64,000 nucleotides of DNA, from positions 1 through 64,000 of the forward strand of contig JALHNO010000019.1 in NCBI GenBank assembly GCA_022843465.1, given 5' to 3'. Below, piece after piece: positions 1 to 64,000 of this stretch (positions within the stretch are counted from its first letter, which is position 1; each line of letters starts with the position of its first letter). This DNA comes from Pseudomonadota bacterium (lineage in GTDB: Bacteria > Pseudomonadota > Gammaproteobacteria > Xanthomonadales > Ahniellaceae). Below the pieces are notes generated by a model, which did no database searches, had not been told where the DNA came from, and saw only the letters and a program-made list of their open reading frames with translations. The translations under genes were made by a program, and so were the position numbers.

Positions 1-2496
1 ACCAATGTCTGCAATCCGACGACTGCGGGATCGGTCTGCTCCGATGGCGAGGTCACCCCGCTGACGCTGACGCCCGTCCTGACCACGAGCAAGGTCGGTG
101 TGCTCGACAACACCGTGGTGCCACCGAGCAATCAGAGCAATCCTGGTGACACCATCGCCTATACGATCACGGTCGCCAACAGCGGCAATGGTCCAGCGAC
201 TGGCGTCAGCGTCGCCGATCCCTTGATCGGCGTGCTCAGCTGCACGATCAGTGGCGGCGGTGTCGCCCTGCCGGTCACCCTCAATGCCGGCGCCAGCCTG
301 ATCTGCACGGGCACCTACACCTTGACCGCAGGCGATGTCAGCACCGGTTCGGTCAGCAATACGGCGACCACGACCGGCACCAATGTCTGCAATCCCACCA
401 CAGCCGGTTCGGTCTGCAGCGATACCGAGGTCACGCCACTGGGCCTGGTGCCGGTACTGACCACGAGCAAGGTCGGCGTGCTCGACAACACCGTGGTGCC
501 ACCGAGCAATCAGAGCAATCCTGGTGACACCATCGCCTATACGATCACGGTCGCCAACAGCGGCAATGGTCCAGCGACTGGCGTCAGCGTCGCCGATCCC
601 TTGATCGGCGTGCTCAGCTGCACGATCAGTGGTGGCGGTGTCGCCCTGCCGGTCACCCTCAATGCCGGCGCCAGCCTGGTCTGCACGGGCACCTACACCT
701 TGACCGCAGGCGATGTCAGCACCGGTTCCGTCAGCAATACGGCGACCACAACCGGCACCAATGTCTGCAATCCCACCACAGCCGGTTCGGTCTGCAGCGA
801 TACCGAGGTCACGCCACTGGGCCTGGTGCCGGTACTGACCACGAGCAAGGTCGGTGTGCTCGACAACACCGTGGTGCCGCCGAGCAATCAGAGCAATGTC
901 GGTGACCAGATCAACTACACGATCACCGTCGCCAACAGCGGCAATGGTCCGGCAACCGGTGTCAGCGTGGCCGATCCCTTGATCGGCGTGCTCAGCTGCA
1001 CGATCAGTGGTGGCGGTGTCGCCCTGCCGGTCACCCTCAATGCCGGCGCCAGCCTGATCTGCACGGGCACCTACACACTGACCGCAGGCGATGTCAGCAC
1101 CGGTTCGGTCAGCAATACGGCGACCACAACCGGCACCAATGTCTGCAATCCGACCACAGCCGGTTCGGTCTGCAGCGATACCGAGGTCACGCCACTGGGC
1201 CTGGTGCCGGTACTGACCACCACCAAGTCCGGTGTGCTCGACAACACCGTGGTGCCGCCGAGCAATCAGAGCAATGTCGGTGACCAGATCAACTACACGA
1301 TCACCGTCGCCAACAGCGGCAATGGTCCAGCGACTGGCGTCAGCGTCGCCGATCCCTTGATCGGCGTGCTCAGCTGCACGATCAGTGGTGGCGGTGTCGC
1401 CCTGCCGGTCACCCTCAATGCCGGCGCCAGCCTGGTCTGCACGGGCACCTACACCTTGACCGCAGGCGATGTCAGCACCGGTTCGGTCAGCAATACGGCG
1501 ACCACGACCGGCACCAATGTCTGCAACCCGACCACGGCCGGTTCGGTCTGTAGCGATACCGAGGTCACGCCACTTGGGGTAGCACCAGATCTGACGGTAG
1601 ACAAGGCGCATACCGGTAACTTTACTCAGGGACAGATCGGCGCCCAGTACACGTTACTGGTCAGCAACGTCGGCAGTGCGCCCACTGCAGGCACCGTGTC
1701 GATTGCTGACACCTTGCCCGCCGGACTCACCGCAACTTCCATATCCGGAACCGGATGGTCCTGTGTGCTCGCGACCCTGACCTGTACCCGCAGCGACGTG
1801 CTCGGGGCTGGTGCAAGCTACCCGTTGATCACGCTGGTGGTGAATGTGGCCAGCAATGCGCCGCCTTCGCTCATCAATACGGCCACCGTCAGTGGTGGCG
1901 GCGACACGACACCAGGCAACAACACCGATACGGATCCAACCACGATCAGCACCATGATTCTGCCGGATCTGACGATTGCCAAGATGCACAGTGGCAGCTT
2001 CATCCGCGGCCTCCCCGGCGGCATCTACACCCTGACGGTATCCAATGTTGGCACCGCCGCCACCATGGGAACGGTGTCGGTAACCGACACCTTGCCTGCA
2101 GGACTGACCGCCACTGCCATTTCCGGCCCTGGCTGGGCGTGCACGCTGGCTACGCTGACCTGCACCCGCTCCGACATACTCGTTGTAGGCGCAAGTTATC
2201 CGTCAATCACGCTCGACGTGACGGTCGAACTCACGGCACCGGACAGCCTGATCAATACAGCGAGCGTGAGCGGAGGAGGCGACAGCGACCCGAGCAACAA
2301 CACGGACGGGGACATCACGCCGATCAGCAATGGGATACCCGGCGGCCCGGCGGTTCCGGTACCAGCAACCAGCATCTGGATGATGGTGCTGCTCACTGCC
2401 CTGATGCTGCTGCTCGCCCGGAGTGGCCTCGCGCAGGGAGTCCAGGGAGCAGGCAGGCCGGGTTCCACGGTGCATCGCCCCCGGCAGCAAATCTGA
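1..2496 (+). CDS. Repetitive DUF11-type secreted surface protein (5' end outside window)
   Basis: The reading frame is open from base 1, so the start lies upstream. From about base 100 there are four tandem copies of a 126-residue (378-bp) unit, at 100, 478, 856 and 1234. Bases 1-99 are the diverged end of a preceding copy. The copies are nearly identical in DNA. Each unit begins with a VLDNTVVPPSNQSN-like segment, contains the DUF11 signature YTITVANSGNGPATGVSV, and carries paired cysteines near its end. Two diverged DUF11-like domains follow (about 1590-2330). The C-terminus has a PVPATSIW motif, a hydrophobic stretch and basic residues, resembling an IPTL-CTERM-type sorting tail. A 30-residue extension beyond the usual Arg cluster is odd. 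It is probably exported and surface-attached; a role in adhesion is inference. The stop is followed by a hairpin. Confidence 0.85.
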   Translation, partial: TNVCNPTTAGSVCSDGEVTPLTLTPVLTTSKVGVLDNTVVPPSNQSNPGDTIAYTITVANSGNGPATGVSVADPLIGVLSCTISGGGVALPVTLNAGASLICTGTYTLTAGDVSTGSVSNTATTTGTNVCNPTTAGSVCSDTEVTPLGLVPVLTTSKVGVLDNTVVPPSNQSNPGDTIAYTITVANSGNGPATGVSVADPLIGVLSCTISGGGVALPVTLNAGASLVCTGTYTLTAGDVSTGSVSNTATTTGTNVCNPTTAGSVCSDTEVTPLGLVPVLTTSKVGVLDNTVVPPSNQSNVGDQINYTITVANSGNGPATGVSVADPLIGVLSCTISGGGVALPVTLNAGASLICTGTYTLTAGDVSTGSVSNTATTTGTNVCNPTTAGSVCSDTEVTPLGLVPVLTTTKSGVLDNTVVPPSNQSNVGDQINYTITVANSGNGPATGVSVADPLIGVLSCTISGGGVALPVTLNAGASLVCTGTYTLTAGDVSTGSVSNTATTTGTNVCNPTTAGSVCSDTEVTPLGVAPDLTVDKAHTGNFTQGQIGAQYTLLVSNVGSAPTAGTVSIADTLPAGLTATSISGTGWSCVLATLTCTRSDVLGAGASYPLITLVVNVASNAPPSLINTATVSGGGDTTPGNNTDTDPTTISTMILPDLTIAKMHSGSFIRGLPGGIYTLTVSNVGTAATMGTVSVTDTLPAGLTATAISGPGWACTLATLTCTRSDILVVGASYPSITLDVTVELTAPDSLINTASVSGGGDSDPSNNTDGDITPISNGIPGGPAVPVPATSIWMMVLLTALMLLLARSGLAQGVQGAGRPGSTVHRPRQQI

Positions 2497-2511
2497 TCAC
2501 CGGCGCAACCG

Positions 2512-2545
2512 TGGTGACCCGGTCGTAGCTCCGATCGGGTCACCA
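2512..2545 (+). terminator. Hairpin after the repeat protein
   Basis: A perfect 10-bp inverted repeat, TGGTGACCCG / CGGGTCACCA, lies 15 bases after the stop, with a 14-nt loop. No T-run follows, so it is either a weak intrinsic terminator or an mRNA-stabilising hairpin. The rest of 2546-2801 holds no recognisable gene. Confidence 0.45.
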
Positions 2546-2801
2546 GCGCAGTAGCCATGCACTGCGCGTCCTCGCGAAGTCCGGCACCGCCTGCCCTACG
2601 CGGCGGATGCGAACCCGGCCAGAATCCGACCTGCGATGCGACAATTTTCAGTGCGGGATCGAAGTATCACCGCCATGCCGAAGGCCAGCTACTTCGTTGC
2701 ACAGAGTAGTTCGCGCAGCGCGGCGCTTGCGCGCACCTCGGCGTTCCCATACTTTCGAGGAATGCCCACGCGCTGATTCAGCGACCTCCCGAGAGCTCAC
2801 C

Positions 2802-4127
2802 ATGACACAAGACAGCAGCGCGACGAATGAAGGGCTGGTGCGCGGAATCGGCACCTGGTCCCTGGGCGCCAACATCATGAATCTGGTGGTAGGAGCCGGC
2901 ATCTTTGTTCTACCCGGCATCGTCGCGGCGCAACTTGGCTCGGCGGCCATCATTGCCTACCTTGCCTGCGCGATCATCGTCGGACTGGTGTTCCTGTGCT
3001 ACGCCGAGGTCGGTGCCCGGGTCTCGCGCAGCGGCGGCAGCTATGCCTACATCGAGGAAGCCTTCGGGCCCTTCGCGGGCTTCGTTGCTTCCACCCTGCT
3101 CTGGCTGGGATGGTCGGTACTCAGTGATGCCGCCCTCGCGGTTGCGCTGACCGATGCCATTGCCGCCCAGTTCCCGGCGCTGAGCTCGGGCGCTCCGCGC
3201 GCTGCGTTTCTGATTGCATTGTTCGGCTTTCTTGCCCTGGTCAATATCGTCGGACTGAAATCGGGCGTGCGCCTGGTGCTGATCACCACGATCGCAAAAC
3301 TCGCACCGCTGCTGCTGCTGGTCGTCGTCGGTCTGTTCGCGATCGATCTCGAACATCTGAGCATCGGCCAATGGCCAAGCGTGCACAATTTCGGTGCTGC
3401 CGCACTGATTCTGTTCTTCGCCTTCGCTGGCGCCGAGACCGCCCTGAACTCAAGCGGCGAAATCCGTGACCCCGCGCGTACGGTTCCACGCGGCCTGTTG
3501 CTCGGCATGGGCGCAATCTTCGTGCTTTATGTGGCACTGCAGACAGTCGCCCAGGGTACCCTGGGCGCTGATCTGGCCAGCAATACCGAGGCACCGCTGT
3601 CCGCTGTCGCCACCCGCGTGCTGGGCGGATGGGGCGGGCAATTGCTGCTGCTGGCGATGATCGTCTCGATTTTCGGTGCGCTCAGCGGCGATGTGCTCAA
3701 CACACCGCGAGTGATCTTCTCGGCAGCCCGCGACGGCTTGCTGCCAGGCCTGTTCTCAAGGGTGCATCCCAGGTACCAGACCCCGCATCTGGCCATCCTG
3801 TTCTATGCCGCTGCGGGCTGCGCATTCGCCCTGACCGGCAGCTTCAAGCAGCTTGCCGTTGTGGCCTCGGGTGCAATCCTTCTGATCTACCTCGGAGTCA
3901 GTCTTTCCGTGCTCGTCCTGCGCCGGCGCAACCCGGCCGTGGTGAAGGGTCAATTCCGCATCCCCGCTGGCCCGCTGGTTCCCCTGCTCAGTGCGGTCGT
4001 CATCGTCTGGCTGCTGTTCCAGATGACTGCCAGCGAGGCAACCGCAACGGCTGCCCTGCTCGGCGCCACGATCGTCATTTATCTGATTCGCATGGCCATC
4101 CTCCGCAGCAGGCGCGCGCCGGTCTGA
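2802..4127 (+). CDS. APC-family amino acid permease
   Basis: A 441-residue inner-membrane transporter of the amino acid-polyamine-organocation superfamily, probably importing or exchanging an amino acid or amine. The frame is open further upstream, but ATG 2802 (MTQDSSATNEGL) places the first helix, WSLGANIMNLVVGAGIFVLPG, close to the N-terminus as is usual. The GAGIFVLPG stretch is the characteristic broken TM1 substrate-binding loop. About 12 hydrophobic segments follow, including an FAFAGAETALNSSGEIRDP stretch typical of TM6 and the loop after it. The substrate cannot be read from sequence. It converges with the kinase gene downstream, and no partner enzyme is adjacent. Confidence 0.88.
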   Translation: MTQDSSATNEGLVRGIGTWSLGANIMNLVVGAGIFVLPGIVAAQLGSAAIIAYLACAIIVGLVFLCYAEVGARVSRSGGSYAYIEEAFGPFAGFVASTLLWLGWSVLSDAALAVALTDAIAAQFPALSSGAPRAAFLIALFGFLALVNIVGLKSGVRLVLITTIAKLAPLLLLVVVGLFAIDLEHLSIGQWPSVHNFGAAALILFFAFAGAETALNSSGEIRDPARTVPRGLLLGMGAIFVLYVALQTVAQGTLGADLASNTEAPLSAVATRVLGGWGGQLLLLAMIVSIFGALSGDVLNTPRVIFSAARDGLLPGLFSRVHPRYQTPHLAILFYAAAGCAFALTGSFKQLAVVASGAILLIYLGVSLSVLVLRRRNPAVVKGQFRIPAGPLVPLLSAVVIVWLLFQMTASEATATAALLGATIVIYLIRMAILRSRRAPV

Positions 4128-4221
4128 AGTGGGTCGACGGCGCGCACCGGCTTGCGATCAGCACACGATGGGTCAGCGACTGCAGGTGCGAGCAGCCGCT
4201 GTGCGCTTGGCTGCGCCCGCC

Positions 4222-6984
4222 TCAGCCGCCAGCGGATTCAGGGTCGTCGAGATGACAGGCACCTTCCGCACGCGCTCGCAGTTCGCGGGCCGAGACCGGA
4301 TCTGCGGCTTGCTCGGATATCTCGGCCAGCGCACTCAGGATGCGCACGGTCTGGCAGGGTCGCGTCCACTTCGAGGAGCTGGCGATCTGGACGGCTTCCG
4401 CGGCGGCCATGCGCAACTCAGCGACGCGACCCGCTGCCTGCTCGGCTGACATCACCACGAACAGGGGCAGCAGTGCCTGATACAGGTTCGCAGTCCTGCC
4501 GGACCGCAGCGCGGTACGCGCATTGCGCTCCGCCTGCGTGCGCTCGCCATGCAGCCACTGCGCGTAGGCCAGTACGCCAAGTGCGGCACGACGCTGACCG
4601 GCGCCAGTTGGCGGTTCCACACGCGCATCCTCGGCACAGGCCTGAAGTTGCGCGATGGCGGCCTGCCCGTTGGCACCCAGCGAACGCGCCTCGGCGGCAA
4701 GGCAACGCAGGGAGGGGCCGGCGAAACGGGCGCTGTCAGCGAGGGCTTCGCGTTGCCCGGCGGCCTGGTCGAAGGCCGCTGCTGCGATGTCGAACGCGCC
4801 CTGTTCGAACGCGGCCTCGGCCAGATTGTCGTGAGTCGCTGCCAGCATCGGATGTGGCGCCCGCACCAGTTGCTGATGGATGTGCATGGCCTGCTCGAAT
4901 GCCTGCTGCGCCCGCGCCGGGCGGCCCAGCCGAAGCTCGGCAGTGCCCAGGGTATTGGCGACATAGGCGGCGATCACATGCGGCTCACTGGTCAAGTCGC
5001 CGAGCAGGCGCTGCGCTTCATGCAAGAGCGGCAGGGCCAGCGCCGGCGTGCCGCGCACGGTTTCACAGACCGCGAGCGCCTCGAGCGCGGAGACCACACC
5101 GATGTCGCGATCGCCATGCAGTGCCCGCGCCAGAGCGACACTCTGGATCAGCACCGGTCGCGCGCGCTCATACTGTCCATCATTGGCCAGCGCATCTCCG
5201 TAGGTTTCCAGCACCGATTGCTGCAGCGGATGGGTAGCTGGCAAAACCTTGGCGGCAAGTTGCACCGCCTCCTGATGGGTCCGCAGCGCACGCTCCATCT
5301 CGCCTCTCTGCGCATACAGCATCCCGAGCAGTGACAGTGTACGCACCCGGCCAGCGCCCGCTGCGCCATCGGCCACATCGAAATCATGCAGGGCCAGGCG
5401 CAGTCGCGTTTCGGCTTCCTTGTAGCGTCCCTGCCGGAATGCCGAGTGTGCCAGCGCCGCCTCGGCCTCCAGCCACAATGGCGCAGCAGGTCCGCCTTGC
5501 CCGAGTGCCAGCGCGGCAGCTTCTTCGAGCAGAGCACGCGCGCGATCGAGGCGGCCGAAGCTGATCTCGATGTCACCGACCACCAGCAGCAGGCGGGCAC
5601 GTGTCTCGATGTCATCGTCAAAGCGCTCACGTGCGCGCTGTTCTGCGCGTTCGAGCAGGGACTGCGGCGAGCGGCTGGCAGCACCAGGACGCAGGTCGCG
5701 CATCAGCTCGACGACAAAATCGCGCACGATCACGGCGCGCTCCGATTGCTGCTCGGCCAGCAGCGCATGCCGGCGCGCCTGCTCGGCCTGCCAGGCGAGT
5801 ACACCAAGGCTGGTGAGCAGGGCCAGCAGCAGTCCGACCGCGACCAGCACCGTGTTGCGATGGCGCTGCACGAACTTGCGAATTCGATAGCCGGCCGAAG
5901 GCGGATGTGCGAGCACGGGCATGCCGGCCAGATGACGGTCGATATCGTCGGCAAGTGCACCGGCAGTCGGATAGCGTCGCCCCGCCTCAGGCTCGAGCGC
6001 CTTGAGCATGATGTTGTCGAGATCGCCCCGGAGCCTGAGCCGAAGCGTGTCTGGCAATCCGGAGGCCAGCGCGTCTGCGGACGCCGGCGCCACTGCCGAG
6101 GGCCTGCGCAGCTCGGCCAGCGGTCGCGCGCCCAGCAGAAGTTCGTGCAGCAGCACGCCCAGCCCGTAGACATCGGTGGCAGTGGTGATCTGGCCACCGA
6201 AGAACTGTTCTGGCGCCGCATAGCCCGGCGTCAACGCACCGAGTCCGGTGCGGGTCGGATCGCCGTCTTCGTCAAGCAACTTGGCAATACCGAAGTCAAG
6301 CAGCTTGGTCTCGCCCTTCGCGGTCACCAGGATGTTCGAGGGCTTGATATCACGGTGCACGATCAGCGCATGGTGTGCGGCTTCGACGGCACGGCAGACG
6401 GTCGTGAACAGAAGCAACCGCTCGCGCAGATCGAGCCTGTGCGTGGCACAGTATTGGGTGATGGGCACACCGGCGATCAGTTCGACCGCGAGATAGGGCG
6501 TGCCGTCCTCGGCAATCCCGCCATCGATCAGTCGCGCAATATTGGGATGCGCCAGCGAGGCCAGCGCCTGCCGCTCGCGGCGAAACTGGCGTTCTTCCAT
6601 CGTCGAGAACAACAGGCGCTTGAGCACCTTGATCGCGACGCTCTGTTCGAAGTCGGCACTGATGCGTTCGGCCTCGAACACCACTGCCATGCCACCCTGC
6701 CCGATCAGCCGGATCAACCGGAACGCACCGATGGTCCGGCCCAGCCAACGTTCGCTGACGGCATCGCCCGGGCGATCGCGATCACCCTGCCGCTGGTCAT
6801 CGAGCGCCGCCAGACGCTCTCCGAGCGGGCGCAGCTCAGCTGCTCCGGAATCCGATTGTGCGTTCAGCATCATCAGCAACTGCTGACGACGTTCTGCAGC
6901 CGGCACATTCGCCGCCAGCCACGTCGCACGCGCAGCCGGCTCGACGTCCTGAAGCGCGTCGAACAATTCCCGCAGGCTACTCAT
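4222..6984 (-). CDS. Membrane Ser/Thr protein kinase with TPR-like C-terminal half
   Basis: 920 residues from ATG 6984. In-frame starts further upstream add about 100 residues of unconvincing sequence. The cytoplasmic N-terminal kinase domain lies at about 85-350, with a glycine loop (IGQGGMAVVFEAE, 94-106), catalytic Lys119 in VAIKVL, HRDIKPSN with Asp212, and DFG with Asp230; all key residues are present. A single transmembrane helix follows at about 378-398. The remaining about 500 residues are Ala/Leu-rich helical repeats, TPR-like, and would be periplasmic. This is the usual architecture of Hanks-type kinases in Xanthomonadales and Myxobacteria. Such kinases often sit next to an ECF sigma factor gene; none is seen here. 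Substrate and signal are unknown. Confidence 0.9.
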   Translation of the reverse strand: MSSLRELFDALQDVEPAARATWLAANVPAAERRQQLLMMLNAQSDSGAAELRPLGERLAALDDQRQGDRDRPGDAVSERWLGRTIGAFRLIRLIGQGGMAVVFEAERISADFEQSVAIKVLKRLLFSTMEERQFRRERQALASLAHPNIARLIDGGIAEDGTPYLAVELIAGVPITQYCATHRLDLRERLLLFTTVCRAVEAAHHALIVHRDIKPSNILVTAKGETKLLDFGIAKLLDEDGDPTRTGLGALTPGYAAPEQFFGGQITTATDVYGLGVLLHELLLGARPLAELRRPSAVAPASADALASGLPDTLRLRLRGDLDNIMLKALEPEAGRRYPTAGALADDIDRHLAGMPVLAHPPSAGYRIRKFVQRHRNTVLVAVGLLLALLTSLGVLAWQAEQARRHALLAEQQSERAVIVRDFVVELMRDLRPGAASRSPQSLLERAEQRARERFDDDIETRARLLLVVGDIEISFGRLDRARALLEEAAALALGQGGPAAPLWLEAEAALAHSAFRQGRYKEAETRLRLALHDFDVADGAAGAGRVRTLSLLGMLYAQRGEMERALRTHQEAVQLAAKVLPATHPLQQSVLETYGDALANDGQYERARPVLIQSVALARALHGDRDIGVVSALEALAVCETVRGTPALALPLLHEAQRLLGDLTSEPHVIAAYVANTLGTAELRLGRPARAQQAFEQAMHIHQQLVRAPHPMLAATHDNLAEAAFEQGAFDIAAAAFDQAAGQREALADSARFAGPSLRCLAAEARSLGANGQAAIAQLQACAEDARVEPPTGAGQRRAALGVLAYAQWLHGERTQAERNARTALRSGRTANLYQALLPLFVVMSAEQAAGRVAELRMAAAEAVQIASSSKWTRPCQTVRILSALAEISEQAADPVSARELRARAEGACHLDDPESAGG

Positions 6985-7316
6985 AAGGTGTAGGTCATGG
7001 CACAGGCCGTCGATGATGCACCGCGGAAAAGCGCTGGGCATGCCAAGCGTAGCGCATTGGTTCGAACAGACTTGGCTGACCATCGTCTGGCGAAGCGCAT
7101 AGGGCACTGGCAGGCTCTGGCAGCGCGTCGACCGCGAGCCAGCAGTTCCACCCGGTGTGCCAGGACCGCAGCGCGACCCAATCGGCGGGCGCCGGCCCGT
7201 CACGGACTTCCGCACCCGGCTGGTCTGGTGCGCGCAGCGTCCAGGGCACTTGCAGCGCGCGGCTTCAGCACGCAAGATCGGTTTCGACAGCAAACGCTAT
7301 TCCGCTGGGAGTCACC
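6985..7316. other. Divergent intergenic region between the kinase and the YciI-like gene
   Basis: 332 bases between two divergently transcribed genes, so both promoters should lie here. I see no convincing gene, repeat or clear -35/-10 pair. Confidence 0.5.
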
Positions 7317-7784
7317 ATGTGTCGATTGCTCCTGTGGCTGATCCTGTACCCGATACTGCTGATGGCCGCGCAGGCTCACAGCCAGGAAAGGCCGTCGCCC
7401 CAGTTTGATGCGGCACTCGCGGAGCAACTTGGAGCAGACGAACGTGGCATGCGCAGCTTTGTTCTGGTCGTCCTCAAGACCGGCCCCAACAAGGTGCCGG
7501 CTGGAGAGAAGCGCAGCCAGATGTTCAGGGATCATCTGGCCAACATCCAACGGTTGGCGGATGAGGGCAAACTGGTGTTTGCCGGACCCCTAGACGGAGT
7601 CGACGGATGGCGCGGCATGTTCATCCTTGCAACCGACCAGATCGCGACAGCGAAGGAACTGGTTGCTACCGACCCGGTCATCATCGAGGGCGAGATGATC
7701 GCCGAGTTCCATCAGTTGTATGGATCCGCTGCACTGATGATGCTCAACGAAATCAGCCGGAAGATTGCCAGGCCAGCGCCGTGA
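7317..7784 (+). CDS. Secreted YciI-like protein
   Basis: 155 residues from ATG 7317, preceded by a GGGAG ribosome site. An N-terminal signal peptide (MCRLLLWLILYPILLMAAQA) predicts export. The rest matches a YCII-related dimeric alpha/beta domain: a FVLVVLKTGP strand, an R-x-x-MFRDHLANIQRLADEGKLVFAGPL core with the family's conserved His, and a WRGMFIL strand. YciI domains are usually cytoplasmic and of poorly known function, so the exported form is a lineage variant worth noting. It is monocistronic and converges with the metallo-beta-lactamase-fold gene. Confidence 0.8.
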   Translation: MCRLLLWLILYPILLMAAQAHSQERPSPQFDAALAEQLGADERGMRSFVLVVLKTGPNKVPAGEKRSQMFRDHLANIQRLADEGKLVFAGPLDGVDGWRGMFILATDQIATAKELVATDPVIIEGEMIAEFHQLYGSAALMMLNEISRKIARPAP

Positions 7785-7840
7785 CGCTGCAAACCGTCAT
7801 CGTCGACCGGCAACGCATTGTGTGCTGAGCCCACAGTCGC

Positions 7841-8704
7841 TCAGCGAACCTGCCCCGCCGATTCCCGGCCGATCTGCTCGTCCAGTCGCTCGCTGGCTGC
7901 CTCGGCATAATGACGACAGGCATCGCGATCCCGCAGGGCATCTGCCTCGCCGGCTTCGCGCCGGGCAAGCCGATCGAAAAACCCGCTGGCCTCGGGATGT
8001 GGCGTGATCAGGATGTCGCAGTCGATCCTGGCCAGCGCCTTCAGTCCGCGACGGAAGTTTTCAATGCGCTCGGGATGACGCGGGTCGGAATAGCGATAGG
8101 GCGGGTTCGCCATTGCGCTCAGGCTGTCGGCATAGACCACGGTAAGGCAGCGCTTGCCTTCGCAACTGCGCCAGCTCCAGCTGGTACTGCCAGGCGTATG
8201 CCCGGGCGTCGGATGCGCCGACACTTCGATCGCGCCAAGGCGTAGCCGGGCACCCTCCTCGAACACGTCGACCAGGGAGACCGGAGTGAACGCCGGCGCC
8301 GAACCGTGCTGGGGATCGTCCGGATCATTGCCGCCCAGCCGCAGCGCCCTGGCGCTGGCGCTGCTGGCACGCACCTCGGCACCACTGCGCAAGGCCATCC
8401 CGGCGATACCGCCGGCGTGATCATGGTGCGCGTGCGAATTCAGAATCAGCCGGACGTCCTCGACCCGGAAACCCAGTGCACGGATCGAAGCTTCGATCAG
8501 GTCCAGATTCTCCTCCATTGGCACGTCAATAAGCACATGGCCGGCGTCAGAGGCAATCAGCACGGCGCTCAATCCGCGCGTGCCCACATAGTAGGTATTG
8601 CCGTGTACTCGAAATGGCGCCTGCGGCAGGGTCCACTCTCCGGCCGGGGACAGCGTCGAGACGGTCAGTAGACTCAGGCCAAGTACGGTGATGATGCGCT
8701 TCAT
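7841..8704 (-). CDS. Subclass B3-like metallo-beta-lactamase (MBL-fold hydrolase)
   Basis: 287 residues from ATG 8704 with a signal peptide (MKRIITVLGLSLLTVSTLSPAG), so periplasmic. All six zinc ligands of the B3 class are in place: His91 and His93 (HAHHDH), His169 (PTPGHTPGS) for Zn1, and Asp95, His96 and His236 (ITPHPEASG) for Zn2. The YADSLSA stretch after the third ligand is also typical of B3 enzymes such as L1 and their environmental relatives. Hydrolysis of beta-lactams is therefore plausible, but other periplasmic MBL hydrolases share the fold. There is no mobile element, integron site or resistance neighbour, so this looks like an intrinsic chromosomal gene. Confidence 0.82.
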   Translation of the reverse strand: MKRIITVLGLSLLTVSTLSPAGEWTLPQAPFRVHGNTYYVGTRGLSAVLIASDAGHVLIDVPMEENLDLIEASIRALGFRVEDVRLILNSHAHHDHAGGIAGMALRSGAEVRASSASARALRLGGNDPDDPQHGSAPAFTPVSLVDVFEEGARLRLGAIEVSAHPTPGHTPGSTSWSWRSCEGKRCLTVVYADSLSAMANPPYRYSDPRHPERIENFRRGLKALARIDCDILITPHPEASGFFDRLARREAGEADALRDRDACRHYAEAASERLDEQIGRESAGQVR

Positions 8705-8941
8705 CGTCGCGGTGCTCCCGGATTGCAAGGCTTGCCAGTGCCGCAACGGCATGGCCGGCGAATCCTGCCGGGGTCAGCTGCCCGGACGCGGGCGGGCCAA
8801 TGACCATTCTCTGGCGGATTGAAATCTGGGCGATGGGAATGCTCGAAGGCGCAGTCCGCTCCCTGCCCGACAGCACTCGACCCTGATCGCCAGCTCAGTA
8901 CACGAGCTGCGCAGTCACTGCTGTCGCCGCTGCGATTGTCC

Positions 8942-8962
8942 CGCACAGGCGCGGCCTGTGCG
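8942..8962 (-). terminator. Hairpin downstream of the response regulator gene
   Basis: A perfect 9-bp inverted repeat, CGCACAGGC-GCG-GCCTGTGCG, lies about 110 bases past the stop of the response regulator on the minus strand. It lacks a T-tract. The flanking 8705-8941 and 8963-9074 show no gene; the first part must hold the promoter of the MBL gene. Confidence 0.35.
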
Positions 8963-9074
8963 CGGTTGAAGTATGTGGCGCGGTGCGCGCCATCGAGACG
9001 CTGCACTCGACCAGATCGCGTCGGCGCGGATTGCATGCCCGGCAGCAGTCCGCGTCGCGCAGGGTTCCGACCGC

Positions 9075-9587
9075 TCAGCTTTGCAATTCAATCCGGTCTA
9101 CGAAGGAAAATAATTGCCTGCTTCGATGATGTGGTCTGTCTGCAACCCCGGCACAGCGCCTTGGGTCCCCCTCCGAGTGTTCGTCATCGGCCAGCTGCTG
9201 GCGTCGATGCGCCAGCGCGCGACACATCAGGGACCTCAGCTCATCGTTGTTCCAGGGCTTGCTGATGAAGTGGAAAATCCTGATCCGCTTGATGGCTTCG
9301 GCCTCGGACAGGAATTCCCCGTAACCGCTGAGGATCAGCCGCGCGATTTTCGGTTGAATCTTGATCAGCTCGCCCAGAAAGGCTATGCCGTTCATGACCG
9401 GCATGCGCCAATCCGAGATCACCAGGTCAAACTCCGCTTCGCGCGCGCGCATCAGCGCAAGCTCGGGCTTGTCGAAAGTTTCGACGTGGACAGCATCGTC
9501 AAAAGTGCCCGGAGGCATGAAATGGATCGTTCGCCTGAGACTGCTCAGCACGCTGGGCTCGTCATCGACCAGCAGGATTCTTGGCAT
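9075..9587 (-). CDS. Single-domain response regulator (CheY-like receiver)
   Basis: 170 residues from ATG 9587, behind a strong GAGGAG ribosome site. Residues 1-125 form a receiver domain: acidic pair in ILLVDDEP, phospho-acceptor Asp59 in VISDWRMP, and the switch Lys110 in FISKPW. The FISKPW form is shared with receiver domains of RpfG-like regulators. The C-terminal 45 residues are His/Arg/Asp-rich and carry no DNA-binding, HD-GYP or GGDEF output domain. No histidine kinase is adjacent, so partners are unknown. It probably acts through protein contact, or is a remnant of a longer regulator. Confidence 0.85.
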   Translation of the reverse strand: MPRILLVDDEPSVLSSLRRTIHFMPPGTFDDAVHVETFDKPELALMRAREAEFDLVISDWRMPVMNGIAFLGELIKIQPKIARLILSGYGEFLSEAEAIKRIRIFHFISKPWNNDELRSLMCRALAHRRQQLADDEHSEGDPRRCAGVADRPHHRSRQLFSFVDRIELQS

Positions 9588-10104
9588 GACAGGCTCCTCA
9601 CAATGGGCCAAAGAAGGGGCAGCAGGTGATGGCGATGAGGATCGACGTATGCAATCACCTGTGTTGCCGTAGAGGCCAAGTTACCCGTGTCCGGCAATAC
9701 CCGATATACGTGCAAATCCCTATATCGATTCGCACGGGCAGGCTGCTGCGACCGTCACGCATTGTTACTGCACGCATCGCAGGCGCGCGCAATGCCCGCC
9801 GCATTGCGCGCAATATCCGGCAACCCGAACGACTGCATGAGCCTCGGGTTGTGCCGCCCGCGAGAGAGGCAAGGTGCCGCACTCACGGTAGTGCACCAAT
9901 GCATGCGCTTGCCGCACGGCAGGAATGTGTCGTTGACCGAGCTCAGGATTCTTACGCGGCTCAATGGCTGGCCTCTCGCGCCCTGTAAACGCTTCACGTT
10001 ACGCCTCGCGACGCACCGCGCATGACTCGGGGACAACGTGGATCGCTGCTCCTTCGCTGGCGGGGACTTACACCCCTTACGCTTCACCGGTTTCGCCGGC
10101 GCAC
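9588..10104. other. Intergenic region without a recognised gene
   Basis: 517 bases between two minus-strand genes. It contains a hairpin at 9785-9811 (listed separately) and should hold the promoter of the response regulator near 9600-9720. No convincing coding frame, RNA gene or mobile-element remnant was found. Confidence 0.5.
9785..9811 (-). terminator. Hairpin downstream of the propeller-repeat operon
   Basis: A perfect 10-bp inverted repeat, GCGCGCAATG / CATTGCGCGC, with a 7-nt loop. It is about 290 bases past the last gene of the 10105-14768 operon and has no T-run, so a terminator role is tentative. Confidence 0.3.
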
Positions 10105-12648
10105 CTACTCAAAACCATCCAGGAACAAGCCATCGGCAAGTACCGCCAGGTTTGCCTTGGCGACGTTCAACGAGGTGTGCCCGCCGGCCCGGGCGAATCG
10201 CCCCACGGCGTACAGTTCATTGCCCACCGTGAGCACCTGATCGACGCCCTGGGTGGAGCCACCGCTGAGGCCGTTTTCAGTGCCATTGCCGAGCGACTGC
10301 CAACCGCTGCCGTTCCAGCGCGCCACGCGCAAAGCAGGCTGGGTCCCCGCCTGATCGAAGTAGCCAGCGACGATGACATCGCCGGCAAGTACCGCCAGGG
10401 ATCGGCCGATCCCATTCAAGCCGTTCTCCGCGCCGGTTCCCAGCGGGAACCAGGATAGGCCGTCCCAGCGCGCCACGCGGTTGGCCACCTGTCCGCCCGC
10501 CTGGGTGAACTCTCCGGCAGCGTAGAGATGGCTGCCCGTCTGCGCCAGCGCGCGTACCGGTGCGTTGAGCCCGTTGCCTGAACCCTCACCCAGCGACGAC
10601 CAGACACCGCCATTCCAGCGCGCAATGAAGTTGGCGGACTGGCCGCCCGCCATGGTGAAAAATCCGCCTGCATACAGGTCGGCGCCCACGCCAGCCAGCG
10701 CCATCACGGAGCTGTTTACCCCATCGGATCCGGTTGACCCCAGCGACGACCAGGCACTTCCATCCCATCGAGCGACACGACTGGCTGGCTGCCCACCCGC
10801 CTGAGTGAAAAAGCCACCGACGTAGAGGTCCGTGCCAATGGTGGTCAAGGCGCGCACACCGCCATTCAATCCATTGGCCGCCGCCATCCCGAGCGGGGTC
10901 CAGTTGCTGCCATTCCAGCGCGCGACGCGATTGACCAGTTGCCCGTCTGCAAGCACAAAGTCACCGCCGACGATCAGATCACTGCCGGCGACCGCGAGCG
11001 CATAGGCGGCGTCGCTCAATCCGCTGCCCAGTGGCAACCACTCACTGCCGTTCCAGCGCGCTATGCGATTGACGTTGCCGGATCCGGCACGTAGAAAATT
11101 CCCGGCAACATACATATCGCCACCGAGGACGGCGACAGCATGGACATTGCCGTCCACACCCTGGGCTGCGCCGGTATCAAGGCCCCACCAGCTGCTCCCG
11201 TTCCAGCGGGCAATGCGACGGGCCGGCTGGGTTCCGGCGAGCGTAAAGGCGCCGCCGACATGAAGGTCGCCGGCCATCACGGCCAGCGCAAACACATCGA
11301 CATTGACGCCGTTCTGCGCGCCTGAGCCGAGCGACGACCAGGACACACCGTCCCAGCGCGCCACATGATGGGCGACGAGGCCACCAGCGTGCGTGATATA
11401 GCCACCGACGTAAAGCGTGCCGCCATCCAGGGTCATCGCATTGACGAATCCATTGATGCCATTGCCGGTGCCACTGCCAAGCGAAGACCAGCCCAAGCCA
11501 TCCCAGCGTGCAACGCGGTTGGCGGTCTGTCCGCCGGCGGACTGGAACGAGCCGCCGACGAGTAGATCGCCGCCCATCACTGCAAGCTCGCTGATGGTGG
11601 CGTCAACGCCGTTGGCGCCCCCAGCTCCGAGCGGCTGCCAGTTGCTGCCGTCCCAACGCGCGACATTGTTGGCTGTCAGCACACCCGCTTGCGTGAACGA
11701 ACCACCGACGATCAGTGCTCCTCCGTGGGGGACCAGCGCTCTGACGCCCGTGGGAACGCCGTTGGCGACTCCGTTGTTGGCCCCGATGCCAAGTGGGGAC
11801 CACGCAGAACCGTCCCAGCGCGCGATGTGATTCGCCGGCTGTCCTCCAGCCTGGTTGAAGCTGCCACCGATGAAGACATCCGTACCGATCACGGCGACTG
11901 CATGGACGCTGGGCACGCTGGTACCCGAGACTCCGTTCGCTGCTCCCGCGCCGAGCGCAGACCAGGTCGAACCATTCCAGCGTGCCACCCGATTGGCGCC
12001 TTGGCCACCGGCGATGGAGAAGCTGCCGCCAACATAGACATCGGCGCCGCTCACCGCGATCGCATAGACGGTGCCGATCACCCCGTTGTCAGGTCCTGTA
12101 CCCAGCGTCGACCAGCCGGTGCCATCCCAACGCGCGATCGAGTTGGCCGCGACATTGCCGCAGGCAGCGAAATCGCCGCCGACATAGAGTTGATTGGAGC
12201 CGGCAACAGTCAGCGCGTGGATGGTTCCACTGCAGCCGAACGGCAAGCCGCCGAATTCGTTGCTCCACACGGTGCCGACTTCCGCCCGCTTGGGTACGAA
12301 TCGCGGCCGCCCCTGCTGGTCTGTCACCAGTTCGAAGCCACTGGGATCCAGCGAACCGGAAAACCCCGCTGGCACAACGAGCAGACCGTCTGCGTCCAGA
12401 TGATCGGCTATGCCGTGGCTTGCTTGCGTCGGTACCGTGGCAACACTCAGGATCAGCATCAAAGCGCCGCAGATCCAGGCACGCAGATCTGGCAGATGCC
12501 AGTGGGATCGTCCAGCAACGAAACCCATGACCCAGCCGGGATTGATCAGAGAAATGCCGTCGTGGCTGGCATGCGCCTGCTGCGCGGGCGCGCGCAGACT
12601 GGCACATCCAGCCACCGCCAACCGGACTTTTTTTTGCGCCCTGATCAT
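10105..12648 (-). CDS. Secreted protein with 13 propeller-like ARWxGxxW repeats
   Basis: 847 residues if started at ATG 12648, which has a GGAAGA site and lies 3 bases after the stop of the upstream gene, as in translational coupling. ATG 12528 (MGFVAGRSHWH) is an alternative that puts the export signal (WICGALMLILSVATVPTQA) nearer the start. From about residue 150 there are 13 repeats of about 50 residues, each with a VARWDGSxWxxLG strand, an NG turn, and LYVGGxFTQAGGQ. The pattern suggests beta-propeller blades, enough for two propellers. The protein ends LFLDGFE, a tail resembling those of two other exported proteins in this window. Function unknown; extracellular or surface location is inferred. 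Confidence 0.8.
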   Translation of the reverse strand: MIRAQKKVRLAVAGCASLRAPAQQAHASHDGISLINPGWVMGFVAGRSHWHLPDLRAWICGALMLILSVATVPTQASHGIADHLDADGLLVVPAGFSGSLDPSGFELVTDQQGRPRFVPKRAEVGTVWSNEFGGLPFGCSGTIHALTVAGSNQLYVGGDFAACGNVAANSIARWDGTGWSTLGTGPDNGVIGTVYAIAVSGADVYVGGSFSIAGGQGANRVARWNGSTWSALGAGAANGVSGTSVPSVHAVAVIGTDVFIGGSFNQAGGQPANHIARWDGSAWSPLGIGANNGVANGVPTGVRALVPHGGALIVGGSFTQAGVLTANNVARWDGSNWQPLGAGGANGVDATISELAVMGGDLLVGGSFQSAGGQTANRVARWDGLGWSSLGSGTGNGINGFVNAMTLDGGTLYVGGYITHAGGLVAHHVARWDGVSWSSLGSGAQNGVNVDVFALAVMAGDLHVGGAFTLAGTQPARRIARWNGSSWWGLDTGAAQGVDGNVHAVAVLGGDMYVAGNFLRAGSGNVNRIARWNGSEWLPLGSGLSDAAYALAVAGSDLIVGGDFVLADGQLVNRVARWNGSNWTPLGMAAANGLNGGVRALTTIGTDLYVGGFFTQAGGQPASRVARWDGSAWSSLGSTGSDGVNSSVMALAGVGADLYAGGFFTMAGGQSANFIARWNGGVWSSLGEGSGNGLNAPVRALAQTGSHLYAAGEFTQAGGQVANRVARWDGLSWFPLGTGAENGLNGIGRSLAVLAGDVIVAGYFDQAGTQPALRVARWNGSGWQSLGNGTENGLSGGSTQGVDQVLTVGNELYAVGRFARAGGHTSLNVAKANLAVLADGLFLDGFE

Positions 12649-12651
12649 GGT

Positions 12652-12927
12652 TCAGTCTTCCAGTCCGGAGACAAAGATCCGCTCGGTGGGCAATTCTGCG
12701 CTGAGCGGCCCGGACACCGTACTGGCGCCCGGGCTGGCGGCAATGCCAACTGCACCACCGCTGCCACCGGCCAGATCGGCGCGGTGCAACGGAGAACTCG
12801 CGCGTGCAGCGACACTGACCGCGACCGGCGCGATCATCCGGTAGTTGCCGCTGGATGAGTCGGCGGACAATGCAGGAGCGACGATCAGCAGTCCGATCAG
12901 CAATGAGCTGCGCATGAACGTGCTCAT
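12652..12927 (-). CDS. Small secreted protein of unknown function
   Basis: 91 residues. ATG 12927 overlaps the TGA of the upstream gene (ATGA), and the stop is 3 bases before the next gene, so it is the middle gene of a coupled operon. A signal peptide is clear (MRSSLLIGLLIVAPALSA). The mature part is Ser/Ala/Gly-rich, with no cysteines and no recognised domain. It ends ERIFVSGLED, resembling the LFLDGFE tail of the next protein. ATG 12915 is an alternative start but lacks the coupling. Not recognised as a known family. Confidence 0.7.
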   Translation of the reverse strand: MSTFMRSSLLIGLLIVAPALSADSSSGNYRMIAPVAVSVAARASSPLHRADLAGGSGGAVGIAASPGASTVSGPLSAELPTERIFVSGLED

Positions 12928-14768
12928 GGGCAGGTCGATGCCAGAAAGCCAGTGCCGCGCCTGATATTGCCGGCGCAGGTCGCGATCAAGGCCGCGGGTG
13001 TGCAGAAATTTCCCTGCACGGTATTGCCGAGGAACTCGCCGGTCGAAGTGGCCGCAGAGGCCACGGCGCAGTTGTTGTTCGGACTGGTCGCACTGTCCAC
13101 TTGCAGGACCGATTCCTCAACGCGAACGGTGGTACCGGATTTCAGATTCACGGCAAGCGCCAGTTCATTATCCGGGCTGCGTTGCGCACGCAGGCTGGAG
13201 CGCGCGATCCGCACCACGCCACCCAGATCGGCGACCAAAGTCTGATTGCTGGCATCCTGCGGGTCGAGCGTACGCGCATCGATCTGGACATCTTCCAGCT
13301 CAAGCAGATTGGAGGATGTGCTGTATTCGATGCCCATGCAGCGGTTGTAGCTCGGCACAATGCATTCGACCTGGATCCGGCTCCGGCTGATCCTGCCCGG
13401 ATGCTCATGACGGAGACCCCAGACCGACCCCGGCGCCAGCGTGCCCTGCTGGGCGGCCCTGACCCACAGCGAGAGACCCTCGATGTCGGTGGGTTTGCTC
13501 GCCAGTCCAGGCCGATAGCGCACGCCCATCACCAACGGAGCGATCACGTCGAGCAGGCGGACCTCCAGATTGCGCACCGACAGATCGGCCGATGCCACTT
13601 CCAGTCCATGCACACCGATCGGCGCCACCGAATTGGTCGAGGGTTCATTGGCACCATCGATTTCGATCGTGGAATCGCGCAGGCTCGCATGCGAGCGGGC
13701 GATCGAATCGAAGATGCGCAGGCCGTAGGCGCTCGACGCCTCGGCGCGGGTGCGCACGCGGACCGCGATATCAGTCCAGACACCGCCGCCGCTCAGGTAG
13801 GCACCGCGCTGACCCTCGGCGCCATTGGAGGCGATAAGCAACAAGCCATTGTAGAAATTGAAATCGCCGACTGCGCAATCGGCGCGCAGACCGTAGGTGA
13901 AAGCGCCACCCTCCGACTCGCCGACGACATTGCTCAGCCGGGCACCCGTGGTGCACAGGTAGAGAGCGGGCCGCTGCCCGCCCGCCACCAGAGGTGCAGC
14001 GACGCTGCGGCCGCGGACTTCGGTCAAGGTGATCTCGCTGACCGCCATCGTGGGATCGCCGCTGGCATGCGCGGCGATGGCAATGGCCGCTGCCGAACCA
14101 CTGACCACTCCGGTGTTGGAAACCGTAAGTGCACGCAGATGCGCGTTGGACTGCATCAGCAGGGTATTGGGAAGCGCGGTCGAGGTAATCGAACTCGCCT
14201 CCATGCCGCGGCCGCTCAGGGTGACATGTGAGGGCACTGTGATCGTCGCGGCGCCCAGGTCGTAGTGTCCGGCGTCCAGTTGCACCGCAAGCGGTGCCGC
14301 CGCCGATGCCGCTGGCAGCGAAGCCAGCGCGGCAGCGAGCGCCGCGCCATTGGCCAGCGCATCGCCGTCCGCAGAAATTTCGATGGTGCGCTTCATTGTG
14401 CCCCTCGCCCGCAGCGCGTATGGCGCAGCATTCAAGCGGGGGCGCGGGGCCATCTCTGAATCGCCGGCAATCTGGATGCCAAGGAACAGTTGGGTTCCCC
14501 AGATATCCGCAGGCAGCGGCGTGACCAGGCCGAGTTCAACGGCGAAGTTGCCGCCGTCCACGGCCACACCGGTCTGGGTTTCGGTCCACAGCGCACTGCC
14601 GCCACTGACCACGTCATACAGGCGAAAGCTGATATTGAGATTGGCGGTGATCGGCTGACCGCCCGCAGTAGCGAGATTGCCCTGGTAGGCCAGAGTATTT
14701 GGTGCTGCCGCCCAGAGCGCCAGCGGCGACAGCAGCAACAGGACAATCAGGATCAGACGGCTGCGCAT
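12924..14768 (-). CDS. Secreted parallel beta-helix-like protein with tail-fibre-like N-terminal domain
   Basis: 614 residues from ATG 14768 with a GGAG site and signal peptide (ILIVLLLLSPLALWAAA). Residues 20-130 (NTLAYQGNLATAGGQPI, FRLYD, LFLGIQI, PRPRLNAAPYALRA) match a domain common at the head of secreted repeat proteins of proteobacteria, which ends in APYALRA. After a linker, HVTLSGRGMEASSI and many short strand-like repeats suggest a right-handed beta-helix of the pectate-lyase type. No catalytic residues can be assigned. It is the first gene of a three-gene operon of exported proteins. A role in the cell surface or extracellular matrix is inference. Confidence 0.75.
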   Translation of the reverse strand: MRSRLILIVLLLLSPLALWAAAPNTLAYQGNLATAGGQPITANLNISFRLYDVVSGGSALWTETQTGVAVDGGNFAVELGLVTPLPADIWGTQLFLGIQIAGDSEMAPRPRLNAAPYALRARGTMKRTIEISADGDALANGAALAAALASLPAASAAAPLAVQLDAGHYDLGAATITVPSHVTLSGRGMEASSITSTALPNTLLMQSNAHLRALTVSNTGVVSGSAAAIAIAAHASGDPTMAVSEITLTEVRGRSVAAPLVAGGQRPALYLCTTGARLSNVVGESEGGAFTYGLRADCAVGDFNFYNGLLLIASNGAEGQRGAYLSGGGVWTDIAVRVRTRAEASSAYGLRIFDSIARSHASLRDSTIEIDGANEPSTNSVAPIGVHGLEVASADLSVRNLEVRLLDVIAPLVMGVRYRPGLASKPTDIEGLSLWVRAAQQGTLAPGSVWGLRHEHPGRISRSRIQVECIVPSYNRCMGIEYSTSSNLLELEDVQIDARTLDPQDASNQTLVADLGGVVRIARSSLRAQRSPDNELALAVNLKSGTTVRVEESVLQVDSATSPNNNCAVASAATSTGEFLGNTVQGNFCTPAALIATCAGNIRRGTGFLASTCP

Positions 14769-15145
14769 GGCAAGGTCTCCTCGGGTGGACAGGACATGCG
14801 ATCTGACGGCCGGCTGCAGGATCGCTGAAGGCATCGGATGCTGTTGCAGCAAGCCTAGGCGGCCAGCAGGCGAATACTCAATGGAACCGCGCTGAAGATT
14901 TCTGAAATCTGCTGAAAGACTTGCGGATCAAGCCGATAGCGACTGAGGCGCACAGCAGTATCGGACCTGCACCGGGCATCAGCACCGCTCCGTCGGGAAG
15001 CACGCCATGGGTTTCAGCAGTGCGCAGGCACTACCGCAATCGGGTCTCCCCCGCGACTGGCCGGAGCCGTTGTGACAGGCTGCGCGCGTCAGCGGCTATC
15101 CGCGGCCGGCACGCTCGGTACTGCGCTGGAGCCGTGAAAGCGGTT
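14769..15145. other. Intergenic region upstream of the beta-helix operon
   Basis: 377 bases. It must hold the promoter of the 12924-14768 operon (minus strand). I see an AT-richer stretch near 14870-14920 but no confident -35/-10 pair and no gene. Confidence 0.4.
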
Positions 15146-15694
15146 TCAGTCGATCGCTGGCGCAGACGCCGACAACTGTCTGCTTACGCAGGCCTGGAGC
15201 CTTTCCCGGTTTCCGGCCGCAGCGGTCCACTCGACCAGGGCAAGCGACCCCACCGCATCCCAGCGCTCGGCGATTTCGTCGGGCACACAATCGGCATAGT
15301 CGAGCGCGCCGGCGCGGGTGATCACGTCATAGGCGAGGTCGCCGACGGCGTAAGGATGACGCGTGGGCCCGGTTCCCGGATCGGCAATCGGGGTGTCATC
15401 GATGAGCTTTGCGACAAGGCATTCGCGGTGGACATCGAAGTGCACGACCATCCGATCGAACTGGACGTCCAGGCCCAGCACGTTTTTCCAGGGCAGCGTC
15501 GCGATCCTGACGAGGTCTTCGCACGACCCAGGCCCGAGCGCGAGCGCACGCTGGCGTGCCGCCTGCTGGCTGTCCGGGTCATCCATCACCCTGGGTGGCG
15601 GTGGAGGCGGCGGCGGTGGCTCCGCGGCAACTCGCTCGCCTGACAACAGCAACAGGAAGATCAGACCGGCGGTAGCACTCACACGGCACTCCAT
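15146..15694 (-). CDS. Secreted hypothetical protein with polyproline linker
   Basis: 182 residues from ATG 15694 (MECRVSATAGLIFLLLLSGERVAAE), which begins with a signal peptide. In-frame starts further upstream would put charged residues before it. Directly after the signal is a run of nine prolines, then a domain with four cysteines (CEDLV, RECLV, ADCVPD, QACVS), likely paired by disulfides in the periplasm. No family recognised. It is a single gene with no clear operon partner. Confidence 0.65.
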   Translation of the reverse strand: MECRVSATAGLIFLLLLSGERVAAEPPPPPPPPPRVMDDPDSQQAARQRALALGPGSCEDLVRIATLPWKNVLGLDVQFDRMVVHFDVHRECLVAKLIDDTPIADPGTGPTRHPYAVGDLAYDVITRAGALDYADCVPDEIAERWDAVGSLALVEWTAAAGNRERLQACVSRQLSASAPAID

Positions 15695-16252
15695 CTCATT
15701 GGCCCGCGCGCGCAGGCGAATCGCTTCCACGCGAATGATGCACTCCGCTCTGACCGGGCGCTACCTCAGTCGGCACCGGGGCCAGACACGGCGCGCGGCT
15801 GCGGGCCGAGCCTTGCCGGCTGTCCACTAAGCCGCCCTCCCCGCATCAGGCCACCGCCCAGCTTGCCGGACGTGGTCTTGCACCTTGGTCCGCATCTGGG
15901 GTCACCAGCGGTTATCCCGATGCCAGGATACTCAACAAGCGAACCGCCGGTATGCTGACATCGAACCGGAAGCGGAATTTCATCGTCCCGCGCATCCCCC
16001 ACTGTGCTCGAGGAATCCTGCTGTTCGCCTTCGAGACTCAGTATCGTTCGCAGAAGTTCGCCCGGCGGGGCAACCGCTCAGGCCGCGTTTCGGCAGCCTG
16101 CATTGTTGCGCCCATCGGCTGCAGTGCGGCTCGGGCAGAACCTGCCGAGCGCAGGCTCTCGCCAGACCATCCCCAATCCCGTTCGCTTTGACAGCCATCG
16201 AGTTCGCCAATGCTCCAATCAAGACGCGACGGCCGGATCAGAAAATCCGGGG
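15695..16252. other. Intergenic region, nothing recognised
   Basis: 558 bases between two minus-strand genes. Short frames exist on both strands, but none has a ribosome site, codon pattern or domain that supports a gene. Confidence 0.45.
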
Positions 16253-17503
16253 TCATTCGGCCAACTCCCTTTTGGCCTCGTTGTTCCGGGTAGCTTGCAA
16301 CCCAAGCTCTGCGGTACGGGCCGCCAGTTCTGCCGAAATCACTCCGATGCAGGCTTCCACCAGCGTCCGCAGTGAGTCCCTTGAAATCGTGTCGATACGC
16401 GTGCCACCCACCGAATTGGTGAGAAACGCCATACAGTTTTCGGTGGTGTAGGTCTTTTTGAGCACGGCCGCCACCATGCCACTGACCGCCTGCGCTACTT
16501 CCTTCGTCGCCGCTGCCGAAAGCGGCGGTCGCTGGCTGACGACACCGACTTGACCACTGCCATACACATTGGCGGATGCGGTGGTCAGCGAGGAGTCACG
16601 CTGGGCTTCGATGGCCTCGCGGTTCTCGGTGGCATCGGCCAGGGCCTGCTTCGCCGCGGTCAGCTTTCCTGCTGCGGATTGGGCGTTGGCATTGGCCTCG
16701 GCGACTCCGGGTTCGAGCGCATCGGCTGCGGCCTTGGCTTCGGCCTTCTCAGCAGGCGTTGCCGTTGCCGAGTTTGCCACCGTGGTCTCGTGGTCGCGGG
16801 CAGCCTTGAGCGCACTCGCCTTCTCGATGACCAGGGCTTGGGCCTCGGCATCCGCGGCAACCGCTGCGTCGAGGGCCTTCTTGGCTGCTGCCTCGTTCTG
16901 TCTTGCCTGTTCCAGCATCTGCTGATTGCTGAGCAGCAGTGCCGACGAACTGGCACTGCCACCACCGGTGAGCACGACCGGACTGGCCGCAACCGCACCG
17001 GTCAATTGCTCGATGGCCAGCACCACGGCGATCAGGTCCTGGCTGCGGGTCAAAAAGGTCGCCGCGTCCGAAGCACTGATCGCCTTGTTGGCCTGTGCCT
17101 CACACATGCGATAGAGCGCATCGCGCATCAGCGTGATCGATTGGGTACGCAGACCGAGACTGCCGGCATTGCTCTGCAGGGCCGCAGCCGCCGAGGCTGA
17201 GTTCCTGTTGGCGCCGGTGAGCCCAAAACCCAGGGCCGAGGCATAGGAGGCCAATGCATCAGGACTCGGCTCCGCACAGTATTTCTCGCCGGTCATGATC
17301 ACCAACCGCTGCTGGGCGTCCAGATGGACAGCCTTTGCAGCGCCCTCGCTCTGGGAAAAATCAGTGCTTCGGCCGATGGTCTGAAGATTGGCGCAGCCGG
17401 CGACAACACAGAGTGCCGCCAGGGCGATCATCAGGCGCAACGGGCCGGACCATCGACCGGATGTGCGTTCGGGAGCAGCGGCTGCAGCGTGGAAGGTGTT
17501 CAT
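16253..17503 (-). CDS. Lipoprotein with Ala-rich coiled coil
   Basis: 416 residues from ATG 17503 behind a GAGGA site. A lipobox (VVAGC, Cys37) after a hydrophobic segment predicts a lipid-anchored periplasmic or outer-membrane protein. Residues about 195-310 are Ala/Glu/Lys-rich heptad-like sequence, probably a long coiled coil, flanked by helical N- and C-terminal parts with several cysteines (EKYC, YRMC, TENC, EACIG). No family recognised. The 36-residue pre-lipobox segment is longer than normal; an internal start could be true, but the only ribosome site found is at 17503. Confidence 0.75.
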   Translation of the reverse strand: MNTFHAAAAAPERTSGRWSGPLRLMIALAALCVVAGCANLQTIGRSTDFSQSEGAAKAVHLDAQQRLVIMTGEKYCAEPSPDALASYASALGFGLTGANRNSASAAAALQSNAGSLGLRTQSITLMRDALYRMCEAQANKAISASDAATFLTRSQDLIAVVLAIEQLTGAVAASPVVLTGGGSASSSALLLSNQQMLEQARQNEAAAKKALDAAVAADAEAQALVIEKASALKAARDHETTVANSATATPAEKAEAKAAADALEPGVAEANANAQSAAGKLTAAKQALADATENREAIEAQRDSSLTTASANVYGSGQVGVVSQRPPLSAAATKEVAQAVSGMVAAVLKKTYTTENCMAFLTNSVGGTRIDTISRDSLRTLVEACIGVISAELAARTAELGLQATRNNEAKRELAE

Positions 17504-17874
17504 CGGCGTTCCTCGTGTGGGCGATGGCGCCACGTCGCCGCACTCTGCAGGGCAGGTCGGATCGCGTAGTGCTGACCCGACGATGCAAAGACCCCGGCGA
17601 AGTTGCGGTGGTGCGTGTCGTTGCCACTGAAGAGGAGGCAGGAACCGAAACGTCTCAGCGCCGGCATTCAGTCGCCGACGATCAGGACACGATCATGCCC
17701 GCGGCCATGCCGGTAGTTATCGGGCGCAGGTTTCTGGCCCGCGTGAACCGGGGACCGCAGGCTGCCGCACCCCGGCGCAGCGCAGCACTGGCACTGGCAC
17801 TTGCACGGGCAGCCAGAGGGTGTCGCCGGCCTGCGCGCGGACGCGACGTCACGTGATGAAGGCCCCGACGACGC
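17504..17874. other. Intergenic region upstream of the lipoprotein
   Basis: 371 bases between the lipoprotein start and the terminator of the next gene. It should hold the lipoprotein promoter. No gene or repeat was recognised. Confidence 0.4.
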
Positions 17875-17903
17875 CAAAGAAAAGGGCCGCAGTGCGGCCC
17901 TTT
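17875..17903 (-). terminator. Rho-independent terminator of the CTERM protein gene
   Basis: A perfect 10-bp stem AAAGGGCCGC / GCGGCCCTTT with a 3-nt loop lies 23 bases after the stop. On the minus strand it is followed by a T-rich run (TTTTCTTT), so it is a good intrinsic terminator for the gene at 17926-18753. Confidence 0.8.
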
Positions 17904-17925
17904 CCGTCCCCAGCGCGGCAGCGGA

Positions 17926-18753
17926 TCAGGCGATTGCGCGGCGCACCGAGACAACGCCGATCAGACCCAGCATCAGGCCAGCCAGCACCAGCGCCCAGCT
18001 GTTCGAAGCCGGAACCGGCCGCGGCGGTCCCAGCGGAGCAGAACAGACGCCGTCGATGGCGAAGGAGAACGCCAGCGGATTGCCGCCGATTACCGCCTCC
18101 GCCGCGGTCCAGTCGGCCACTCCGGCACCCGGCGCGATGATCACGCCATTGTCCGTGGAACCGCTGGCACCCGCCGATGCCGCGAAAAAGTTGTTGAACC
18201 CGGCGGCATTGGCGGCGGCATTGGTCCCATAGCCGGAAAGCCAGAACCGCGTATCGGCCGCCACGCTCAGCCCGGTCGGGATGAATGTTGCTTCGATGAT
18301 CGATGTGCCAGCACCAAAGGCGCCCAGGGTTGTCTGTGCTGACTGGGCCACCGTCGCGATCGGATTGATCCCGGAAACTGGCGCCGTGTTGCTGCCGTTG
18401 TCCGCAAAGAGGTCCACGGCAAAGGCCTGCGGTGCCGCGTCAGCCTGCACCATCTGGACGCGGATCTGAGTGATATCGAAGTTGCCCGTTCCGCAGCCGG
18501 TGCCCGCGAGTATGAAATCGTCCGCGGTGCGGGCGGTCAAGGTGCCCGAGCTGTCCTGCGATGCCAGCGAAGTGGTGCCATCGCTCTGCTCATTGTCGTA
18601 CAGGCTGCCCGCCGGTACGTACGGTCCGCCAGCGGGAATGCCGTCTGGTGTCACCGTACGGAGCTGCTGAAAACTGCTCTGCTGAGCCATGGCGCTGCCG
18701 GCAGAAAGTGCAAGTACAAGAAGGGTGCAACGGGTTCGTGCAGGAAAGCGCAT
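17926..18753 (-). CDS. Exported protein with IPTL-CTERM-like sorting tail
   Basis: 275 residues. ATG 18753 has a GGAG site at ideal spacing; ATG 18759 is too close to it. A signal peptide (LLVLALSAGSAMAQ) is followed by a beta-rich body of unknown fold that contains one closely spaced cysteine pair (GTGCGTGN begins it). The C-terminus is PRPVPASNSWALVLAGLMLG followed by a short hydrophobic stretch and RRAIA: a proline-containing motif with Trp, a helix and a basic end. This is the layout of IPTL/PEP-CTERM proteins processed by exosortase-like enzymes. The tail matches that of the repeat protein at 1-2496. Function of the body is unknown. Confidence 0.75.
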   Translation of the reverse strand: MRFPARTRCTLLVLALSAGSAMAQQSSFQQLRTVTPDGIPAGGPYVPAGSLYDNEQSDGTTSLASQDSSGTLTARTADDFILAGTGCGTGNFDITQIRVQMVQADAAPQAFAVDLFADNGSNTAPVSGINPIATVAQSAQTTLGAFGAGTSIIEATFIPTGLSVAADTRFWLSGYGTNAAANAAGFNNFFAASAGASGSTDNGVIIAPGAGVADWTAAEAVIGGNPLAFSFAIDGVCSAPLGPPRPVPASNSWALVLAGLMLGLIGVVSVRRAIA

Positions 18754-19369
18754 GGACATCTCCGGAAGGGCGACGGGTTCGGTGATTGAAATCAGCGGCA
18801 AGCAGGTTTGTTGCGTAGCCACGATGATGCGACAACGCTGGTCCCGAAAGCTTGACCGAGACGGTCGACGGCTGCAGTGCCTGGATGACGCGCAACCTTA
18901 GCCCTTTCGATGAACCCGGTCAAACCCGGACTACAAGCCAACGCGACCGGCATTGGCGGTGCACGTGTGATGCAGAATCTGGCCTCACAGGAACGCGCAA
19001 CCACGCATAAGAGAGCTCGCGCCAGCCCAGGCGAGCACTGCCGGCGCGGATCACCACTCAAGCCTCGGTTTCCTCGATCGCTCCCATCAACGCCCCTGTC
19101 CAGAGCATCCGACACCAGCGCATAATGGACCAAACGCGCTGCTGGAAAGGCGGCTTGCCGTTGATCACCGCGACAACGGATGCGCAGCCGCCGCTGTCCT
19201 GATTCGCCCTTTCGCAGTCGATTCAGCCACTGGCACCAGGACACGCTGCGCAGTCGAATCTGGCAGATAGTGGAGACAAGTCGGAGATGGACATGCGTAC
19301 GCTCCCCCTCAGCCCGGGCAACCGCGAGGACAGGATCAGCCGAGCCAGCGAGCTGCCGGGTTGCAGCGC
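18754..19369. other. Divergent intergenic region, nothing recognised
   Basis: 616 bases between divergently transcribed genes. It must carry both promoters. I could not identify a gene, an RNA or a confident promoter. Confidence 0.4.
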
Positions 19370-20224
19370 ATGAAGGTCGGCTTCATCGGACTGGGCGTGA
19401 TGGGTGAGCCGATGGCGCGCAATCTGCTGCGCTCTGGGCAAGCGCTGATCGTCTGGAACCGCAGCCCGGGCAAGAGCGAGGTACTGCACCAGCTCGGCGC
19501 CGCCGTCGCCGCCAGCATCGACGCCGTGTTCGATCAGACCCGCGTCGTGATGCTGTCGCTGTTGAATGAACAGGCGATCGACTCGGTACTCGATCGCGGT
19601 TCGACGAACTTCGAGGCACGCACGCGCGGCAAGACCCTGGTCAATCTCGGCACCACCTCGCCGGGGTATTCGCAGCAGTTGGCCAAGCAGATTCAGTACG
19701 TAGGCGGCACCTACGTGGAAGCGCCCGTCTCCGGCTCGCGGGGCCCGGCCGAGAGCGGCCAGCTGATCGGCATGCTGGCGGGGCCAGCCGAAACGATGGC
19801 TGCAGTCGCCGCGCTGCTCGCTCCGTTGTGCACGGAGGTCTTTCAGTGCGGCGAAGTACCGAACGCCCTGCGCATGAAACTTGCGGTGAACCACTATCTG
19901 ATTGCGACGGTGACTGCACTGGCTGAAACCGTACACGCTGCGCGCGCCGCAAACATCGACCTGCGCACCCTGCAACGCGTTCTGGACGCCGGCCCGATGG
20001 CCAGCACGGTCTCGCGCAGCAAGCTCGCCAAGATGATCGAGCAGGATCTCGCACCGCAGGCCGCAATCCGCGACGTCCAGAACATCGCGCGTCTGGTCGC
20101 ACAGCAATGCGCCGATGCTGGAGCGTCAGCGCCGATCATCGATCTCTGTGCTGCACTGTTCCGCAATGCCGATCAGCACGGCCTCGGCGAACTCGATATG
20201 GCAGCGGTGGAGCGGATGCTCTGA
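19370..20224 (+). CDS. 3-hydroxyisobutyrate dehydrogenase-like NAD(P)-dependent oxidoreductase
   Basis: 284 residues from ATG 19370. A Rossmann motif at the N-terminus (GFIGLGVMGEPMARNLL, Gly7-x-Gly9-x-x-Gly12) is followed by the substrate-binding signature EAPVSGSRGPAESGQL (about 117-132) and the catalytic Lys170/Asn174 (MKLAVNHYL). This is the beta-hydroxyacid dehydrogenase family, which oxidises short 3-hydroxy acids or reduces semialdehydes such as succinic or glyoxylic semialdehyde. Asn31-Arg32 after the second strand favours NADP over NAD. A role beside the downstream GabT operon, handling the semialdehyde, is attractive but the genes are about 1.5 kb apart and not co-transcribed. Confidence 0.85.
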   Translation: MKVGFIGLGVMGEPMARNLLRSGQALIVWNRSPGKSEVLHQLGAAVAASIDAVFDQTRVVMLSLLNEQAIDSVLDRGSTNFEARTRGKTLVNLGTTSPGYSQQLAKQIQYVGGTYVEAPVSGSRGPAESGQLIGMLAGPAETMAAVAALLAPLCTEVFQCGEVPNALRMKLAVNHYLIATVTALAETVHAARAANIDLRTLQRVLDAGPMASTVSRSKLAKMIEQDLAPQAAIRDVQNIARLVAQQCADAGASAPIIDLCAALFRNADQHGLGELDMAAVERML

Positions 20225-20516
20225 CCGAGCTTCGTGCGACGAGAAAGCGGCTGTCCAGGCGGCCGGCGCTGCGCGGGCCACCGGCGGTTCCGCGGATTCG
20301 CGGCATCTCATGCAATGCCGCGGCCGCGCACAGCGCGCACCGGCCGCGGCGACACCAACAGACGCCAGCGCAAGCCGGGGCCCAGAGGGATGCGGAACCT
20401 GCACACGCGGGTCGGCTCGGCGGAAGCGCTCATGACTTCAGCGCAGCAGGTGTTGCGGCAACTGGCGACCACGCGGCTTTCCACAATCTCCGGCAAGCCA
20501 GCCTGCAACGATGCGA

Positions 20517-20867
20517 TCACATAAGACTTGGCGTGACGTCCGGAGCCTTCCCGGAATGCTCGTTGAGCCGCCCCAGCGTACTGTCGAGCAGGCGCTCCAG
20601 CTTGCCGGCAGCGCCATGCACGGCCTGCTCCCGTGTTGCGGCATGCTCGGTCACCGCGACAGGCGGCCGGTTTTCCAGGCGTGCCTCCAGCATGCAGCGC
20701 TGATCGTGCTGTCCACCCTTGCTGCCGTTCTCGTCGCCCATATGCACCTCGACGCGGGTAATGTGCCCGCTGAACCGCGCCAGCGCCTCACTCAGCGTGG
20801 TACTGACCCATGCTGAGAATGCTGCATTGCCATCAATGTGGACATCGGTATTGACCTGGATCTTCAT
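20517..20867 (-). CDS. HPF/RaiA-like ribosome-associated protein
   Basis: 116 residues from ATG 20867 with an AGGAG site. The first strand (MKIQVNTDVHIDG), a helix with SEALARFSGHITRVEVHMGDENG, and the next strand RCMLEARLENRPPVAVTEHA match the beta-alpha-beta core of hibernation factors, which bind the 30S subunit in stationary phase. A Gly/Lys/His-rich loop (about 47-57) replaces the usual one. It lacks the C-terminal dimerisation domain of long HPF. It may be a ribosome factor or a stress protein of the same superfamily. Confidence 0.75.
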   Translation of the reverse strand: MKIQVNTDVHIDGNAAFSAWVSTTLSEALARFSGHITRVEVHMGDENGSKGGQHDQRCMLEARLENRPPVAVTEHAATREQAVHGAAGKLERLLDSTLGRLNEHSGKAPDVTPSLM

Positions 20868-21429
20868 GGGTCGCTCCTGTTGAATTTTGAAGTTGATCGG
20901 ATGCGCGGCCTCGAATCTGGCGGCGCGATGGGACTGCGGATTGCAATAAACGCAGACCGTCCATGACTTCTGCGTCGAGTGTGCCTGGCGTGCCTGCTGA
21001 CCCTGGCCGTTGCGGTGCGCTGGCGAACGGGCCAATCCGGTTGGAAGCCCTGGGACTGTCTGCCGCGCCGAAGCGGCCATACCCGAGTTCACGGCGGTGA
21101 ACACAGCCTGTCGCGTGCAGTTCCTTTTTTACCTTAGCACGCGAAGTGCGGGAACCTCGGCGCGTGCCAAGATGATGGCAGGCACAGCCGCGGCGCCTGC
21201 GCGAACGAGGCAGTTTGCTTCGCTGCGCCGACCTCACGGCACCCGCTTCGAGTTCAGCCATCGTGGCGAAAACGGCTGCGGATCGCGTCAGCCCCGCATT
21301 CTGGTCCGGGCGCCCGAAGGAGCCCTCCGCTGGCGTCCAGACGCCCTGCCAGACGGCATCGTCCCGAGCCTGGAAAAATCTTCATGAACTGCGCCAAGTC
21401 ATTGCTCAAAAACAGGAAACTTCAAATTC
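20868..21429. other. Intergenic region between the HPF-like gene and the GabT operon promoter
   Basis: 562 bases that should contain the HPF-like gene promoter (minus strand). A 125-codon open frame on the plus strand at 21010-21387 has no ribosome site or recognisable domain and was not called. Confidence 0.4.
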
Positions 21430-21438
21430 TGCTATACT
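21430..21438 (+). promoter_or_regulatory. Extended -10 promoter of the five-gene amine operon
   Basis: TG-C-TATACT is an extended -10 element with five of six consensus bases in the hexamer, lying in a local AT-rich pocket. No good -35 is present at 17 bases, which extended -10 promoters tolerate. Transcription would start near 21445, giving a leader of about 250 nt before the first gene. Confidence 0.5.
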
Positions 21439-21692
21439 GGCACTGATATCGGAGAGCATCGCCACGGTGCCCATCTTCGCCACCCAGATTGCTGGCCGCA
21501 GTCCCTGACGGCCCAATCCGAATCTGATTCCTGTCGCGACCCTGGTCGCCTTCTGATATTGCTACTCCGCCGGCGCGTGCCCTGCGCCATCCAGGCGCCA
21601 GGCGCGTAATCAAAACGACCTGCCGCCGACCTCCCGGGTCCATGCCCATCGTGCCGTGACCCCTGCACTCGCCTCCGTCAAGAGAGACTGCC
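21439..21692 (+). other. Long 5' leader of the amine operon
   Basis: If the promoter at 21430 is right, about 250 nt precede the GabT-like gene. The leader contains GC-rich self-complementary stretches near 21580-21610 (GGCGCG, GGCGCC and GCGCC blocks). I do not recognise a known riboswitch class. The ribosome site is AAGAGAG at about 21680. Confidence 0.35.
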
Positions 21693-23042
21693 ATGTCAAC
21701 GAACATCTCAAGCCAAAGCACATCTGACCCGACTCCGGGTGAGGACAACAATGCCCAGTGGATGCAGCGGCGGCAGTCTGCGATTCCGCGCGGCGTTTCC
21801 ACCCTGCTGCCGATCTTTGTCAAGCGCGCAGAAAATTCTGAAATATGGGATGTCGAAGGCAGACGCTATATCGATTTTGCATCCGGGATTGCAGTGCTGA
21901 ATACCGGCCATCTGCATCCACGCGTGAAGGCCGCGGCAATGGCACAACTGGAACACTTCAGCCATACCTGCTTCCAGATCACGCCCTACCCTGCCTATGT
22001 CGAACTCGCCGAGCGCCTCAATCAGCTGGTTCCGGGAGAAAGTGCAAAGAAGAGCCTGTTCTTCTCCACCGGAGCCGAAGCCGTCGAGAACGCCGTCAAG
22101 ATCGCGCGTGCCCACACCCGCCGCAATGGCGTGATCGCATTTTCCGGTGGCTTTCATGGCCGCACCCTGATGGCGATGGCGTTGACCGGCAAGGTGCAAC
22201 CCTACAAGGCCGGCTTCGGTACCCTGCCCGGCGAGGTCTATCATCTCCCGTTTCCGATTGCCTACCACGGCATCAGCGCGGCGCAGTCGCTGCAGGCGCT
22301 CGACACGCTGTTGCACGCGGATATCGATCCGGCTCAGATCGCAGCGATCATCGTCGAACCGATCCAGGGAGAAGGCGGCTTCTACGTTGCGCCAGCGGAG
22401 TTTCTGAGGAGTCTGCGCCGGCTCTGTGACCAGCACGGCATCGTGCTGGTCATCGATGAGGTGCAGACCGGCTTCGCCCGCAGCGGACGCATGTTCGCGA
22501 TCGAGCACGCCGGCATCGAACCCGACCTGATGACCCTGGCAAAGAGCATGGGCGGCGGCTTCCCGATTTCGGCCGTGGTCGGCAAGGCCGCGATCATGGA
22601 TGCCCCGTCGGCGGGCGGACTCGGCGGGACCTATGCAGGTTCGCCCATTGCCTGCGCCGCGGCGCTTGCCGTACTCGAAGTCATCGCCGACGAGCACCTC
22701 TGCGAGCGCGCCGAGCAGATCGGTCAGCGCTTGCGCGGGCAACTGGAGCGCCTGCGCAACGATGCGATTCTGGCGCCGGTGATTGGCGACATCCGAGGTC
22801 TGGGCGCCATGCTGGCGATGGAACTGGTCGAGAACGCCTGTGTCGAGCAACCCAATGCCGCGCTGACGCGGGCACTGATTCCGGCCTGCGCCAAGCGCGG
22901 CCTGATCCTGCTCCCCTGCGGCATACGCGGCAACGTGATCCGCTTCCTGATGCCACTGACCATCAGCGACGCGCTGCTGGATGAGGGCACTGCCATTCTT
23001 GCCGACGCCATGCGCGACCTCGTCGGGCATCCCGCCAACTGA
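21693..23042 (+). CDS. gabT: GabT-like class III aminotransferase (4-aminobutyrate/5-aminovalerate type)
   Basis: 449 residues. It is colinear with GabT: MQRRQSAIPRGVSTLLPIF, GIAVLNTGHLHP, FSTGAEAVENAVKIARA, the PLP-phosphate and ring contacts VIDEVQTGFARSGR, PLP Lys284 in TLAKSMGGGFP, and a GGTYAGSP tail of the active site. Family members move the omega-amino group of 4-aminobutyrate or 5-aminovalerate to 2-oxoglutarate, giving a semialdehyde and glutamate. The first 20 residues are a non-conserved extension. It is the first gene of an operon with an amino acid decarboxylase, an amidohydrolase, an ATP-grasp ligase and an Ntn hydrolase, so its substrate is probably an omega-amino acid released by that route. 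No succinate-semialdehyde dehydrogenase is adjacent. Confidence 0.9.
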   Translation: MSTNISSQSTSDPTPGEDNNAQWMQRRQSAIPRGVSTLLPIFVKRAENSEIWDVEGRRYIDFASGIAVLNTGHLHPRVKAAAMAQLEHFSHTCFQITPYPAYVELAERLNQLVPGESAKKSLFFSTGAEAVENAVKIARAHTRRNGVIAFSGGFHGRTLMAMALTGKVQPYKAGFGTLPGEVYHLPFPIAYHGISAAQSLQALDTLLHADIDPAQIAAIIVEPIQGEGGFYVAPAEFLRSLRRLCDQHGIVLVIDEVQTGFARSGRMFAIEHAGIEPDLMTLAKSMGGGFPISAVVGKAAIMDAPSAGGLGGTYAGSPIACAAALAVLEVIADEHLCERAEQIGQRLRGQLERLRNDAILAPVIGDIRGLGAMLAMELVENACVEQPNAALTRALIPACAKRGLILLPCGIRGNVIRFLMPLTISDALLDEGTAILADAMRDLVGHPAN

Positions 23043-23180
23043 CCTCTACCGCAACCACTCGACCGCAGATCGCGCCCCAGCTTGCTGCAATCTCCGTTTC
23101 CGCTCCACCCGCCAGAGCGCATCAGATCCAGAGTGGCCGCAGCGCGACTGCAGCCGTTCAGCCCCATCACAAGGAACCCC

Positions 23181-24101
23181 ATGACTCATCCCTTCGCAAT
23201 CGCCGGCGTGCAAATGCCGGTCCCCGCCATGACCAGCAATCTGGTTGCCATGCTGCAGCGAATCGACGTGGTAATGGCGCGTTTTCCGTGGACACAGATG
23301 ATCGTATTCAGCGAATTGGCCACCTGCGGGCCAGTCGCCAACCAGCCAGTTCTGCTGCCCGGCCCTGAAGAAGCAGCCTTGCAGGCCGCGGCCGCCAGGC
23401 ATCGGATCTGGCTGATTCCCGGATCCACGTTTGAGCGTGGCAGCGACGGCAGGCTCTACAACACCGCATCGGTGATCAACCCGCAGGGCATCGTCATCGC
23501 CCGCTACCGCAAGATGTTTCCGTTCCTGCCCTATGAAAAGGAAGTCACTGGCGGCACCGAGTTCTGCGTCTTCGATATTCCCGGACTGGGTCGCTGCGGA
23601 CTGTCGATCTGCTACGACATCTGGCTTCCGGAAACCACGCGCACGTTGACCGCAATGGGCGCGGAAGTGCTGATTCACCCGGTGCTGACTGGCACCATCG
23701 ATCGCGATGTAGAACTGGCCATTGCCCGCGCCACCGCAGCACAGTTCCAATGCTATGTATTCGATATCAATGGCCTGGACGCTGGCGGCATCGGACGCTC
23801 CTGCGTCGTCGACCCCACTGGCACTGTGCTGGCGCAAGCCGGTGGCGGCTCCGAAACCCTGCCCATCGAAGTCGACTTTGCCCGCGTGCGCCGCCAGCGC
23901 GAGGCTGGCGTCAATGGCCTGGGACAACCACTGAAGAGTTTCCGCGATCGCAGCGTCGACTTTGCGGTCTACCGGCGGAACGCTGGAGTGGATGCCTACC
24001 TGCACTCCCTCGGTGCGCTGGAAATTCCGGTGCAGGGCGGCCGCGTCGGCATCGGAACTGCCACCCCGGAAATCATCGCGCCGTTGCCACCCAAGGCATG
24101 A
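23181..24101 (+). CDS. Nitrilase-superfamily carbon-nitrogen hydrolase
   Basis: 306 residues from ATG 23181 with an AAGGAA site. The catalytic triad is intact: Glu45 (FSELATCG), Lys111 (YRKMFPFLPYEK) and Cys144 (ICYDIWLPE). The GLSICYDIWLPE form is closest to amidases and carbamoyl-amine hydrolases rather than true nitrilases. Members cleave C-N bonds of amides or N-carbamoyl amines. It is second in the operon, 138 bases after the aminotransferase and 64 before the decarboxylase. A role in releasing an omega-amino acid from an amide or carbamoyl intermediate is inference. The exact branch of the superfamily cannot be set from sequence alone. Confidence 0.85.
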   Translation: MTHPFAIAGVQMPVPAMTSNLVAMLQRIDVVMARFPWTQMIVFSELATCGPVANQPVLLPGPEEAALQAAAARHRIWLIPGSTFERGSDGRLYNTASVINPQGIVIARYRKMFPFLPYEKEVTGGTEFCVFDIPGLGRCGLSICYDIWLPETTRTLTAMGAEVLIHPVLTGTIDRDVELAIARATAAQFQCYVFDINGLDAGGIGRSCVVDPTGTVLAQAGGGSETLPIEVDFARVRRQREAGVNGLGQPLKSFRDRSVDFAVYRRNAGVDAYLHSLGALEIPVQGGRVGIGTATPEIIAPLPPKA

Positions 24102-24165
24102 ATCGGCCCGCTTTCATCCAGCATTTGCCAGCGCCACACCGCACCCCAACTTCAAGGAGTCTTCC

Positions 24166-27027
24166 ATGACAAGCAGTCGCAAGCGGCCGTCCAGAAACCA
24201 GCGCGACAACGATCGCGATAACGGGAACGACGCCGGCACCAGAAATCCGGAAGGCATGGATGACAGCGGTGCCGCAGTGGCGCTTGCCGCTGCCGGGAAC
24301 ACCCCACTGGGCGAGTACTACTCGGCGGCGCAACTGCGCAATGATCGCTGGGCCACCTTGAAGAGTCTGGCGGCGCGATTGAGCGCTGGAGTGGACAAAG
24401 GCGACCGCGAACCCCTGGTAGACCGGATCACGGCGATGCTGCGTACCCTCGCACCCGTCGAGGCCTACTGGGCATTCCCGGGCAGGCGCGGGCTGGAACA
24501 GCTCAGTCGCCTGCTGGCACGCGGCGATGTGCAGGACTTCGCGCGCCTGATCACGCGCATGGTGCGTTCCCTGCAGAGCGGCAGTTATCGCCGCCGACCG
24601 GCAAGCTTTGTTGCCGAGACCGAGCGCGAGCTTGATGAAGATCCGGAACGCATCGAAACCAATGAACAGCGCGCCCAGTCGCGGCCCTTCTTCGAGATCC
24701 TCATCGTCGATGACCTCAGTCCGGCACAGCAGGAAGCGCAGTCGACTGCACTACGCGAACAACGCCGCGCGGATGATCGCTTCATCTATGAGCCGGTGGT
24801 CGTCACAACATTTGAGGATGCGCTGATTGGTGTGCTGTTCAACTTCAACATACAGTCGGTAGTCGTCCGTCATGACTTCGGATTTCGATCCGCGAACAGG
24901 ATGGAGATCCTGCAACGCTATCTGAGCCGCGTCGGCGACGAAGACCTCGACGCAATCGAGCCGGAGGACTACGGCCCCGAGTTGTGCCGGCTGCTGCGCA
25001 AGATCCGCCCGGAACTCGACATCTTCCTGGTGACCGATCGTTCGGTCGAAGACATCGCCAGCCGCGACCTTGGCGGCTGCGCGCGCGTGTTCTACAACCA
25101 GGAAGATTTCACCGAGCTGCATCTCAACATCCTGCGCAGCCTGAACGCACGCTACAACACCCCCTTCTTCACCGCACTGAAGGAGTATTCCAAGCAGCCT
25201 ACGGGCGTTTTCCACGCCATGCCAATCAGCCGCGGCAAGTCCCTGATCCGATCCAACTGGATTCGCGACATGAGCGAGTTCTATGGCATGAACATCTTTC
25301 TTGCCGAGACCTCGGCTACCTCGGGTGGACTGGATTCCCTGCTGGACCCTACCGGCCCGATCAAGCTGGCGCAGGAGCTCGCTGCGCGCGCCTTCGGCGC
25401 CAAGCAGACCTTCTTCGCCACCAATGGCACGTCGACCTGCAACAAGATCGTGGTGCAAGCCATTGTGCGACCTGGCGACATCGTGCTGGTGGATCGTGAC
25501 TGCCACAAGTCGCACCACTATGGCATGGTGCTTGCGGGCGCCAACGTGGTGTATCTCGATAGCTATCCGCTCAACGAGTACTCGATGTACGGTGCCGTAC
25601 CGCTGCGCGAGATCAAGCATCAGTTGCTGAAGCTGAAAAAGGCCGGAAAACTCGATCGCGTTCGCATGCTGCTGCTGACCAACTGCACCTTCGACGGCAT
25701 CATCTACAACGTCGAAAGGGTGATGGAGGAATGCCTGGCGATCAAGCCAGATCTGGTCTTCCTCTGGGATGAAGCCTGGTTCGCCTTCGCCCGCTTTTCA
25801 CCGACCTATCGGCAGCGCACCGCGATGGCCACCGCCGAAGTACTGCGCGCGCGTTTCCGCGATCCTGCCTACGCCCGGCGCTACGCCCTTCACCAGGCCG
25901 AGATCGAGGGAATGAGCGACGAGCAGTTGCTGGAGACCCGACTGCTGCCCAACCCCGACAAGGCGCGCGTCCGCGCCTACGCCACCCAATCGACCCACAA
26001 GACGCTGACCTCGCTGCGCCAGGGATCAATGATCCATGTCTACGATCAGGACTTCAAAGGCGAAGTCGAGCAGGCATTTCGCGAGGCCTATATGACGCAC
26101 ACCTCGACCTCGCCAAACTACCAGATCATTGCCTCGCTCGACGTCGGCAGGCGTCAGGTGGAACTGGAGGGCTACGAGTTCGTCCAGAAGCAGATCGAGG
26201 CGGCAATGGCCATGCGCAAGGCGATCGACGCCCATCCCCTGCTGCGCAAGTACTTCAAGGTGCTCAGCGTCAGCGAGATGATCCCGGCGGAGCACCGCGC
26301 CTCCGGTATCGAGAGCTACTGGGACCACAAGCAGGGTTGGAACGACACCTGGGATGCCTTCAGTCACGACGAGTTCGCACTGGACGCCTCGCGTGTGACC
26401 CTGGCGGTCGGTGCTGCCGGCTACGACGGCGACACCTTCAAGAACGAAATACTGATGAACAGGCACGGTATCCAGATCAACAAGACCTCGCGCAATACCG
26501 TGCTGTTCATGACCAATATCGGCACCACACGATCCTCGGTCGCCTATCTCATCGAGGTGCTGGTCAAGGTCGCCCAGGAACTCGACGCGCAGTTGGAGGA
26601 TGCCAGTGGCATGGAGCGGCGCGGATTCGACCGCCGGGTCAAGTCGTTGACCGAGGAATATCCGCCATTGCCTGATTTCTCCCGCTTCCACGACGCGTTC
26701 CGACGAGGGCGCGCCGAGGGTACCGCCGAAGGTGACATCCGGAGCGCGTATTTCCTGGCCTATGACGAGAGCAACTGCGACTACTTCGCACTGGATGACG
26801 GCTCGATGGAGACCGCCATGGATGGCGGTCGCGAACTGGTTTCCAGTGCCTTCATCATTCCCTATCCACCGGGCTTTCCGATTCTGGTCCCCGGGCAGGT
26901 GATTTCCAAAGAGATCCTGCACTTCATGCGCGCGCTGGACGTGAAGGAGATTCACGGCTACCGGCCAGACCTCGGATTGCGCGTGTTCACCGACGATGCG
27001 CTGGCCAAGGCTGGCAGCGCGCGCTGA
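24166..27027 (+). CDS. Large Orn/Lys/Arg-type PLP decarboxylase (953 aa)
   Basis: ATG 24166 follows AAGGAG at ideal spacing. Residues 1-45 are polar and low-complexity. Residues about 60-330 are an N-terminal region with a receiver-like/wing fold (FEILIVDDLSPAQQ; DIFLVTDRSVEDIASRD), as in inducible basic amino acid decarboxylases but longer. The fold-type I core follows: FFATNGTSTCNKIV, His447 in DRDCHKSHH, Asp535 in WDEAWFAF, and PLP Lys612 in STHKTLTSLRQGS. The C-terminal domain has the IIPYPPGFPILVPGQ signature. All catalytic residues are present. E. coli homologues are 710-760 residues, so this is about 200 longer. Expected products are cadaverine, agmatine or putrescine; which one is not readable. 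Confidence 0.88.
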   Translation: MTSSRKRPSRNQRDNDRDNGNDAGTRNPEGMDDSGAAVALAAAGNTPLGEYYSAAQLRNDRWATLKSLAARLSAGVDKGDREPLVDRITAMLRTLAPVEAYWAFPGRRGLEQLSRLLARGDVQDFARLITRMVRSLQSGSYRRRPASFVAETERELDEDPERIETNEQRAQSRPFFEILIVDDLSPAQQEAQSTALREQRRADDRFIYEPVVVTTFEDALIGVLFNFNIQSVVVRHDFGFRSANRMEILQRYLSRVGDEDLDAIEPEDYGPELCRLLRKIRPELDIFLVTDRSVEDIASRDLGGCARVFYNQEDFTELHLNILRSLNARYNTPFFTALKEYSKQPTGVFHAMPISRGKSLIRSNWIRDMSEFYGMNIFLAETSATSGGLDSLLDPTGPIKLAQELAARAFGAKQTFFATNGTSTCNKIVVQAIVRPGDIVLVDRDCHKSHHYGMVLAGANVVYLDSYPLNEYSMYGAVPLREIKHQLLKLKKAGKLDRVRMLLLTNCTFDGIIYNVERVMEECLAIKPDLVFLWDEAWFAFARFSPTYRQRTAMATAEVLRARFRDPAYARRYALHQAEIEGMSDEQLLETRLLPNPDKARVRAYATQSTHKTLTSLRQGSMIHVYDQDFKGEVEQAFREAYMTHTSTSPNYQIIASLDVGRRQVELEGYEFVQKQIEAAMAMRKAIDAHPLLRKYFKVLSVSEMIPAEHRASGIESYWDHKQGWNDTWDAFSHDEFALDASRVTLAVGAAGYDGDTFKNEILMNRHGIQINKTSRNTVLFMTNIGTTRSSVAYLIEVLVKVAQELDAQLEDASGMERRGFDRRVKSLTEEYPPLPDFSRFHDAFRRGRAEGTAEGDIRSAYFLAYDESNCDYFALDDGSMETAMDGGRELVSSAFIIPYPPGFPILVPGQVISKEILHFMRALDVKEIHGYRPDLGLRVFTDDALAKAGSAR

Positions 27028-27048
27028 ACCCACAAGGAGAATTCCATA

Positions 27049-28509
27049 ATGACAGTACGTCGCCGACTCAAGAACATCTCGGAGGTTCGCCGATTCTTTC
27101 ATCGCTTTGAGGAACCGGTCTATTTCGTCAGCGCAACCAACTTCAACCTGCTCGGTCTCGACGAGTGGGTCAAGAACCTCAGCTTCATCAGCTACATCGA
27201 CTGCTACGACGGCCAGCATCCCAATGTGTTCTGTCCGTCCGAGCAGACACACGAAGAATTCCAGTCGATCGAGGACATCAACAACTATCTGCTGCAGCAC
27301 AAGGAAGTCATCGATCACATCCGCCGGCGTGGCGGCAAGCCGAAGTTCATCTTCCTGATGTTCGACGAGAAGACCGAGTCACTGGCAGCCGAATTGGGCG
27401 CCGAGATCCTGTTCCCGAAGGCCGAGTTGCGCAATCGAATCGACAACAAGATCGAGACGGTACGCATCGGCAACAAGGCCGGTGTGCCCTCGGTTCCCAA
27501 CGCATTGTCCGAGATCGCGGACTACGCGCAACTGATGAAGGTTGCCCAGAAGGCCGGGCTGGGTAGCGATCTGGTCCTGCAGTCGGCCTATGGCGATTCC
27601 GGTCACACCACGTTCTTCATCGCCACCGAGGATGATTTCCGCAAGCACCAGCACGACATCATCGGGCAGGGCGAAATCAAGGTGATGAAGCGGATCAACT
27701 GTCGGGGCGCCGCGATCGAGGCCTGCGCGACCAAGCAGGGCACCATCGTCGGACCGCTGATGACCGAACTGGTCGGTTTCAACGAGCTCACACCCTATCG
27801 CGGTGGCTGGTGTGGAAACGAGATCTTCGCCAATGCGTTCTCGACCAAGGTGCGCAACCTGGCCCGCGACTACACCTTTGCTTTCGGCGAGCAGTTGCGC
27901 AAGGAAGGCTACCGCGGCTATTTCGAACTGGACTTTCTGGTCGACAGCAAGACCCGAGACATCTATCTGGGCGAACTCAATCCGCGCATCACCGGCGCCA
28001 GCTCGATGACCAACCATGCAGCGTTCGCGCACGCCGACGCGCCCCTGGCGCTGTTCCATCTGCTGGAGTTCTCCGATGTTCCGTTCAACATCGACATCGC
28101 CGAACTCAATGGGCGATGGGCTGATCCCGAGAACATCGATTCCTGGTGCCAGATGGTGGTCAAGCACACTGGAGATTCGATCGACCGCATCACCGAGGCG
28201 CCGGAGTCGGGGATCTGGCGCATGGGCGAGGACGGCGACGTCGCCTTTGACCGCTTCGACTACCATCGTCGCGCGGTGCGCAGCGAAAATGAGGCCTTCT
28301 TTCTGCGCATCATGAAGGCAGGCGATTATCGCTACGAAGGCGCCGACCTCGGAATCCTGGTATTGCGCGGACGCGCGATGAGTGACCGTTTCGAACTTAC
28401 CGAGCGCGCGCGTCAATGGATCGAAGGCATCCGCCGCCATTATCGTGCCGAGTCGCTGGCTGAGCCGACGCTGACGGTGCCGGCTGAGCATCATTTCAAG
28501 TACCTTTGA
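27049..28509 (+). CDS. Stand-alone ATP-grasp ligase (biotin carboxylase-like)
   Basis: 486 residues, 21 bases after the decarboxylase, with an AAGGAG site. The ATP-grasp fold spans about 130-350. Metal ligands are visible: Glu293/Asp295 (YFELDFLVD) and Glu309/Asn311 (GELNPRITGASS). Automated annotation may call it a biotin carboxylase, but there is no biotin carrier or carboxyltransferase gene nearby and no biotin attachment motif. ATP-grasp enzymes more generally join a carboxylate to an amine through an acyl phosphate. In this operon the amine would be the decarboxylation product. The N-terminal 110 residues and C-terminal 130 residues are not recognised. Confidence 0.82.
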   Translation: MTVRRRLKNISEVRRFFHRFEEPVYFVSATNFNLLGLDEWVKNLSFISYIDCYDGQHPNVFCPSEQTHEEFQSIEDINNYLLQHKEVIDHIRRRGGKPKFIFLMFDEKTESLAAELGAEILFPKAELRNRIDNKIETVRIGNKAGVPSVPNALSEIADYAQLMKVAQKAGLGSDLVLQSAYGDSGHTTFFIATEDDFRKHQHDIIGQGEIKVMKRINCRGAAIEACATKQGTIVGPLMTELVGFNELTPYRGGWCGNEIFANAFSTKVRNLARDYTFAFGEQLRKEGYRGYFELDFLVDSKTRDIYLGELNPRITGASSMTNHAAFAHADAPLALFHLLEFSDVPFNIDIAELNGRWADPENIDSWCQMVVKHTGDSIDRITEAPESGIWRMGEDGDVAFDRFDYHRRAVRSENEAFFLRIMKAGDYRYEGADLGILVLRGRAMSDRFELTERARQWIEGIRRHYRAESLAEPTLTVPAEHHFKYL

Positions 28510-28551
28510 CTTGAACTGCGCACTGCACTGCAGGGATTTGCGGGAACCCTC

Positions 28552-29571
28552 TTGAACCTCCGCTTCCAGGCCATCAGCGACAATAGCGAGGGACCCGCCT
28601 GGCCCGAGCTCTATCGGCGCCTCTGGCCCGCCTATCGACAGTGGTATCTGCGCGATGGCCACATGGCCCGGCCGAGCTATCTCGCCTGCCGACGCGCGGT
28701 CGAACACCACATGCCCGAGTGGGCACCGATCTGGGCACAGCAGGTCGAGCGTATTGGCGGGGGCGACATCAGCGCGCGCTTCCTCAGCCTGTGGTGTCCG
28801 CCGGCCTACGACAGCGCCTGCTCGCAAGCCATCTGGCCAGGCGCCGAGCCGCTGCTGGTGCGCAATTACGACTATGCCGCCAAGTACTTCGACGCCATTG
28901 CCCTGCACACGCAGTGGGGCAGTCGGCGCGTGCTGGGCACCAGCGATTGCCTGATCGGTCTGGTCGACGGCATCAATGATGCGGGCCTTGCGCTGTCACT
29001 GACCTTTGGCGGTCGCGGCGTGGTCGGCGAGGGGTTCGGCGTGCCGGTGGTGCTGCGCTACGTGCTGCAGACCTGCAGCACTGCAGCCGAGGCTGCGGCA
29101 GCGCTCGCGCGCATTCCGACCCATATGGCCTACAACGTCACCGCGCTCGACGCCCACGGCGGCCGCGCCACCGTTTTCCTGTCGCCGGATCGCCCGGCCA
29201 TCGTCACCGCCAGCCCGGTAGCGACCAACCATCAGCCCGGTGATGAGAGCCGCGGCCAGGCCTACCTCTCCGCTACCGTCGAGCGCGAGCGCTACCTGCT
29301 CAATCGGATGACACTGCACGAAGAGCCCGCCGAGCGATTCATCGCGGCGTTCCTGCGCCCTCCGCTTTTTTCACTCGCCTACGAACGCCAACGCGGCACC
29401 CTGTACACCGCAGCGCTATGGCCTCGGCAGCGAATGCTCTGCTATCGCTGGCCACAGGCACACTGGGCACTGAGTCTGGACCACTTCGACGCCAGCAGCC
29501 GACCGCTGGATTCTGCAACCGCGACAGCAGCCGTCTGGGGTCCGTCAGCGATTGTCCCCGGCATCGTGTGA
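28552..29571 (+). CDS. C45-type self-processing Ntn hydrolase/acyltransferase
   Basis: 339 residues from TTG 28552, 42 bases after the ligase gene; a weak AGGG/GGGA site precedes it. ATG alternatives begin about 38 residues later. The family is that of isopenicillin N acyltransferase (peptidase C45). Cys90 in DSACSQAIW fits the nucleophile that becomes N-terminal after cleavage, with a propeptide of about 89 residues, close to the 102 of the Penicillium enzyme. It is followed by VRNYDYA (RNYD 104-107) and LIGLVDGINDAGLALS, both typical of the family. Members cleave or form amides on an acyl group. As last gene of the operon it probably hydrolyses or transfers the acyl group placed by the ATP-grasp enzyme. 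That role is inference. Confidence 0.8.
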   Translation: MNLRFQAISDNSEGPAWPELYRRLWPAYRQWYLRDGHMARPSYLACRRAVEHHMPEWAPIWAQQVERIGGGDISARFLSLWCPPAYDSACSQAIWPGAEPLLVRNYDYAAKYFDAIALHTQWGSRRVLGTSDCLIGLVDGINDAGLALSLTFGGRGVVGEGFGVPVVLRYVLQTCSTAAEAAAALARIPTHMAYNVTALDAHGGRATVFLSPDRPAIVTASPVATNHQPGDESRGQAYLSATVERERYLLNRMTLHEEPAERFIAAFLRPPLFSLAYERQRGTLYTAALWPRQRMLCYRWPQAHWALSLDHFDASSRPLDSATATAAVWGPSAIVPGIV

Positions 29572-29943
29572 GTCCAACCACAGCCCTGTGACCAGCGCAC
29601 CGAGATCCACTGCAATCTGCCGGACATGAGGTACGGGCGCAGACAGCGCCGCATCTGCACATCAGGGGATACCCGACATGCAAATCCTGGCATTGCGCTG
29701 ACCGGAGCCGGACCAGGGTCAGCGAATCGACAGGCGCTCGCGCTGATCCACCCAACGATCGACCATCGGGCCATCGCGAGTTCGGACGCTCCGAACCTCG
29801 GCCCTCGTTGTGGCTGGTGGCACACTCAGGAACCTGCCCTGTCATCGCGCGACGGTCGTCGAGTTGCCGGCCGAGCGGACTCGACCGGCAGTCCAGCCGC
29901 GGTCGGATCGCCAGGAGAGCGATCCGACCAGGGCGCTCAAGCG
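29572..29943. other. Intergenic region at the end of the amine operon
   Basis: 372 bases between convergent genes. No clear terminator hairpin with T-run was found, and no gene. Confidence 0.4.
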
Positions 29944-32007
29944 CTACAGTCCATTTCCGATCGCCTTGGCCAGGGAGCCATTGGCGTCATCGCCACTGAA
30001 CTCCCAGAAGAAGGCGCCACCTAGGTTGCGGGTGCGCACGTACTGCATCTTGTCGGCGATGGAAGCGGGTGTATCAAAATTCCAGAAGGTAGTGCCGTTG
30101 TAGATCCAGCGCCCCATCGACTGCGGATGGCTGTAGCTCGGCCAGGCAAGATTCTTGAGCACTTTGTAATCTTCGATGCCCTGCTCGTAGGTCCCTGGCG
30201 CCGCGCTGCCGGTCTGATACAGGCCGTTGTTGATATTGGGCACGCCGGTCCAGCCGCGACCATAGAAGCCGATACCGAGATTCAGTTTTGACGCCGGCAC
30301 ACCGCGATCGAGAAAGGCCTGGATCGCATCATTGCTGTTGTAGAAGCGGACGTCGCCGGTCGAGGGATCATCGGATGCGGCAAACAGCGCCGAGTGGAAA
30401 TTGGTACGCGGCTCCCAGGCGCCGTGGAAGTCATAGGTCATCACATTGATGTAGTCCAGGTACGGGTGATACGCCGCCGGATTGGTGACGCGGATCTTGT
30501 CGATACCGGCGCCAACGGCCACGGTCAGCAGGAGTCCGGGCCGCACCGCATTCAGTTGATTGCGGAACTCGGCCATCAGTGCGGTGAAGTTTGCGCTTTC
30601 TTCGGGCGTGCCGCAGGACAGGCCACAGGCTGCCGGATATTCCCAGTCGATATCGATGCCGTCGAAAACGCCAGCCGCTGAGCCCGCGCCACCGGCGCCA
30701 TCGGAAGCCGGCAGATTGCCGCGAATGTATGCGTCCACGCAGGTCGCCACAAAGGCCGCACGGTTCTCCGGGCGCGCCGCACTGGCGAATCCTCGCGACC
30801 AGGTCCAGCCACCCAGTGAGATCAGCACCTTCAGGCCAGGATGGCGTGCCTTGAGCTTGCGCAACTGGTTCCAGTTGCCACGCAGATTCTGGTTCCAGGT
30901 GTCGGCCACGCCGTCCACGGATTCGGCGGCGCCGAAGGCCTTGGTGTAGTCGGCATAGGCATCGCCGCCAGCACCGGTATTGGGATCGGCCGGCTGATTC
31001 ACGCCAACTTCGCAGCGGTTGTTGCGGACATTGCCGAATGCGTAATTGATGTGGGTGAGCTCGGCGGCCGAACCGCTGGTCTCGATATTGCGCACCTTGT
31101 AGTTGCGGGCATAAATTCCCCACTGCACGAAGTAGCCAATATTGCGCCTGCTGGTCGGCGGTGGATCGTTGTCGCGGGTACGGGCCGTGACCGCGGCACT
31201 CTGAGCCGAGGCATTGCCGGCATTGTCACGCGCGCGCACCCGATAGCTGTAATCGGTCGCGGCGCTCAGCCCCGAATCGATGAAGCTGGTCGTCACAGGC
31301 GAGCCGACCAGGGCGCCACCACGATAGACATCGTATCCGGCCACGCCACTGCCGCCAGCGTTGTCGGTGGCTGCGCTCCAGCTCAGCGCGATGCTCGAAC
31401 TCGTCTGCGACGGCGAAGCCAGTCCCGATGGAACGCTGGGCGGCGTGGTATCCGGGCTGACAGCGTTCACGGTGATATTGACCACGGCCGACGTCGTGCT
31501 GGCATTGCCGTTGTCGGTCGCGCGGGCGGTCAAGGCATGGCTGCCCGCGGTTGCGGCTGACCAGACCACGCTGTAGGGCGCACTGCTGTCGATACCCAGC
31601 GAGGTGCTGCCGCGGAAGAATTCAACGCGGACGATGCTGCCATCGCTGTCTGCAGCGTTGGCGCTGATGCTGATGTTGCTGCCGGCTGCAAATGCTTGAC
31701 CGTTGCCCGGCGCGCTTATGCTGACCGTGGGCGCGACGTTCTGGCCGCCATCGCAGGCGCCAAGGTCGCTGTACCAGCCGCAACTCGGGCAGTAGTTCGG
31801 CGGCGCGTTCCAGATCGAAACCAGCGCCTCGTAGAGACGGTTCTGATACGTCATCCGGTCGCCCTGGTTGTAGATGGTGCTGGCGTTCCATGCGCTGACG
31901 CCAGCGCAGCTGGCCGCACTGGCTGGAGGCGCCGCCAGCGCGGAACAGGCGAAAAATACCAAAGTCAAGGCCGCCCGGATCGGGGCGGAGATGCGAACAA
32001 GGTACAT
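29944..32007 (-). CDS. Secreted modular GH18 chitinase
   Basis: 687 residues from ATG 32007 with a GGGAG site; the frame is open upstream but the signal peptide (ALTLVFFACSALAAPPASA) follows this start. Domains in order: chitin-binding module of CBM5/12 type (about 33-82, WNASTIYNQGDRMTYQNRLY and a WYSDLG end), a bacterial Ig-like domain (about 90-180), a fibronectin type III domain (about 187-275), and a GH18 catalytic barrel (about 285-687). The catalytic motif DGIDIDWEYP is intact at about 448-457, the Glu being the acid/base. Strand motifs LISLGGWTWS and INVMTYDFHGAWE are also present. It hydrolyses chitin outside the cell. It is a single gene with repeated TACCA motifs far upstream. Confidence 0.93.
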   Translation of the reverse strand: MYLVRISAPIRAALTLVFFACSALAAPPASAASCAGVSAWNASTIYNQGDRMTYQNRLYEALVSIWNAPPNYCPSCGWYSDLGACDGGQNVAPTVSISAPGNGQAFAAGSNISISANAADSDGSIVRVEFFRGSTSLGIDSSAPYSVVWSAATAGSHALTARATDNGNASTTSAVVNITVNAVSPDTTPPSVPSGLASPSQTSSSIALSWSAATDNAGGSGVAGYDVYRGGALVGSPVTTSFIDSGLSAATDYSYRVRARDNAGNASAQSAAVTARTRDNDPPPTSRRNIGYFVQWGIYARNYKVRNIETSGSAAELTHINYAFGNVRNNRCEVGVNQPADPNTGAGGDAYADYTKAFGAAESVDGVADTWNQNLRGNWNQLRKLKARHPGLKVLISLGGWTWSRGFASAARPENRAAFVATCVDAYIRGNLPASDGAGGAGSAAGVFDGIDIDWEYPAACGLSCGTPEESANFTALMAEFRNQLNAVRPGLLLTVAVGAGIDKIRVTNPAAYHPYLDYINVMTYDFHGAWEPRTNFHSALFAASDDPSTGDVRFYNSNDAIQAFLDRGVPASKLNLGIGFYGRGWTGVPNINNGLYQTGSAAPGTYEQGIEDYKVLKNLAWPSYSHPQSMGRWIYNGTTFWNFDTPASIADKMQYVRTRNLGGAFFWEFSGDDANGSLAKAIGNGL

Positions 32008-33034
32008 GCGAGCTCTCCCAAGGAATGTTCTTCTGGAAAAACCGTCGATGACGAGTGCGCTCGAACCGCCGAGTCGCGCCCACCTCCGCGGCAGCAAGAC
32101 GTCGATGAAACAGGCATTGCGACAAACCCACGTCCCCCTGTCTTTCGCACTTCGCGCTTGCGGCTGGCTGGGCCGCAGCAAGCCTTGCCTTGAACAGCGC
32201 ACCGCGAGAAGTCTTCCGAGCAGGGTTTGACCCTGATCGTCGGACACCAATGCGCGCGCGCAGTGGTCCTGTTCGACGCACGTAATGCAATACCAAATAC
32301 ACTACCACTGCAATGCCAGTATGCTACCAATAACCGAAAATCACCAGCCTGGCAATGAAAGCGCTACGCCGCCCCTGCACAGGCCTCGCATCAGGCTGTA
32401 ATTCCAGGCATTTTGTCTGGCGCGCAATGCTCTGCGATTAGCCAGCATGGAATCTCCGGGACACGCCCACGCCGACGGATACCGCCAGACCTGCACATCC
32501 GAGTGCGCGTCATCCAGCTCACAGTCTGTTGAGATATTGCATCCATGAGTCTGTATAAAATACATTTTTCAGGTTTCACGCCCTCGTTGAGAGCCCCGGT
32601 AGATCAAGATCATCTCCAACTTCACCGCGAACCCGACTGTCGGCATCGTGCGGCCCAGCAAGACCACACCAAACCATTGGTATGTTTTTGGTACTTGTGA
32701 TCATCGTTCGGGTTGCCGGCAGCAACAGCGACCTGGGCGCCGCTGTCCGACCGAGCGTCTGAACTCATGAATGCGTTTGAACGTGCGCCCTGCCGCGCCG
32801 CCTGCTGACCGCGCTGCAAGCCGGGAAACCTGCGGGCAACGTTGCCAGGCCTGGCCAAATGCTGCGAATCCCGGACCGCCACGCGAGTCTCATACCGCCA
32901 GGCGTTCTCCGTTCACCGGTGCGCGCGAAGCAACATCGCTGGCGGGTTCGCGGAAATCTTGCCGAGTCGGCGTTCGCTATACCCGCTCTCGACCGTTCTC
33001 TCGCTCTACAACGGCCCACTCCGGAGTGTCTGCA
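32008..33034. other. Long divergent regulatory region between the chitinase and beta-helix genes
   Basis: 1027 bases without a convincing gene. Local AT-rich stretches occur near 32280-32340, 32525-32575 and 32660-32700, unlike the surrounding GC-rich DNA. The first has TACCA at 32291, 32303 and 32325; the third has TGGTA at 32678 and 32689, one helical turn apart. A promoter candidate lies at 32529-32559. Confidence 0.5.
32529..32559 (+). promoter_or_regulatory. Candidate sigma-70 promoter
   Basis: TTGAGA and TATAAA (in TATAAAAT) are separated by 19 bases, which is longer than ideal. It points toward the beta-helix gene at 33035, about 470 bases away. Confidence 0.3.
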
Positions 33035-33883
33035 ATGCGCGATCCATGCAATCTGATTCTGGCAATCTTGCTGTCGAGCGGCTCGGCAGTCGCCTCGGCG
33101 TGCACCCAGATCAACACCGCGCCGTACACCATTGGCGCCCCGGGCGCGTATTGCCTGGGTCAGGATCTGACTGTGGATGTCACCCAGGGCAAGCCCGCAA
33201 TCCTGATTGAGGCTGATTCGGTCGACCTTGATCTGAGCGGGTACTCGATCAACGCGCTGTCCAGTGGCAACGGGATGCTGTCGCATGGCGTTTACGCCCG
33301 CGCCCGGCATCGTGTCCGCGTGCACAGCGGTCAGATTCACGGCTTCTACTACGGCGTCGCCTTGACCGACGACGTCTTCCCTACCATCGGGTTCGTCGGC
33401 AACTCCTACGAACATGAAGTCAGCGGCCTGAAAATCTCCGAAAGCGGTATCGGAATCTTCATTGTCGGGCGCTCCTCGGTCATCGGCCGCAATGTCATCG
33501 TTGATTCCCGGTACGCGGGCATCAGCTACCACGGCAACGCCATCGCAGCCAGCAACCCGGACATTCGCTACGGTGGCGGCACGATCGAGAGCAACGAAAT
33601 CTACCGGGTCGACCCACCCGCCGGATTCAGTGATCCGGTCCATGGCATCAACAGTTCGGGTTACAAGAGCCTGATCACGCGCAACTGGGTCGCCAGAATC
33701 CTTGGCCCTGCCGGCAGTCCAAGTTCTGCCATCCGCGTAACCGGCCAACACAACCAGATCTCGGACAACCAGCAATCCGAATTGTCCAATGCCCACGGCG
33801 TTTTCTGCACATCCCTCGACAACGTCGTGATCAACAATCTGGCTGACGTGCCCAGCGCTGTGGTGGGATGCACGATCCAGTAG
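33035..33883 (+). CDS. Secreted right-handed beta-helix protein
   Basis: 282 residues from ATG 33035, with GGAG upstream and a signal peptide (LILAILLSSGSAVASA). The body shows NosD/pectate-lyase-like coils: VDLDLSGYSINAL, GIGIFIVGRSSVIGRNVIVDS, SLITRNWVARI, AIRVTGQHNQISDNQQS. Two cysteines near the start and two near the end could form disulfides. Such proteins bind or cleave polysaccharides, but no catalytic residues can be named. Single gene; convergent with the esterase. Confidence 0.75.
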   Translation: MRDPCNLILAILLSSGSAVASACTQINTAPYTIGAPGAYCLGQDLTVDVTQGKPAILIEADSVDLDLSGYSINALSSGNGMLSHGVYARARHRVRVHSGQIHGFYYGVALTDDVFPTIGFVGNSYEHEVSGLKISESGIGIFIVGRSSVIGRNVIVDSRYAGISYHGNAIAASNPDIRYGGGTIESNEIYRVDPPAGFSDPVHGINSSGYKSLITRNWVARILGPAGSPSSAIRVTGQHNQISDNQQSELSNAHGVFCTSLDNVVINNLADVPSAVVGCTIQ

Positions 33884-33948
33884 CTGCATGGTCGCGGCGG
33901 CAACGACGAAAACGCGGGCAAGTACGCACGCCCACGACTGCTACGCGC

Positions 33949-34935
33949 CTACTCGAAGCCATCGCGCAACAAGGGCGCACCGAGCCGGTCTTCGAGAAAG
34001 GCATGCACCTGCGCGTGTGTCGCGTTGGGGAAGCCGCCGTGACCGCCATCGGGTACTGGCAGAAACAACGGCGCGTGACCCAACCCGATCAGACTGTTCA
34101 GCAGGCGCTGACTCTGCGCGTAGGGCACCGATGAATCAGCGGTACCGTGCACGATCATGAAGGGCGGATCATCGATATCCGCCCAGGTCTGCGGGTTCGC
34201 GTGCAGCACTTTCGTGACCAGCTCAGGAAAAGGCGCCAGCGGATTGCCGATATTGGCGCGCAGTACGCCAATGCCCTGCCCCGGTTGACTGAATCCGATC
34301 AGGCGCGATTCCGGCGAGTTGGCCGCATCGTGGTCGATGATGCTTCCAGGCGGTGTGGTGACATCGGCATTCATCTCGAACAGATCGATCGGTCCGTAGT
34401 AGTCGACGGCGATCTGGACCGCGCTGGATTGACCCAGATCGACGCCGACACTGCCCTCCAGCTCAGGGTCGTTGCCGGAGGTGCCGACCAGGGCCGCCAG
34501 ATGCCCGCCCGCCGACGATCCCCAGACGGCGATGCGCGCAGGATCGATCGAATACTCCGCAGCATGCGCGCGCAGCCAGCGGATGGCCGCCTTGGCATCG
34601 TGAATCTGGGCCGGAAAGGCCACCGGTTCACCACCCCAGAGCGCCGACTGGCCGCTGAGGCGATAACTGATCGAGGCCACCGCGAATCCACGCTCACGCA
34701 TCTGCAACGCATGCGCCGGTGCCGGAAAGCGACTGCCGCCACTCCAACCACCGCCATGGATCCAGACCAGCAAGGGTCGCGGTACGGAGCCGCTGGCGGG
34801 GAGATAAAGATCCAGTTGCAGGGGCTGACCGCCCACTTCGGCATAAGTCAGATCCGCAAACGTGGGTGTCGTCTGCGCTGCCGCCCATTGCGGACACAGG
34901 CACAACGCCAACAGCCAGCGACCGAGCCCCTGCAT
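33949..34935 (-). CDS. Secreted alpha/beta-hydrolase (HSL/carboxylesterase type)
   Basis: 328 residues from ATG 34935 with GGAGAAG upstream and a signal peptide (LLALCLCPQWAAAQ). The oxyanion motif HGGGW (60-64), nucleophile Ser141 in GSSAGG, Asp267 in HGTADSSVP and His299 in DGGHGG complete the hydrolase triad of the hormone-sensitive-lipase/BD-FAE group. The substrate would be a short ester or an acylated sugar. The C-terminus, PLLRDGFE, resembles the LFLDGFE end of the protein at 10105. Single gene. Confidence 0.88.
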   Translation of the reverse strand: MQGLGRWLLALCLCPQWAAAQTTPTFADLTYAEVGGQPLQLDLYLPASGSVPRPLLVWIHGGGWSGGSRFPAPAHALQMRERGFAVASISYRLSGQSALWGGEPVAFPAQIHDAKAAIRWLRAHAAEYSIDPARIAVWGSSAGGHLAALVGTSGNDPELEGSVGVDLGQSSAVQIAVDYYGPIDLFEMNADVTTPPGSIIDHDAANSPESRLIGFSQPGQGIGVLRANIGNPLAPFPELVTKVLHANPQTWADIDDPPFMIVHGTADSSVPYAQSQRLLNSLIGLGHAPLFLPVPDGGHGGFPNATHAQVHAFLEDRLGAPLLRDGFE

Positions 34936-35053
34936 TCGCGCTTCTCCACCCTTGGATGCTTCACCGCAACGCGCGGGCGGGTGATCGGTTGACCGCGCCG
35001 AGCCAGCCTTGCGCAAAAGCTTGGGGCGATCAGGCGCGCCGGAACACGACATG

Positions 35054-35091
35054 AATTGTCCCCGGCACCAACTTAATTGTCCCTGGCACCA
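35054..35091. repeat. 17-bp direct repeat
   Basis: AATTGTCCCCGGCACCA occurs twice, at 35054 and 35075, with one mismatch (C/T) and a 4-base spacer. It looks like a dispersed intergenic repeat rather than an operator, but only one locus is in view. Confidence 0.5.
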
Positions 35092-35117
35092 TTATTTCGA
35101 CGGAATGTACGGTGTAC

Positions 35118-35145
35118 TTGACATAGCCGGCACTCAATGTAATCT
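35118..35145 (+). promoter_or_regulatory. Sigma-70 promoter of the membrane protein/XRE operon
   Basis: A consensus TTGACA (35118-35123) and TAATCT (35140-35145) are 16 bases apart, giving a start about 25 bases before the ATG at 35177. AATGTA-like half sites lie around it (35104, 35136, and inverted at 35152), with GTAC direct-symmetric pairs at 35107 and 35114. These could bind the XRE regulator encoded downstream. Confidence 0.65.
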
Positions 35146-35176
35146 TTGGCATACATTTAGTCATGCGGAGTAGACC

Positions 35177-35803
35177 ATGCGTTGGCCGAAGTGGGGATTG
35201 GCGGGGCTAGTGGCCCTGGCGGGCGTGGCGTTCTGGCTGCTGCTGGCGGGACCGGATCAGTTGCTGGGGCTGGATTCGGGCAACCTTGGCGTCGCCCTTG
35301 CGGCCACGGTCGCCTGGGTGTCGCTATATGGCGTATCGGCCGCGCCCCGCGGTGAACTGGACGACGTCGTGTCGCCGGGCGAATGGAAGGCCTGGATCGG
35401 GCTCGGCTTCAATGTGCTGGTTGCAGCCTTTCTGCTGGCCAAGGCCGATGTCATTGCGGCGGCGGTGGATCAGCGCGACCTGGGTGGCATTGGTCGCAGC
35501 GTTGTCATGCTGCTGATCGCCTGGGCGGTGTTGTCGTGGACCCTGGAATCACGCTGGCGCAGCCGGGTACGCGAAGACGAACGCGATCTGGTCATTGCCA
35601 CCCGCGGCGCCGAATGGGCGCGCGGCGCGCTGGTACTGAGCACCATTGGACTGGTCGTGATGTTCGGCTTTTCACCTGCCGAGCGACTGACCTGGGCGAC
35701 GCCCATGGTCATCGCGCATCTGCTGATTTTCACCCTGGTCTGGAGCTGCATCGTCGAATATGCGGTGATCGGAATTTCCTACTGGCATGACCGGCGACCA
35801 TGA
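35177..35803 (+). CDS. Multi-pass membrane protein paired with XRE regulator
   Basis: 208 residues with six likely transmembrane segments (for example [69 protein letters not shown]). A charged loop [14 protein letters not shown] between TM4 and TM5 recalls DUF2178-type proteins, which are also found next to small XRE regulators. Its stop overlaps the start of the regulator gene by 4 bases. Function is unknown; the pairing suggests a stress or envelope-sensing module. Confidence 0.75.
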
Positions 35804-36015
35804 GCCAGACCCCCATCGTCAATCAGATCCGCAAGCTGCGCTTCGAGCACGGCGAAATGACCCAGGAAGCGCTGGCGAAAGCAACCGGCGTGACCCGCCA
35901 GACCATCATTGCCCTGGAAGCAGGTCGCTATGCGCCCTCGCTTGAACTGGCATTCCGGATTGCCCGCAGCTTCCGCCTGCGTGTCGAGGATGTCTTCCAA
36001 TGGCCGGATTCCTAG
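35800..36015 (+). CDS. Small XRE-family transcriptional regulator
   Basis: 71 residues, almost entirely one helix-turn-helix domain: [36 protein letters not shown]. The [17 protein letters not shown] recognition helix is that of the YgzD/YozG type, whose genes typically follow a membrane protein gene. It starts within the stop of the upstream gene (ATGA). Autoregulation at the promoter at 35118 is likely but inferred. Confidence 0.9.
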
Positions 36016-36548
36016 CCCAGAGCTTGTGAGATGCACGCATCGACCTGCTCAGTCCGGTCGACTGCTTCAGCATTGCAGTGATGAACTCCATGCCTTGTTC
36101 CAGGACCATCCTGCGCAGACCGACATCGACGTCCGCCTGCGCCTCTAAGCGCAAGCGGCGGTCAACCATCACTGGCTGCCGGGTTGGGAAGCAATCGGCT
36201 GACGCTCCGGAAGCAGTCAGAACCGGAGATCTGCCCGCTGATGATCCCGTGTACGCAAACGTCAGGTCTGGACAGGAAATTCTGCAACCGTAGACTGAAT
36301 TCAGACTGCAGGCCTTGACGATCCCAGGCGAAGCCCTCACAGCACTGCAGCGTGCCCGGGTTGAAGCGCTGGAAACCATTGATTGCGCCGAAGCTGTATT
36401 CGGGCAGCTCGCTGCCAGGGACTGAACAACCTGGAAGCGAGCCGAGGGCATGCCCGCTTGTTCGGCTTCGCGATGACGGCGCAATGGCGAGTTCAGAGAT
36501 GCGGTAGCACCGGATCATGACGGCACAGGCAGTCTGTCGAAGCGCTAC
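36016..36548. other. Intergenic region, nothing recognised
   Basis: 533 bases between convergent genes. Frames of up to about 190 codons exist on the minus strand, but they lack ribosome sites and recognisable domains and look like chance open frames in GC-rich DNA. Confidence 0.4.
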
Positions 36549-38279
36549 TTACTGCTGCTCAAACGCGCCCGAGTCACAGGCAGCGGCGGGACGTGGCAAG
36601 CCACGCACATCCAGCGTGCTGCAGAAGGCAGTCTGACCGAAATTGACCTGCGGGCGCGGATTGCCGTCCTGATTCCATCCCAGTACCCGCTGGCTACCGC
36701 CATACGTGCCCAGGCTGATGGCGATCTGGGCATTGCTGCTGTACTGATCCAGGCCAGCACTGAACCCGCAATTGCCGGTGAACGGTCCGAGCACATTGCC
36801 GCCCTGGCTCGTCATCGTCCCGCTCTGGCTGTAGCAACTGTCGGCGCCAGCAATAAGGCTGTTGGCAATCGTGAATGGCTGACTGCCGCAAGTCGTGTGG
36901 TAGGCCTTGTGCAAGCTGCCGGGACCTGCACCACTGGCTTGACCATGGCCATCCGTGCTGACATGTACCAATGAGGTATTGCCGGTTGCGCTGATGGCTT
37001 CACCCTGCCCTTGCACCGACTGGTTGGCGTAGAACGAGCTGTCGCGCACCACATAGGACTGGCACTGATTCGCCACCGCGCCACCCCCCAGCTGGCTGCG
37101 GTTCTCATTGAAACTGGACCGGAGCACATCGACGACCCCGCGTACGCTGCCTGGCGCCGAGCCGATTTCCGATGACAATGCTCCACCCTGGCCGGCCGCA
37201 CTGATGTTGCCCTCGAAGGCGCTCTGCGAAATCAAGGCATCGACATCGCGCAGGGCGATCCCGCCACCGCTGGCTTCCGCGCGATTGCCATTGAACACCG
37301 CATGCTCGACATCCAGTCTGGTCTGGGAACCAGCGGACGCGAAGCGGCGCATCGAAAGCGCGCCGCCCTCTGCCAGGGCCAGGTTGTTCTCGAACAGCAG
37401 CTCGATACCGCTGGAGGCCGCGTAGAACCTTGCCGTACCAGCCCCGATCAACGCGACGGCACCGCCGGACTGCCCGGAGCTGTTGCCGCTGAATCGGGTA
37501 CCGGCGCCTTCGCTGCGCCACTCCAGTTTGAGCGGATAGAGACTGATGCCAATACCGTAAATGCCATACAGTGCACCGCCCGATTCGGTCGCAACATTGC
37601 TGACGACATCGACACCGTTGGCGGTGATGATGCTTTCACGACTGACAAAAATCGCCCCACCGAGTCGCGCCTGGTTGTTGCGCAGCGCGGCATTGGTCAG
37701 CGTCACGATGCTGGGATTGCCGGGCTGCCCGTTGAGGTAGATCGCGCCGCCTGCATAGTCGCTTGTGCACTCCTCGACCGCACTGTCCTCCAGCGTCAGA
37801 TCGCCCAGCTGCATGAAGATGCAGCCACCGTAGCTGCCACGTCCCCCCGAAAGCGTCAGCCGCGAAATATCGAACTGTACCGGTTGATTCACGATCCAGA
37901 CCTGATGCTTGTGCGGGATTGGCTGGTGCGGAATGGTCAGACCAGCGCGCCAGCGAATCCTGGTGAGTGCCGCCGAGCCACCAACCACCTCCAGGGTATC
38001 GGTCACCAGCAAGGCACCGGAACGGCCATCGGGCAGCGACTGTCCATCGTTGGTGCGCGTCAGCTCATACGTTTTTTTCGACAGCACGATGCGGTCCGCG
38101 CCAGCGCGGGCATTCGCGGCCAATACCGCCTGGCGCAATGAACAGCCTCCGCTGGGCCGACAACCGGGAAGCGTCACCACGTCGGGATTCGGATCATCGG
38201 TTCGGGTGACGATGTAGTCGGCCGCCGATGCGAACTGAACACTGACGCAGAGCGCGAAAAACATCATGGTCCGTTTCAT
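36549..38279 (-). CDS. Choice-of-anchor Q / polymorphic-membrane-protein-like secreted protein
   Basis: 576 residues from ATG 38279 with an AGGAG site and signal peptide (MMFFALCVSVQFASA). The N-terminus, YIVTRTDDPNPD and CSLRQAVLAANA, is the usual head of CSLREAI-type proteins. Many GGA[IL] and FxxN motifs follow (GGAIYLNGQ, GGAIFVSRES, FSGNSSGQSGGAV, FNGNRAEASGGGIAL), which form a parallel beta-helix. It ends CDSGAFEQQ, the typical terminal motif of choice-of-anchor Q proteins. Export to the surface is likely; adhesion or host or particle contact is inference. Confidence 0.85.
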   Translation of the reverse strand: MKRTMMFFALCVSVQFASAADYIVTRTDDPNPDVVTLPGCRPSGGCSLRQAVLAANARAGADRIVLSKKTYELTRTNDGQSLPDGRSGALLVTDTLEVVGGSAALTRIRWRAGLTIPHQPIPHKHQVWIVNQPVQFDISRLTLSGGRGSYGGCIFMQLGDLTLEDSAVEECTSDYAGGAIYLNGQPGNPSIVTLTNAALRNNQARLGGAIFVSRESIITANGVDVVSNVATESGGALYGIYGIGISLYPLKLEWRSEGAGTRFSGNSSGQSGGAVALIGAGTARFYAASSGIELLFENNLALAEGGALSMRRFASAGSQTRLDVEHAVFNGNRAEASGGGIALRDVDALISQSAFEGNISAAGQGGALSSEIGSAPGSVRGVVDVLRSSFNENRSQLGGGAVANQCQSYVVRDSSFYANQSVQGQGEAISATGNTSLVHVSTDGHGQASGAGPGSLHKAYHTTCGSQPFTIANSLIAGADSCYSQSGTMTSQGGNVLGPFTGNCGFSAGLDQYSSNAQIAISLGTYGGSQRVLGWNQDGNPRPQVNFGQTAFCSTLDVRGLPRPAAACDSGAFEQQ

Positions 38280-39019
38280 GCTGGATCTCCTGATCTGAAT
38301 GAATTGCGTTTGTCCAAAAGAAGTGAACTGCGCCCGCGCCGAGCCCGGACGCACAGGCCGGCAAGTCTCGCTTCATGGTTCCGAGGCCATCGAGTCCACC
38401 ATCCTGCTGCGCCTGGCTTTGCGAGTCCCATGCACCAGTAGATTTTCCTGTCACGCGACACTTAACGAGATTTGCGTCTGATCGGGGCCAACGACACTGC
38501 AAGGAATGCGGAGGAGTTCAGCAGCCTGCCGGCGAGGAGCCTGGTTTCGCTGGGGAGCAAGACGGGCGGACCGGCAACCGCGAGCCCGAAGCTGCGATGA
38601 AGCGGCGAGACAGCACAATCCGCGATGACCATGCCGAGGGCCCGGCAGATCAGCCGAAGTCGACTGCATTCCAGTCGGGCCGCTCGCTATTCGCTGGCGC
38701 CGAAGATTCTCCGGAAGTCCGGATTGCGCACAGAGATCCGTATCAAGAACTCAGCGGCTGCCCCAACCGACATCGAGGCGCTGCGATGTGCGGGCTGGCT
38801 CACTGAAGCCGGATGCAGCCGTCTACAAGCAGATTCGCTTCGGGTGTCCGCTTTCGTCCCTCCCCACCACGCGATCAGCTGCTCCGCTTCCTGGGTGCAC
38901 TCCAGTACTGCCGCAGTGAATCGGCGTGGCGGCCGCGCTGCGGTCGCAACCGCCAGAACGCAGGATGTGGTGGGCGCAGCGAACCGCATCGATCACGGCC
39001 GTACGCCACGGCCACTGAC
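38280..39019. other. Intergenic region, no supported gene
   Basis: 740 bases. It must contain the promoter of the choice-of-anchor gene near 38280-38400 (minus strand). Overlapping open frames on both strands have no ribosome site or domain. Confidence 0.4.
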
Positions 39020-40009
39020 CTACAGGATCCTGTGCCAGCGCGCACCATCGAAGTACGCCGCGCCACTGCGCCCGGCCATCAGCAGTACCTTGCCTCTTGC
39101 CGCCAGGGAGTCGCCGGGCCGGATGCCCTCCGGCAGCACAACCTGTTCGACGCCCTCCTTGCTGAAAATCCAGAATCCCGAGCCCGACGTCGCCCACACC
39201 CTGCCCTGGTAGGCGACCATGCTCTTGATTCTTGGACCGATCCTGCCGATCGATGGGGCGGACAAGGTCTGCCAACGACTGTCCGTGCCCAGATGGATAT
39301 TGCCGTTGCGACAGGCGACATAGACGCTGCCCGGATCGACGCAGCACAGTGCCACGATGTCGAAACCGGGATCCAGGCCGGTATCGCGATGGAACGGAAG
39401 CTTCTGTTCGGTCCAGACGCTACCGTCGAAGCGCCAGAGGTCGCCCCGAGCACCGCCTGCATAGATGCTGTCGTGGCGAACACCGGTAGCACAGCTGAAT
39501 CCGATCTCATCGCGCTCCCGCGACCCGCGCGGCACCGGCAGTCCGGCACACAGCGACTCCCAACTGTCCAGTCCGCTTCGCCGACACACCCCGCGATTGC
39601 CCTGGACCACATACACCTGCCCGTCGATGCTGAAGACGTCTCGAACCGCGCCGCGCAGGGGGCCATCGCGATGTTCGTGAATGCGCTCCTCAAACGCGGA
39701 GTACCCACTTCCCGCGACGAAGACCTGGCCGTCCATCGCGACCGCCACCAACTGCGGCATCGGCGATTCGGCCACCGCGCAGCGCATGACATCGATGTGT
39801 CGAAGAGTGCGAAATGCCCAACGTCTGGCCGGCTCGCGATCGGGAAAAAATACCGCGATACGGATCGCCTCGCGCAACGCGCCCTCCGCGGACGCGGATC
39901 CCGAGCCGAGTTCGTAGACATGCTCGGCCAGCAGATAGAAGTGCGTGTCGCTACGCACCGCGCAATCGCTGATCTCAAAGCCGCGCAATTGTTCGACGGG
40001 ATCGTTCAT
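39020..40009 (-). CDS. Cytoplasmic hypothetical protein, probably beta-propeller
   Basis: 329 residues from ATG 40009 (MNDPVEQLRGFEISDCAV). There is no signal peptide. Repeated strand patterns (VAVAMDGQVFVAGSGYSAFE, VFSIDGQVYVVQGNRG, SIYAGGARGDLWRFDGSVW, SVYVACRNGNIHLGTDSRW, MVAYQGRVWATSGSGFWIF, VLLMAGRSGAAYFDGARW) recur about every 45 residues and suggest a six- or seven-bladed propeller. No family name can be given. An upstream in-frame start at 40051 is possible. Confidence 0.65.
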   Translation of the reverse strand: MNDPVEQLRGFEISDCAVRSDTHFYLLAEHVYELGSGSASAEGALREAIRIAVFFPDREPARRWAFRTLRHIDVMRCAVAESPMPQLVAVAMDGQVFVAGSGYSAFEERIHEHRDGPLRGAVRDVFSIDGQVYVVQGNRGVCRRSGLDSWESLCAGLPVPRGSRERDEIGFSCATGVRHDSIYAGGARGDLWRFDGSVWTEQKLPFHRDTGLDPGFDIVALCCVDPGSVYVACRNGNIHLGTDSRWQTLSAPSIGRIGPRIKSMVAYQGRVWATSGSGFWIFSKEGVEQVVLPEGIRPGDSLAARGKVLLMAGRSGAAYFDGARWHRIL

Positions 40010-40334
40010 GAACTCAAGCACCTGCTGGCCCGGCGAAGCGCGCCCGTGCAATGACGGTACCGGCGGCCCGTTCGCTCGGGGTCATCGCCTAGCCGTCTTG
40101 CACCCGCAGACGGGGCAGCCAGTTCGTAGCGATATCCATCAAATTGCGACATGGCAGTACCCCTTCGTGATCCGTCATCAGAACGACAGATCGAAAATGT
40201 GATCACATCCTGGACATGGCAAACCATTTGCGGCAGGCAGCCTGGATGAAGCTGCGCAGCAGCGCAGTCCGAGCGGCGCTGCTGAGCAGCCGGGCGGTGC
40301 CCCTGAATCCACTTCTTGGCATCCGCGCTACGCG
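40010..40334. other. Intergenic region, nothing recognised
   Basis: 325 bases between two minus-strand genes, with an AT-richer stretch near 40185-40215 that could hold the promoter of the propeller-like gene. No gene seen. Confidence 0.4.
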
Positions 40335-40724
40335 CTATCGCTTCAGAACCCAAACATCACCGTGCATCGCGATCTCGCGGCACATGGCCTCCGCAACATG
40401 TACCCGGGCACCCTGGGTCGTCGAACATCGACAAGCCGCATCGGAGGCGACGCAGACGTACCGGGTACGACGCGGCGCAGGTTGGAGTGCACGTTGACGC
40501 GGATCGTCGGCCGGCGGGCTTTCCTTGATGGACGCGTCGGCGGGCAGCGTCTGCGCCATTGCTTGTGGAGGACCCACTGGAGGTGAACCGAGGTGTTCGA
40601 TCGCGGACGGGAAAAACACGGCCACGCCAATTGCCAGTTGCGCCGATACGGCGAGCACGCCAGCGCCGACCAGGAGCCAAGAATTGCGCGATGGAGCGCG
40701 CGCCTGCCGAACCTGCTTTGTCAT
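40335..40724 (-). CDS. Small single-pass membrane protein of unknown function
   Basis: 129 residues. A basic N-terminus (KQVRQARAPSRNS) precedes one transmembrane helix (WLLVGAGVLAVSAQLAIGVAVFF), so it should be inner-membrane with a periplasmic C-terminus. A proline-rich linker leads to a small domain with four cysteines (YVCVASDAACRCSTTQG, AEAMCREIA). A GAGG site lies upstream. Not recognised as a family. Confidence 0.6.
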   Translation of the reverse strand: MTKQVRQARAPSRNSWLLVGAGVLAVSAQLAIGVAVFFPSAIEHLGSPPVGPPQAMAQTLPADASIKESPPADDPRQRALQPAPRRTRYVCVASDAACRCSTTQGARVHVAEAMCREIAMHGDVWVLKR

Positions 40725-40875
40725 CCCGAGCCCTCAACATCCCCCGGCTCAATGACGAGCATAGCCGCGGGTGCCAGGGTGTGACAGCGGCGATTGCTGC
40801 TACCAGCGCGAAACTGACGGCAACCGCATTGGTGGCGACAACGGGATCGTTGTCCGCCACCAGCCGGCATCTGCC

Positions 40876-41172
40876 CTACTTCCTTCCCTGCCCCTTCGCC
40901 CGCAACCTCCGCATATCCTTGGGATCGCGGGTCAAGGGCCGATAGATTTCGACGCGATCGCCTTCGTTGAGCACGCTGGCGAGCGTGGCGGGGCGCGAGT
41001 AGATGCCAACGTTCTGATCGTTGACCTCGAAATCGCCGATGTGACGACGGATGCCGGAGGCTTCGATGGCGTCACCGAGCTTGCAGCCGGCGGGGACTTG
41101 CAGGCTCAGCAAATGCTGCCGCTCGGGCCAGGCGAACAGAACCTGCACGTTGATGGTGGTGGAGTCAGGCAT
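40876..41172 (-). CDS. rnfH: RnfH family protein (RatB)
   Basis: 98 residues with a ubiquitin-like beta-grasp fold: VQVLFAWPERQHLLSLQVPAG, the core IGDFEVNDQNVGIYSRPA, and the end DRVEIYRPLTRDPKDMRR typical of RnfH. Start ATG 41172 overlaps the end of ratA by 8 bases. The ratA-rnfH pair divergent from smpB is conserved in gammaproteobacteria. The molecular role of RnfH is not settled. Confidence 0.93.
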   Translation of the reverse strand: MPDSTTINVQVLFAWPERQHLLSLQVPAGCKLGDAIEASGIRRHIGDFEVNDQNVGIYSRPATLASVLNEGDRVEIYRPLTRDPKDMRRLRAKGQGRK

Positions 41173-41596
41173 CGAGTTGGCGCGCGGCGCGCGAGAAGTC
41201 CTCGACCATGCGATCGGCCAGGCCCTGGAAGCCCATAGCCAAGGCAGAACCAATCCAGCGACCGGCGAAATCGAAATCCAGTTCGAGTTCGATGCGGCAG
41301 CCGGCCTTGCCGAGTGCGCTGAACGACCAGCTGCCGCGCAGCTCGGAAAACGGGCCCTCGACCAGCTGCAATTCGATCCGCTCGGGGCGGGTGACGCGGT
41401 TGCGGGTGGTGAAGGCCGAGTTGAATCCGCCATAGTGCAGGTCCAGACGCGCGACCAGGTCCTCGCCGTCACGCTCCAGCACACGGGCATCGCGGCACCA
41501 GTCAAACTGTGCCGGATAACCCTCCACTTCATTGATCAGGTCGAATACCGGCAGCACCGGCCGGGCGATCAAGACACTGCGTGAAATCCTGCTCAA
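41165..41596 (-). CDS. ratA: RatA family SRPBCC protein (ubiquinone-binding, COQ10-like)
   Basis: 143 residues of the START/polyketide-cyclase fold: [33 protein letters not shown] at the start (quoted here only in part by motif: [12 protein letters not shown]), [16 protein letters not shown] in the middle, and an amphipathic C-terminal helix [12 protein letters not shown]. The family includes yeast Coq10, which binds ubiquinone, and E. coli RatA, reported to hinder 70S assembly. It is divergent from smpB with 78 bases between. Confidence 0.92.
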
Positions 41597-41674
41597 ACCT
41601 TCCCCCGGGCTGCAACGCTCGAACCGATAGCGGTTTCAGGCGACAATGCCATTGTATTAGACAAGGACCCGGCC

Positions 41675-42163
41675 ATGGCCAAGAAAACCGACAAGGATGA
41701 CCACAAGGGCACGATTGCGCTGAACAAGCGCTCGCGCCATGAGTACCACTTCGATGAACGCATCGAGGCCGGACTGGCCCTGCAGGGCTGGGAAGTGAAA
41801 TCGCTGCGCGCGGGCCGGGTGAACATCACCGATGGCTACGCAATCATCAAGAATGGCGAGGTGTTTCTGTTTGGCGCGCAGATCATGCCCCTGGGATCGG
41901 CATCCACCCACATCCATCCGGAAGAGCGCCGCACCCGCAAATTGCTGCTCAATCGCAAGGAAATCGATCGCCTGGTCGGTCAGGTCGAACGCAAGGGCTA
42001 CACCCTGATTCCGACCGCGATGTACTGGAAGGCCAATCGCGCCAAGATCGAACTCGGTCTGGCCCATGGCAAGAAGGAACATGACAAGCGCGATGCCGTG
42101 AAGGATCGCGAGTGGCAGATCGAAAAAGCCCGCACGATGAATGCGCGCAATCGGGATGCTTGA
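41675..42163 (+). CDS. smpB: SsrA-binding protein SmpB
   Basis: 162 residues, normal length. It binds tmRNA and delivers it to stalled ribosomes for trans-translation. Diagnostic stretches are present: [54 protein letters not shown], and the C-terminal tail [21 protein letters not shown] that enters the mRNA channel. It is followed by a cluster of palindromic repeats. The tmRNA gene is not in the window. Confidence 0.97.
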
Positions 42164-42190
42164 GTAGAGGCATTCGGCGTCGTAGGTTTG

Positions 42191-42418
42191 ATCCCCTTTC
42201 CCGCGTGCGGGAGAGGGGATCTAGCGGGAACAGGGATCAAGCAGGGGCGATGCAGTGGGCCCTGGGTTCCCTTCTCCCGCTTGCGGGAGACAGGCCGAAG
42301 GCCGGATGAGGGTGGCGGGGGTAGCGTGTACGTCGAACCGTTCGGCAGTGAACGCAGATTTCCCTCACCCTGACCCTCTCCCGCAAGCGGGAGAGGGGAT
42401 CAAGCGGGAGAGGGGATC
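42191..42418. repeat. Cluster of REP-like palindromes
   Basis: Three related palindromes lie between smpB and the sulfotransferase gene. The core is CTCTCCCGCAAGCGGGAGAG (best copy within 42374-42397); the others are at 42191-42220 and 42271-42290 with small changes. A further half copy at 42404-42418 and the linked GGCCGAAGGCC hairpin (42293-42303) complete a typical bacterial intergenic repeat. It may terminate smpB transcription. Confidence 0.85.
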
Positions 42419-42451
42419 AGCACCGAGTATTCGGCAGCAGAGAGAACGCAT

Positions 42452-43210
42452 TCACCGCGCCGGTGACACCCGCAGCCGATGCCGATACAGCGCTTCGTAC
42501 CAGGGTCGCGCCTGGTCGGCGGCGCGCAAGGCGGCGGCGTCGTGCACGGGCGTGGCGGGATGTGCGGGCTCGAAACCGGTGGAACGCCAGACGGCATCGT
42601 ACCAATGCGGCGCCCAGACGCCATCGCTATCGCGCCGACCTGCGGGCCAGCTCAGCATGCGCGGCGTAAAATCGATCGCGAGCACGCCGCAGAGTGCACG
42701 CAGGTGTGCCTCGGGGGCGCCGAGGAATTCACGGGCATCGATGACGGGAGGCGCCTGACCAGTTTTTTGCGCTACCTGATCGAACAAGCGGGCTTCCTGC
42801 TCCAGCCCGATGTCCTCGGCACTGACCGTCGCCCGCGACTTGATGTAGGAGGCCACCACTTCGAGTGGATCGCGGATCAGAAAGACATTGCACAGCTGAA
42901 AAATCCACTCGCGCGCGATGTGATCGAGCAGATGATGGCTCATATGCTTCTGGTACCAGATCGGCGCGGCGTCGGGCACTGGTCCAGTCAGATCCGTAAC
43001 GACCTTGCGCCAATCTGTTTCGCCCTGCGCGATGACTTCATCCGCGCCAGGATGATCGCTGCCGGTGTGCGCCAGATAGTGCGCGTACAGGGGCTCATCG
43101 ACGACGGCGCAATCGTGGCGATTTTCCCAGGCGCGCATCATCGCAGTCGAAATATTGCGCGGACCGGACCACATCGCCAGGCGCAGTGGCTGCTCAGATG
43201 TGGGCTTCAT
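42452..43210 (-). CDS. Sulfotransferase-family protein
   Basis: 252 residues. The 5'-phosphosulfate loop-like motif MWSGPRNISTAMMRAW (residues 13-28) and the 3'-phosphate motif RDPLEVVASYIKSR are those of PAPS-dependent sulfotransferases, although no substrate can be given. Its start overlaps the stop of the class IV aminotransferase gene (ATGA), so the two are co-translated. The pair suggests a common pathway. A REP-like cluster follows the stop. Confidence 0.82.
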   Translation of the reverse strand: MKPTSEQPLRLAMWSGPRNISTAMMRAWENRHDCAVVDEPLYAHYLAHTGSDHPGADEVIAQGETDWRKVVTDLTGPVPDAAPIWYQKHMSHHLLDHIAREWIFQLCNVFLIRDPLEVVASYIKSRATVSAEDIGLEQEARLFDQVAQKTGQAPPVIDAREFLGAPEAHLRALCGVLAIDFTPRMLSWPAGRRDSDGVWAPHWYDAVWRSTGFEPAHPATPVHDAAALRAADQARPWYEALYRHRLRVSPAR

Positions 43211-44136
43211 GCGCGGGCGTCGCGCTCGGCGACATCACGCCGGACCAGGTCCTGATAGAGGGATTGCAGACGTTCAACCATGGGCCCGCGCCGGCCGTTG
43301 CCGAACACCCGACCATCGACCTCGCGCACCGGCACCACACCGGCGAAGGTGCCGGTGGTAAAGGCTTCGTCGGCACCATAGACATCGGTCAGGCTGAAAT
43401 TCCTTTCGAACACGGGGATGCCGGCCTCGCGACAGATCCGCAGGACATTCGCGCGGGTTATGCCGCCAAGGCAGTAGTCGCCGCTCGAGGTCCAGACCTG
43501 GCCGCGCCGTACGATGAAGAAATGCGTGGAATTGCAGGTTGCGACAAAGCCGTGCGGATCGAGCATCAGGGCCTCATCGGCGCCGGCGGTATAGGCCTGG
43601 ATGCAGGCGGTGATGCAATTGAGTTTGCTGTGGCTGTTGAGCTTCTGGTCCTGCACATCGGGATAGCCGCGCCGCACATGCACGGTGAACAGTTTGAGAC
43701 CGTGCTCAAGTGTCGATGCCAGCGCCGTCTTGTACTCCGGCAGAATGACGATGGTGGCGGGGCCGACGCAGACGCGCGGGTCCTGGTAAGGGGTGCGCTT
43801 GATGCCGCGGGTGATCATAAGGCGGATATGCACGCCATCCTGCATGGCGTTCTCGGCCAGGGTGGCATAGATCGCGCGGATGAGCTCGTCGCGGCTCAGG
43901 CCGATATCGACCATGATGGCGCGCGCGCCTTCGTAGAGGCGGTCCAGGTGCTGCTCAAGAAACAGCGGATGCCCGCCGACCACGCGCAAGCCTTCCCAGA
44001 CGCCATCACCCAGAACGAAGCCGGAATCGAACACCGATACCATGGCCTCGGCGCGGCGCCTGTAGGCACCATTGAGATAGATCAGGACCGATTCGTTGCG
44101 CTCGTCGGCAACAAAATCATGGGTACCGTGGGCCAT
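43207..44136 (-). CDS. Class IV aminotransferase (BCAT/D-amino acid transaminase fold)
   Basis: 309 residues from ATG 44136 with a GGAG site. Fold-type IV PLP enzyme: VSVFDSGFVLGDGVWEGLR near the start, Arg-rich substrate loop RLMITRG, PLP Lys in DQKLNSHSKLNCITA, and the phosphate-binding GGITRANVL. The usual E-x-x-x-N strand reads FVATCNSTHFFIV, that is, the Glu is replaced by Ala-Thr, a departure from IlvE. Substrate is therefore uncertain: branched-chain, D-amino acid or other. It is coupled to the sulfotransferase gene downstream. Confidence 0.85.
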   Translation of the reverse strand: MAHGTHDFVADERNESVLIYLNGAYRRRAEAMVSVFDSGFVLGDGVWEGLRVVGGHPLFLEQHLDRLYEGARAIMVDIGLSRDELIRAIYATLAENAMQDGVHIRLMITRGIKRTPYQDPRVCVGPATIVILPEYKTALASTLEHGLKLFTVHVRRGYPDVQDQKLNSHSKLNCITACIQAYTAGADEALMLDPHGFVATCNSTHFFIVRRGQVWTSSGDYCLGGITRANVLRICREAGIPVFERNFSLTDVYGADEAFTTGTFAGVVPVREVDGRVFGNGRRGPMVERLQSLYQDLVRRDVAERDARA

Positions 44137-44200
44137 TGCGATCTCCGTGTTCGCGAGCGCAAAGCATAGCGGGACGTGGGGATCGCTGGCAGTTGCGCGC

Positions 44201-44761
44201 TCAGCCGATGCCGAACAGGGCCAGCACTCCGAGCAGGGCAAAAATGGCAGCAGCGATCATGTGTACGGTCCGCATCGGCACGGCACGGGTGATGCGGTCG
44301 CCAAACAGGACGACCGGCGCATTGGCGAGCAGCATGCCGAGCGTAGTGCCGGCGACAACGGCAATCAGGGATGCGTACTGTGCGGCCAGCGCCACGGTGG
44401 CGACCTGGGTCTTGTCGCCCATTTCGGCAATGAAGAACGCGATCAGCGTCGTACCGAAAACGCCGAAGCGCGCCGAGGTGGCATCCGCTTCATCGAGCTT
44501 GTCGGGGATCAGAGTCCAGGCTGCCATCGCCAGAAACGAGAGGCCCAGTATCCATCGCATCATGGCCTCGCCGATCCAGGCATTGATCGATGCGCCGAGC
44601 AAGCCGGCAAGCGCGTGATTGGCCAGGGTCGCGATCAGGATCGCGACGATGATCGGACACGGGCGACGGAAGCGTGCTGCGAGCACGAGGGAGAGCAACT
44701 GGGTCTTGTCGCCCATCTCGGCGAGCGCGACCAGTCCAGTTGAAACGAGAAAGGCTTCCAT
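44201..44761 (-). CDS. TMEM165/GDT1-family cation transporter (Mn/Ca exporter type)
   Basis: 186 residues from ATG 44761 (GGAG upstream). Two homologous halves of three helices each carry the diagnostic EMGDKT motif (ALAEMGDKTQLLSLVLAARF and FIAEMGDKTQVATVALAAQY). Bacterial members such as MneA/MneP export manganese. I looked for a manganese riboswitch upstream and did not find one. Confidence 0.93.
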   Translation of the reverse strand: MEAFLVSTGLVALAEMGDKTQLLSLVLAARFRRPCPIIVAILIATLANHALAGLLGASINAWIGEAMMRWILGLSFLAMAAWTLIPDKLDEADATSARFGVFGTTLIAFFIAEMGDKTQVATVALAAQYASLIAVVAGTTLGMLLANAPVVLFGDRITRAVPMRTVHMIAAAIFALLGVLALFGIG

Positions 44762-45167
44762 CAAGTACTCCGGCCGGTGTGAAATCCAGTGACTGCGCGC
44801 CCCAGGTCAATCCGGAATCTTGTGGAGCGGAGCTTGCCCCGCTGTTCTCGCTCTGGTTGTGGCCATGGCGTCGAAACCAAAGCAAACTCGAAATCAAGAG
44901 CAGCGAGTAGGTCGGGTCCCGCGAAGCGGTACCCGACGTCGGAATGTCCGTAGCATCAACCTCCGCAACCACACCCGGAGCAACCGTCGCCACGCCGCTC
45001 CATGCTCACAAAAGAAATCGGCGAGACGGCTGCCCTTGATTTGATCTGGTGGTTTGAAAAGGATCAAAGGCAGCACGGCAAGCCACGCTCCATGCAATCC
45101 CCTCGGGGACAACCGCGACGGCAGAGCGCGCGCCGCGGGGCAAGCCAAGCTCCACGAATGCGCCAAC
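44762..45167. other. Intergenic region with palindromic repeats
   Basis: 406 bases between the GDT1 gene and serS (both minus strand). It contains an AGCGG-AGCTTGC-CCGCT repeat near 44824-44842 and the palindrome at 44911-44937. No gene was recognised. Confidence 0.5.
44911..44937. repeat. GTCGGGT palindromic repeat
   Basis: GTCGGGTCCCGC-GAA-GCGGTACCCGAC forms a stem of 7 + 4 pairs around one mismatch with a GAA loop. This type (GTCGGG...CCCGAC around a CGCGAAGCG core) is a common dispersed element in proteobacterial genomes. Confidence 0.6.
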
Positions 45168-46475
<1,308 letters not shown>

Positions 46476-46520
46476 TTATCGCGTGATGCCTCAGCGAACC
46501 GCAAACCGGCCGCGCCCCGC

Positions 46521-48812
46521 TCAATGCCAGTAACGCGGTCGCAGCAGGCGCCAGCGTTCCACCGTTTCCAGACGGCTGAGCAGAACCGAGCTGAAACCGG
46601 CCTCATCGCTGGCAACCCACTCGGCGCCGGCATCCTGCCAGCGCGCCCGCACCTCCGGGTGCGGATGCCCGTAGCGGTTGTCGCGACCCGCTGAATTGAA
46701 GGCGAGTTGGGCACCGGTCGCTGCAACAAAGGCCGGTGACGACGAGGAGCGGCTGCCATGATGCGGCACAAACACCAGGTCGGCGCGCAACCGGGCAGCA
46801 TCGGCGCGCAGCAGGGAAGACTCGATCACCGCGCCGATATCACCGGTGAGCAGGGCCACACCCGCGTTCGTCTGCACCCGCAATACGCAGGAGCTGTCAT
46901 TGCCGCGGTCGGGAAAGAACTCCGGTGGATGCAGGAATTCGAAACGTACGCCGTCCCACTGCCAGCTGGTTCCGGCCTCGCAGCGCGGCGCCGGATCGCT
47001 GTCGATGCCGATCTGTACGTCGGCCATCGGAAACGCACGCAGCACCGCTTCGCGCCCACCGGCATGATCGGCATCGAGATTGCTGAGCACCAATCGATCG
47101 AGCCTGCGCACACCGAGCGCACGCAGGCCCGGCACGACCACGACTTCGCCGATATCGAAGCCCGATCGCGAACGCGCGCCCGCATCGAACAGCAGCGTAT
47201 GCTCGCGCGTCTGCACCAGGACCGACAGACCCTGACCGACATCGAACATGCTGATGCGCGCATCGCCCTGCGCAATCGCAGGCAGCTTCGGGATCAGCAG
47301 GGGCAGAAACATCAGCAGACCAAGCGCGCGTAGCGGCGCACCCCGCGGCAGGAACAGCCAGATGGCGCCAAGCAGGGCGAGCCCCACCGCCCAGGCCGAG
47401 GGTTCTGCGAAGAACCAGGCGGCGCCCGGCAGATCGGTCATCCATTCGAGCAGATGCCAGAGCGGCTGCAGGATAAGCGCGGCCAGTTTGAGCAGGCCCT
47501 GACCAAGGGTCGGCACGATGCCCAGCGCAAGCACGGCAAGCAGCAACAGGGGCACGATGACGAAGGTGATCCAGGGCACCGCAATGAGATTGGCCAGCGG
47601 ACCGACCACACTGCCCTGACCGAAGAATGCGATGGTGATCGGCAGCAGACCGAGCGACATCGCCAGCTGCGCGCGACCGAAGCTGCGGGCGATGCCCGTT
47701 TGCCGGTGGGCATCAGGCAGCGCCCACATCAGACCGGCAACGCCGAGAAAGGACAGCCAGAATCCGGCACCAAGCACGGACAGCGGATCCCAGACCAGAA
47801 CCACCACCGCGGCCAACAGCAGGGACTGCGGCAGGGCAACCTGACGCTTGAGCATCCGTGCCAGCAGAACCACCACGATCATCACCAGGGTGCGCTGCAC
47901 TGGCAAGGACCAGCCGGCCAGCAGCGAATAGGCGCTTGCCGCAGCCAGCGCACCTACGGCGCACAGGGTCAGCCGCGGAATGCGCAGCGCGAGGCGTGGC
48001 CAGATCATGTACAGGCCGGCCAGCAGCCAGGCACCAAAGGCCGCAACCAGACCGACATGCAGGCCGGAAATCGCAATCAGGTGACCGGTACCGGTGATGC
48101 GCAGCGCGTCCCACGCGGCATCATCGAGGCCGCGCTGATCGCCCACCGCAAGTGCGCGCAGCAGGCCGGCGTGCTGCGGGTCCGCCACCTGCTGATCGAT
48201 CTCATCGGCGACGCGGGCCCGCAGCCGATCGACCGCAGCGGCGAAGCCAGGCGAGTCCGGCTCGCTGACTACCCCGGTGCGCACATAGCCGGTGGCGGCC
48301 AGACGCTGTTCGAGCGCATAGCGTCCATAATCGAAGCCACCGGGATTCTCCAGCCCGCGCGGGGCCCGCAGGCGCACCATGCCCTCGAAGCGTTGGCCGG
48401 GAACCAGCGCGGGCGCGTCGTTGAACCAGCTCAGGCGGATGCGTCCGCCAAGGGCGCTGCTGGCATCAGGCAGCAGATCGAAACGCGGCGGCTGCAGATC
48501 GTTGCGCGGCAGATCGACGATCAAGCCGGAGACAGGAAGATCCTGTCCGGCGCGCGCTTCATCCAGCCGCAGATCGAGCGCCGCCTGGCCCTGGTGACTG
48601 GCCCAGACGAATCCGATCAGCAGCGCAGCCAGCGGCCACAGCCGACGAGAAACCAGCAGGATAATCAGCGCGAGCGCGAGACCCGCAAGCCACCACGACA
48701 GGGCGAGCAGACGCGGCAGCAGCGGCGGCAGACAGACGCCGATGACGAAGGCAAGCGCGCTGGCGGGATCGAGACCGTGGACGACCGGAGCCGGGCGGGT
48801 CGTCCGAACCAT
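46521..48812 (-). CDS. comEC: DNA-uptake channel ComEC/Rec2
   Basis: 763 residues. It forms the inner-membrane channel that takes up single-stranded DNA in natural transformation. N-terminal helices and an OB-like periplasmic domain (VSGLIVDLPRNDLQPPRFDL) are followed by the competence domain (HLIAISGLHVGLVAAFGAWL, about 235-255), several further TM segments, and a C-terminal MBL-fold domain (MFDVGQGLSVLV, NLDADHAGG, VPHHGSRSSSSPAF). ATG 48812 overlaps the lolD stop (TGATG); a GTG one codon earlier is equally possible. Last gene of lolC-lolD-comEC. Confidence 0.95.
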   Translation of the reverse strand: MVRTTRPAPVVHGLDPASALAFVIGVCLPPLLPRLLALSWWLAGLALALIILLVSRRLWPLAALLIGFVWASHQGQAALDLRLDEARAGQDLPVSGLIVDLPRNDLQPPRFDLLPDASSALGGRIRLSWFNDAPALVPGQRFEGMVRLRAPRGLENPGGFDYGRYALEQRLAATGYVRTGVVSEPDSPGFAAAVDRLRARVADEIDQQVADPQHAGLLRALAVGDQRGLDDAAWDALRITGTGHLIAISGLHVGLVAAFGAWLLAGLYMIWPRLALRIPRLTLCAVGALAAASAYSLLAGWSLPVQRTLVMIVVVLLARMLKRQVALPQSLLLAAVVVLVWDPLSVLGAGFWLSFLGVAGLMWALPDAHRQTGIARSFGRAQLAMSLGLLPITIAFFGQGSVVGPLANLIAVPWITFVIVPLLLLAVLALGIVPTLGQGLLKLAALILQPLWHLLEWMTDLPGAAWFFAEPSAWAVGLALLGAIWLFLPRGAPLRALGLLMFLPLLIPKLPAIAQGDARISMFDVGQGLSVLVQTREHTLLFDAGARSRSGFDIGEVVVVPGLRALGVRRLDRLVLSNLDADHAGGREAVLRAFPMADVQIGIDSDPAPRCEAGTSWQWDGVRFEFLHPPEFFPDRGNDSSCVLRVQTNAGVALLTGDIGAVIESSLLRADAARLRADLVFVPHHGSRSSSSPAFVAATGAQLAFNSAGRDNRYGHPHPEVRARWQDAGAEWVASDEAGFSSVLLSRLETVERWRLLRPRYWH

Positions 48813-49522
48813 CACGCCGGGATCAGGCTGCCGCCACGGATTTCGAGAACGCGGTCCATCCGCGCGGCCAGCTCCATATCGTGGGTGACCACGACCAGTG
48901 CCGTGCCGAGGTCCTGCTTCAACGCGATCATCATGTCGTAGACCTTGCGCGCATTGCCGGCATCGAGATTGCCAGTGGGCTCATCAGCGAGCACGCATTG
49001 CGGCGAGGTCACCAGCGCGCGCGCGATGGCGGCACGTTGGCGCTCGCCGCCGGACAGCTCGCCGGGCTTGTGCTCTACACGCTCGGAGAGCCCGACCTTG
49101 GCGAGGATGTCGCGCGCGGCGTTACCCGCCGAGGCTGTGGCCATGCCACGGATCAAGAGCGGCATGGCGACATTTTCCAGCGCCGTGAATTCGGGCAGCA
49201 GATGATGGAACTGGTAGACAAAACCCAGCGCGCGATTGCGCAGATCACCGCGGGCGGCATCGCTGAGCTCATTCATGCTGTGGCCGTCGACGAACACCTC
49301 GCCGCTGTCGGGCAGATCAAGGCCACCAAGCAGATGCAGCAGGGTGCTCTTGCCGGCGCCCGAACTGCCGACGATGGCGATCGACTCGCCGCTCATTACA
49401 GCGAGATCAATATTGCTCAACACCTTGGTGGCGACACGCGTTTCACGATAGCTCTTGGAGAGACCGCGAGCCGCCAGCACGATCCTGCCGGCGCTGGATG
49501 GACTGGATTCTGGAGTACTCAT
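48812..49522 (-). CDS. lolD: Lipoprotein-releasing ABC transporter ATPase LolD
   Basis: 236 residues. Walker A is GSSGAGKST (52-60), the signature [15 protein letters not shown], Walker [12 protein letters not shown], and the H-loop VVTHDMELA, as in the MacB/LolD family. It powers transfer of outer-membrane lipoproteins from the inner membrane to LolA. Its start overlaps the lolC stop (ATGA). Confidence 0.95.
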
Positions 49523-50763
49523 TCGTAGCGCAGCGCCTCGACAGGATGGGTGCGCGCGGCGCGCCAGGCGGGATAGATGGTGGCGAGCACGGAAAGCACG
49601 AACGACAGACTCACGATGCGAACAAGATCGTAGAGCCTGACATCCGAGGGCAGATCACTGATGTAGTAGATCTCGGCCGGCATCAGCTGGAAACCGAACA
49701 CTCGTTCCAGACCCTGCATCACGTTGGTCACGTTCTCGGCCAGCAGAATGCCGCAGACCGTGCCGATCACGATGCCGATCGTGCCGATCAGCACGCCCTG
49801 CACCATGAAAATACCCATCACCGTGCGCGGACGCATGCCGAGCGTGCGCAGGATTGCGATATCGCTCTGCTTGTCGGTCACCAGCATCACCAGGGATGAG
49901 ACGAGATTGAAGGTTGCGACGCCGACAATGATGGACATGATGAGAAACATCACGACCTTTTCCGTCGCGATCGCGCGGAAAAAATTCGAATGCTCCTGGG
50001 TCCAGTCGCTGACCCGATAGAAACCACCCATGATGTCGGCCAACTGGCGCGCCACGCTCCGCGACTGGAACATGTCGTCGAGCTTCAGTCGCACGCCGGT
50101 GACATTGTCGCCCATCCGGTACAGCCGCGCGGCGTCCTCCATGTGGACGAAGGCCATGCTGCGATCGTATTCCTGCATGCCAGCCTCGAAGATGCCGACC
50201 ACTTTGAATCGACGCATCTGCGGGACCACACCGGCAGGTGTCGCGCGTGACTGCGGCGCGTAGACGAGCACGCTCTCGCCGAGTCGTGCCCCAGCCCACA
50301 ATGAAAGTTCGCGACCTAGAACAATGCCGTATTCGCCGGGCTTCAGATCGCTCCAGCTGCCCTCGACGATATTGCTCGCGATGTCCGAAACCCCGGGTTC
50401 GACATCGGGCAACACGCCGCGCACGATGGCACCGCTGACGCGCGTCCCCTGCAGCATGCCTTCGCGCTCGATGTAAGGCGCGGCGCCGATCACATGTTCG
50501 ACATCGTTAGCCGCCCGAACCGCGCCCTGCCAATCCGGCAGGCCCTCGCCAACACCCGATACCGAGGCATGCGCGACCATGCCGAGAATGCGCTGGCGCA
50601 ATTCCAGTTCGAAACCGTTCATCACCGAGATCACCGTGATCAGGGCGGTAACGCCCAGGGCAATGCCCAGCATCGACACCAGGGAAATGAACGAGATGAA
50701 ATGATTGCGACGCTTGGCCCGCGTGTAGCGCAGGCCAATGAAAATCTCGAGTGGTCGGAACAT
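49519..50763 (-). CDS. lolC: Lipoprotein-releasing system permease LolC/LolE
   Basis: 414 residues from ATG 50763 (GAGG upstream). Four transmembrane helices flank a large periplasmic domain. The N-terminal helix region ([32 protein letters not shown], here the motif [13 protein letters not shown]) and [17 protein letters not shown] are characteristic of LolC/E. Only one permease gene is present, so the complex may use a homodimer or a distant second subunit. Operon with lolD and comEC. Confidence 0.94.
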
Positions 50764-50921
50764 GAAACCTCGGGTGTGCTCCTGGGCTGGAGCCAATCGC
50801 CAGACTAGCTCAAAGTGCCGATGAATCAAGCGGGCAGACTGAACCGGGGCTGCCTGCGGGGCTGGGCAACGCGACGCCAGGCGCGCCAGTCGGCATTTCC
50901 TCGCGTCGCTTCATCCTGATC

Positions 50922-50996
50922 TGTAGGGCATCTCTGTGAGATGCCGTCCCAACACCGCGGCGCATTGGAGCCGGCATCTCAAAGAGAAGCCCTACA
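50922..50996. repeat. 75-bp imperfect inverted repeat
   Basis: Two 25-bp arms (50922-50946 and 50972-50996) are reverse complements at 23 of 25 positions, around a 25-nt loop. The arms begin with TGTAGGGCATCTC and end with GCCCTACA. It lies between lolC and ygfX, with a GGAGCTTGCCCTGCT repeat nearby at about 51018-51032. It looks like a dispersed palindromic intergenic element or MITE. Confidence 0.7.
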
Positions 50997-51031
50997 AGCA
51001 GAGGCAGCGTACGAGCACGGAGCTTGCCCTG

Positions 51032-51499
51032 CTATGAAATCCCCTCGGGAGACAGGGGCGCGGGCGTGGTGGTCTGGGTGTGGGCACGGCCGCTGCGCAG
51101 CCAGACGCGCAACTGGCGTGTGCTGTTGGGCTTCAGCGCGTCGGGCCATAGCAGCAGGGTGTGGCGTCTGCCATCACGCTCGCTGCGCCAGGTCAGGCTG
51201 ATCAGGCCGGCCAGCAGGGTCGAGGACTCCAGCGTGGCAGGCACTTGTTCGCCGGCGCCGGCCATCTCCAGCATCCAGACGCCATCGGACTGCAGCACGG
51301 CGCGGCTTGGGGTGGGTACGGGCTTCAGTGTCCGGTGCAGTCCCAGTGCGACAACCAGTCCACTCAGTGCCCACTGGAAATGGACCATCAGGGCACTCAT
51401 CCAGATCGCCCCCAGCGACAGCAGCAGCGCAGCCAGCAGCAGGGCCGGGCCAATGCGCGTGGAGCCGGGTTCAAGCGTGAGGGAGGGCGCGGATCGCAT
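51032..51499 (-). CDS. ygfX: YgfX/CptA-like inner-membrane protein
   Basis: 155 residues from ATG 51499, which overlaps the 3' end of sdhE by 29 bases in another frame. Two transmembrane helices (about 15-55, PALLLAALLLSLGAIWMSAL and WALSGLVVALGLH) are followed by a soluble C-terminal part with YgfX-like strands (GVWMLEMAG, SLTWRSERDGRRHTLLLWPDAL, RQLRVWLRSG). The ygfX-sdhE pair is conserved in gammaproteobacteria. A toxin role (CptA) has been proposed in E. coli but is disputed. Confidence 0.8.
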   Translation of the reverse strand: MRSAPSLTLEPGSTRIGPALLLAALLLSLGAIWMSALMVHFQWALSGLVVALGLHRTLKPVPTPSRAVLQSDGVWMLEMAGAGEQVPATLESSTLLAGLISLTWRSERDGRRHTLLLWPDALKPNSTRQLRVWLRSGRAHTQTTTPAPLSPEGIS

Positions 51500-51776
51500 C
51501 GACCAGGCCAGCGAGTTCGGGGTCGGGACAAGGCGAGTAAGCGAGAAACCAGCGCTGCAGTTCGCGGTCCTCGCATTCCAGCAAGCGTTCAAACCCGGCC
51601 AGTTCGCCAGCGCTGGCGCTCTCGGCGCGATGGCTCACGAAGCGCATCAGCAACAGGTCCAGTTCCTGGGTACCACGCCGGCAGCGCCAGCGCAGCCGCG
51701 CCAGTTGCGTGGCATCGGCGCCGACCGATGCCGCGCGCGCTGCGGGCGCGCCAGCCGATTCGGACCCGGTGCTCAC
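51471..51776 (-). CDS. sdhE: Succinate dehydrogenase flavinylation factor SdhE
   Basis: 101 residues from GTG 51776, 13 bases after the sdhB stop. It helps attach FAD covalently to SdhA. The diagnostic RRGTQELDLLL motif (33-43; RGxxE is the functional part) is present, followed by the E-x-x-FERLLECEDRELQRWFL helices. A 20-residue N-terminal extension is Ala/Ser-rich, longer than E. coli SdhE (88 aa). Confidence 0.92.
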   Translation of the reverse strand: MSTGSESAGAPAARAASVGADATQLARLRWRCRRGTQELDLLLMRFVSHRAESASAGELAGFERLLECEDRELQRWFLAYSPCPDPELAGLVDAIRALPHA

Positions 51777-51789
51777 AGCTGGGCTCGAA

Positions 51790-52578
51790 TCAGACCGAAC
51801 GCCGCGCCAGCATCGCCTTCTTGATCTCGGCAATGGCCTTGGCTGGATTCAGGCCCTTCGGACAGGTCTTCGCGCAGTTCATGATCGTATGGCAGCGATA
51901 GAGCCGGAACGGATCCTCAAGATTATCAAGGCGATCACCGGTGTCCTCATCGCGCGAGTCGATGATCCAGCGATAGGCCTGCAACAGTACCGCCGGGCCG
52001 AGATAACGCTCGCCATTCCACCAGTAGCTTGGGCAACTCGTGGAGCAACAGGCACACAGGATGCACTCGTAGAGCCCGTCGAGTTTGGCGCGATCTTCCT
52101 TGGACTGCAGACGCTCGCGATCCGGTGGCGGCGAGCTCTGGGTGCGGATCCACGGCCGGATCGACGCATACTGGGCATAGAAATGGGTCAGGTCCGGCAC
52201 CAGATCCTTGACTACCGGCATGTGCGGCAGCGGATAGATTGGCACCTCGGCCTTTGCGCACTCATCGATCGCGCGCGTACAGGCCAGGGTATTGGTGCCA
52301 TCGATATTCATCGCGCAGGAACCGCAGATGCCCTCACGACAGCTGCGCCGGAAGGTCAGCGTCGGATCGATCTCGTTCTTGATCTTGATCAGGGCGTCGA
52401 GCACCATCGGTCCGCAATTGCCGACATCGACCTCATAGGTATCGACACGCGGATTCTGGCCATCGTCCGGGCTCCAGCGATAGACCTTGAAGTTGCGCAG
52501 CTTCTTGGCACCGGGCTGCGCTGCGAAGTGCTTGCCCTTCTGCACTTTGGAATTCTTGGGTAGGGTGAACTCGGCCAT
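51790..52578 (-). CDS. sdhB: Succinate dehydrogenase iron-sulfur subunit
   Basis: 262 residues. Cysteines for [2Fe-2S] (CREGICGSC), [4Fe-4S] ([12 protein letters not shown]) and [3Fe-4S] ([14 protein letters not shown]) are all present. It relays electrons from FAD to ubiquinone. It is separated from sdhA by 181 bases with a strong hairpin, unusual within this operon. Confidence 0.97.
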
Positions 52579-52724
52579 GCGGACTTCCTCGATATCGCGG
52601 GTTCATGAACGGCGCAACGGCCTGACGGGTTCCCGGGCAAGACGCTGATCGGGTTGCGGGCCTTGCGCCCTCCCCGATGTCCGGAGAGGGTCGGTTGAAG
52701 TGGGAAAAAATTCGTGTTGCGCCT

Positions 52725-52755
52725 GATCCCGTCGGGTCGCTATCCCGACGGGATC
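52725..52755 (-). terminator. Strong intra-operon hairpin between sdhA and sdhB
   Basis: A perfect 12-bp inverted repeat, GATCCCGTCGGG / CCCGACGGGATC, with a 7-nt loop, lies 4 bases after the sdhA stop. On the minus strand a TTTTTT run follows 14 bases past the stem. It may be a leaky terminator, a processing or stability element, or a repeat. Confidence 0.55.
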
Positions 52756-52759
52756 AAGT

Positions 52760-54547
52760 TCAATATTTGCGTTCCTTCGGCGGCACCACGGCGACATCGC
52801 CGGAGGTGGTCATGTGGACCGGACGATAGTCGAACGCGACCTTGCCCTGATCGCTGACATGCACCAAGGTGTGCTTCATCCACTCATCGTCATTGCGCGT
52901 CGGGAAATCCTCACGCGCATGCGCACCGCGGCTCTCGGTGCGATTCTCGGCGGAATGAATGGTGGCGACCGCCTGGCCAAGCAGATTCTGCAGTTCCAGT
53001 GTCTCGACCAGATCGGTGTTCCAGACCAGCGAGCGATCAGCAACCTTCACATCGGCGAAGGAGGCATAGACCTCATCCATCTTCTGCGCGCCTTCCTTCA
53101 ATGTCGTCCCGGTGCGGAACACCGCGGCATCGCGCTGCATCGTGCGCTGCATGCTCATGCGGATATCGGCGGTGGAAGTTTCGCCCTTGGCATGGCGCAG
53201 CCGGTCAAAATTCGACAGCGCCTTGTCGAGCGCATCGGAGGCCAGTTCCTTCTGGTTGGCACCGGGCTTGATGATCTCGGCGGCGCGATTGGCCGCAGCG
53301 CGACCGAACACGACCAGATCAAGCAGTGAGTTGGAGCCCAGGCGATTGGCACCGTGCACCGAGACACAGGCAGCCTCGCCGATCGACATCAGGCCAGGCA
53401 CGATCGAATCCGGATCATTGCCGCGCTTGGTCACCACTTCACCGTGGAAATTGGTCGGAATGCCGCCCATGTTGTAGTGCACGGTGGGCAGAACCGGAAT
53501 GGGCTGACGGGTGACATCGACACCGGCAAAGATGCGCGCGGTCTCTTCGATGCCGGGCAATTTCTCGCGAATGGTGTCGGCGCCCAGATGCTCAAGATGC
53601 AGATGAATATGGTCCTTGTCGGCGCCGACGCCCCTGCCCTCGCGGATTTCCATGGTCATGCAACGACTGACCATGTCGCGCGGGGCCAGATCCTTGACGC
53701 TGGGGGCATAACGTTCCATGAAGCGCTCGCCCGAGGAATTGGTCAGATAGCCACCCTCGCCACGGACGCCCTCGGTGATCAGACAGCCGGCGCCATAAAC
53801 GCCCGTCGGATGGAACTGTACGAACTCCATGTCCTGCAATGGCAGGCCGGCGCGCAGCACCATCCCGCCACCATCGCCGGTACAGGTATGCGCCGACGTG
53901 CAGGAAAAATAGGTGCGGCCATAGCCACCCGTCGCCAGCACCACGGTCTGCGCCTTGAACAGATGCAGGCTGCCGTCGGACAGATCCCAGGCCAGCACAC
54001 CGCGGCAGACGCCGTCGCTGTCCATGATCAGATCGAGCGCAAAGTACTCGATGTAGAAGCGTGCGTCGTACTTCAGCGACTGCTGGTAAAGCGTATGCAA
54101 GATGGCATGGCCGGTGCGATCGGCAGCGGCGCAGGTGCGTTGCGCCGGCGGTCCATCACCGTACTTCGTGGTCATGCCACCGAACGGACGCTGATAGATG
54201 CGGCCATCGTCGGTGCGTGAGAACGGCACACCGTAATGTTCCAGCTCGATCACGGCGGGGATCGCCTCGCGACACATGTACTCGATGGCGTCCTGGTCAC
54301 CCAGCCAGTCCGATCCCTTCACGGTATCGAAGAAATGCCAGCGCCAGTCATCGGGACCCATATTGGCCAGCGCGGCCGACATGCCGCCCTGCGCTGCCAC
54401 GGTATGCGAGCGGGTCGGAAACACTTTGGTAATGCAGGCCGTCGACAGGCCCTTGGCGGCCATCCCCATGGTCGCGCGCAGACCGGCGCCACCGGCACCG
54501 ACGACCACCACGTCGTAGGTATGCGTATTGATCTTGTAGGCTTCCAT
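52760..54547 (-). CDS. sdhA: Succinate dehydrogenase flavoprotein subunit
   Basis: 595 residues. It oxidises succinate to fumarate in the TCA cycle. A Rossmann motif [12 protein letters not shown] (14-25), His48 of SHTVAAQGG that carries covalent FAD, and the active-site [21 protein letters not shown] loop are clear. The C-terminal end [13 protein letters not shown]...VVPPKERKY (ends only quoted) is typical. Starts 4 bases after sdhD. Confidence 0.97.
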
Positions 54548-54551
54548 GTCT

Positions 54552-54932
54552 TCAGGCTCCCAGCGTGATACGGATCAGTGCGTACACCGTTCCCAGCGCA
54601 CAGAGGAAGGCGCCCAGCTTGACGACAATCTGCAGACCAAGCTCGAGCGCACGGGTATGGATGTAGTCCTCGATGACCACCTGCAATCCCAGCATGCCGT
54701 GGTAGAGCACGCTGAGCACCAGGGCCATCAGCAGAAATGCATTCAGCGGCTGCGCCAGATAGACGCGCGCGTCCGGGTAGTCGGCCAGCAACATCGGTGC
54801 GACACAGATCAGGAACCACAGACAGAGCGGCAGCAGCATCACCGCACTCAGGCGCTGCGCCCACCAGTGGGCGACACCTTCGCGCGCCGAGCCATGGCCA
54901 CGAACGCGGGCGAGTGGATCACGCAGACTCAT
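54552..54932 (-). CDS. sdhD: Succinate dehydrogenase membrane anchor subunit SdhD
   Basis: 126 residues with three transmembrane helices ([51 protein letters not shown]). His in [20 protein letters not shown] is the heme b ligand position. Start overlaps the sdhC stop (ATGA). Confidence 0.9.
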
Positions 54933-55315
54933 GGCATCACTCCGAAAATACGCAGGGACGCGTAGAGGGTTCCAAGCAGACTCAACACAACCACCAGCCA
55001 GCCGGTGACCGTGGTGGTTCCCAGATCAAAGCCGTATCCCATGTCCCAGACAAGATGACGTACGCCATTGCAGAGATGGAACAGCAGGGAAAAAACCAGG
55101 CCCAGCACCAGCAGGCGTCCCGGAATCGAATGGATCAGGGCCGCGAACCGGGCATGGCACTCGGGGCCGATGGACACCGTGGCGATCCAGGCGACCAGCA
55201 CCACGGCGCCGAGGCAAAGCAGCAGGCCAGTGATGCGATGCAGGATCGACAGCACCGAAGTGATCTGCTTGCGGTAGATCTGCAGATGCGGTGAAAGCGG
55301 TCTGTTTGCGGCCAT
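54929..55315 (-). CDS. sdhC: Succinate dehydrogenase cytochrome b556 subunit
   Basis: 128 residues from ATG 55315 with GGAG upstream. The N-terminus RPLSPHLQIYRKQITSVLSI and HRITG motif are diagnostic; His in LFHLCNGVRHLVWDMGYG is the heme ligand. Three transmembrane helices. The RPLSPHLQIY sequence contributes to the quinone site. Confidence 0.95.
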   Translation of the reverse strand: MAANRPLSPHLQIYRKQITSVLSILHRITGLLLCLGAVVLVAWIATVSIGPECHARFAALIHSIPGRLLVLGLVFSLLFHLCNGVRHLVWDMGYGFDLGTTTVTGWLVVVLSLLGTLYASLRIFGVMP

Positions 55316-55349
55316 GCCGTCTCCATCCTGGTCAGAAAGCGGGAAACAC

Positions 55350-55511
55350 TCAAAAATCGATACAGCGTCCGTTCTTTTCCCAATCACCATAGCGCGTCGG
55401 TTCGGGACCCGGGCGGCCGCCATGCTCAGGCACCGGCGCGGACGGCGGTGTGGAAGCGGGCTGTGTGGCCGGGACGCTGGTCCCGGCCTGGGGAACATCA
55501 GGCTGGTTCAT
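55350..55511 (-). CDS. SdhAF4-like succinate dehydrogenase assembly factor (DUF1674)
   Basis: 53 residues from ATG 55511. The C-terminal signature GGRPGPEPTRYGDWEKNGRC plus IDF is that of DUF1674, the bacterial relative of mitochondrial SDHAF4, which protects flavinylated SdhA. A Pro/Ala-rich leader of about 28 residues precedes it. It is the first gene of the sdh operon, 34 bases before sdhC, which supports the role. Confidence 0.9.
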   Translation of the reverse strand: MNQPDVPQAGTSVPATQPASTPPSAPVPEHGGRPGPEPTRYGDWEKNGRCIDF

Positions 55512-55615
55512 GAGGACTCGGTTAACCTTCGAAGGGTAATACTTCGGGCCCATGCGCGACAAGCGCCGGGCCACATTCAACGTGATCGCAGTGACGAACT
55601 CCATGGAGACGCATC

Positions 55616-56446
55616 TTGTCCGTTCCGGTTTATTCACTTGACTCATTTGACCTGATCAGCTGTGAAGGCAGCGAGGCGAAATCGTTTCTGCAGTCACTAC
55701 TGAGCAATGATGTCGGCCAGCTGGACCAGCCTGGCAGCCTGCAGTGGACCGCCCTGCTCAGTCCACAGGGGCGGGTGCAGGCGGTGATGCTGCTGATCCA
55801 TCTGGATCCCGAGCACTACTTGCTGGCCGTGCCGTTCCGGCGCGGCACCGTCATCCTCGAGCAACTGCGCCGGTTCGTGCTCAGGCGAAAGCTCGCCCTG
55901 CGGATCGACAGCGGGCAGCACCTGCTTGGCAGCATGGCCGGGGCCGAAGCCATTGCCGGCGCCCTGGCCCTGCAGCCGCCGCTGGCCGACGGACGCAGCC
56001 TGCATCTCGCGGATGGGGCCAACCGGTATCCCGCAGCGGATGCCAACTGGCATCGCGCAGACCTGCACAGCCGGATTCCCTGGCTGCCCGAAGCGGCTGC
56101 AGACCGCCACCTCGCGCATGCGCTGGGTCTGGACCTGCTCGGTGCCATCAGCCTCAAGAAAGGCTGCTACCCCGGCCAGGAGATCGTGGCGCGGACCCAT
56201 TATCTGGGGCGCAGCAAGCGCCATCTGGCCCTGCTGCGCAGTGCCGCCAACGACTCCGGTCTGGCTGCGGGCAGGCAGATTCGCGACCACGACGACCAAC
56301 TTGCCGGAGAGTCGATCGGGGGTCTGTCCGACCCTGCCGGAACTCTGCTGCTCGCGGTGCTTTCTGACGACCGTCGCCTGGGTCAGCTGGCGGCCATCGG
56401 CGCCGACGGCCGGAGGATTCCGGTCGAGCTGGTCGAGCCGGCGTGA
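55616..56446 (+). CDS. ygfZ: tRNA-modifying/iron-sulfur assembly protein YgfZ
   Basis: 276 residues from TTG 55616 with GGAG 8 bases upstream. The folate-binding GcvT-like fold and the motif KKGCYPGQEIVARTHYLGRS with Cys184 are diagnostic. YgfZ (IBA57-like) helps build certain [4Fe-4S] enzymes. It is divergent from the sdh operon, which includes a large Fe-S enzyme; ygfZ is near sdhE/ygfX in E. coli too. Confidence 0.94.
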   Translation: MSVPVYSLDSFDLISCEGSEAKSFLQSLLSNDVGQLDQPGSLQWTALLSPQGRVQAVMLLIHLDPEHYLLAVPFRRGTVILEQLRRFVLRRKLALRIDSGQHLLGSMAGAEAIAGALALQPPLADGRSLHLADGANRYPAADANWHRADLHSRIPWLPEAAADRHLAHALGLDLLGAISLKKGCYPGQEIVARTHYLGRSKRHLALLRSAANDSGLAAGRQIRDHDDQLAGESIGGLSDPAGTLLLAVLSDDRRLGQLAAIGADGRRIPVELVEPA

Positions 56447-56573
56447 AGGGCCCAATGTCTGCCGGACTGAGGCCAATCGTCACACTTGTGGTCACACCTG
56501 AAAACTTGCGTCAAAGCCGTTGGCAACGTTGACTTATCGTGATATTCATTGGCTACAAACAGGAGAAAGGCTC

Positions 56574-57392
56574 ATGTCAAATCGTCGTGCTCGCAGGGGC
56601 TGTGCGGCGGTCATGCTGGCGATGGTGCTCGGCGTGCCGCAGGCAGGGGCAGCAGAGTTTCGTATCGCAGTCGAGCCGATCTACACACCTGAAAAGCAGA
56701 TGGAGGTGTACAAGCCTTTCATCGAATACTTGAATAGAACCTCGGGGCACCGCTTCACCCTGGTCACTTCGCGCAATTTCCAGTTTTTCTGGCGCGATAT
56801 CCGCCAGGAGTTGCCGATCGATTTCATGTTCGCCGAAGCCCACTTCACCGACTATCGTGCCAAGCGCTCCGGCTTCGAACCGCTGGTGAAAACCGCCGAG
56901 CGCAGCAGCTATACCGTACTCGCCAACGAGGAAGTGGCTGAGCGCGGCGTCAACTCGCTGATCGGTTATGGCGTGGTGACCATGCCCTCACCCAGTCTCG
57001 GCTTCGCATTGCTGACCGAAATCTTTCCGGACCCGATCCGCCAGCCCAATGTGCTGTCGAGCGGAAAATCCTGGCGCGATGGCGTCGAAATGGTTTTTGC
57101 TGAAGAAACCGATGCTGCCATCGTGCCGACCTGGTTGAAGGACCAGTACCCGAATCTGATCGCAATGACGACGACGCGCACCTTCCCCGGCGCCGCCATC
57201 TCGGCGGCCCCGAATGTCGATCAGGCCGCCAAGGATGCCGTCCGTGACGCCCTGCTCAAGTTGCACGAGGACGAAGGCTCGTACGAGGTGCTGAGCGAAC
57301 TCGGCATCAGCCAGTTCATCCCCGCGAACGCCTCCGAATACGATGGCAATGATCGCCTGCTCCGCAGCTTCTTTGGTTACAAGGAACTCTGA
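56574..57392 (+). CDS. Orphan PhnD-like periplasmic substrate-binding protein
   Basis: 272 residues from ATG 56574 with an AGGAG site and signal peptide (CAAVMLAMVLGVPQAGAA). The body matches the phosphate/phosphonate-binding PBP family: FRIAVEPIYTPEKQMEVYKPFIEYL, a FAEAHFTDYRAKRSG strand, and the YDGNDRLLRSFFGY end. No ABC permease or ATPase gene is adjacent, so it may sense a ligand or serve a distant transporter. A possible TTGACT (56529) lies upstream. Confidence 0.82.
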   Translation: MSNRRARRGCAAVMLAMVLGVPQAGAAEFRIAVEPIYTPEKQMEVYKPFIEYLNRTSGHRFTLVTSRNFQFFWRDIRQELPIDFMFAEAHFTDYRAKRSGFEPLVKTAERSSYTVLANEEVAERGVNSLIGYGVVTMPSPSLGFALLTEIFPDPIRQPNVLSSGKSWRDGVEMVFAEETDAAIVPTWLKDQYPNLIAMTTTRTFPGAAISAAPNVDQAAKDAVRDALLKLHEDEGSYEVLSELGISQFIPANASEYDGNDRLLRSFFGYKEL

Positions 57393-57565
57393 GTTCTGCG
57401 ACCCAGTACCGGGAGCAGGTAGCCCCTGGCTGGTTCAACATCGGAGCGAGCCGAACACGCTTCGAGCGACCGCTGGATTGGGTGCTTGCGACGGTGTCTC
57501 CTGGCGGTTTGAACACGCCGATCATGTGCGCGTCCACCATCGGGTATGACCAGCGGAAGAACAGC

Positions 57566-58027
57566 TCAGTCGCGCCGGCGCAGTCCGAAGCGGGAATGAC
57601 CGGACTGTTCGAGATAGGCCAGCCACTTGCCCAGAAAGGCATTCATCCGCAGGCGATGCGTCAGTACCTGCTCGCAGGCGGCATCACGGCCGAGCACATC
57701 CTCGATGCGGGAACCCTGGTGGCAGGCGGTGACTTCGGCGACGCGGGCATCGCAGTAGAAACGCACATGCGCGGAGGGATCCGGGTTGCCGCTGACACTG
57801 TCGATCATCGCGTACGAGAGTTTCAACTCGACGGTGAACGGCGCCCGTTCGCGGATATCGATCAGCACCGGCAATCCGCACTCGCCTTCTGACTGGTAGC
57901 AGCCAATGGCCAACTGCTGGATGCCAAACAACCGGGTCAGCGTCCAGTAGTTCTCGCCATACATCCCCATCAGCCAGGAGAACCGGCTCGGGCGATGCAG
58001 ATTGCGAACGGCGGACTGCGTATTCAT
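57566..58027 (-). CDS. DUF1249 family protein (YqiB-like)
   Basis: 153 residues. NYWTLTRLFGIQQL (near residue 25), VELKLSYAMIDSVSG, ARFYCDARVAEV-like (VRFYCDARVAEVTACHQG) and an MNAFLGKWLAYLEQ end are characteristic of the YqiB family. Function unknown in any organism I know. It is cytoplasmic. Convergent with the PhnD-like gene. Confidence 0.88.
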   Translation of the reverse strand: MNTQSAVRNLHRPSRFSWLMGMYGENYWTLTRLFGIQQLAIGCYQSEGECGLPVLIDIRERAPFTVELKLSYAMIDSVSGNPDPSAHVRFYCDARVAEVTACHQGSRIEDVLGRDAACEQVLTHRLRMNAFLGKWLAYLEQSGHSRFGLRRRD

Positions 58028-58174
58028 GGATGCAGGATAACAAGCCTGTCCATTCGCGCCAGCCTGCCGCAGAGCGCGATGCCGGTGTATAGTCCAGATT
58101 CATTCGCGCTGCCGATTCGCATCGATTCCGCGCACGATGCCAGAGTTTCCTCAGCCGCCGCAGGGCGGCCGCGA

Positions 58175-58990
58175 TCACAGCAAATGGCGATTGAGCCCCA
58201 GCGTCTGCAGCACCTTGCTGGCGATTTCCTCGATCGAAGTATGCGTGGTGCTGAGCACCGGCAGGTTCTCGCGCCGGATCAGTTTTTCGGCGGCGGTCAC
58301 TTCCCAACGGCACTGCTCGATCGTCGCATAGCGGCTACCAGGCTTGCGGTTCTGGCGCACCTGCTGCAATCGCACCGGATCGATCGTCAAGGCAAACATC
58401 TTGTTGCGGTACGGTGCCAGCTTGACCGGCATTTCCTGCAGTTCCAGATCGTCTGGCGTCAGTGGATAGTTCGCTGCCTTCACTCCGAACTGCAGGGCCA
58501 GATACAGGCAGGTGGGGGTCTTTCCCGAACGCGAAACTCCGATCAGGATCAGGTCAGCATCGCCATAATTCAGGTCGATGCCATCGTCATGGCTCAGGGT
58601 GTAATTGGTCGCATTGATGCGCGCCTCGTACTCGGCAAAGTCCACCATGCCATGGGCCTTGCCGACGCGCGACTGCCGCTTGGTGCCGAGTTCCTCCTCC
58701 AAGGGAAGGATGAATGGCGCAAACACATCCAGCATCAGCGCGCCGCTGCTGGCGATGATGGCGCTCAGATCGGCGTCGACCGCCGTATTGATCACGATCG
58801 GACGCTGACCGCTGCGCTCGCCTTCGCTGCGCACGCGATCCGCCGCCAGTTGCGCCTTCTCGGGACTATCGACGAACGGAATCCGGGTGGTCTCGAATTC
58901 GATTCCGTCAAACTGGGTCAGCACGCTGTGACCAATGGTTTCGGCGGTGATGCCGGTGCCATCGGAGATGTAGAAAACCATGCGTTTCAT
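58175..58990 (-). CDS. ppsR: PEP synthase regulatory kinase/pyrophosphorylase
   Basis: 271 residues from ATG 58990 with GGAG upstream (the preceding TTG is not needed). DUF299 family: phosphorylates and dephosphorylates PEP synthase on a Thr by an ADP-dependent reaction. The P-loop GVSRSGKT (151-158) and the N-terminus [14 protein letters not shown] are diagnostic. It is divergent from ppsA, its target, with 389 bases between. Confidence 0.95.
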
Positions 58991-59379
58991 CAATCCACTC
59001 CGTTCATTGCCGTGAAGATGCAGCGGACCGCGATTGTCGTCGACTGCCGACTAGCCGCGCGAGCCACTTGCGAACACGACCGCAGGCAGCAAGGGCGTGG
59101 CTATTCGGGGGCAAGCGGATCAATCTGGAGCGTGCAAGCTTGTGACCTGAGCTCTAATTGACCATCATTGTCAGCCTGATGGAGTGCACCACGCGTGCGC
59201 TGCCACTGCAACACATTACGGGAGCCTGTTGAAACCTGTCGAGCGGGTGCAGTGCAAGGTGCAGGAACCACAGTTTCCGGGCTGGTACCTGAGGAATCCG
59301 AGCACCAAGCCAGGTGGCAGTAGCGCCGGCAAGCGGCCTCAAGAGATCCCCACACGTCTGCAAATACCTGGAGAGTCCC
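58991..59379. promoter_or_regulatory. Divergent ppsR/ppsA control region
   Basis: 389 bases shared by the two genes. A TTGACC-like hexamer occurs near 59158, but I cannot pair it with a convincing -10. No gene is present. Confidence 0.45.
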
Positions 59380-61752
59380 ATGTCTGAACTCGTGCTCTGG
59401 CTCGACAAACTTCGCCTGTCCGACCTTCCCCAGGTCGGCGGAAAAAATGCGTCGCTGGGCGAAATGATCGGCCATCTGGCTCACCTCGGCGTCTCGGTCC
59501 CGGGCGGCTACGCCACCAGTGCCGATGCATTCCGCCAGTTCATTGCGCAGAGCGGCTTGAAGCAGAGAATCCAGGATCGCCTAGCCAGCCTCGATGTCGA
59601 TGACGTCGAGGCGCTGGCCCGTGCCGGCACCGAGATTCGCCGCTGGGTGATCGAGACACCGTTGATCCCGGCCCTCGACAGCGCCGTCCGAGCCGCCTAC
59701 CAGAAACTCTGCATGGACAACGGCGGCGGCGAAATCGCGGTCGCGGTGCGCTCGTCGGCAACTGCAGAAGATCTGCCCGATGCCTCGTTTGCAGGTCAGC
59801 AGGAGACCTTCCTCAATGTCACCGGCGCCGATGACGTGGTGCACAAGCTGAAGGAAGTGTTCGCTTCACTGTACAACGACCGCGCCATTGCCTATCGCGT
59901 GCACCAGGGCTTCAAGCACGAGGAGGTCGCGCTGTCGGCGGGCGTCCAGCTGATGGTGCGCTCGGACGTCGGTGCCTCGGGTGTGCTGTTCACGCTCGAC
60001 ACCGAGTCCGGCTTCCGCGATGTCGTCTTCATCACCGCCAGCTACGGCCTCGGCGAGATGGTCGTCCAGGGCGCCGTCAACCCCGACGAGTACTACGTCT
60101 ACAAGCCCACCCTGTTGCAGGACCGTCCAGCTATCCTGCGCCGGCAACTGGGCAGCAAGGCGATCCGGATGGTGTACTCGAACGCCGCCGGTGAGCGCGT
60201 GCGCACCGAGGACACCCCGCCGGAACTGCGCGCGCGCTTCTCGATCAGCGATGCGGATGTCCACGAACTGGCACGCCAGGCGCTCAAGATCGAATCGCAC
60301 TACGGCCGTCCTATGGATATCGAATGGGCCAAGGATGGCGTCAGCGGCAAGGTCTACATCGTGCAGGCGCGCCCCGAAACAGTGAAATCGCGCACCCGTG
60401 CCACCACCCTGGAGCGCTTCCACCTGCGCGAGCGCGGTACCGTGATCTGCGAGGGCCGCTCGATTGGCCAGCGCATCGGCAGCGGTGTTGCCCGCGTTAT
60501 CCGCTCCACCAGTCAGATGGCCAGTGTCCAGCCAGGTGATGTTCTGGTCGCCGACATGACCGACCCCGATTGGGAACCGGTGATGAAGCGCGCCTCGGCA
60601 ATCGTGACCAACCGTGGTGGCCGTACCTGTCATGCCGCGATCATCGCGCGCGAGCTGGGTGTGCCGGCTGTCGTCGGCTGCGGCAATGCGCTCGAGACCA
60701 TTGCCGATGGCAGCGAAGTCACGGTGTCCTGTGCCGAAGGCGATACCGGACTGATCTATTCCGGCCGGCTCGATTTCGAAGTGATCACCGCCGATCTCGG
60801 TGCCATGCCACCGGCGCCGCTCAAGGTGATGATGAATGTCGCCAATCCCGAGCGCGCGCTGGACTTTGCCATGCTGCCCAACGCCGGCGTTGGCCTGGCA
60901 CGGCTCGAGATGATCATCGCCAGCCATATCGGCGTGCATCCGCGTGCCCTGCTCGAGTTCGACCGTCAGGACGCCGCGACTCGCGCCGCGATCGCTCAGC
61001 GCATGGCCGGCTATGCCGATCCGGTGCGCTTCTACGTGGATCGGCTTGCCGAAGGCATCGCCACCATCACTGCGGCATTCGCGCCCAATCCGGTGATCGT
61101 GCGTCTTTCCGATTTCAAGTCCAACGAATACGCCAATCTGATCGGCGGCCGCCAATACGAACCGCATGAAGAGAATCCGATGCTCGGCTTCCGTGGTGCC
61201 AGCCGCTACGTAGACCCCAGCTTCGCCGCGAGCTTCGAGCTCGAATGCCAGGCCATGCGCAAGGTGCGCGATGAGATGGGCCTGGTCAATGCCTGGGTGA
61301 TGATTCCGTTTGTGCGCACCGTCGATGAGGGGCACGCGGTGATCGAGGTGCTCGCCCGCAATGGACTGGTCCGCGGCGAGAATGGCCTCAAGATCATCAT
61401 GATGTGCGAACTGCCGTCCAATGCCCTGCTCGCCGACCAGTTCCTCGATCATTTCGATGGCTTCTCGATTGGCTCGAACGACCTGACCCAGCTGACGCTC
61501 GGGCTCGACCGCGATTCCGCCCAGATCGCGCATCTGTTCGATGAACGCAACGATGCGGTGAAAGCACTGATCTCGATGGCGATCAAGGCCTGCCGTGCGC
61601 GCGGCAAGTACATCGGCATTTGCGGTCAGGGACCGTCCGACCATCCGGACCTCGCCGAGTGGCTGCTGGATCAGGGCATCGAGTCGATCTCGCTGAACCC
61701 CGACACCGTGGTCGACACCTGGCTGCGTCTGGCCAAGCACAAGCGCAGCTGA
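59380..61752 (+). CDS. ppsA: Phosphoenolpyruvate synthase
   Basis: 790 residues from ATG 59380, which has GGAGAG upstream and fits the family's start ([20 protein letters not shown]). Makes PEP from pyruvate and ATP for gluconeogenesis. The N-terminal ATP-grasp domain has [19 protein letters not shown], the central swivelling domain carries phospho-His418 ([21 protein letters not shown] as a whole, His418 in RTCHAA), and the C-terminal barrel has the catalytic Cys748 (ICGQGPSD). The Thr phosphorylated by PpsR is Thr416 of RTCH. Confidence 0.97.
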
Positions 61753-61766
61753 GCAGGCGCTACTGA

Positions 61767-61791
61767 CCGCGGTCCTGCCAATTGACCGCGG
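61767..61791 (+). terminator. Hairpin after ppsA
   Basis: CCGCGGTC / GACCGCGG forms a perfect 8-bp stem with a 9-nt loop, 15 bases after the stop. A second overlapping stem (CTGCC...GGCAG) is possible. No T-run follows. Confidence 0.45.
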
Positions 61792-61812
61792 CAGGGCCCT
61801 GCGGCTACTATT

Positions 61813-61826
61813 CAAACACTTGTTTC
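61813..61826 (+). promoter_or_regulatory. Candidate PsrA operator
   Basis: CAAACACTTGTTTC fits the (C/G)AAAC-N4-GTTT(G/C) box described for PsrA of Pseudomonas, 92 bases before the TetR-family gene. A second GTTTC half lies at about 61833. Autoregulation is therefore likely. Confidence 0.6.
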
Positions 61827-61917
61827 ATACAGTTTCAGCCACGCCTCTCCGTGTCGCCGAAGTGCAAGCCGCACAGGTTTTTCGTAATAATCAACTTTAA
61901 CTGACACGGTTATTCCA

Positions 61918-62538
61918 TTGACAAATCAACACTTTTCAACGAAAGACAGAATCCTCAGCGCGGCTGAGGACCTGTTTGCCAAGTCGGGATTCGCGGGTGC
62001 CTCGCTGCGCCAGGTGACCTCGGTGGCCAATGTCAATCTGGCCGCGGTGAACTATCACTTTGGCTCCAAGGAAAACCTGATCAACGAACTCTTCAAGCGT
62101 CGGCTTGATGAGCTGACCGCACAGCGCACCAAGGCGCTTGAGCAGGTCCTCAAGGAGTCGTCGGTGACGCTGGAATCCGTGCTCGAAGCCTTCGTGGCAC
62201 CGGCGCTGACCCTGGCCCAGGATCGCGGCGGCGGCCAGAGTTTTGTCCGTCTGCTGGCGCGCGCATTCGCAGAGCAGGATCAGCGCCTGCGCCGATTCGT
62301 CTCCGACAATTACGGCCATGTACTGAAGGAATTTGCCAAGTCGATATCGGCCCTGCTGCCGCATCTGGCCAAGGAAGACCTGTACTGGCGGCTGGATTTC
62401 GTCAGCGGCGCGCTGACCTATGCGATGTCGGACTTCGGCATGATCAAGAAGCCGCCGACCCTGACCGAAGAACAGCATCGTCGCAATGCCGCCAGGCAGT
62501 TCGTGCGCTTTGCCGCTGCCGGATTGCGCGCGCCCTGA
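61918..62538 (+). CDS. psrA: PsrA-like TetR-family regulator
   Basis: 206 residues from TTG 61918; no strong ribosome site is seen, but the HTH would be incomplete with a later start. TetR HTH: ILSAAEDLFAKSGFAGASLRQV, VNLAAVNYHFGSKENLI. The rest (FVRLLARAFAEQDQRLRRFVS, WRLDFVSGALTYAMSDFGM) matches PsrA, a fatty-acid sensor that releases DNA on binding long-chain fatty acids. It lies between a PsrA-type operator and a FadB-like gene, which PsrA controls in Pseudomonas. Confidence 0.85.
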   Translation: MTNQHFSTKDRILSAAEDLFAKSGFAGASLRQVTSVANVNLAAVNYHFGSKENLINELFKRRLDELTAQRTKALEQVLKESSVTLESVLEAFVAPALTLAQDRGGGQSFVRLLARAFAEQDQRLRRFVSDNYGHVLKEFAKSISALLPHLAKEDLYWRLDFVSGALTYAMSDFGMIKKPPTLTEEQHRRNAARQFVRFAAAGLRAP

Positions 62539-62679
62539 ACTGCAACCCGGCAGGCGGCAGCTGCGGCGGAGCCCTGACCGGCGCTCCGCCGGGTCCAGCA
62601 ACTGCCTGCCCTGACCACCATTCAACTAAGTCCGCGCCTGCTTTCAGGGCATGAACGCAACATCTGTACCGGAGGTTTC

Positions 62680-64000
62680 ATGAGCGATTCCACTCTTAGA
62701 ATTCGTCGCGCTGCTGTGCTCGGCGCCGGCGTCATGGGCGCGCAGATTGCGGCGCATCTTGCCAATGCCGATGTCGAAGTCATCCTGTTCGACCTGGCGG
62801 CACGCGAGGGCGACCCCAATGGCATCGTCAACAAGGCGATCGCCAACCTCTCCAAACTCAGCCCCAGCCCGGTCGCCACCAAGGGCAAGGCCAGTGAGAT
62901 CCAGGCTGCCAATTACGATCAGCACCTGCCCCTGCTGCGCCACTGCGATCTGGTGATCGAGGCGATCGCCGAGCGGATGGACTGGAAACGCGATCTCTAC
63001 AGCAAGGTGCTGCCGCACCTGAAAGACGATGTGGTAATCGCCAGCAATACCTCGGGACTGAGCATCAATGGGCTTGCCGAGGCCTTGCCGGCCGAACGCC
63101 ACGAGCGATTCTGCGGCGTGCACTTCTTCAATCCGCCGCGTTACATGCACCTGGTGGAACTGATCCCGACCAAGCGCACGGCGCCAGCCATTCTCGAAGG
63201 CCTGGAAAACTTCCTGGTCACGGTCCTCGGCAAGGGTGTCGTCCGCGCCAAGGACACGCCGAACTTCATCGGCAACCGCATCGGTGTGTTCTCGATGTTG
63301 TGCGCGATGCACCACACCAAGCGCTTTGGCCTCAGCTTCGATGTCGTCGATGCCCTGACCGGGCCAGCGATCGGCCGGCCGAAGAGCGCTACCTACCGCA
63401 CCGCCGATGTGGTCGGGCTCGACACCATGGCCCATGTCATCAAGACCATGGCCGACACCCTGCCCAACGATCCCTGGCACGAGTACTTCGTGGCCCCGGA
63501 CTGGCTCAAGCGCCTGGTCGAGCAGGGTGCGCTGGGACAGAAGACCAAGGCCGGCATCTACAAGAAGGTCGGCAATGACATCCTCGTGCTCGATGTCGCC
63601 AGCGGCAGCTACAAGCCACAGACCGGCAAGGTTGCGCCCGAGGTCGAGGCGATCCTGAAGGTCAAGAACCCGGCCGAGAAGCTCGCCTCGTTGCGTGCAT
63701 CGACCGATCCGCAGGCGCAGTTCCTGTGGGCCTGCTTCCGCGATCTGTTTCATTACACCGCCTGCCATCTCGAAGAGATTGCCGACAATGCCCGCGACGT
63801 CGATTTCGCGATCCGCTGGGGCTATGGCTGGTCGGCCGGACCGTTCGAGACCTGGCAGGCGGCAGGCTGGAAGACCATCGCCTCGGCGATTGCCAGCGAC
63901 ATCGAAGCCGGCGAGACCATGGTTGATGCGCCCTTGCCGAAATGGGCGATCGACCCGACGCGTGCCGGTGTTCATGCCGCGCACGGCTCCTACGCGCCGC
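62680..64000 (+). CDS. 3-hydroxyacyl-CoA dehydrogenase (FadB-type, 3' end outside window)
   Basis: At least 440 residues from ATG 62680 (GGAGG upstream), running off the window. The NAD-binding domain begins at once (RAAVLGAGVMGAQIAAHLA), with the catalytic GVHFFNPPRYMHLVELIP His-Glu region and VVRAKDTPNFIGNRIGVFS. In E. coli FadB this domain follows a crotonase domain; here it is at the N-terminus, so a crotonase part, if any, must be C-terminal as in some proteobacterial forms. It acts in fatty-acid beta-oxidation, consistent with the PsrA-like gene next door. Confidence 0.9.
   Translation, partial: MSDSTLRIRRAAVLGAGVMGAQIAAHLANADVEVILFDLAAREGDPNGIVNKAIANLSKLSPSPVATKGKASEIQAANYDQHLPLLRHCDLVIEAIAERMDWKRDLYSKVLPHLKDDVVIASNTSGLSINGLAEALPAERHERFCGVHFFNPPRYMHLVELIPTKRTAPAILEGLENFLVTVLGKGVVRAKDTPNFIGNRIGVFSMLCAMHHTKRFGLSFDVVDALTGPAIGRPKSATYRTADVVGLDTMAHVIKTMADTLPNDPWHEYFVAPDWLKRLVEQGALGQKTKAGIYKKVGNDILVLDVASGSYKPQTGKVAPEVEAILKVKNPAEKLASLRASTDPQAQFLWACFRDLFHYTACHLEEIADNARDVDFAIRWGYGWSAGPFETWQAAGWKTIASAIASDIEAGETMVDAPLPKWAIDPTRAGVHAAHGSYAP

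Follow-up and report, generated by a model that had tools for sequence, protein, structure and literature searches.

Two PVPA-type C-terminal tails in a Lysobacterales genome as probable divergent IPTL-CTERM sorting signals of an exosortase H system

Two tailed proteins in the window

The stretch of DNA analysed here (the window) comprises 64,000 nucleotides, C19:1-64000, and its base 1 is base 1 of contig C19, so that the start of the contig truncates the first gene at its 5' end. The 3' part of this gene (1-2496, plus strand) encodes a DUF11/DUF7507 repeat protein (Pfam DUF7507, 2.4e-68; DUF11, 1.3e-49), whose N-terminus is cut off and whose C-terminus reads ...GGPAVPVPATSIWMMVLLTALMLLLARSGLAQGVQGAGRPGSTVHRPRQQI. 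The tail of this protein (tail 1; 2356-2493, plus strand) was scored with the IPTL_CTERM model and a leave-out profile, and consists of PVPATSIW, starting at 2356, followed by a hydrophobic helix and a weak basic end. The basic part is poor, with a single arginine past the helix and about 24 residues more. At the end of contig C30 there is a similar gene start that includes a signal peptide, and joining C30 to C19 through the repeat gene was not adopted because the overlap with the start of the window is just 9 bases.

The second protein is encoded on the minus strand by an ORF at 17926-18822 (the 17926 protein). Its probable ATG lies at 18753, with GGAG 6 bases upstream, which gives a coding region at 17926-18753 for a probably secreted protein with a signal-peptide-like start (MRFPARTRCTLLVLALSAGSAMA) and no Pfam match above cut-off. 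The C-terminus reads ...GPPRPVPASNSWALVLAGLMLGLIGVVSVRRAIA and carries tail 2 (17929-18018, minus strand), scored with the same two models. Here the three-part form is complete and C-terminal: PVPASNSW, starting at 18018, is followed by a hydrophobic helix and a basic end with RR near the terminus.

Both tails have tryptophan at residue 7 of [IV]P-x-x-x-x-W, in the same register as IPTLxxW, the consensus of IPTL-type tails. We searched the C-termini of the 616 ORFs of the window with a leave-out profile that was built from 13 other tails of the same genome and excluded both window tails. Tail 2 headed the ranking at 26.3 bits, tail 1 followed at 16.2 bits, and no other C-terminus scored above 7.4 bits. 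This bears out the claim of the initial annotation that the two proteins share a tail. None of 30,800 shuffled C-termini scored 16.2 bits or more with this profile, and shuffles of each tail's own sequence matched the real score in 1 of 5,000 cases for tail 1 and in 0 of 5,000 for tail 2. Support for tail 1 is the weaker, because the whole protein, under composition correction, scored 3.5 bits, which placed it seventh and within the noise. The curated IPTL_CTERM model (TIGR04174, cut-off 20.5 bits) gave sub-threshold scores of 19.2 and 19.9 bits for the isolated tails 1 and 2, and of 14.3 and 14.6 bits for the whole proteins.

Tails and exosortase H across genomes

A genome-wide search for further tails at C-termini found about two dozen. 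Inspection accepted 24 of 27 matches; L060, an ORF of 52 amino acids, and L062, an internal match, were rejected, and L061, a very long ORF, was placed in neither group. A profile built from the genome's own tails, the training tails included, recovered 20 tails at E<=0.001, and only 3 of the genome's tails passed the curated IPTL_CTERM cut-off. The forms IPTL, VPTL, VPTM, VPAL, VPAS and VPVL occur within this one genome, and the [IV]P motif is retained on proteins with unrelated bodies. A signal-peptide-like start was present in 21 of the 23 testable tail ORFs by a simple rule that allowed internal starts, and in one more by eye. Unrelated to these tails, a C-terminal signature of the form F-x-[DN]-G-F-E-stop was read on 31 ORFs.

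The 17926 protein illustrates how tails attach to bodies. Relatives with 63% and 62% identity were found in 2 of 100 other genomes, and across the three genomes this body carries three different tails, behaving as a core to which a suffix is added; in one of the three, two DUF11 domains are located between the body and the tail.

The genome contains a single exosortase H (XrtH) gene. The match to TIGR04177 scored 172.8 bits (173.8 in a second scoring), twice the cut-off of 86, and spans model positions 1-157 of 158. C72, R113 and H143, invariant in 36 related XrtH sequences, are all present in the protein. The gene lies on a different contig from the window. Its neighbours are aroK/aroB-like and epimerase-like genes, and no gene for a tailed protein was seen there. 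A search for a second exosortase with PF09721 gave no match above cut-off in the genome, and two matches below it. A fold search with a model of XrtH returned no meaningful match (best E 1.6), and sequence searches of the PDB for a solved relative likewise returned nothing meaningful.

We then compared the presence of XrtH with that of tails in 41 genomes, using the public IPTL_CTERM model at E<=0.05. Tails were detected in 35 of 35 genomes with XrtH and in 0 of 6 without it (Fisher 2.2e-7, uncorrected for kinship). In families f8 and f12 the genomes without XrtH are tailless, and every other member included in the 41 carries XrtH and tails alike. One genome, G049, has a tailed homologue of the 17926 protein yet no XrtH match; it is a draft that is 80% complete. 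Dokdonella fugitiva and Wenzhouxiangella sediminis are examples of cultivable relatives that carry XrtH. The initial annotation had likened the tails to IPTL-CTERM and proposed an exosortase-type enzyme, and this class assignment is supported: both an exosortase gene and about two dozen tails exist in the genome, so that the refuting condition named in that annotation does not hold.

Motif drift and the two-cysteine insert

In the XrtH of this genome an 11-residue insert that includes two cysteines (C-V-x-G-x-x-C) separates the arginine-bearing helix from the histidine-bearing one. Such an insert was found in 7 of 145 genomes with XrtH, from match lengths read by eye. For the accompanying tails we took 126 of 141 matches from other genomes (36 of 36 within the family and 90 of 105 outside it) and at least 23 further family matches. 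Five of 149 tail rows, from G002, G005, G007, G016 and G031, had no [IVL]P in range and were dropped, and some rows placed out of register by the script rule (such as VPWALGLLA, LPGLLLLAL and VPGPGAGGL) were counted unchanged.

The tails that accompany an insert-bearing XrtH differ from those outside the family. Alanine occupies position 3 in 10 of 23 such tails compared with 14 of 88 outside, and threonine in 5 of 23 compared with 47 of 88 (Fisher 0.009 for each, on rows that are not independent). A shift towards alanine at position 3 therefore exists, but is modest and confounded by kinship. It speaks for a stronger reading of the initial annotation, in which PVPA would be a signal peculiar to the lineage and fitted to an altered XrtH. 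Several counts argue against this reading. The genome's own 24 tails have alanine at position 3 in only 9 and threonine in 10, and the full VPAxxxW in 3; alanine is also found at this position in 4 of 10 tails of insert-free family members; and tryptophan at position 7, rather than being reinforced, is rarer with the insert (3/23 compared with 30/88). Outside the family, 25 genomes supplied 88 tails, and these include [IV]P forms whose position 3 is T, A, V, S or G. A clean lineage-specific tail motif was rejected on these counts, and we consider a signal matched to an altered enzyme unlikely. What stands of the proposed lineage-specific variant is that alanine at position 3 is commoner with insert-bearing XrtH; its presence outside the family, and the mixture of motif forms within a single genome, do not allow PVPA to be treated as a separate motif.

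A further point against that reading comes from the XrtH tree. Five loci (L084, L294, L316, L352 and L356) could not be parsed, and the tree file omitted four known duplicates. Of 178 columns, the 165 filled in at least 30% of rows were retained; the insert columns, to which just 7 of 104 rows contribute, were thereby lost. Insert-bearing XrtH sequences did not form one clade, with three changes needed among the rows of family f1, and the insert-free G004 grouped with the insert-bearing G005 and G007 (support 100/96), in a tree that carries a long-branch warning. Both results speak against a single origin of the insert; it may have been gained and then lost, or gained more than once. Any coupling of the insert to the drift of the tails is conjectural. 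A rather doubtful extension is that this Lysobacterales family has an XrtH with a disulfide-capable C-V-x-G-x-x-C loop by the probably catalytic histidine, and that its substrates have drifted from IPTLxxW to [IV]PA or [IV]PV, often without the tryptophan, which would amount to a natural change of exosortase specificity across sister genera.

A sorting pathway and its relation to known systems

Taken together, we favour the interpretation that both window tails are C-terminal sorting signals of the exosortase H/IPTL-CTERM type, on proteins that would be exported, cut and probably anchored, and assign it a probability of about 0.88. A tailed protein would leave the cytoplasm by the Sec route through its signal peptide; the hydrophobic segment would halt in the inner membrane and keep the basic end on the cytoplasmic side. 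XrtH, whose invariant Cys, Arg and His belong to a helical membrane protein, would cut at [IV]P or close to it and would probably hand the cut protein over to a membrane or surface anchor. The tails, the signal-peptide-like starts, the single XrtH, the co-occurrence and the suffix behaviour are observed in the sequences; cleavage, transfer and a surface location are proposed by analogy with the exosortase/archaeosortase literature.

The tails could instead be plain C-terminal membrane anchors, each made up of one transmembrane helix and its stop-transfer charges and staying unprocessed, and the likeness over eight residues would then reflect common descent or chance. A helix and basic residues are found in any C-terminal anchor, and tail 1 is without a clean basic cluster. 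In addition, isolated tail 2 exceeded the cut-off of the generic LPXTG_anchor model (TIGR01167; 16.9 bits, cut-off 15.9) through profile positions 9-31 only, that is, the helix and basic part with the LPXTG motif excluded; the whole protein scored under the cut-off, and Gram_pos_anchor gave 12.2 bits against a cut-off of 20. XrtH should, however, make no difference to plain anchors, and the absence of tails from all six genomes without XrtH, together with the retention of [IV]P across unrelated bodies, makes this explanation distinctly improbable. It is very improbable that the PVPA tails are served by a different enzyme, whether a true sortase or an exosortase of the VPLPA-CTERM or PEP-CTERM kind. 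In favour of this, the motif is slightly VPLPA-like, a further tail of the genome scored weakly with VPLPA-CTERM (12.7 bits, cut-off 25.35) and there is the LPXTG_anchor match, but XrtH is the sole exosortase found among those searched, PEP_CTERM scored 13.3 bits on tail 2 (cut-off 16), and the LPXTG motif is absent from both window tails.

The exosortase H/IPTL-CTERM reading accords with the tripartite layout of the C-terminal tails, which share their register and helix, and in tail 2 the full basic end, with TIGR04174 and give weak matches to it at the right place. They differ from that model in having alanine at position 3 and serine or threonine at position 4, compared with T-L, and in scoring below the cut-off, and tail 1 differs also in its extra residues past the helix. 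The enzyme resembles TIGR04177 over nearly its full length, with the conserved Cys, Arg and His, and departs from it in the two-cysteine insert. For the midcut-by-XrtH family (NF033207) there is a weak likeness in the tail region, and no protein of the genome scored above the cut-off (best 20.9 bits, cut-off 45); in some relatives further sequence comes after the tail. PEP-CTERM/EpsH, PGF-CTERM/ArtA and GlyGly-CTERM/rhombosortase have the same three-part layout and follow the same logic of enzyme-tail co-occurrence, as described in two reports (PMC11980579, PMC3237569), but their motifs and enzymes differ from the window tails and XrtH. Our literature search returned no paper combining IPTL and exosortase, and no IPTL-CTERM among the matches listed.

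Judged by their sequences, the PVPA tails lie at the divergent end of the IPTL-CTERM range and are no separate or new signal; protein sorting here follows a known bacterial scheme in a slightly unusual form. The curated IPTL_CTERM model misses most of the tails in this genome (3 of about 24 pass), and annotation of surface proteins in such uncultured Lysobacterales is therefore probably incomplete; combining a lineage profile with the XrtH gene recovers what is missed. If it is true that the insert alters specificity, the sister genera that carry it and those that lack it would provide a natural experiment on how exosortases read their signals.

Tails of the two window proteins

The window (C19:1-64000, in an assembly of 5.18 Mb and 45 contigs) encodes two proteins that had been proposed in the initial annotation to share a sorting tail. 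The first is a DUF11/DUF7507 repeat protein (ORF 1-2496, forward strand) ending in PVPATSIW and a helix (tail 1), whose 5' part is absent because the contig begins inside the gene. A similar DUF11-repeat gene with a signal peptide runs off the end of another contig at its base 1 (C30, locus L369); it overlaps the window gene by 9 bases only, and the two may be one gene split by its own repeats. The second protein (ORF 17926-18822, reverse strand), which had no Pfam match over the cut-off, ends in PVPASNSW, a helix and RR (tail 2). It has a good start at 18753, preceded by GGAG at a distance of 6 bases, and its N-terminus is signal-peptide-like.

We built a profile from 13 of the genome's other tails, leaving out both window tails, and used it to score the C-terminal 60 residues of each of the 616 window ORFs with at least 60 codons. 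Tail 2 ranked first (26.3 bits) and tail 1 second (16.2 bits), with the next C-terminus at 7.4 bits, upholding the proposal of a shared tail. None of 30,800 shuffled C-termini reached 16.2 bits with this profile, and shuffles of each tail's own sequence matched its score once in 5,000 for tail 1 and never in 5,000 for tail 2. When whole proteins were scored with composition correction, tail 2 was still first, and tail 1 (3.5 bits) lay within noise. On the basis of these ranks, shuffles and whole-protein scores, tail 2 is secure as a real tail and tail 1 is a probable one, judging from its sequence; the genome context strengthens the case for tail 1.

Even as isolated tails, both fell about 1 bit short of the curated cut-off (20.5 bits) of IPTL_CTERM, the public model of the IPTL-CTERM tail (TIGR04174), and are therefore not filed as members by that model. 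They nevertheless form one continuous range with tails that pass, and would function like IPTL-CTERM tails. LPXTG_anchor scored isolated tail 2 at 16.9 against a cut-off of 15.9, through the helix and basic end, despite the absence of an LPXTG motif.

Of 100 other genomes, just 2 contained a relative of the 17926 protein's body, at 63% and 62% identity. One of these relatives ends PVSANTPWALWSLMGLLALAGVLVVRRQTA; in the second, two DUF11 domains (141.8 bits) follow the body, and the C-terminus reads VPMLGQLGMLLLGLILAGAAVVVIRR. Three different tails on one body would be the expected look of a portable sorting suffix; counting against this, the genome of the relative with DUF11 domains (G049, a draft 80% complete) gave no match to exosortase H (XrtH).

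Further tails and an exosortase in the same genome

Genome-wide searches bore out the expectation of further C-terminal tails and of an exosortase. The public model gave 16 matches up to E=10, with 3 over the cut-off and 14 read as real tails. A1, a profile built from the genome's own tails, gave 20 matches at E<=0.001 and 27 up to E=10, of which 24 were accepted on inspection; its training on 15 of these tails included both window tails, whose E-values are thus not independent. Position 3 of the [IV]P-x-x-x-x-W motif was T in 10 accepted tails, A in 9, V in 3, and G and S in 1 each; W occupied position 7 (W7) in 7 of the 24, and 3 of the 24 had an exact VPAxxxW. Among the part of the carriers scanned were DUF11 proteins, P-domain proteins, an ice-binding-like protein and at least 8 proteins without a Pfam match. 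A simple rule allowing internal starts found a signal-peptide-like start in 21 of 23 testable tail ORFs; one further ORF had such a start by eye, and the tail ORF on contig C5 had no convincing one. Two adjacent large proteins (locus L021, 5692-9681 and 9743-14017, reverse strand) carry the same VPTMSTL tail and match fully over their final 75 residues, and are perhaps a tandem duplication.

One XrtH was detected (contig C2, 220933-221436; 9924-10484 in locus L001/L020), at 172.8 bits against a cut-off of 86 (173.8 as the translated gene), and is a member of its family (TIGR04177). A genome search with PF09721 gave no match over the cut-off. Neighbours of the XrtH gene, named from their translations, are aroK/aroB-like genes and an epimerase-like gene that overlaps it; the stretch read showed no adjacent tail gene. 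Its nearest relatives in named records were from uncultured Lysobacterales, the genome's own records possibly being excluded.

Sortase-like systems, as described in two publications (PMC11980579, PMC3237569), involve Sec export, arrest by the helix, cleavage near the motif and probable transfer to an anchor. By analogy, a tailed protein would be exported by Sec and arrested by its tail helix, a membrane cysteine enzyme would cut near the motif, and the protein would probably then be transferred to an anchor and left on the surface; all steps after export are inferred here.

Co-occurrence across genomes and the PVPA variant

Among 41 genomes (the source genome and 40 relatives), 35 have XrtH. 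The public tail model at E<=0.05 found tails in 35/35 of these and in 0/6 genomes without XrtH (Fisher 2.2e-7, kinship ignored); A1 at E<=0.001 found them in 34/35 (G024 was missed) and 0/6. The six genomes lacking both comprise four from family f2 and one each from f8 and f12, two families in which XrtH and tails occur together in every other member of the 41-genome set. A broader sample of the order showed XrtH in 145 of 250 genomes. Some tails in relatives (loci L162, L165, L173, L175, L211, L213, L235, L241 and L255) are followed by more open frame after the helix, like the midcut-by-XrtH proteins.

The XrtH of the source genome and of six relatives (G001, G005-G009; loci L281-L286) is longer by exactly 11 residues, an insert containing C-V-x-G-x-x-C that lies between the invariant-Arg and invariant-His helices. 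The spacing from the CNG to the FH motif is 70 residues with the insert versus 59 in 100 other parsed rows (some duplicates). When the insert is called by match length, read by eye (492-504 bases versus at most 471 without it), 7 of the order's 145 XrtH genomes have it; they all belong to this family and represent three genera. In the XrtH tree, rows with the insert did not form a single clade. A confident predicted structure of the L281 protein (mean pLDDT 91.8) places the insert in the turn connecting helix 92-127 to helix 137-164, where a disulfide between its two cysteines is possible.

We extracted 149 tails from 34 relatives and counted residues among public-model hits. T at position 3 was found in 47/88 tails outside the family, 4/10 in family members without the insert and 5/23 in those with it; the respective counts were 14/88, 4/10 and 10/23 for A, and 30/88, 6/10 and 3/23 for W7. 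Fisher values versus outside were 0.009 for T, 0.009 for A and 0.07 for W7, and are optimistic, related tails being treated as independent. By these counts, PVPA reflects drift and not a private motif, and the lineage-specific variant suggested initially is only partly supported: a modest shift towards A at position 3, confounded by kinship, is present, and A also occurs in 14 of the 88 outside tails.

A second C-terminal signature

An ORF at 10105-12648 of the window ends in LFLDGFE, an exact F-x-[DN]-G-F-E, and similar ends occur at 33952-35091 (LLRDGFE) and 12652-12927 (RIFVSGLED), all on the reverse strand. The strict DNA pattern, in which the signature is followed by a TAA or TGA stop, had 35 matches in the source genome, and the reversed pattern had 0. 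It was present in 27 of the 41 genomes, every one with XrtH, and absent from the other 8 XrtH genomes and from all 6 that lack XrtH. Across 377 kb of the source genome (the window and stretches around tails), F-x-[DNS]-G-F-E occurred 8 times at a C-terminus and never inside an ORF.

A signal-peptide-like start was seen in 23 of 31 signature ORFs read, and 30 of the 31 had no membrane-helix-like stretch in their last 50 residues. NCBIfam and Pfam searches of 7 and 8 signature proteins gave no over-cut-off match reaching the last five residues; a sub-cut-off EpsI_fam match in a window protein (12.2 bits versus 42.8) stops 4 residues short of the end. The signature is unrelated to the IPTL-type tails and may represent a separate export or sorting signal, which merits separate study.
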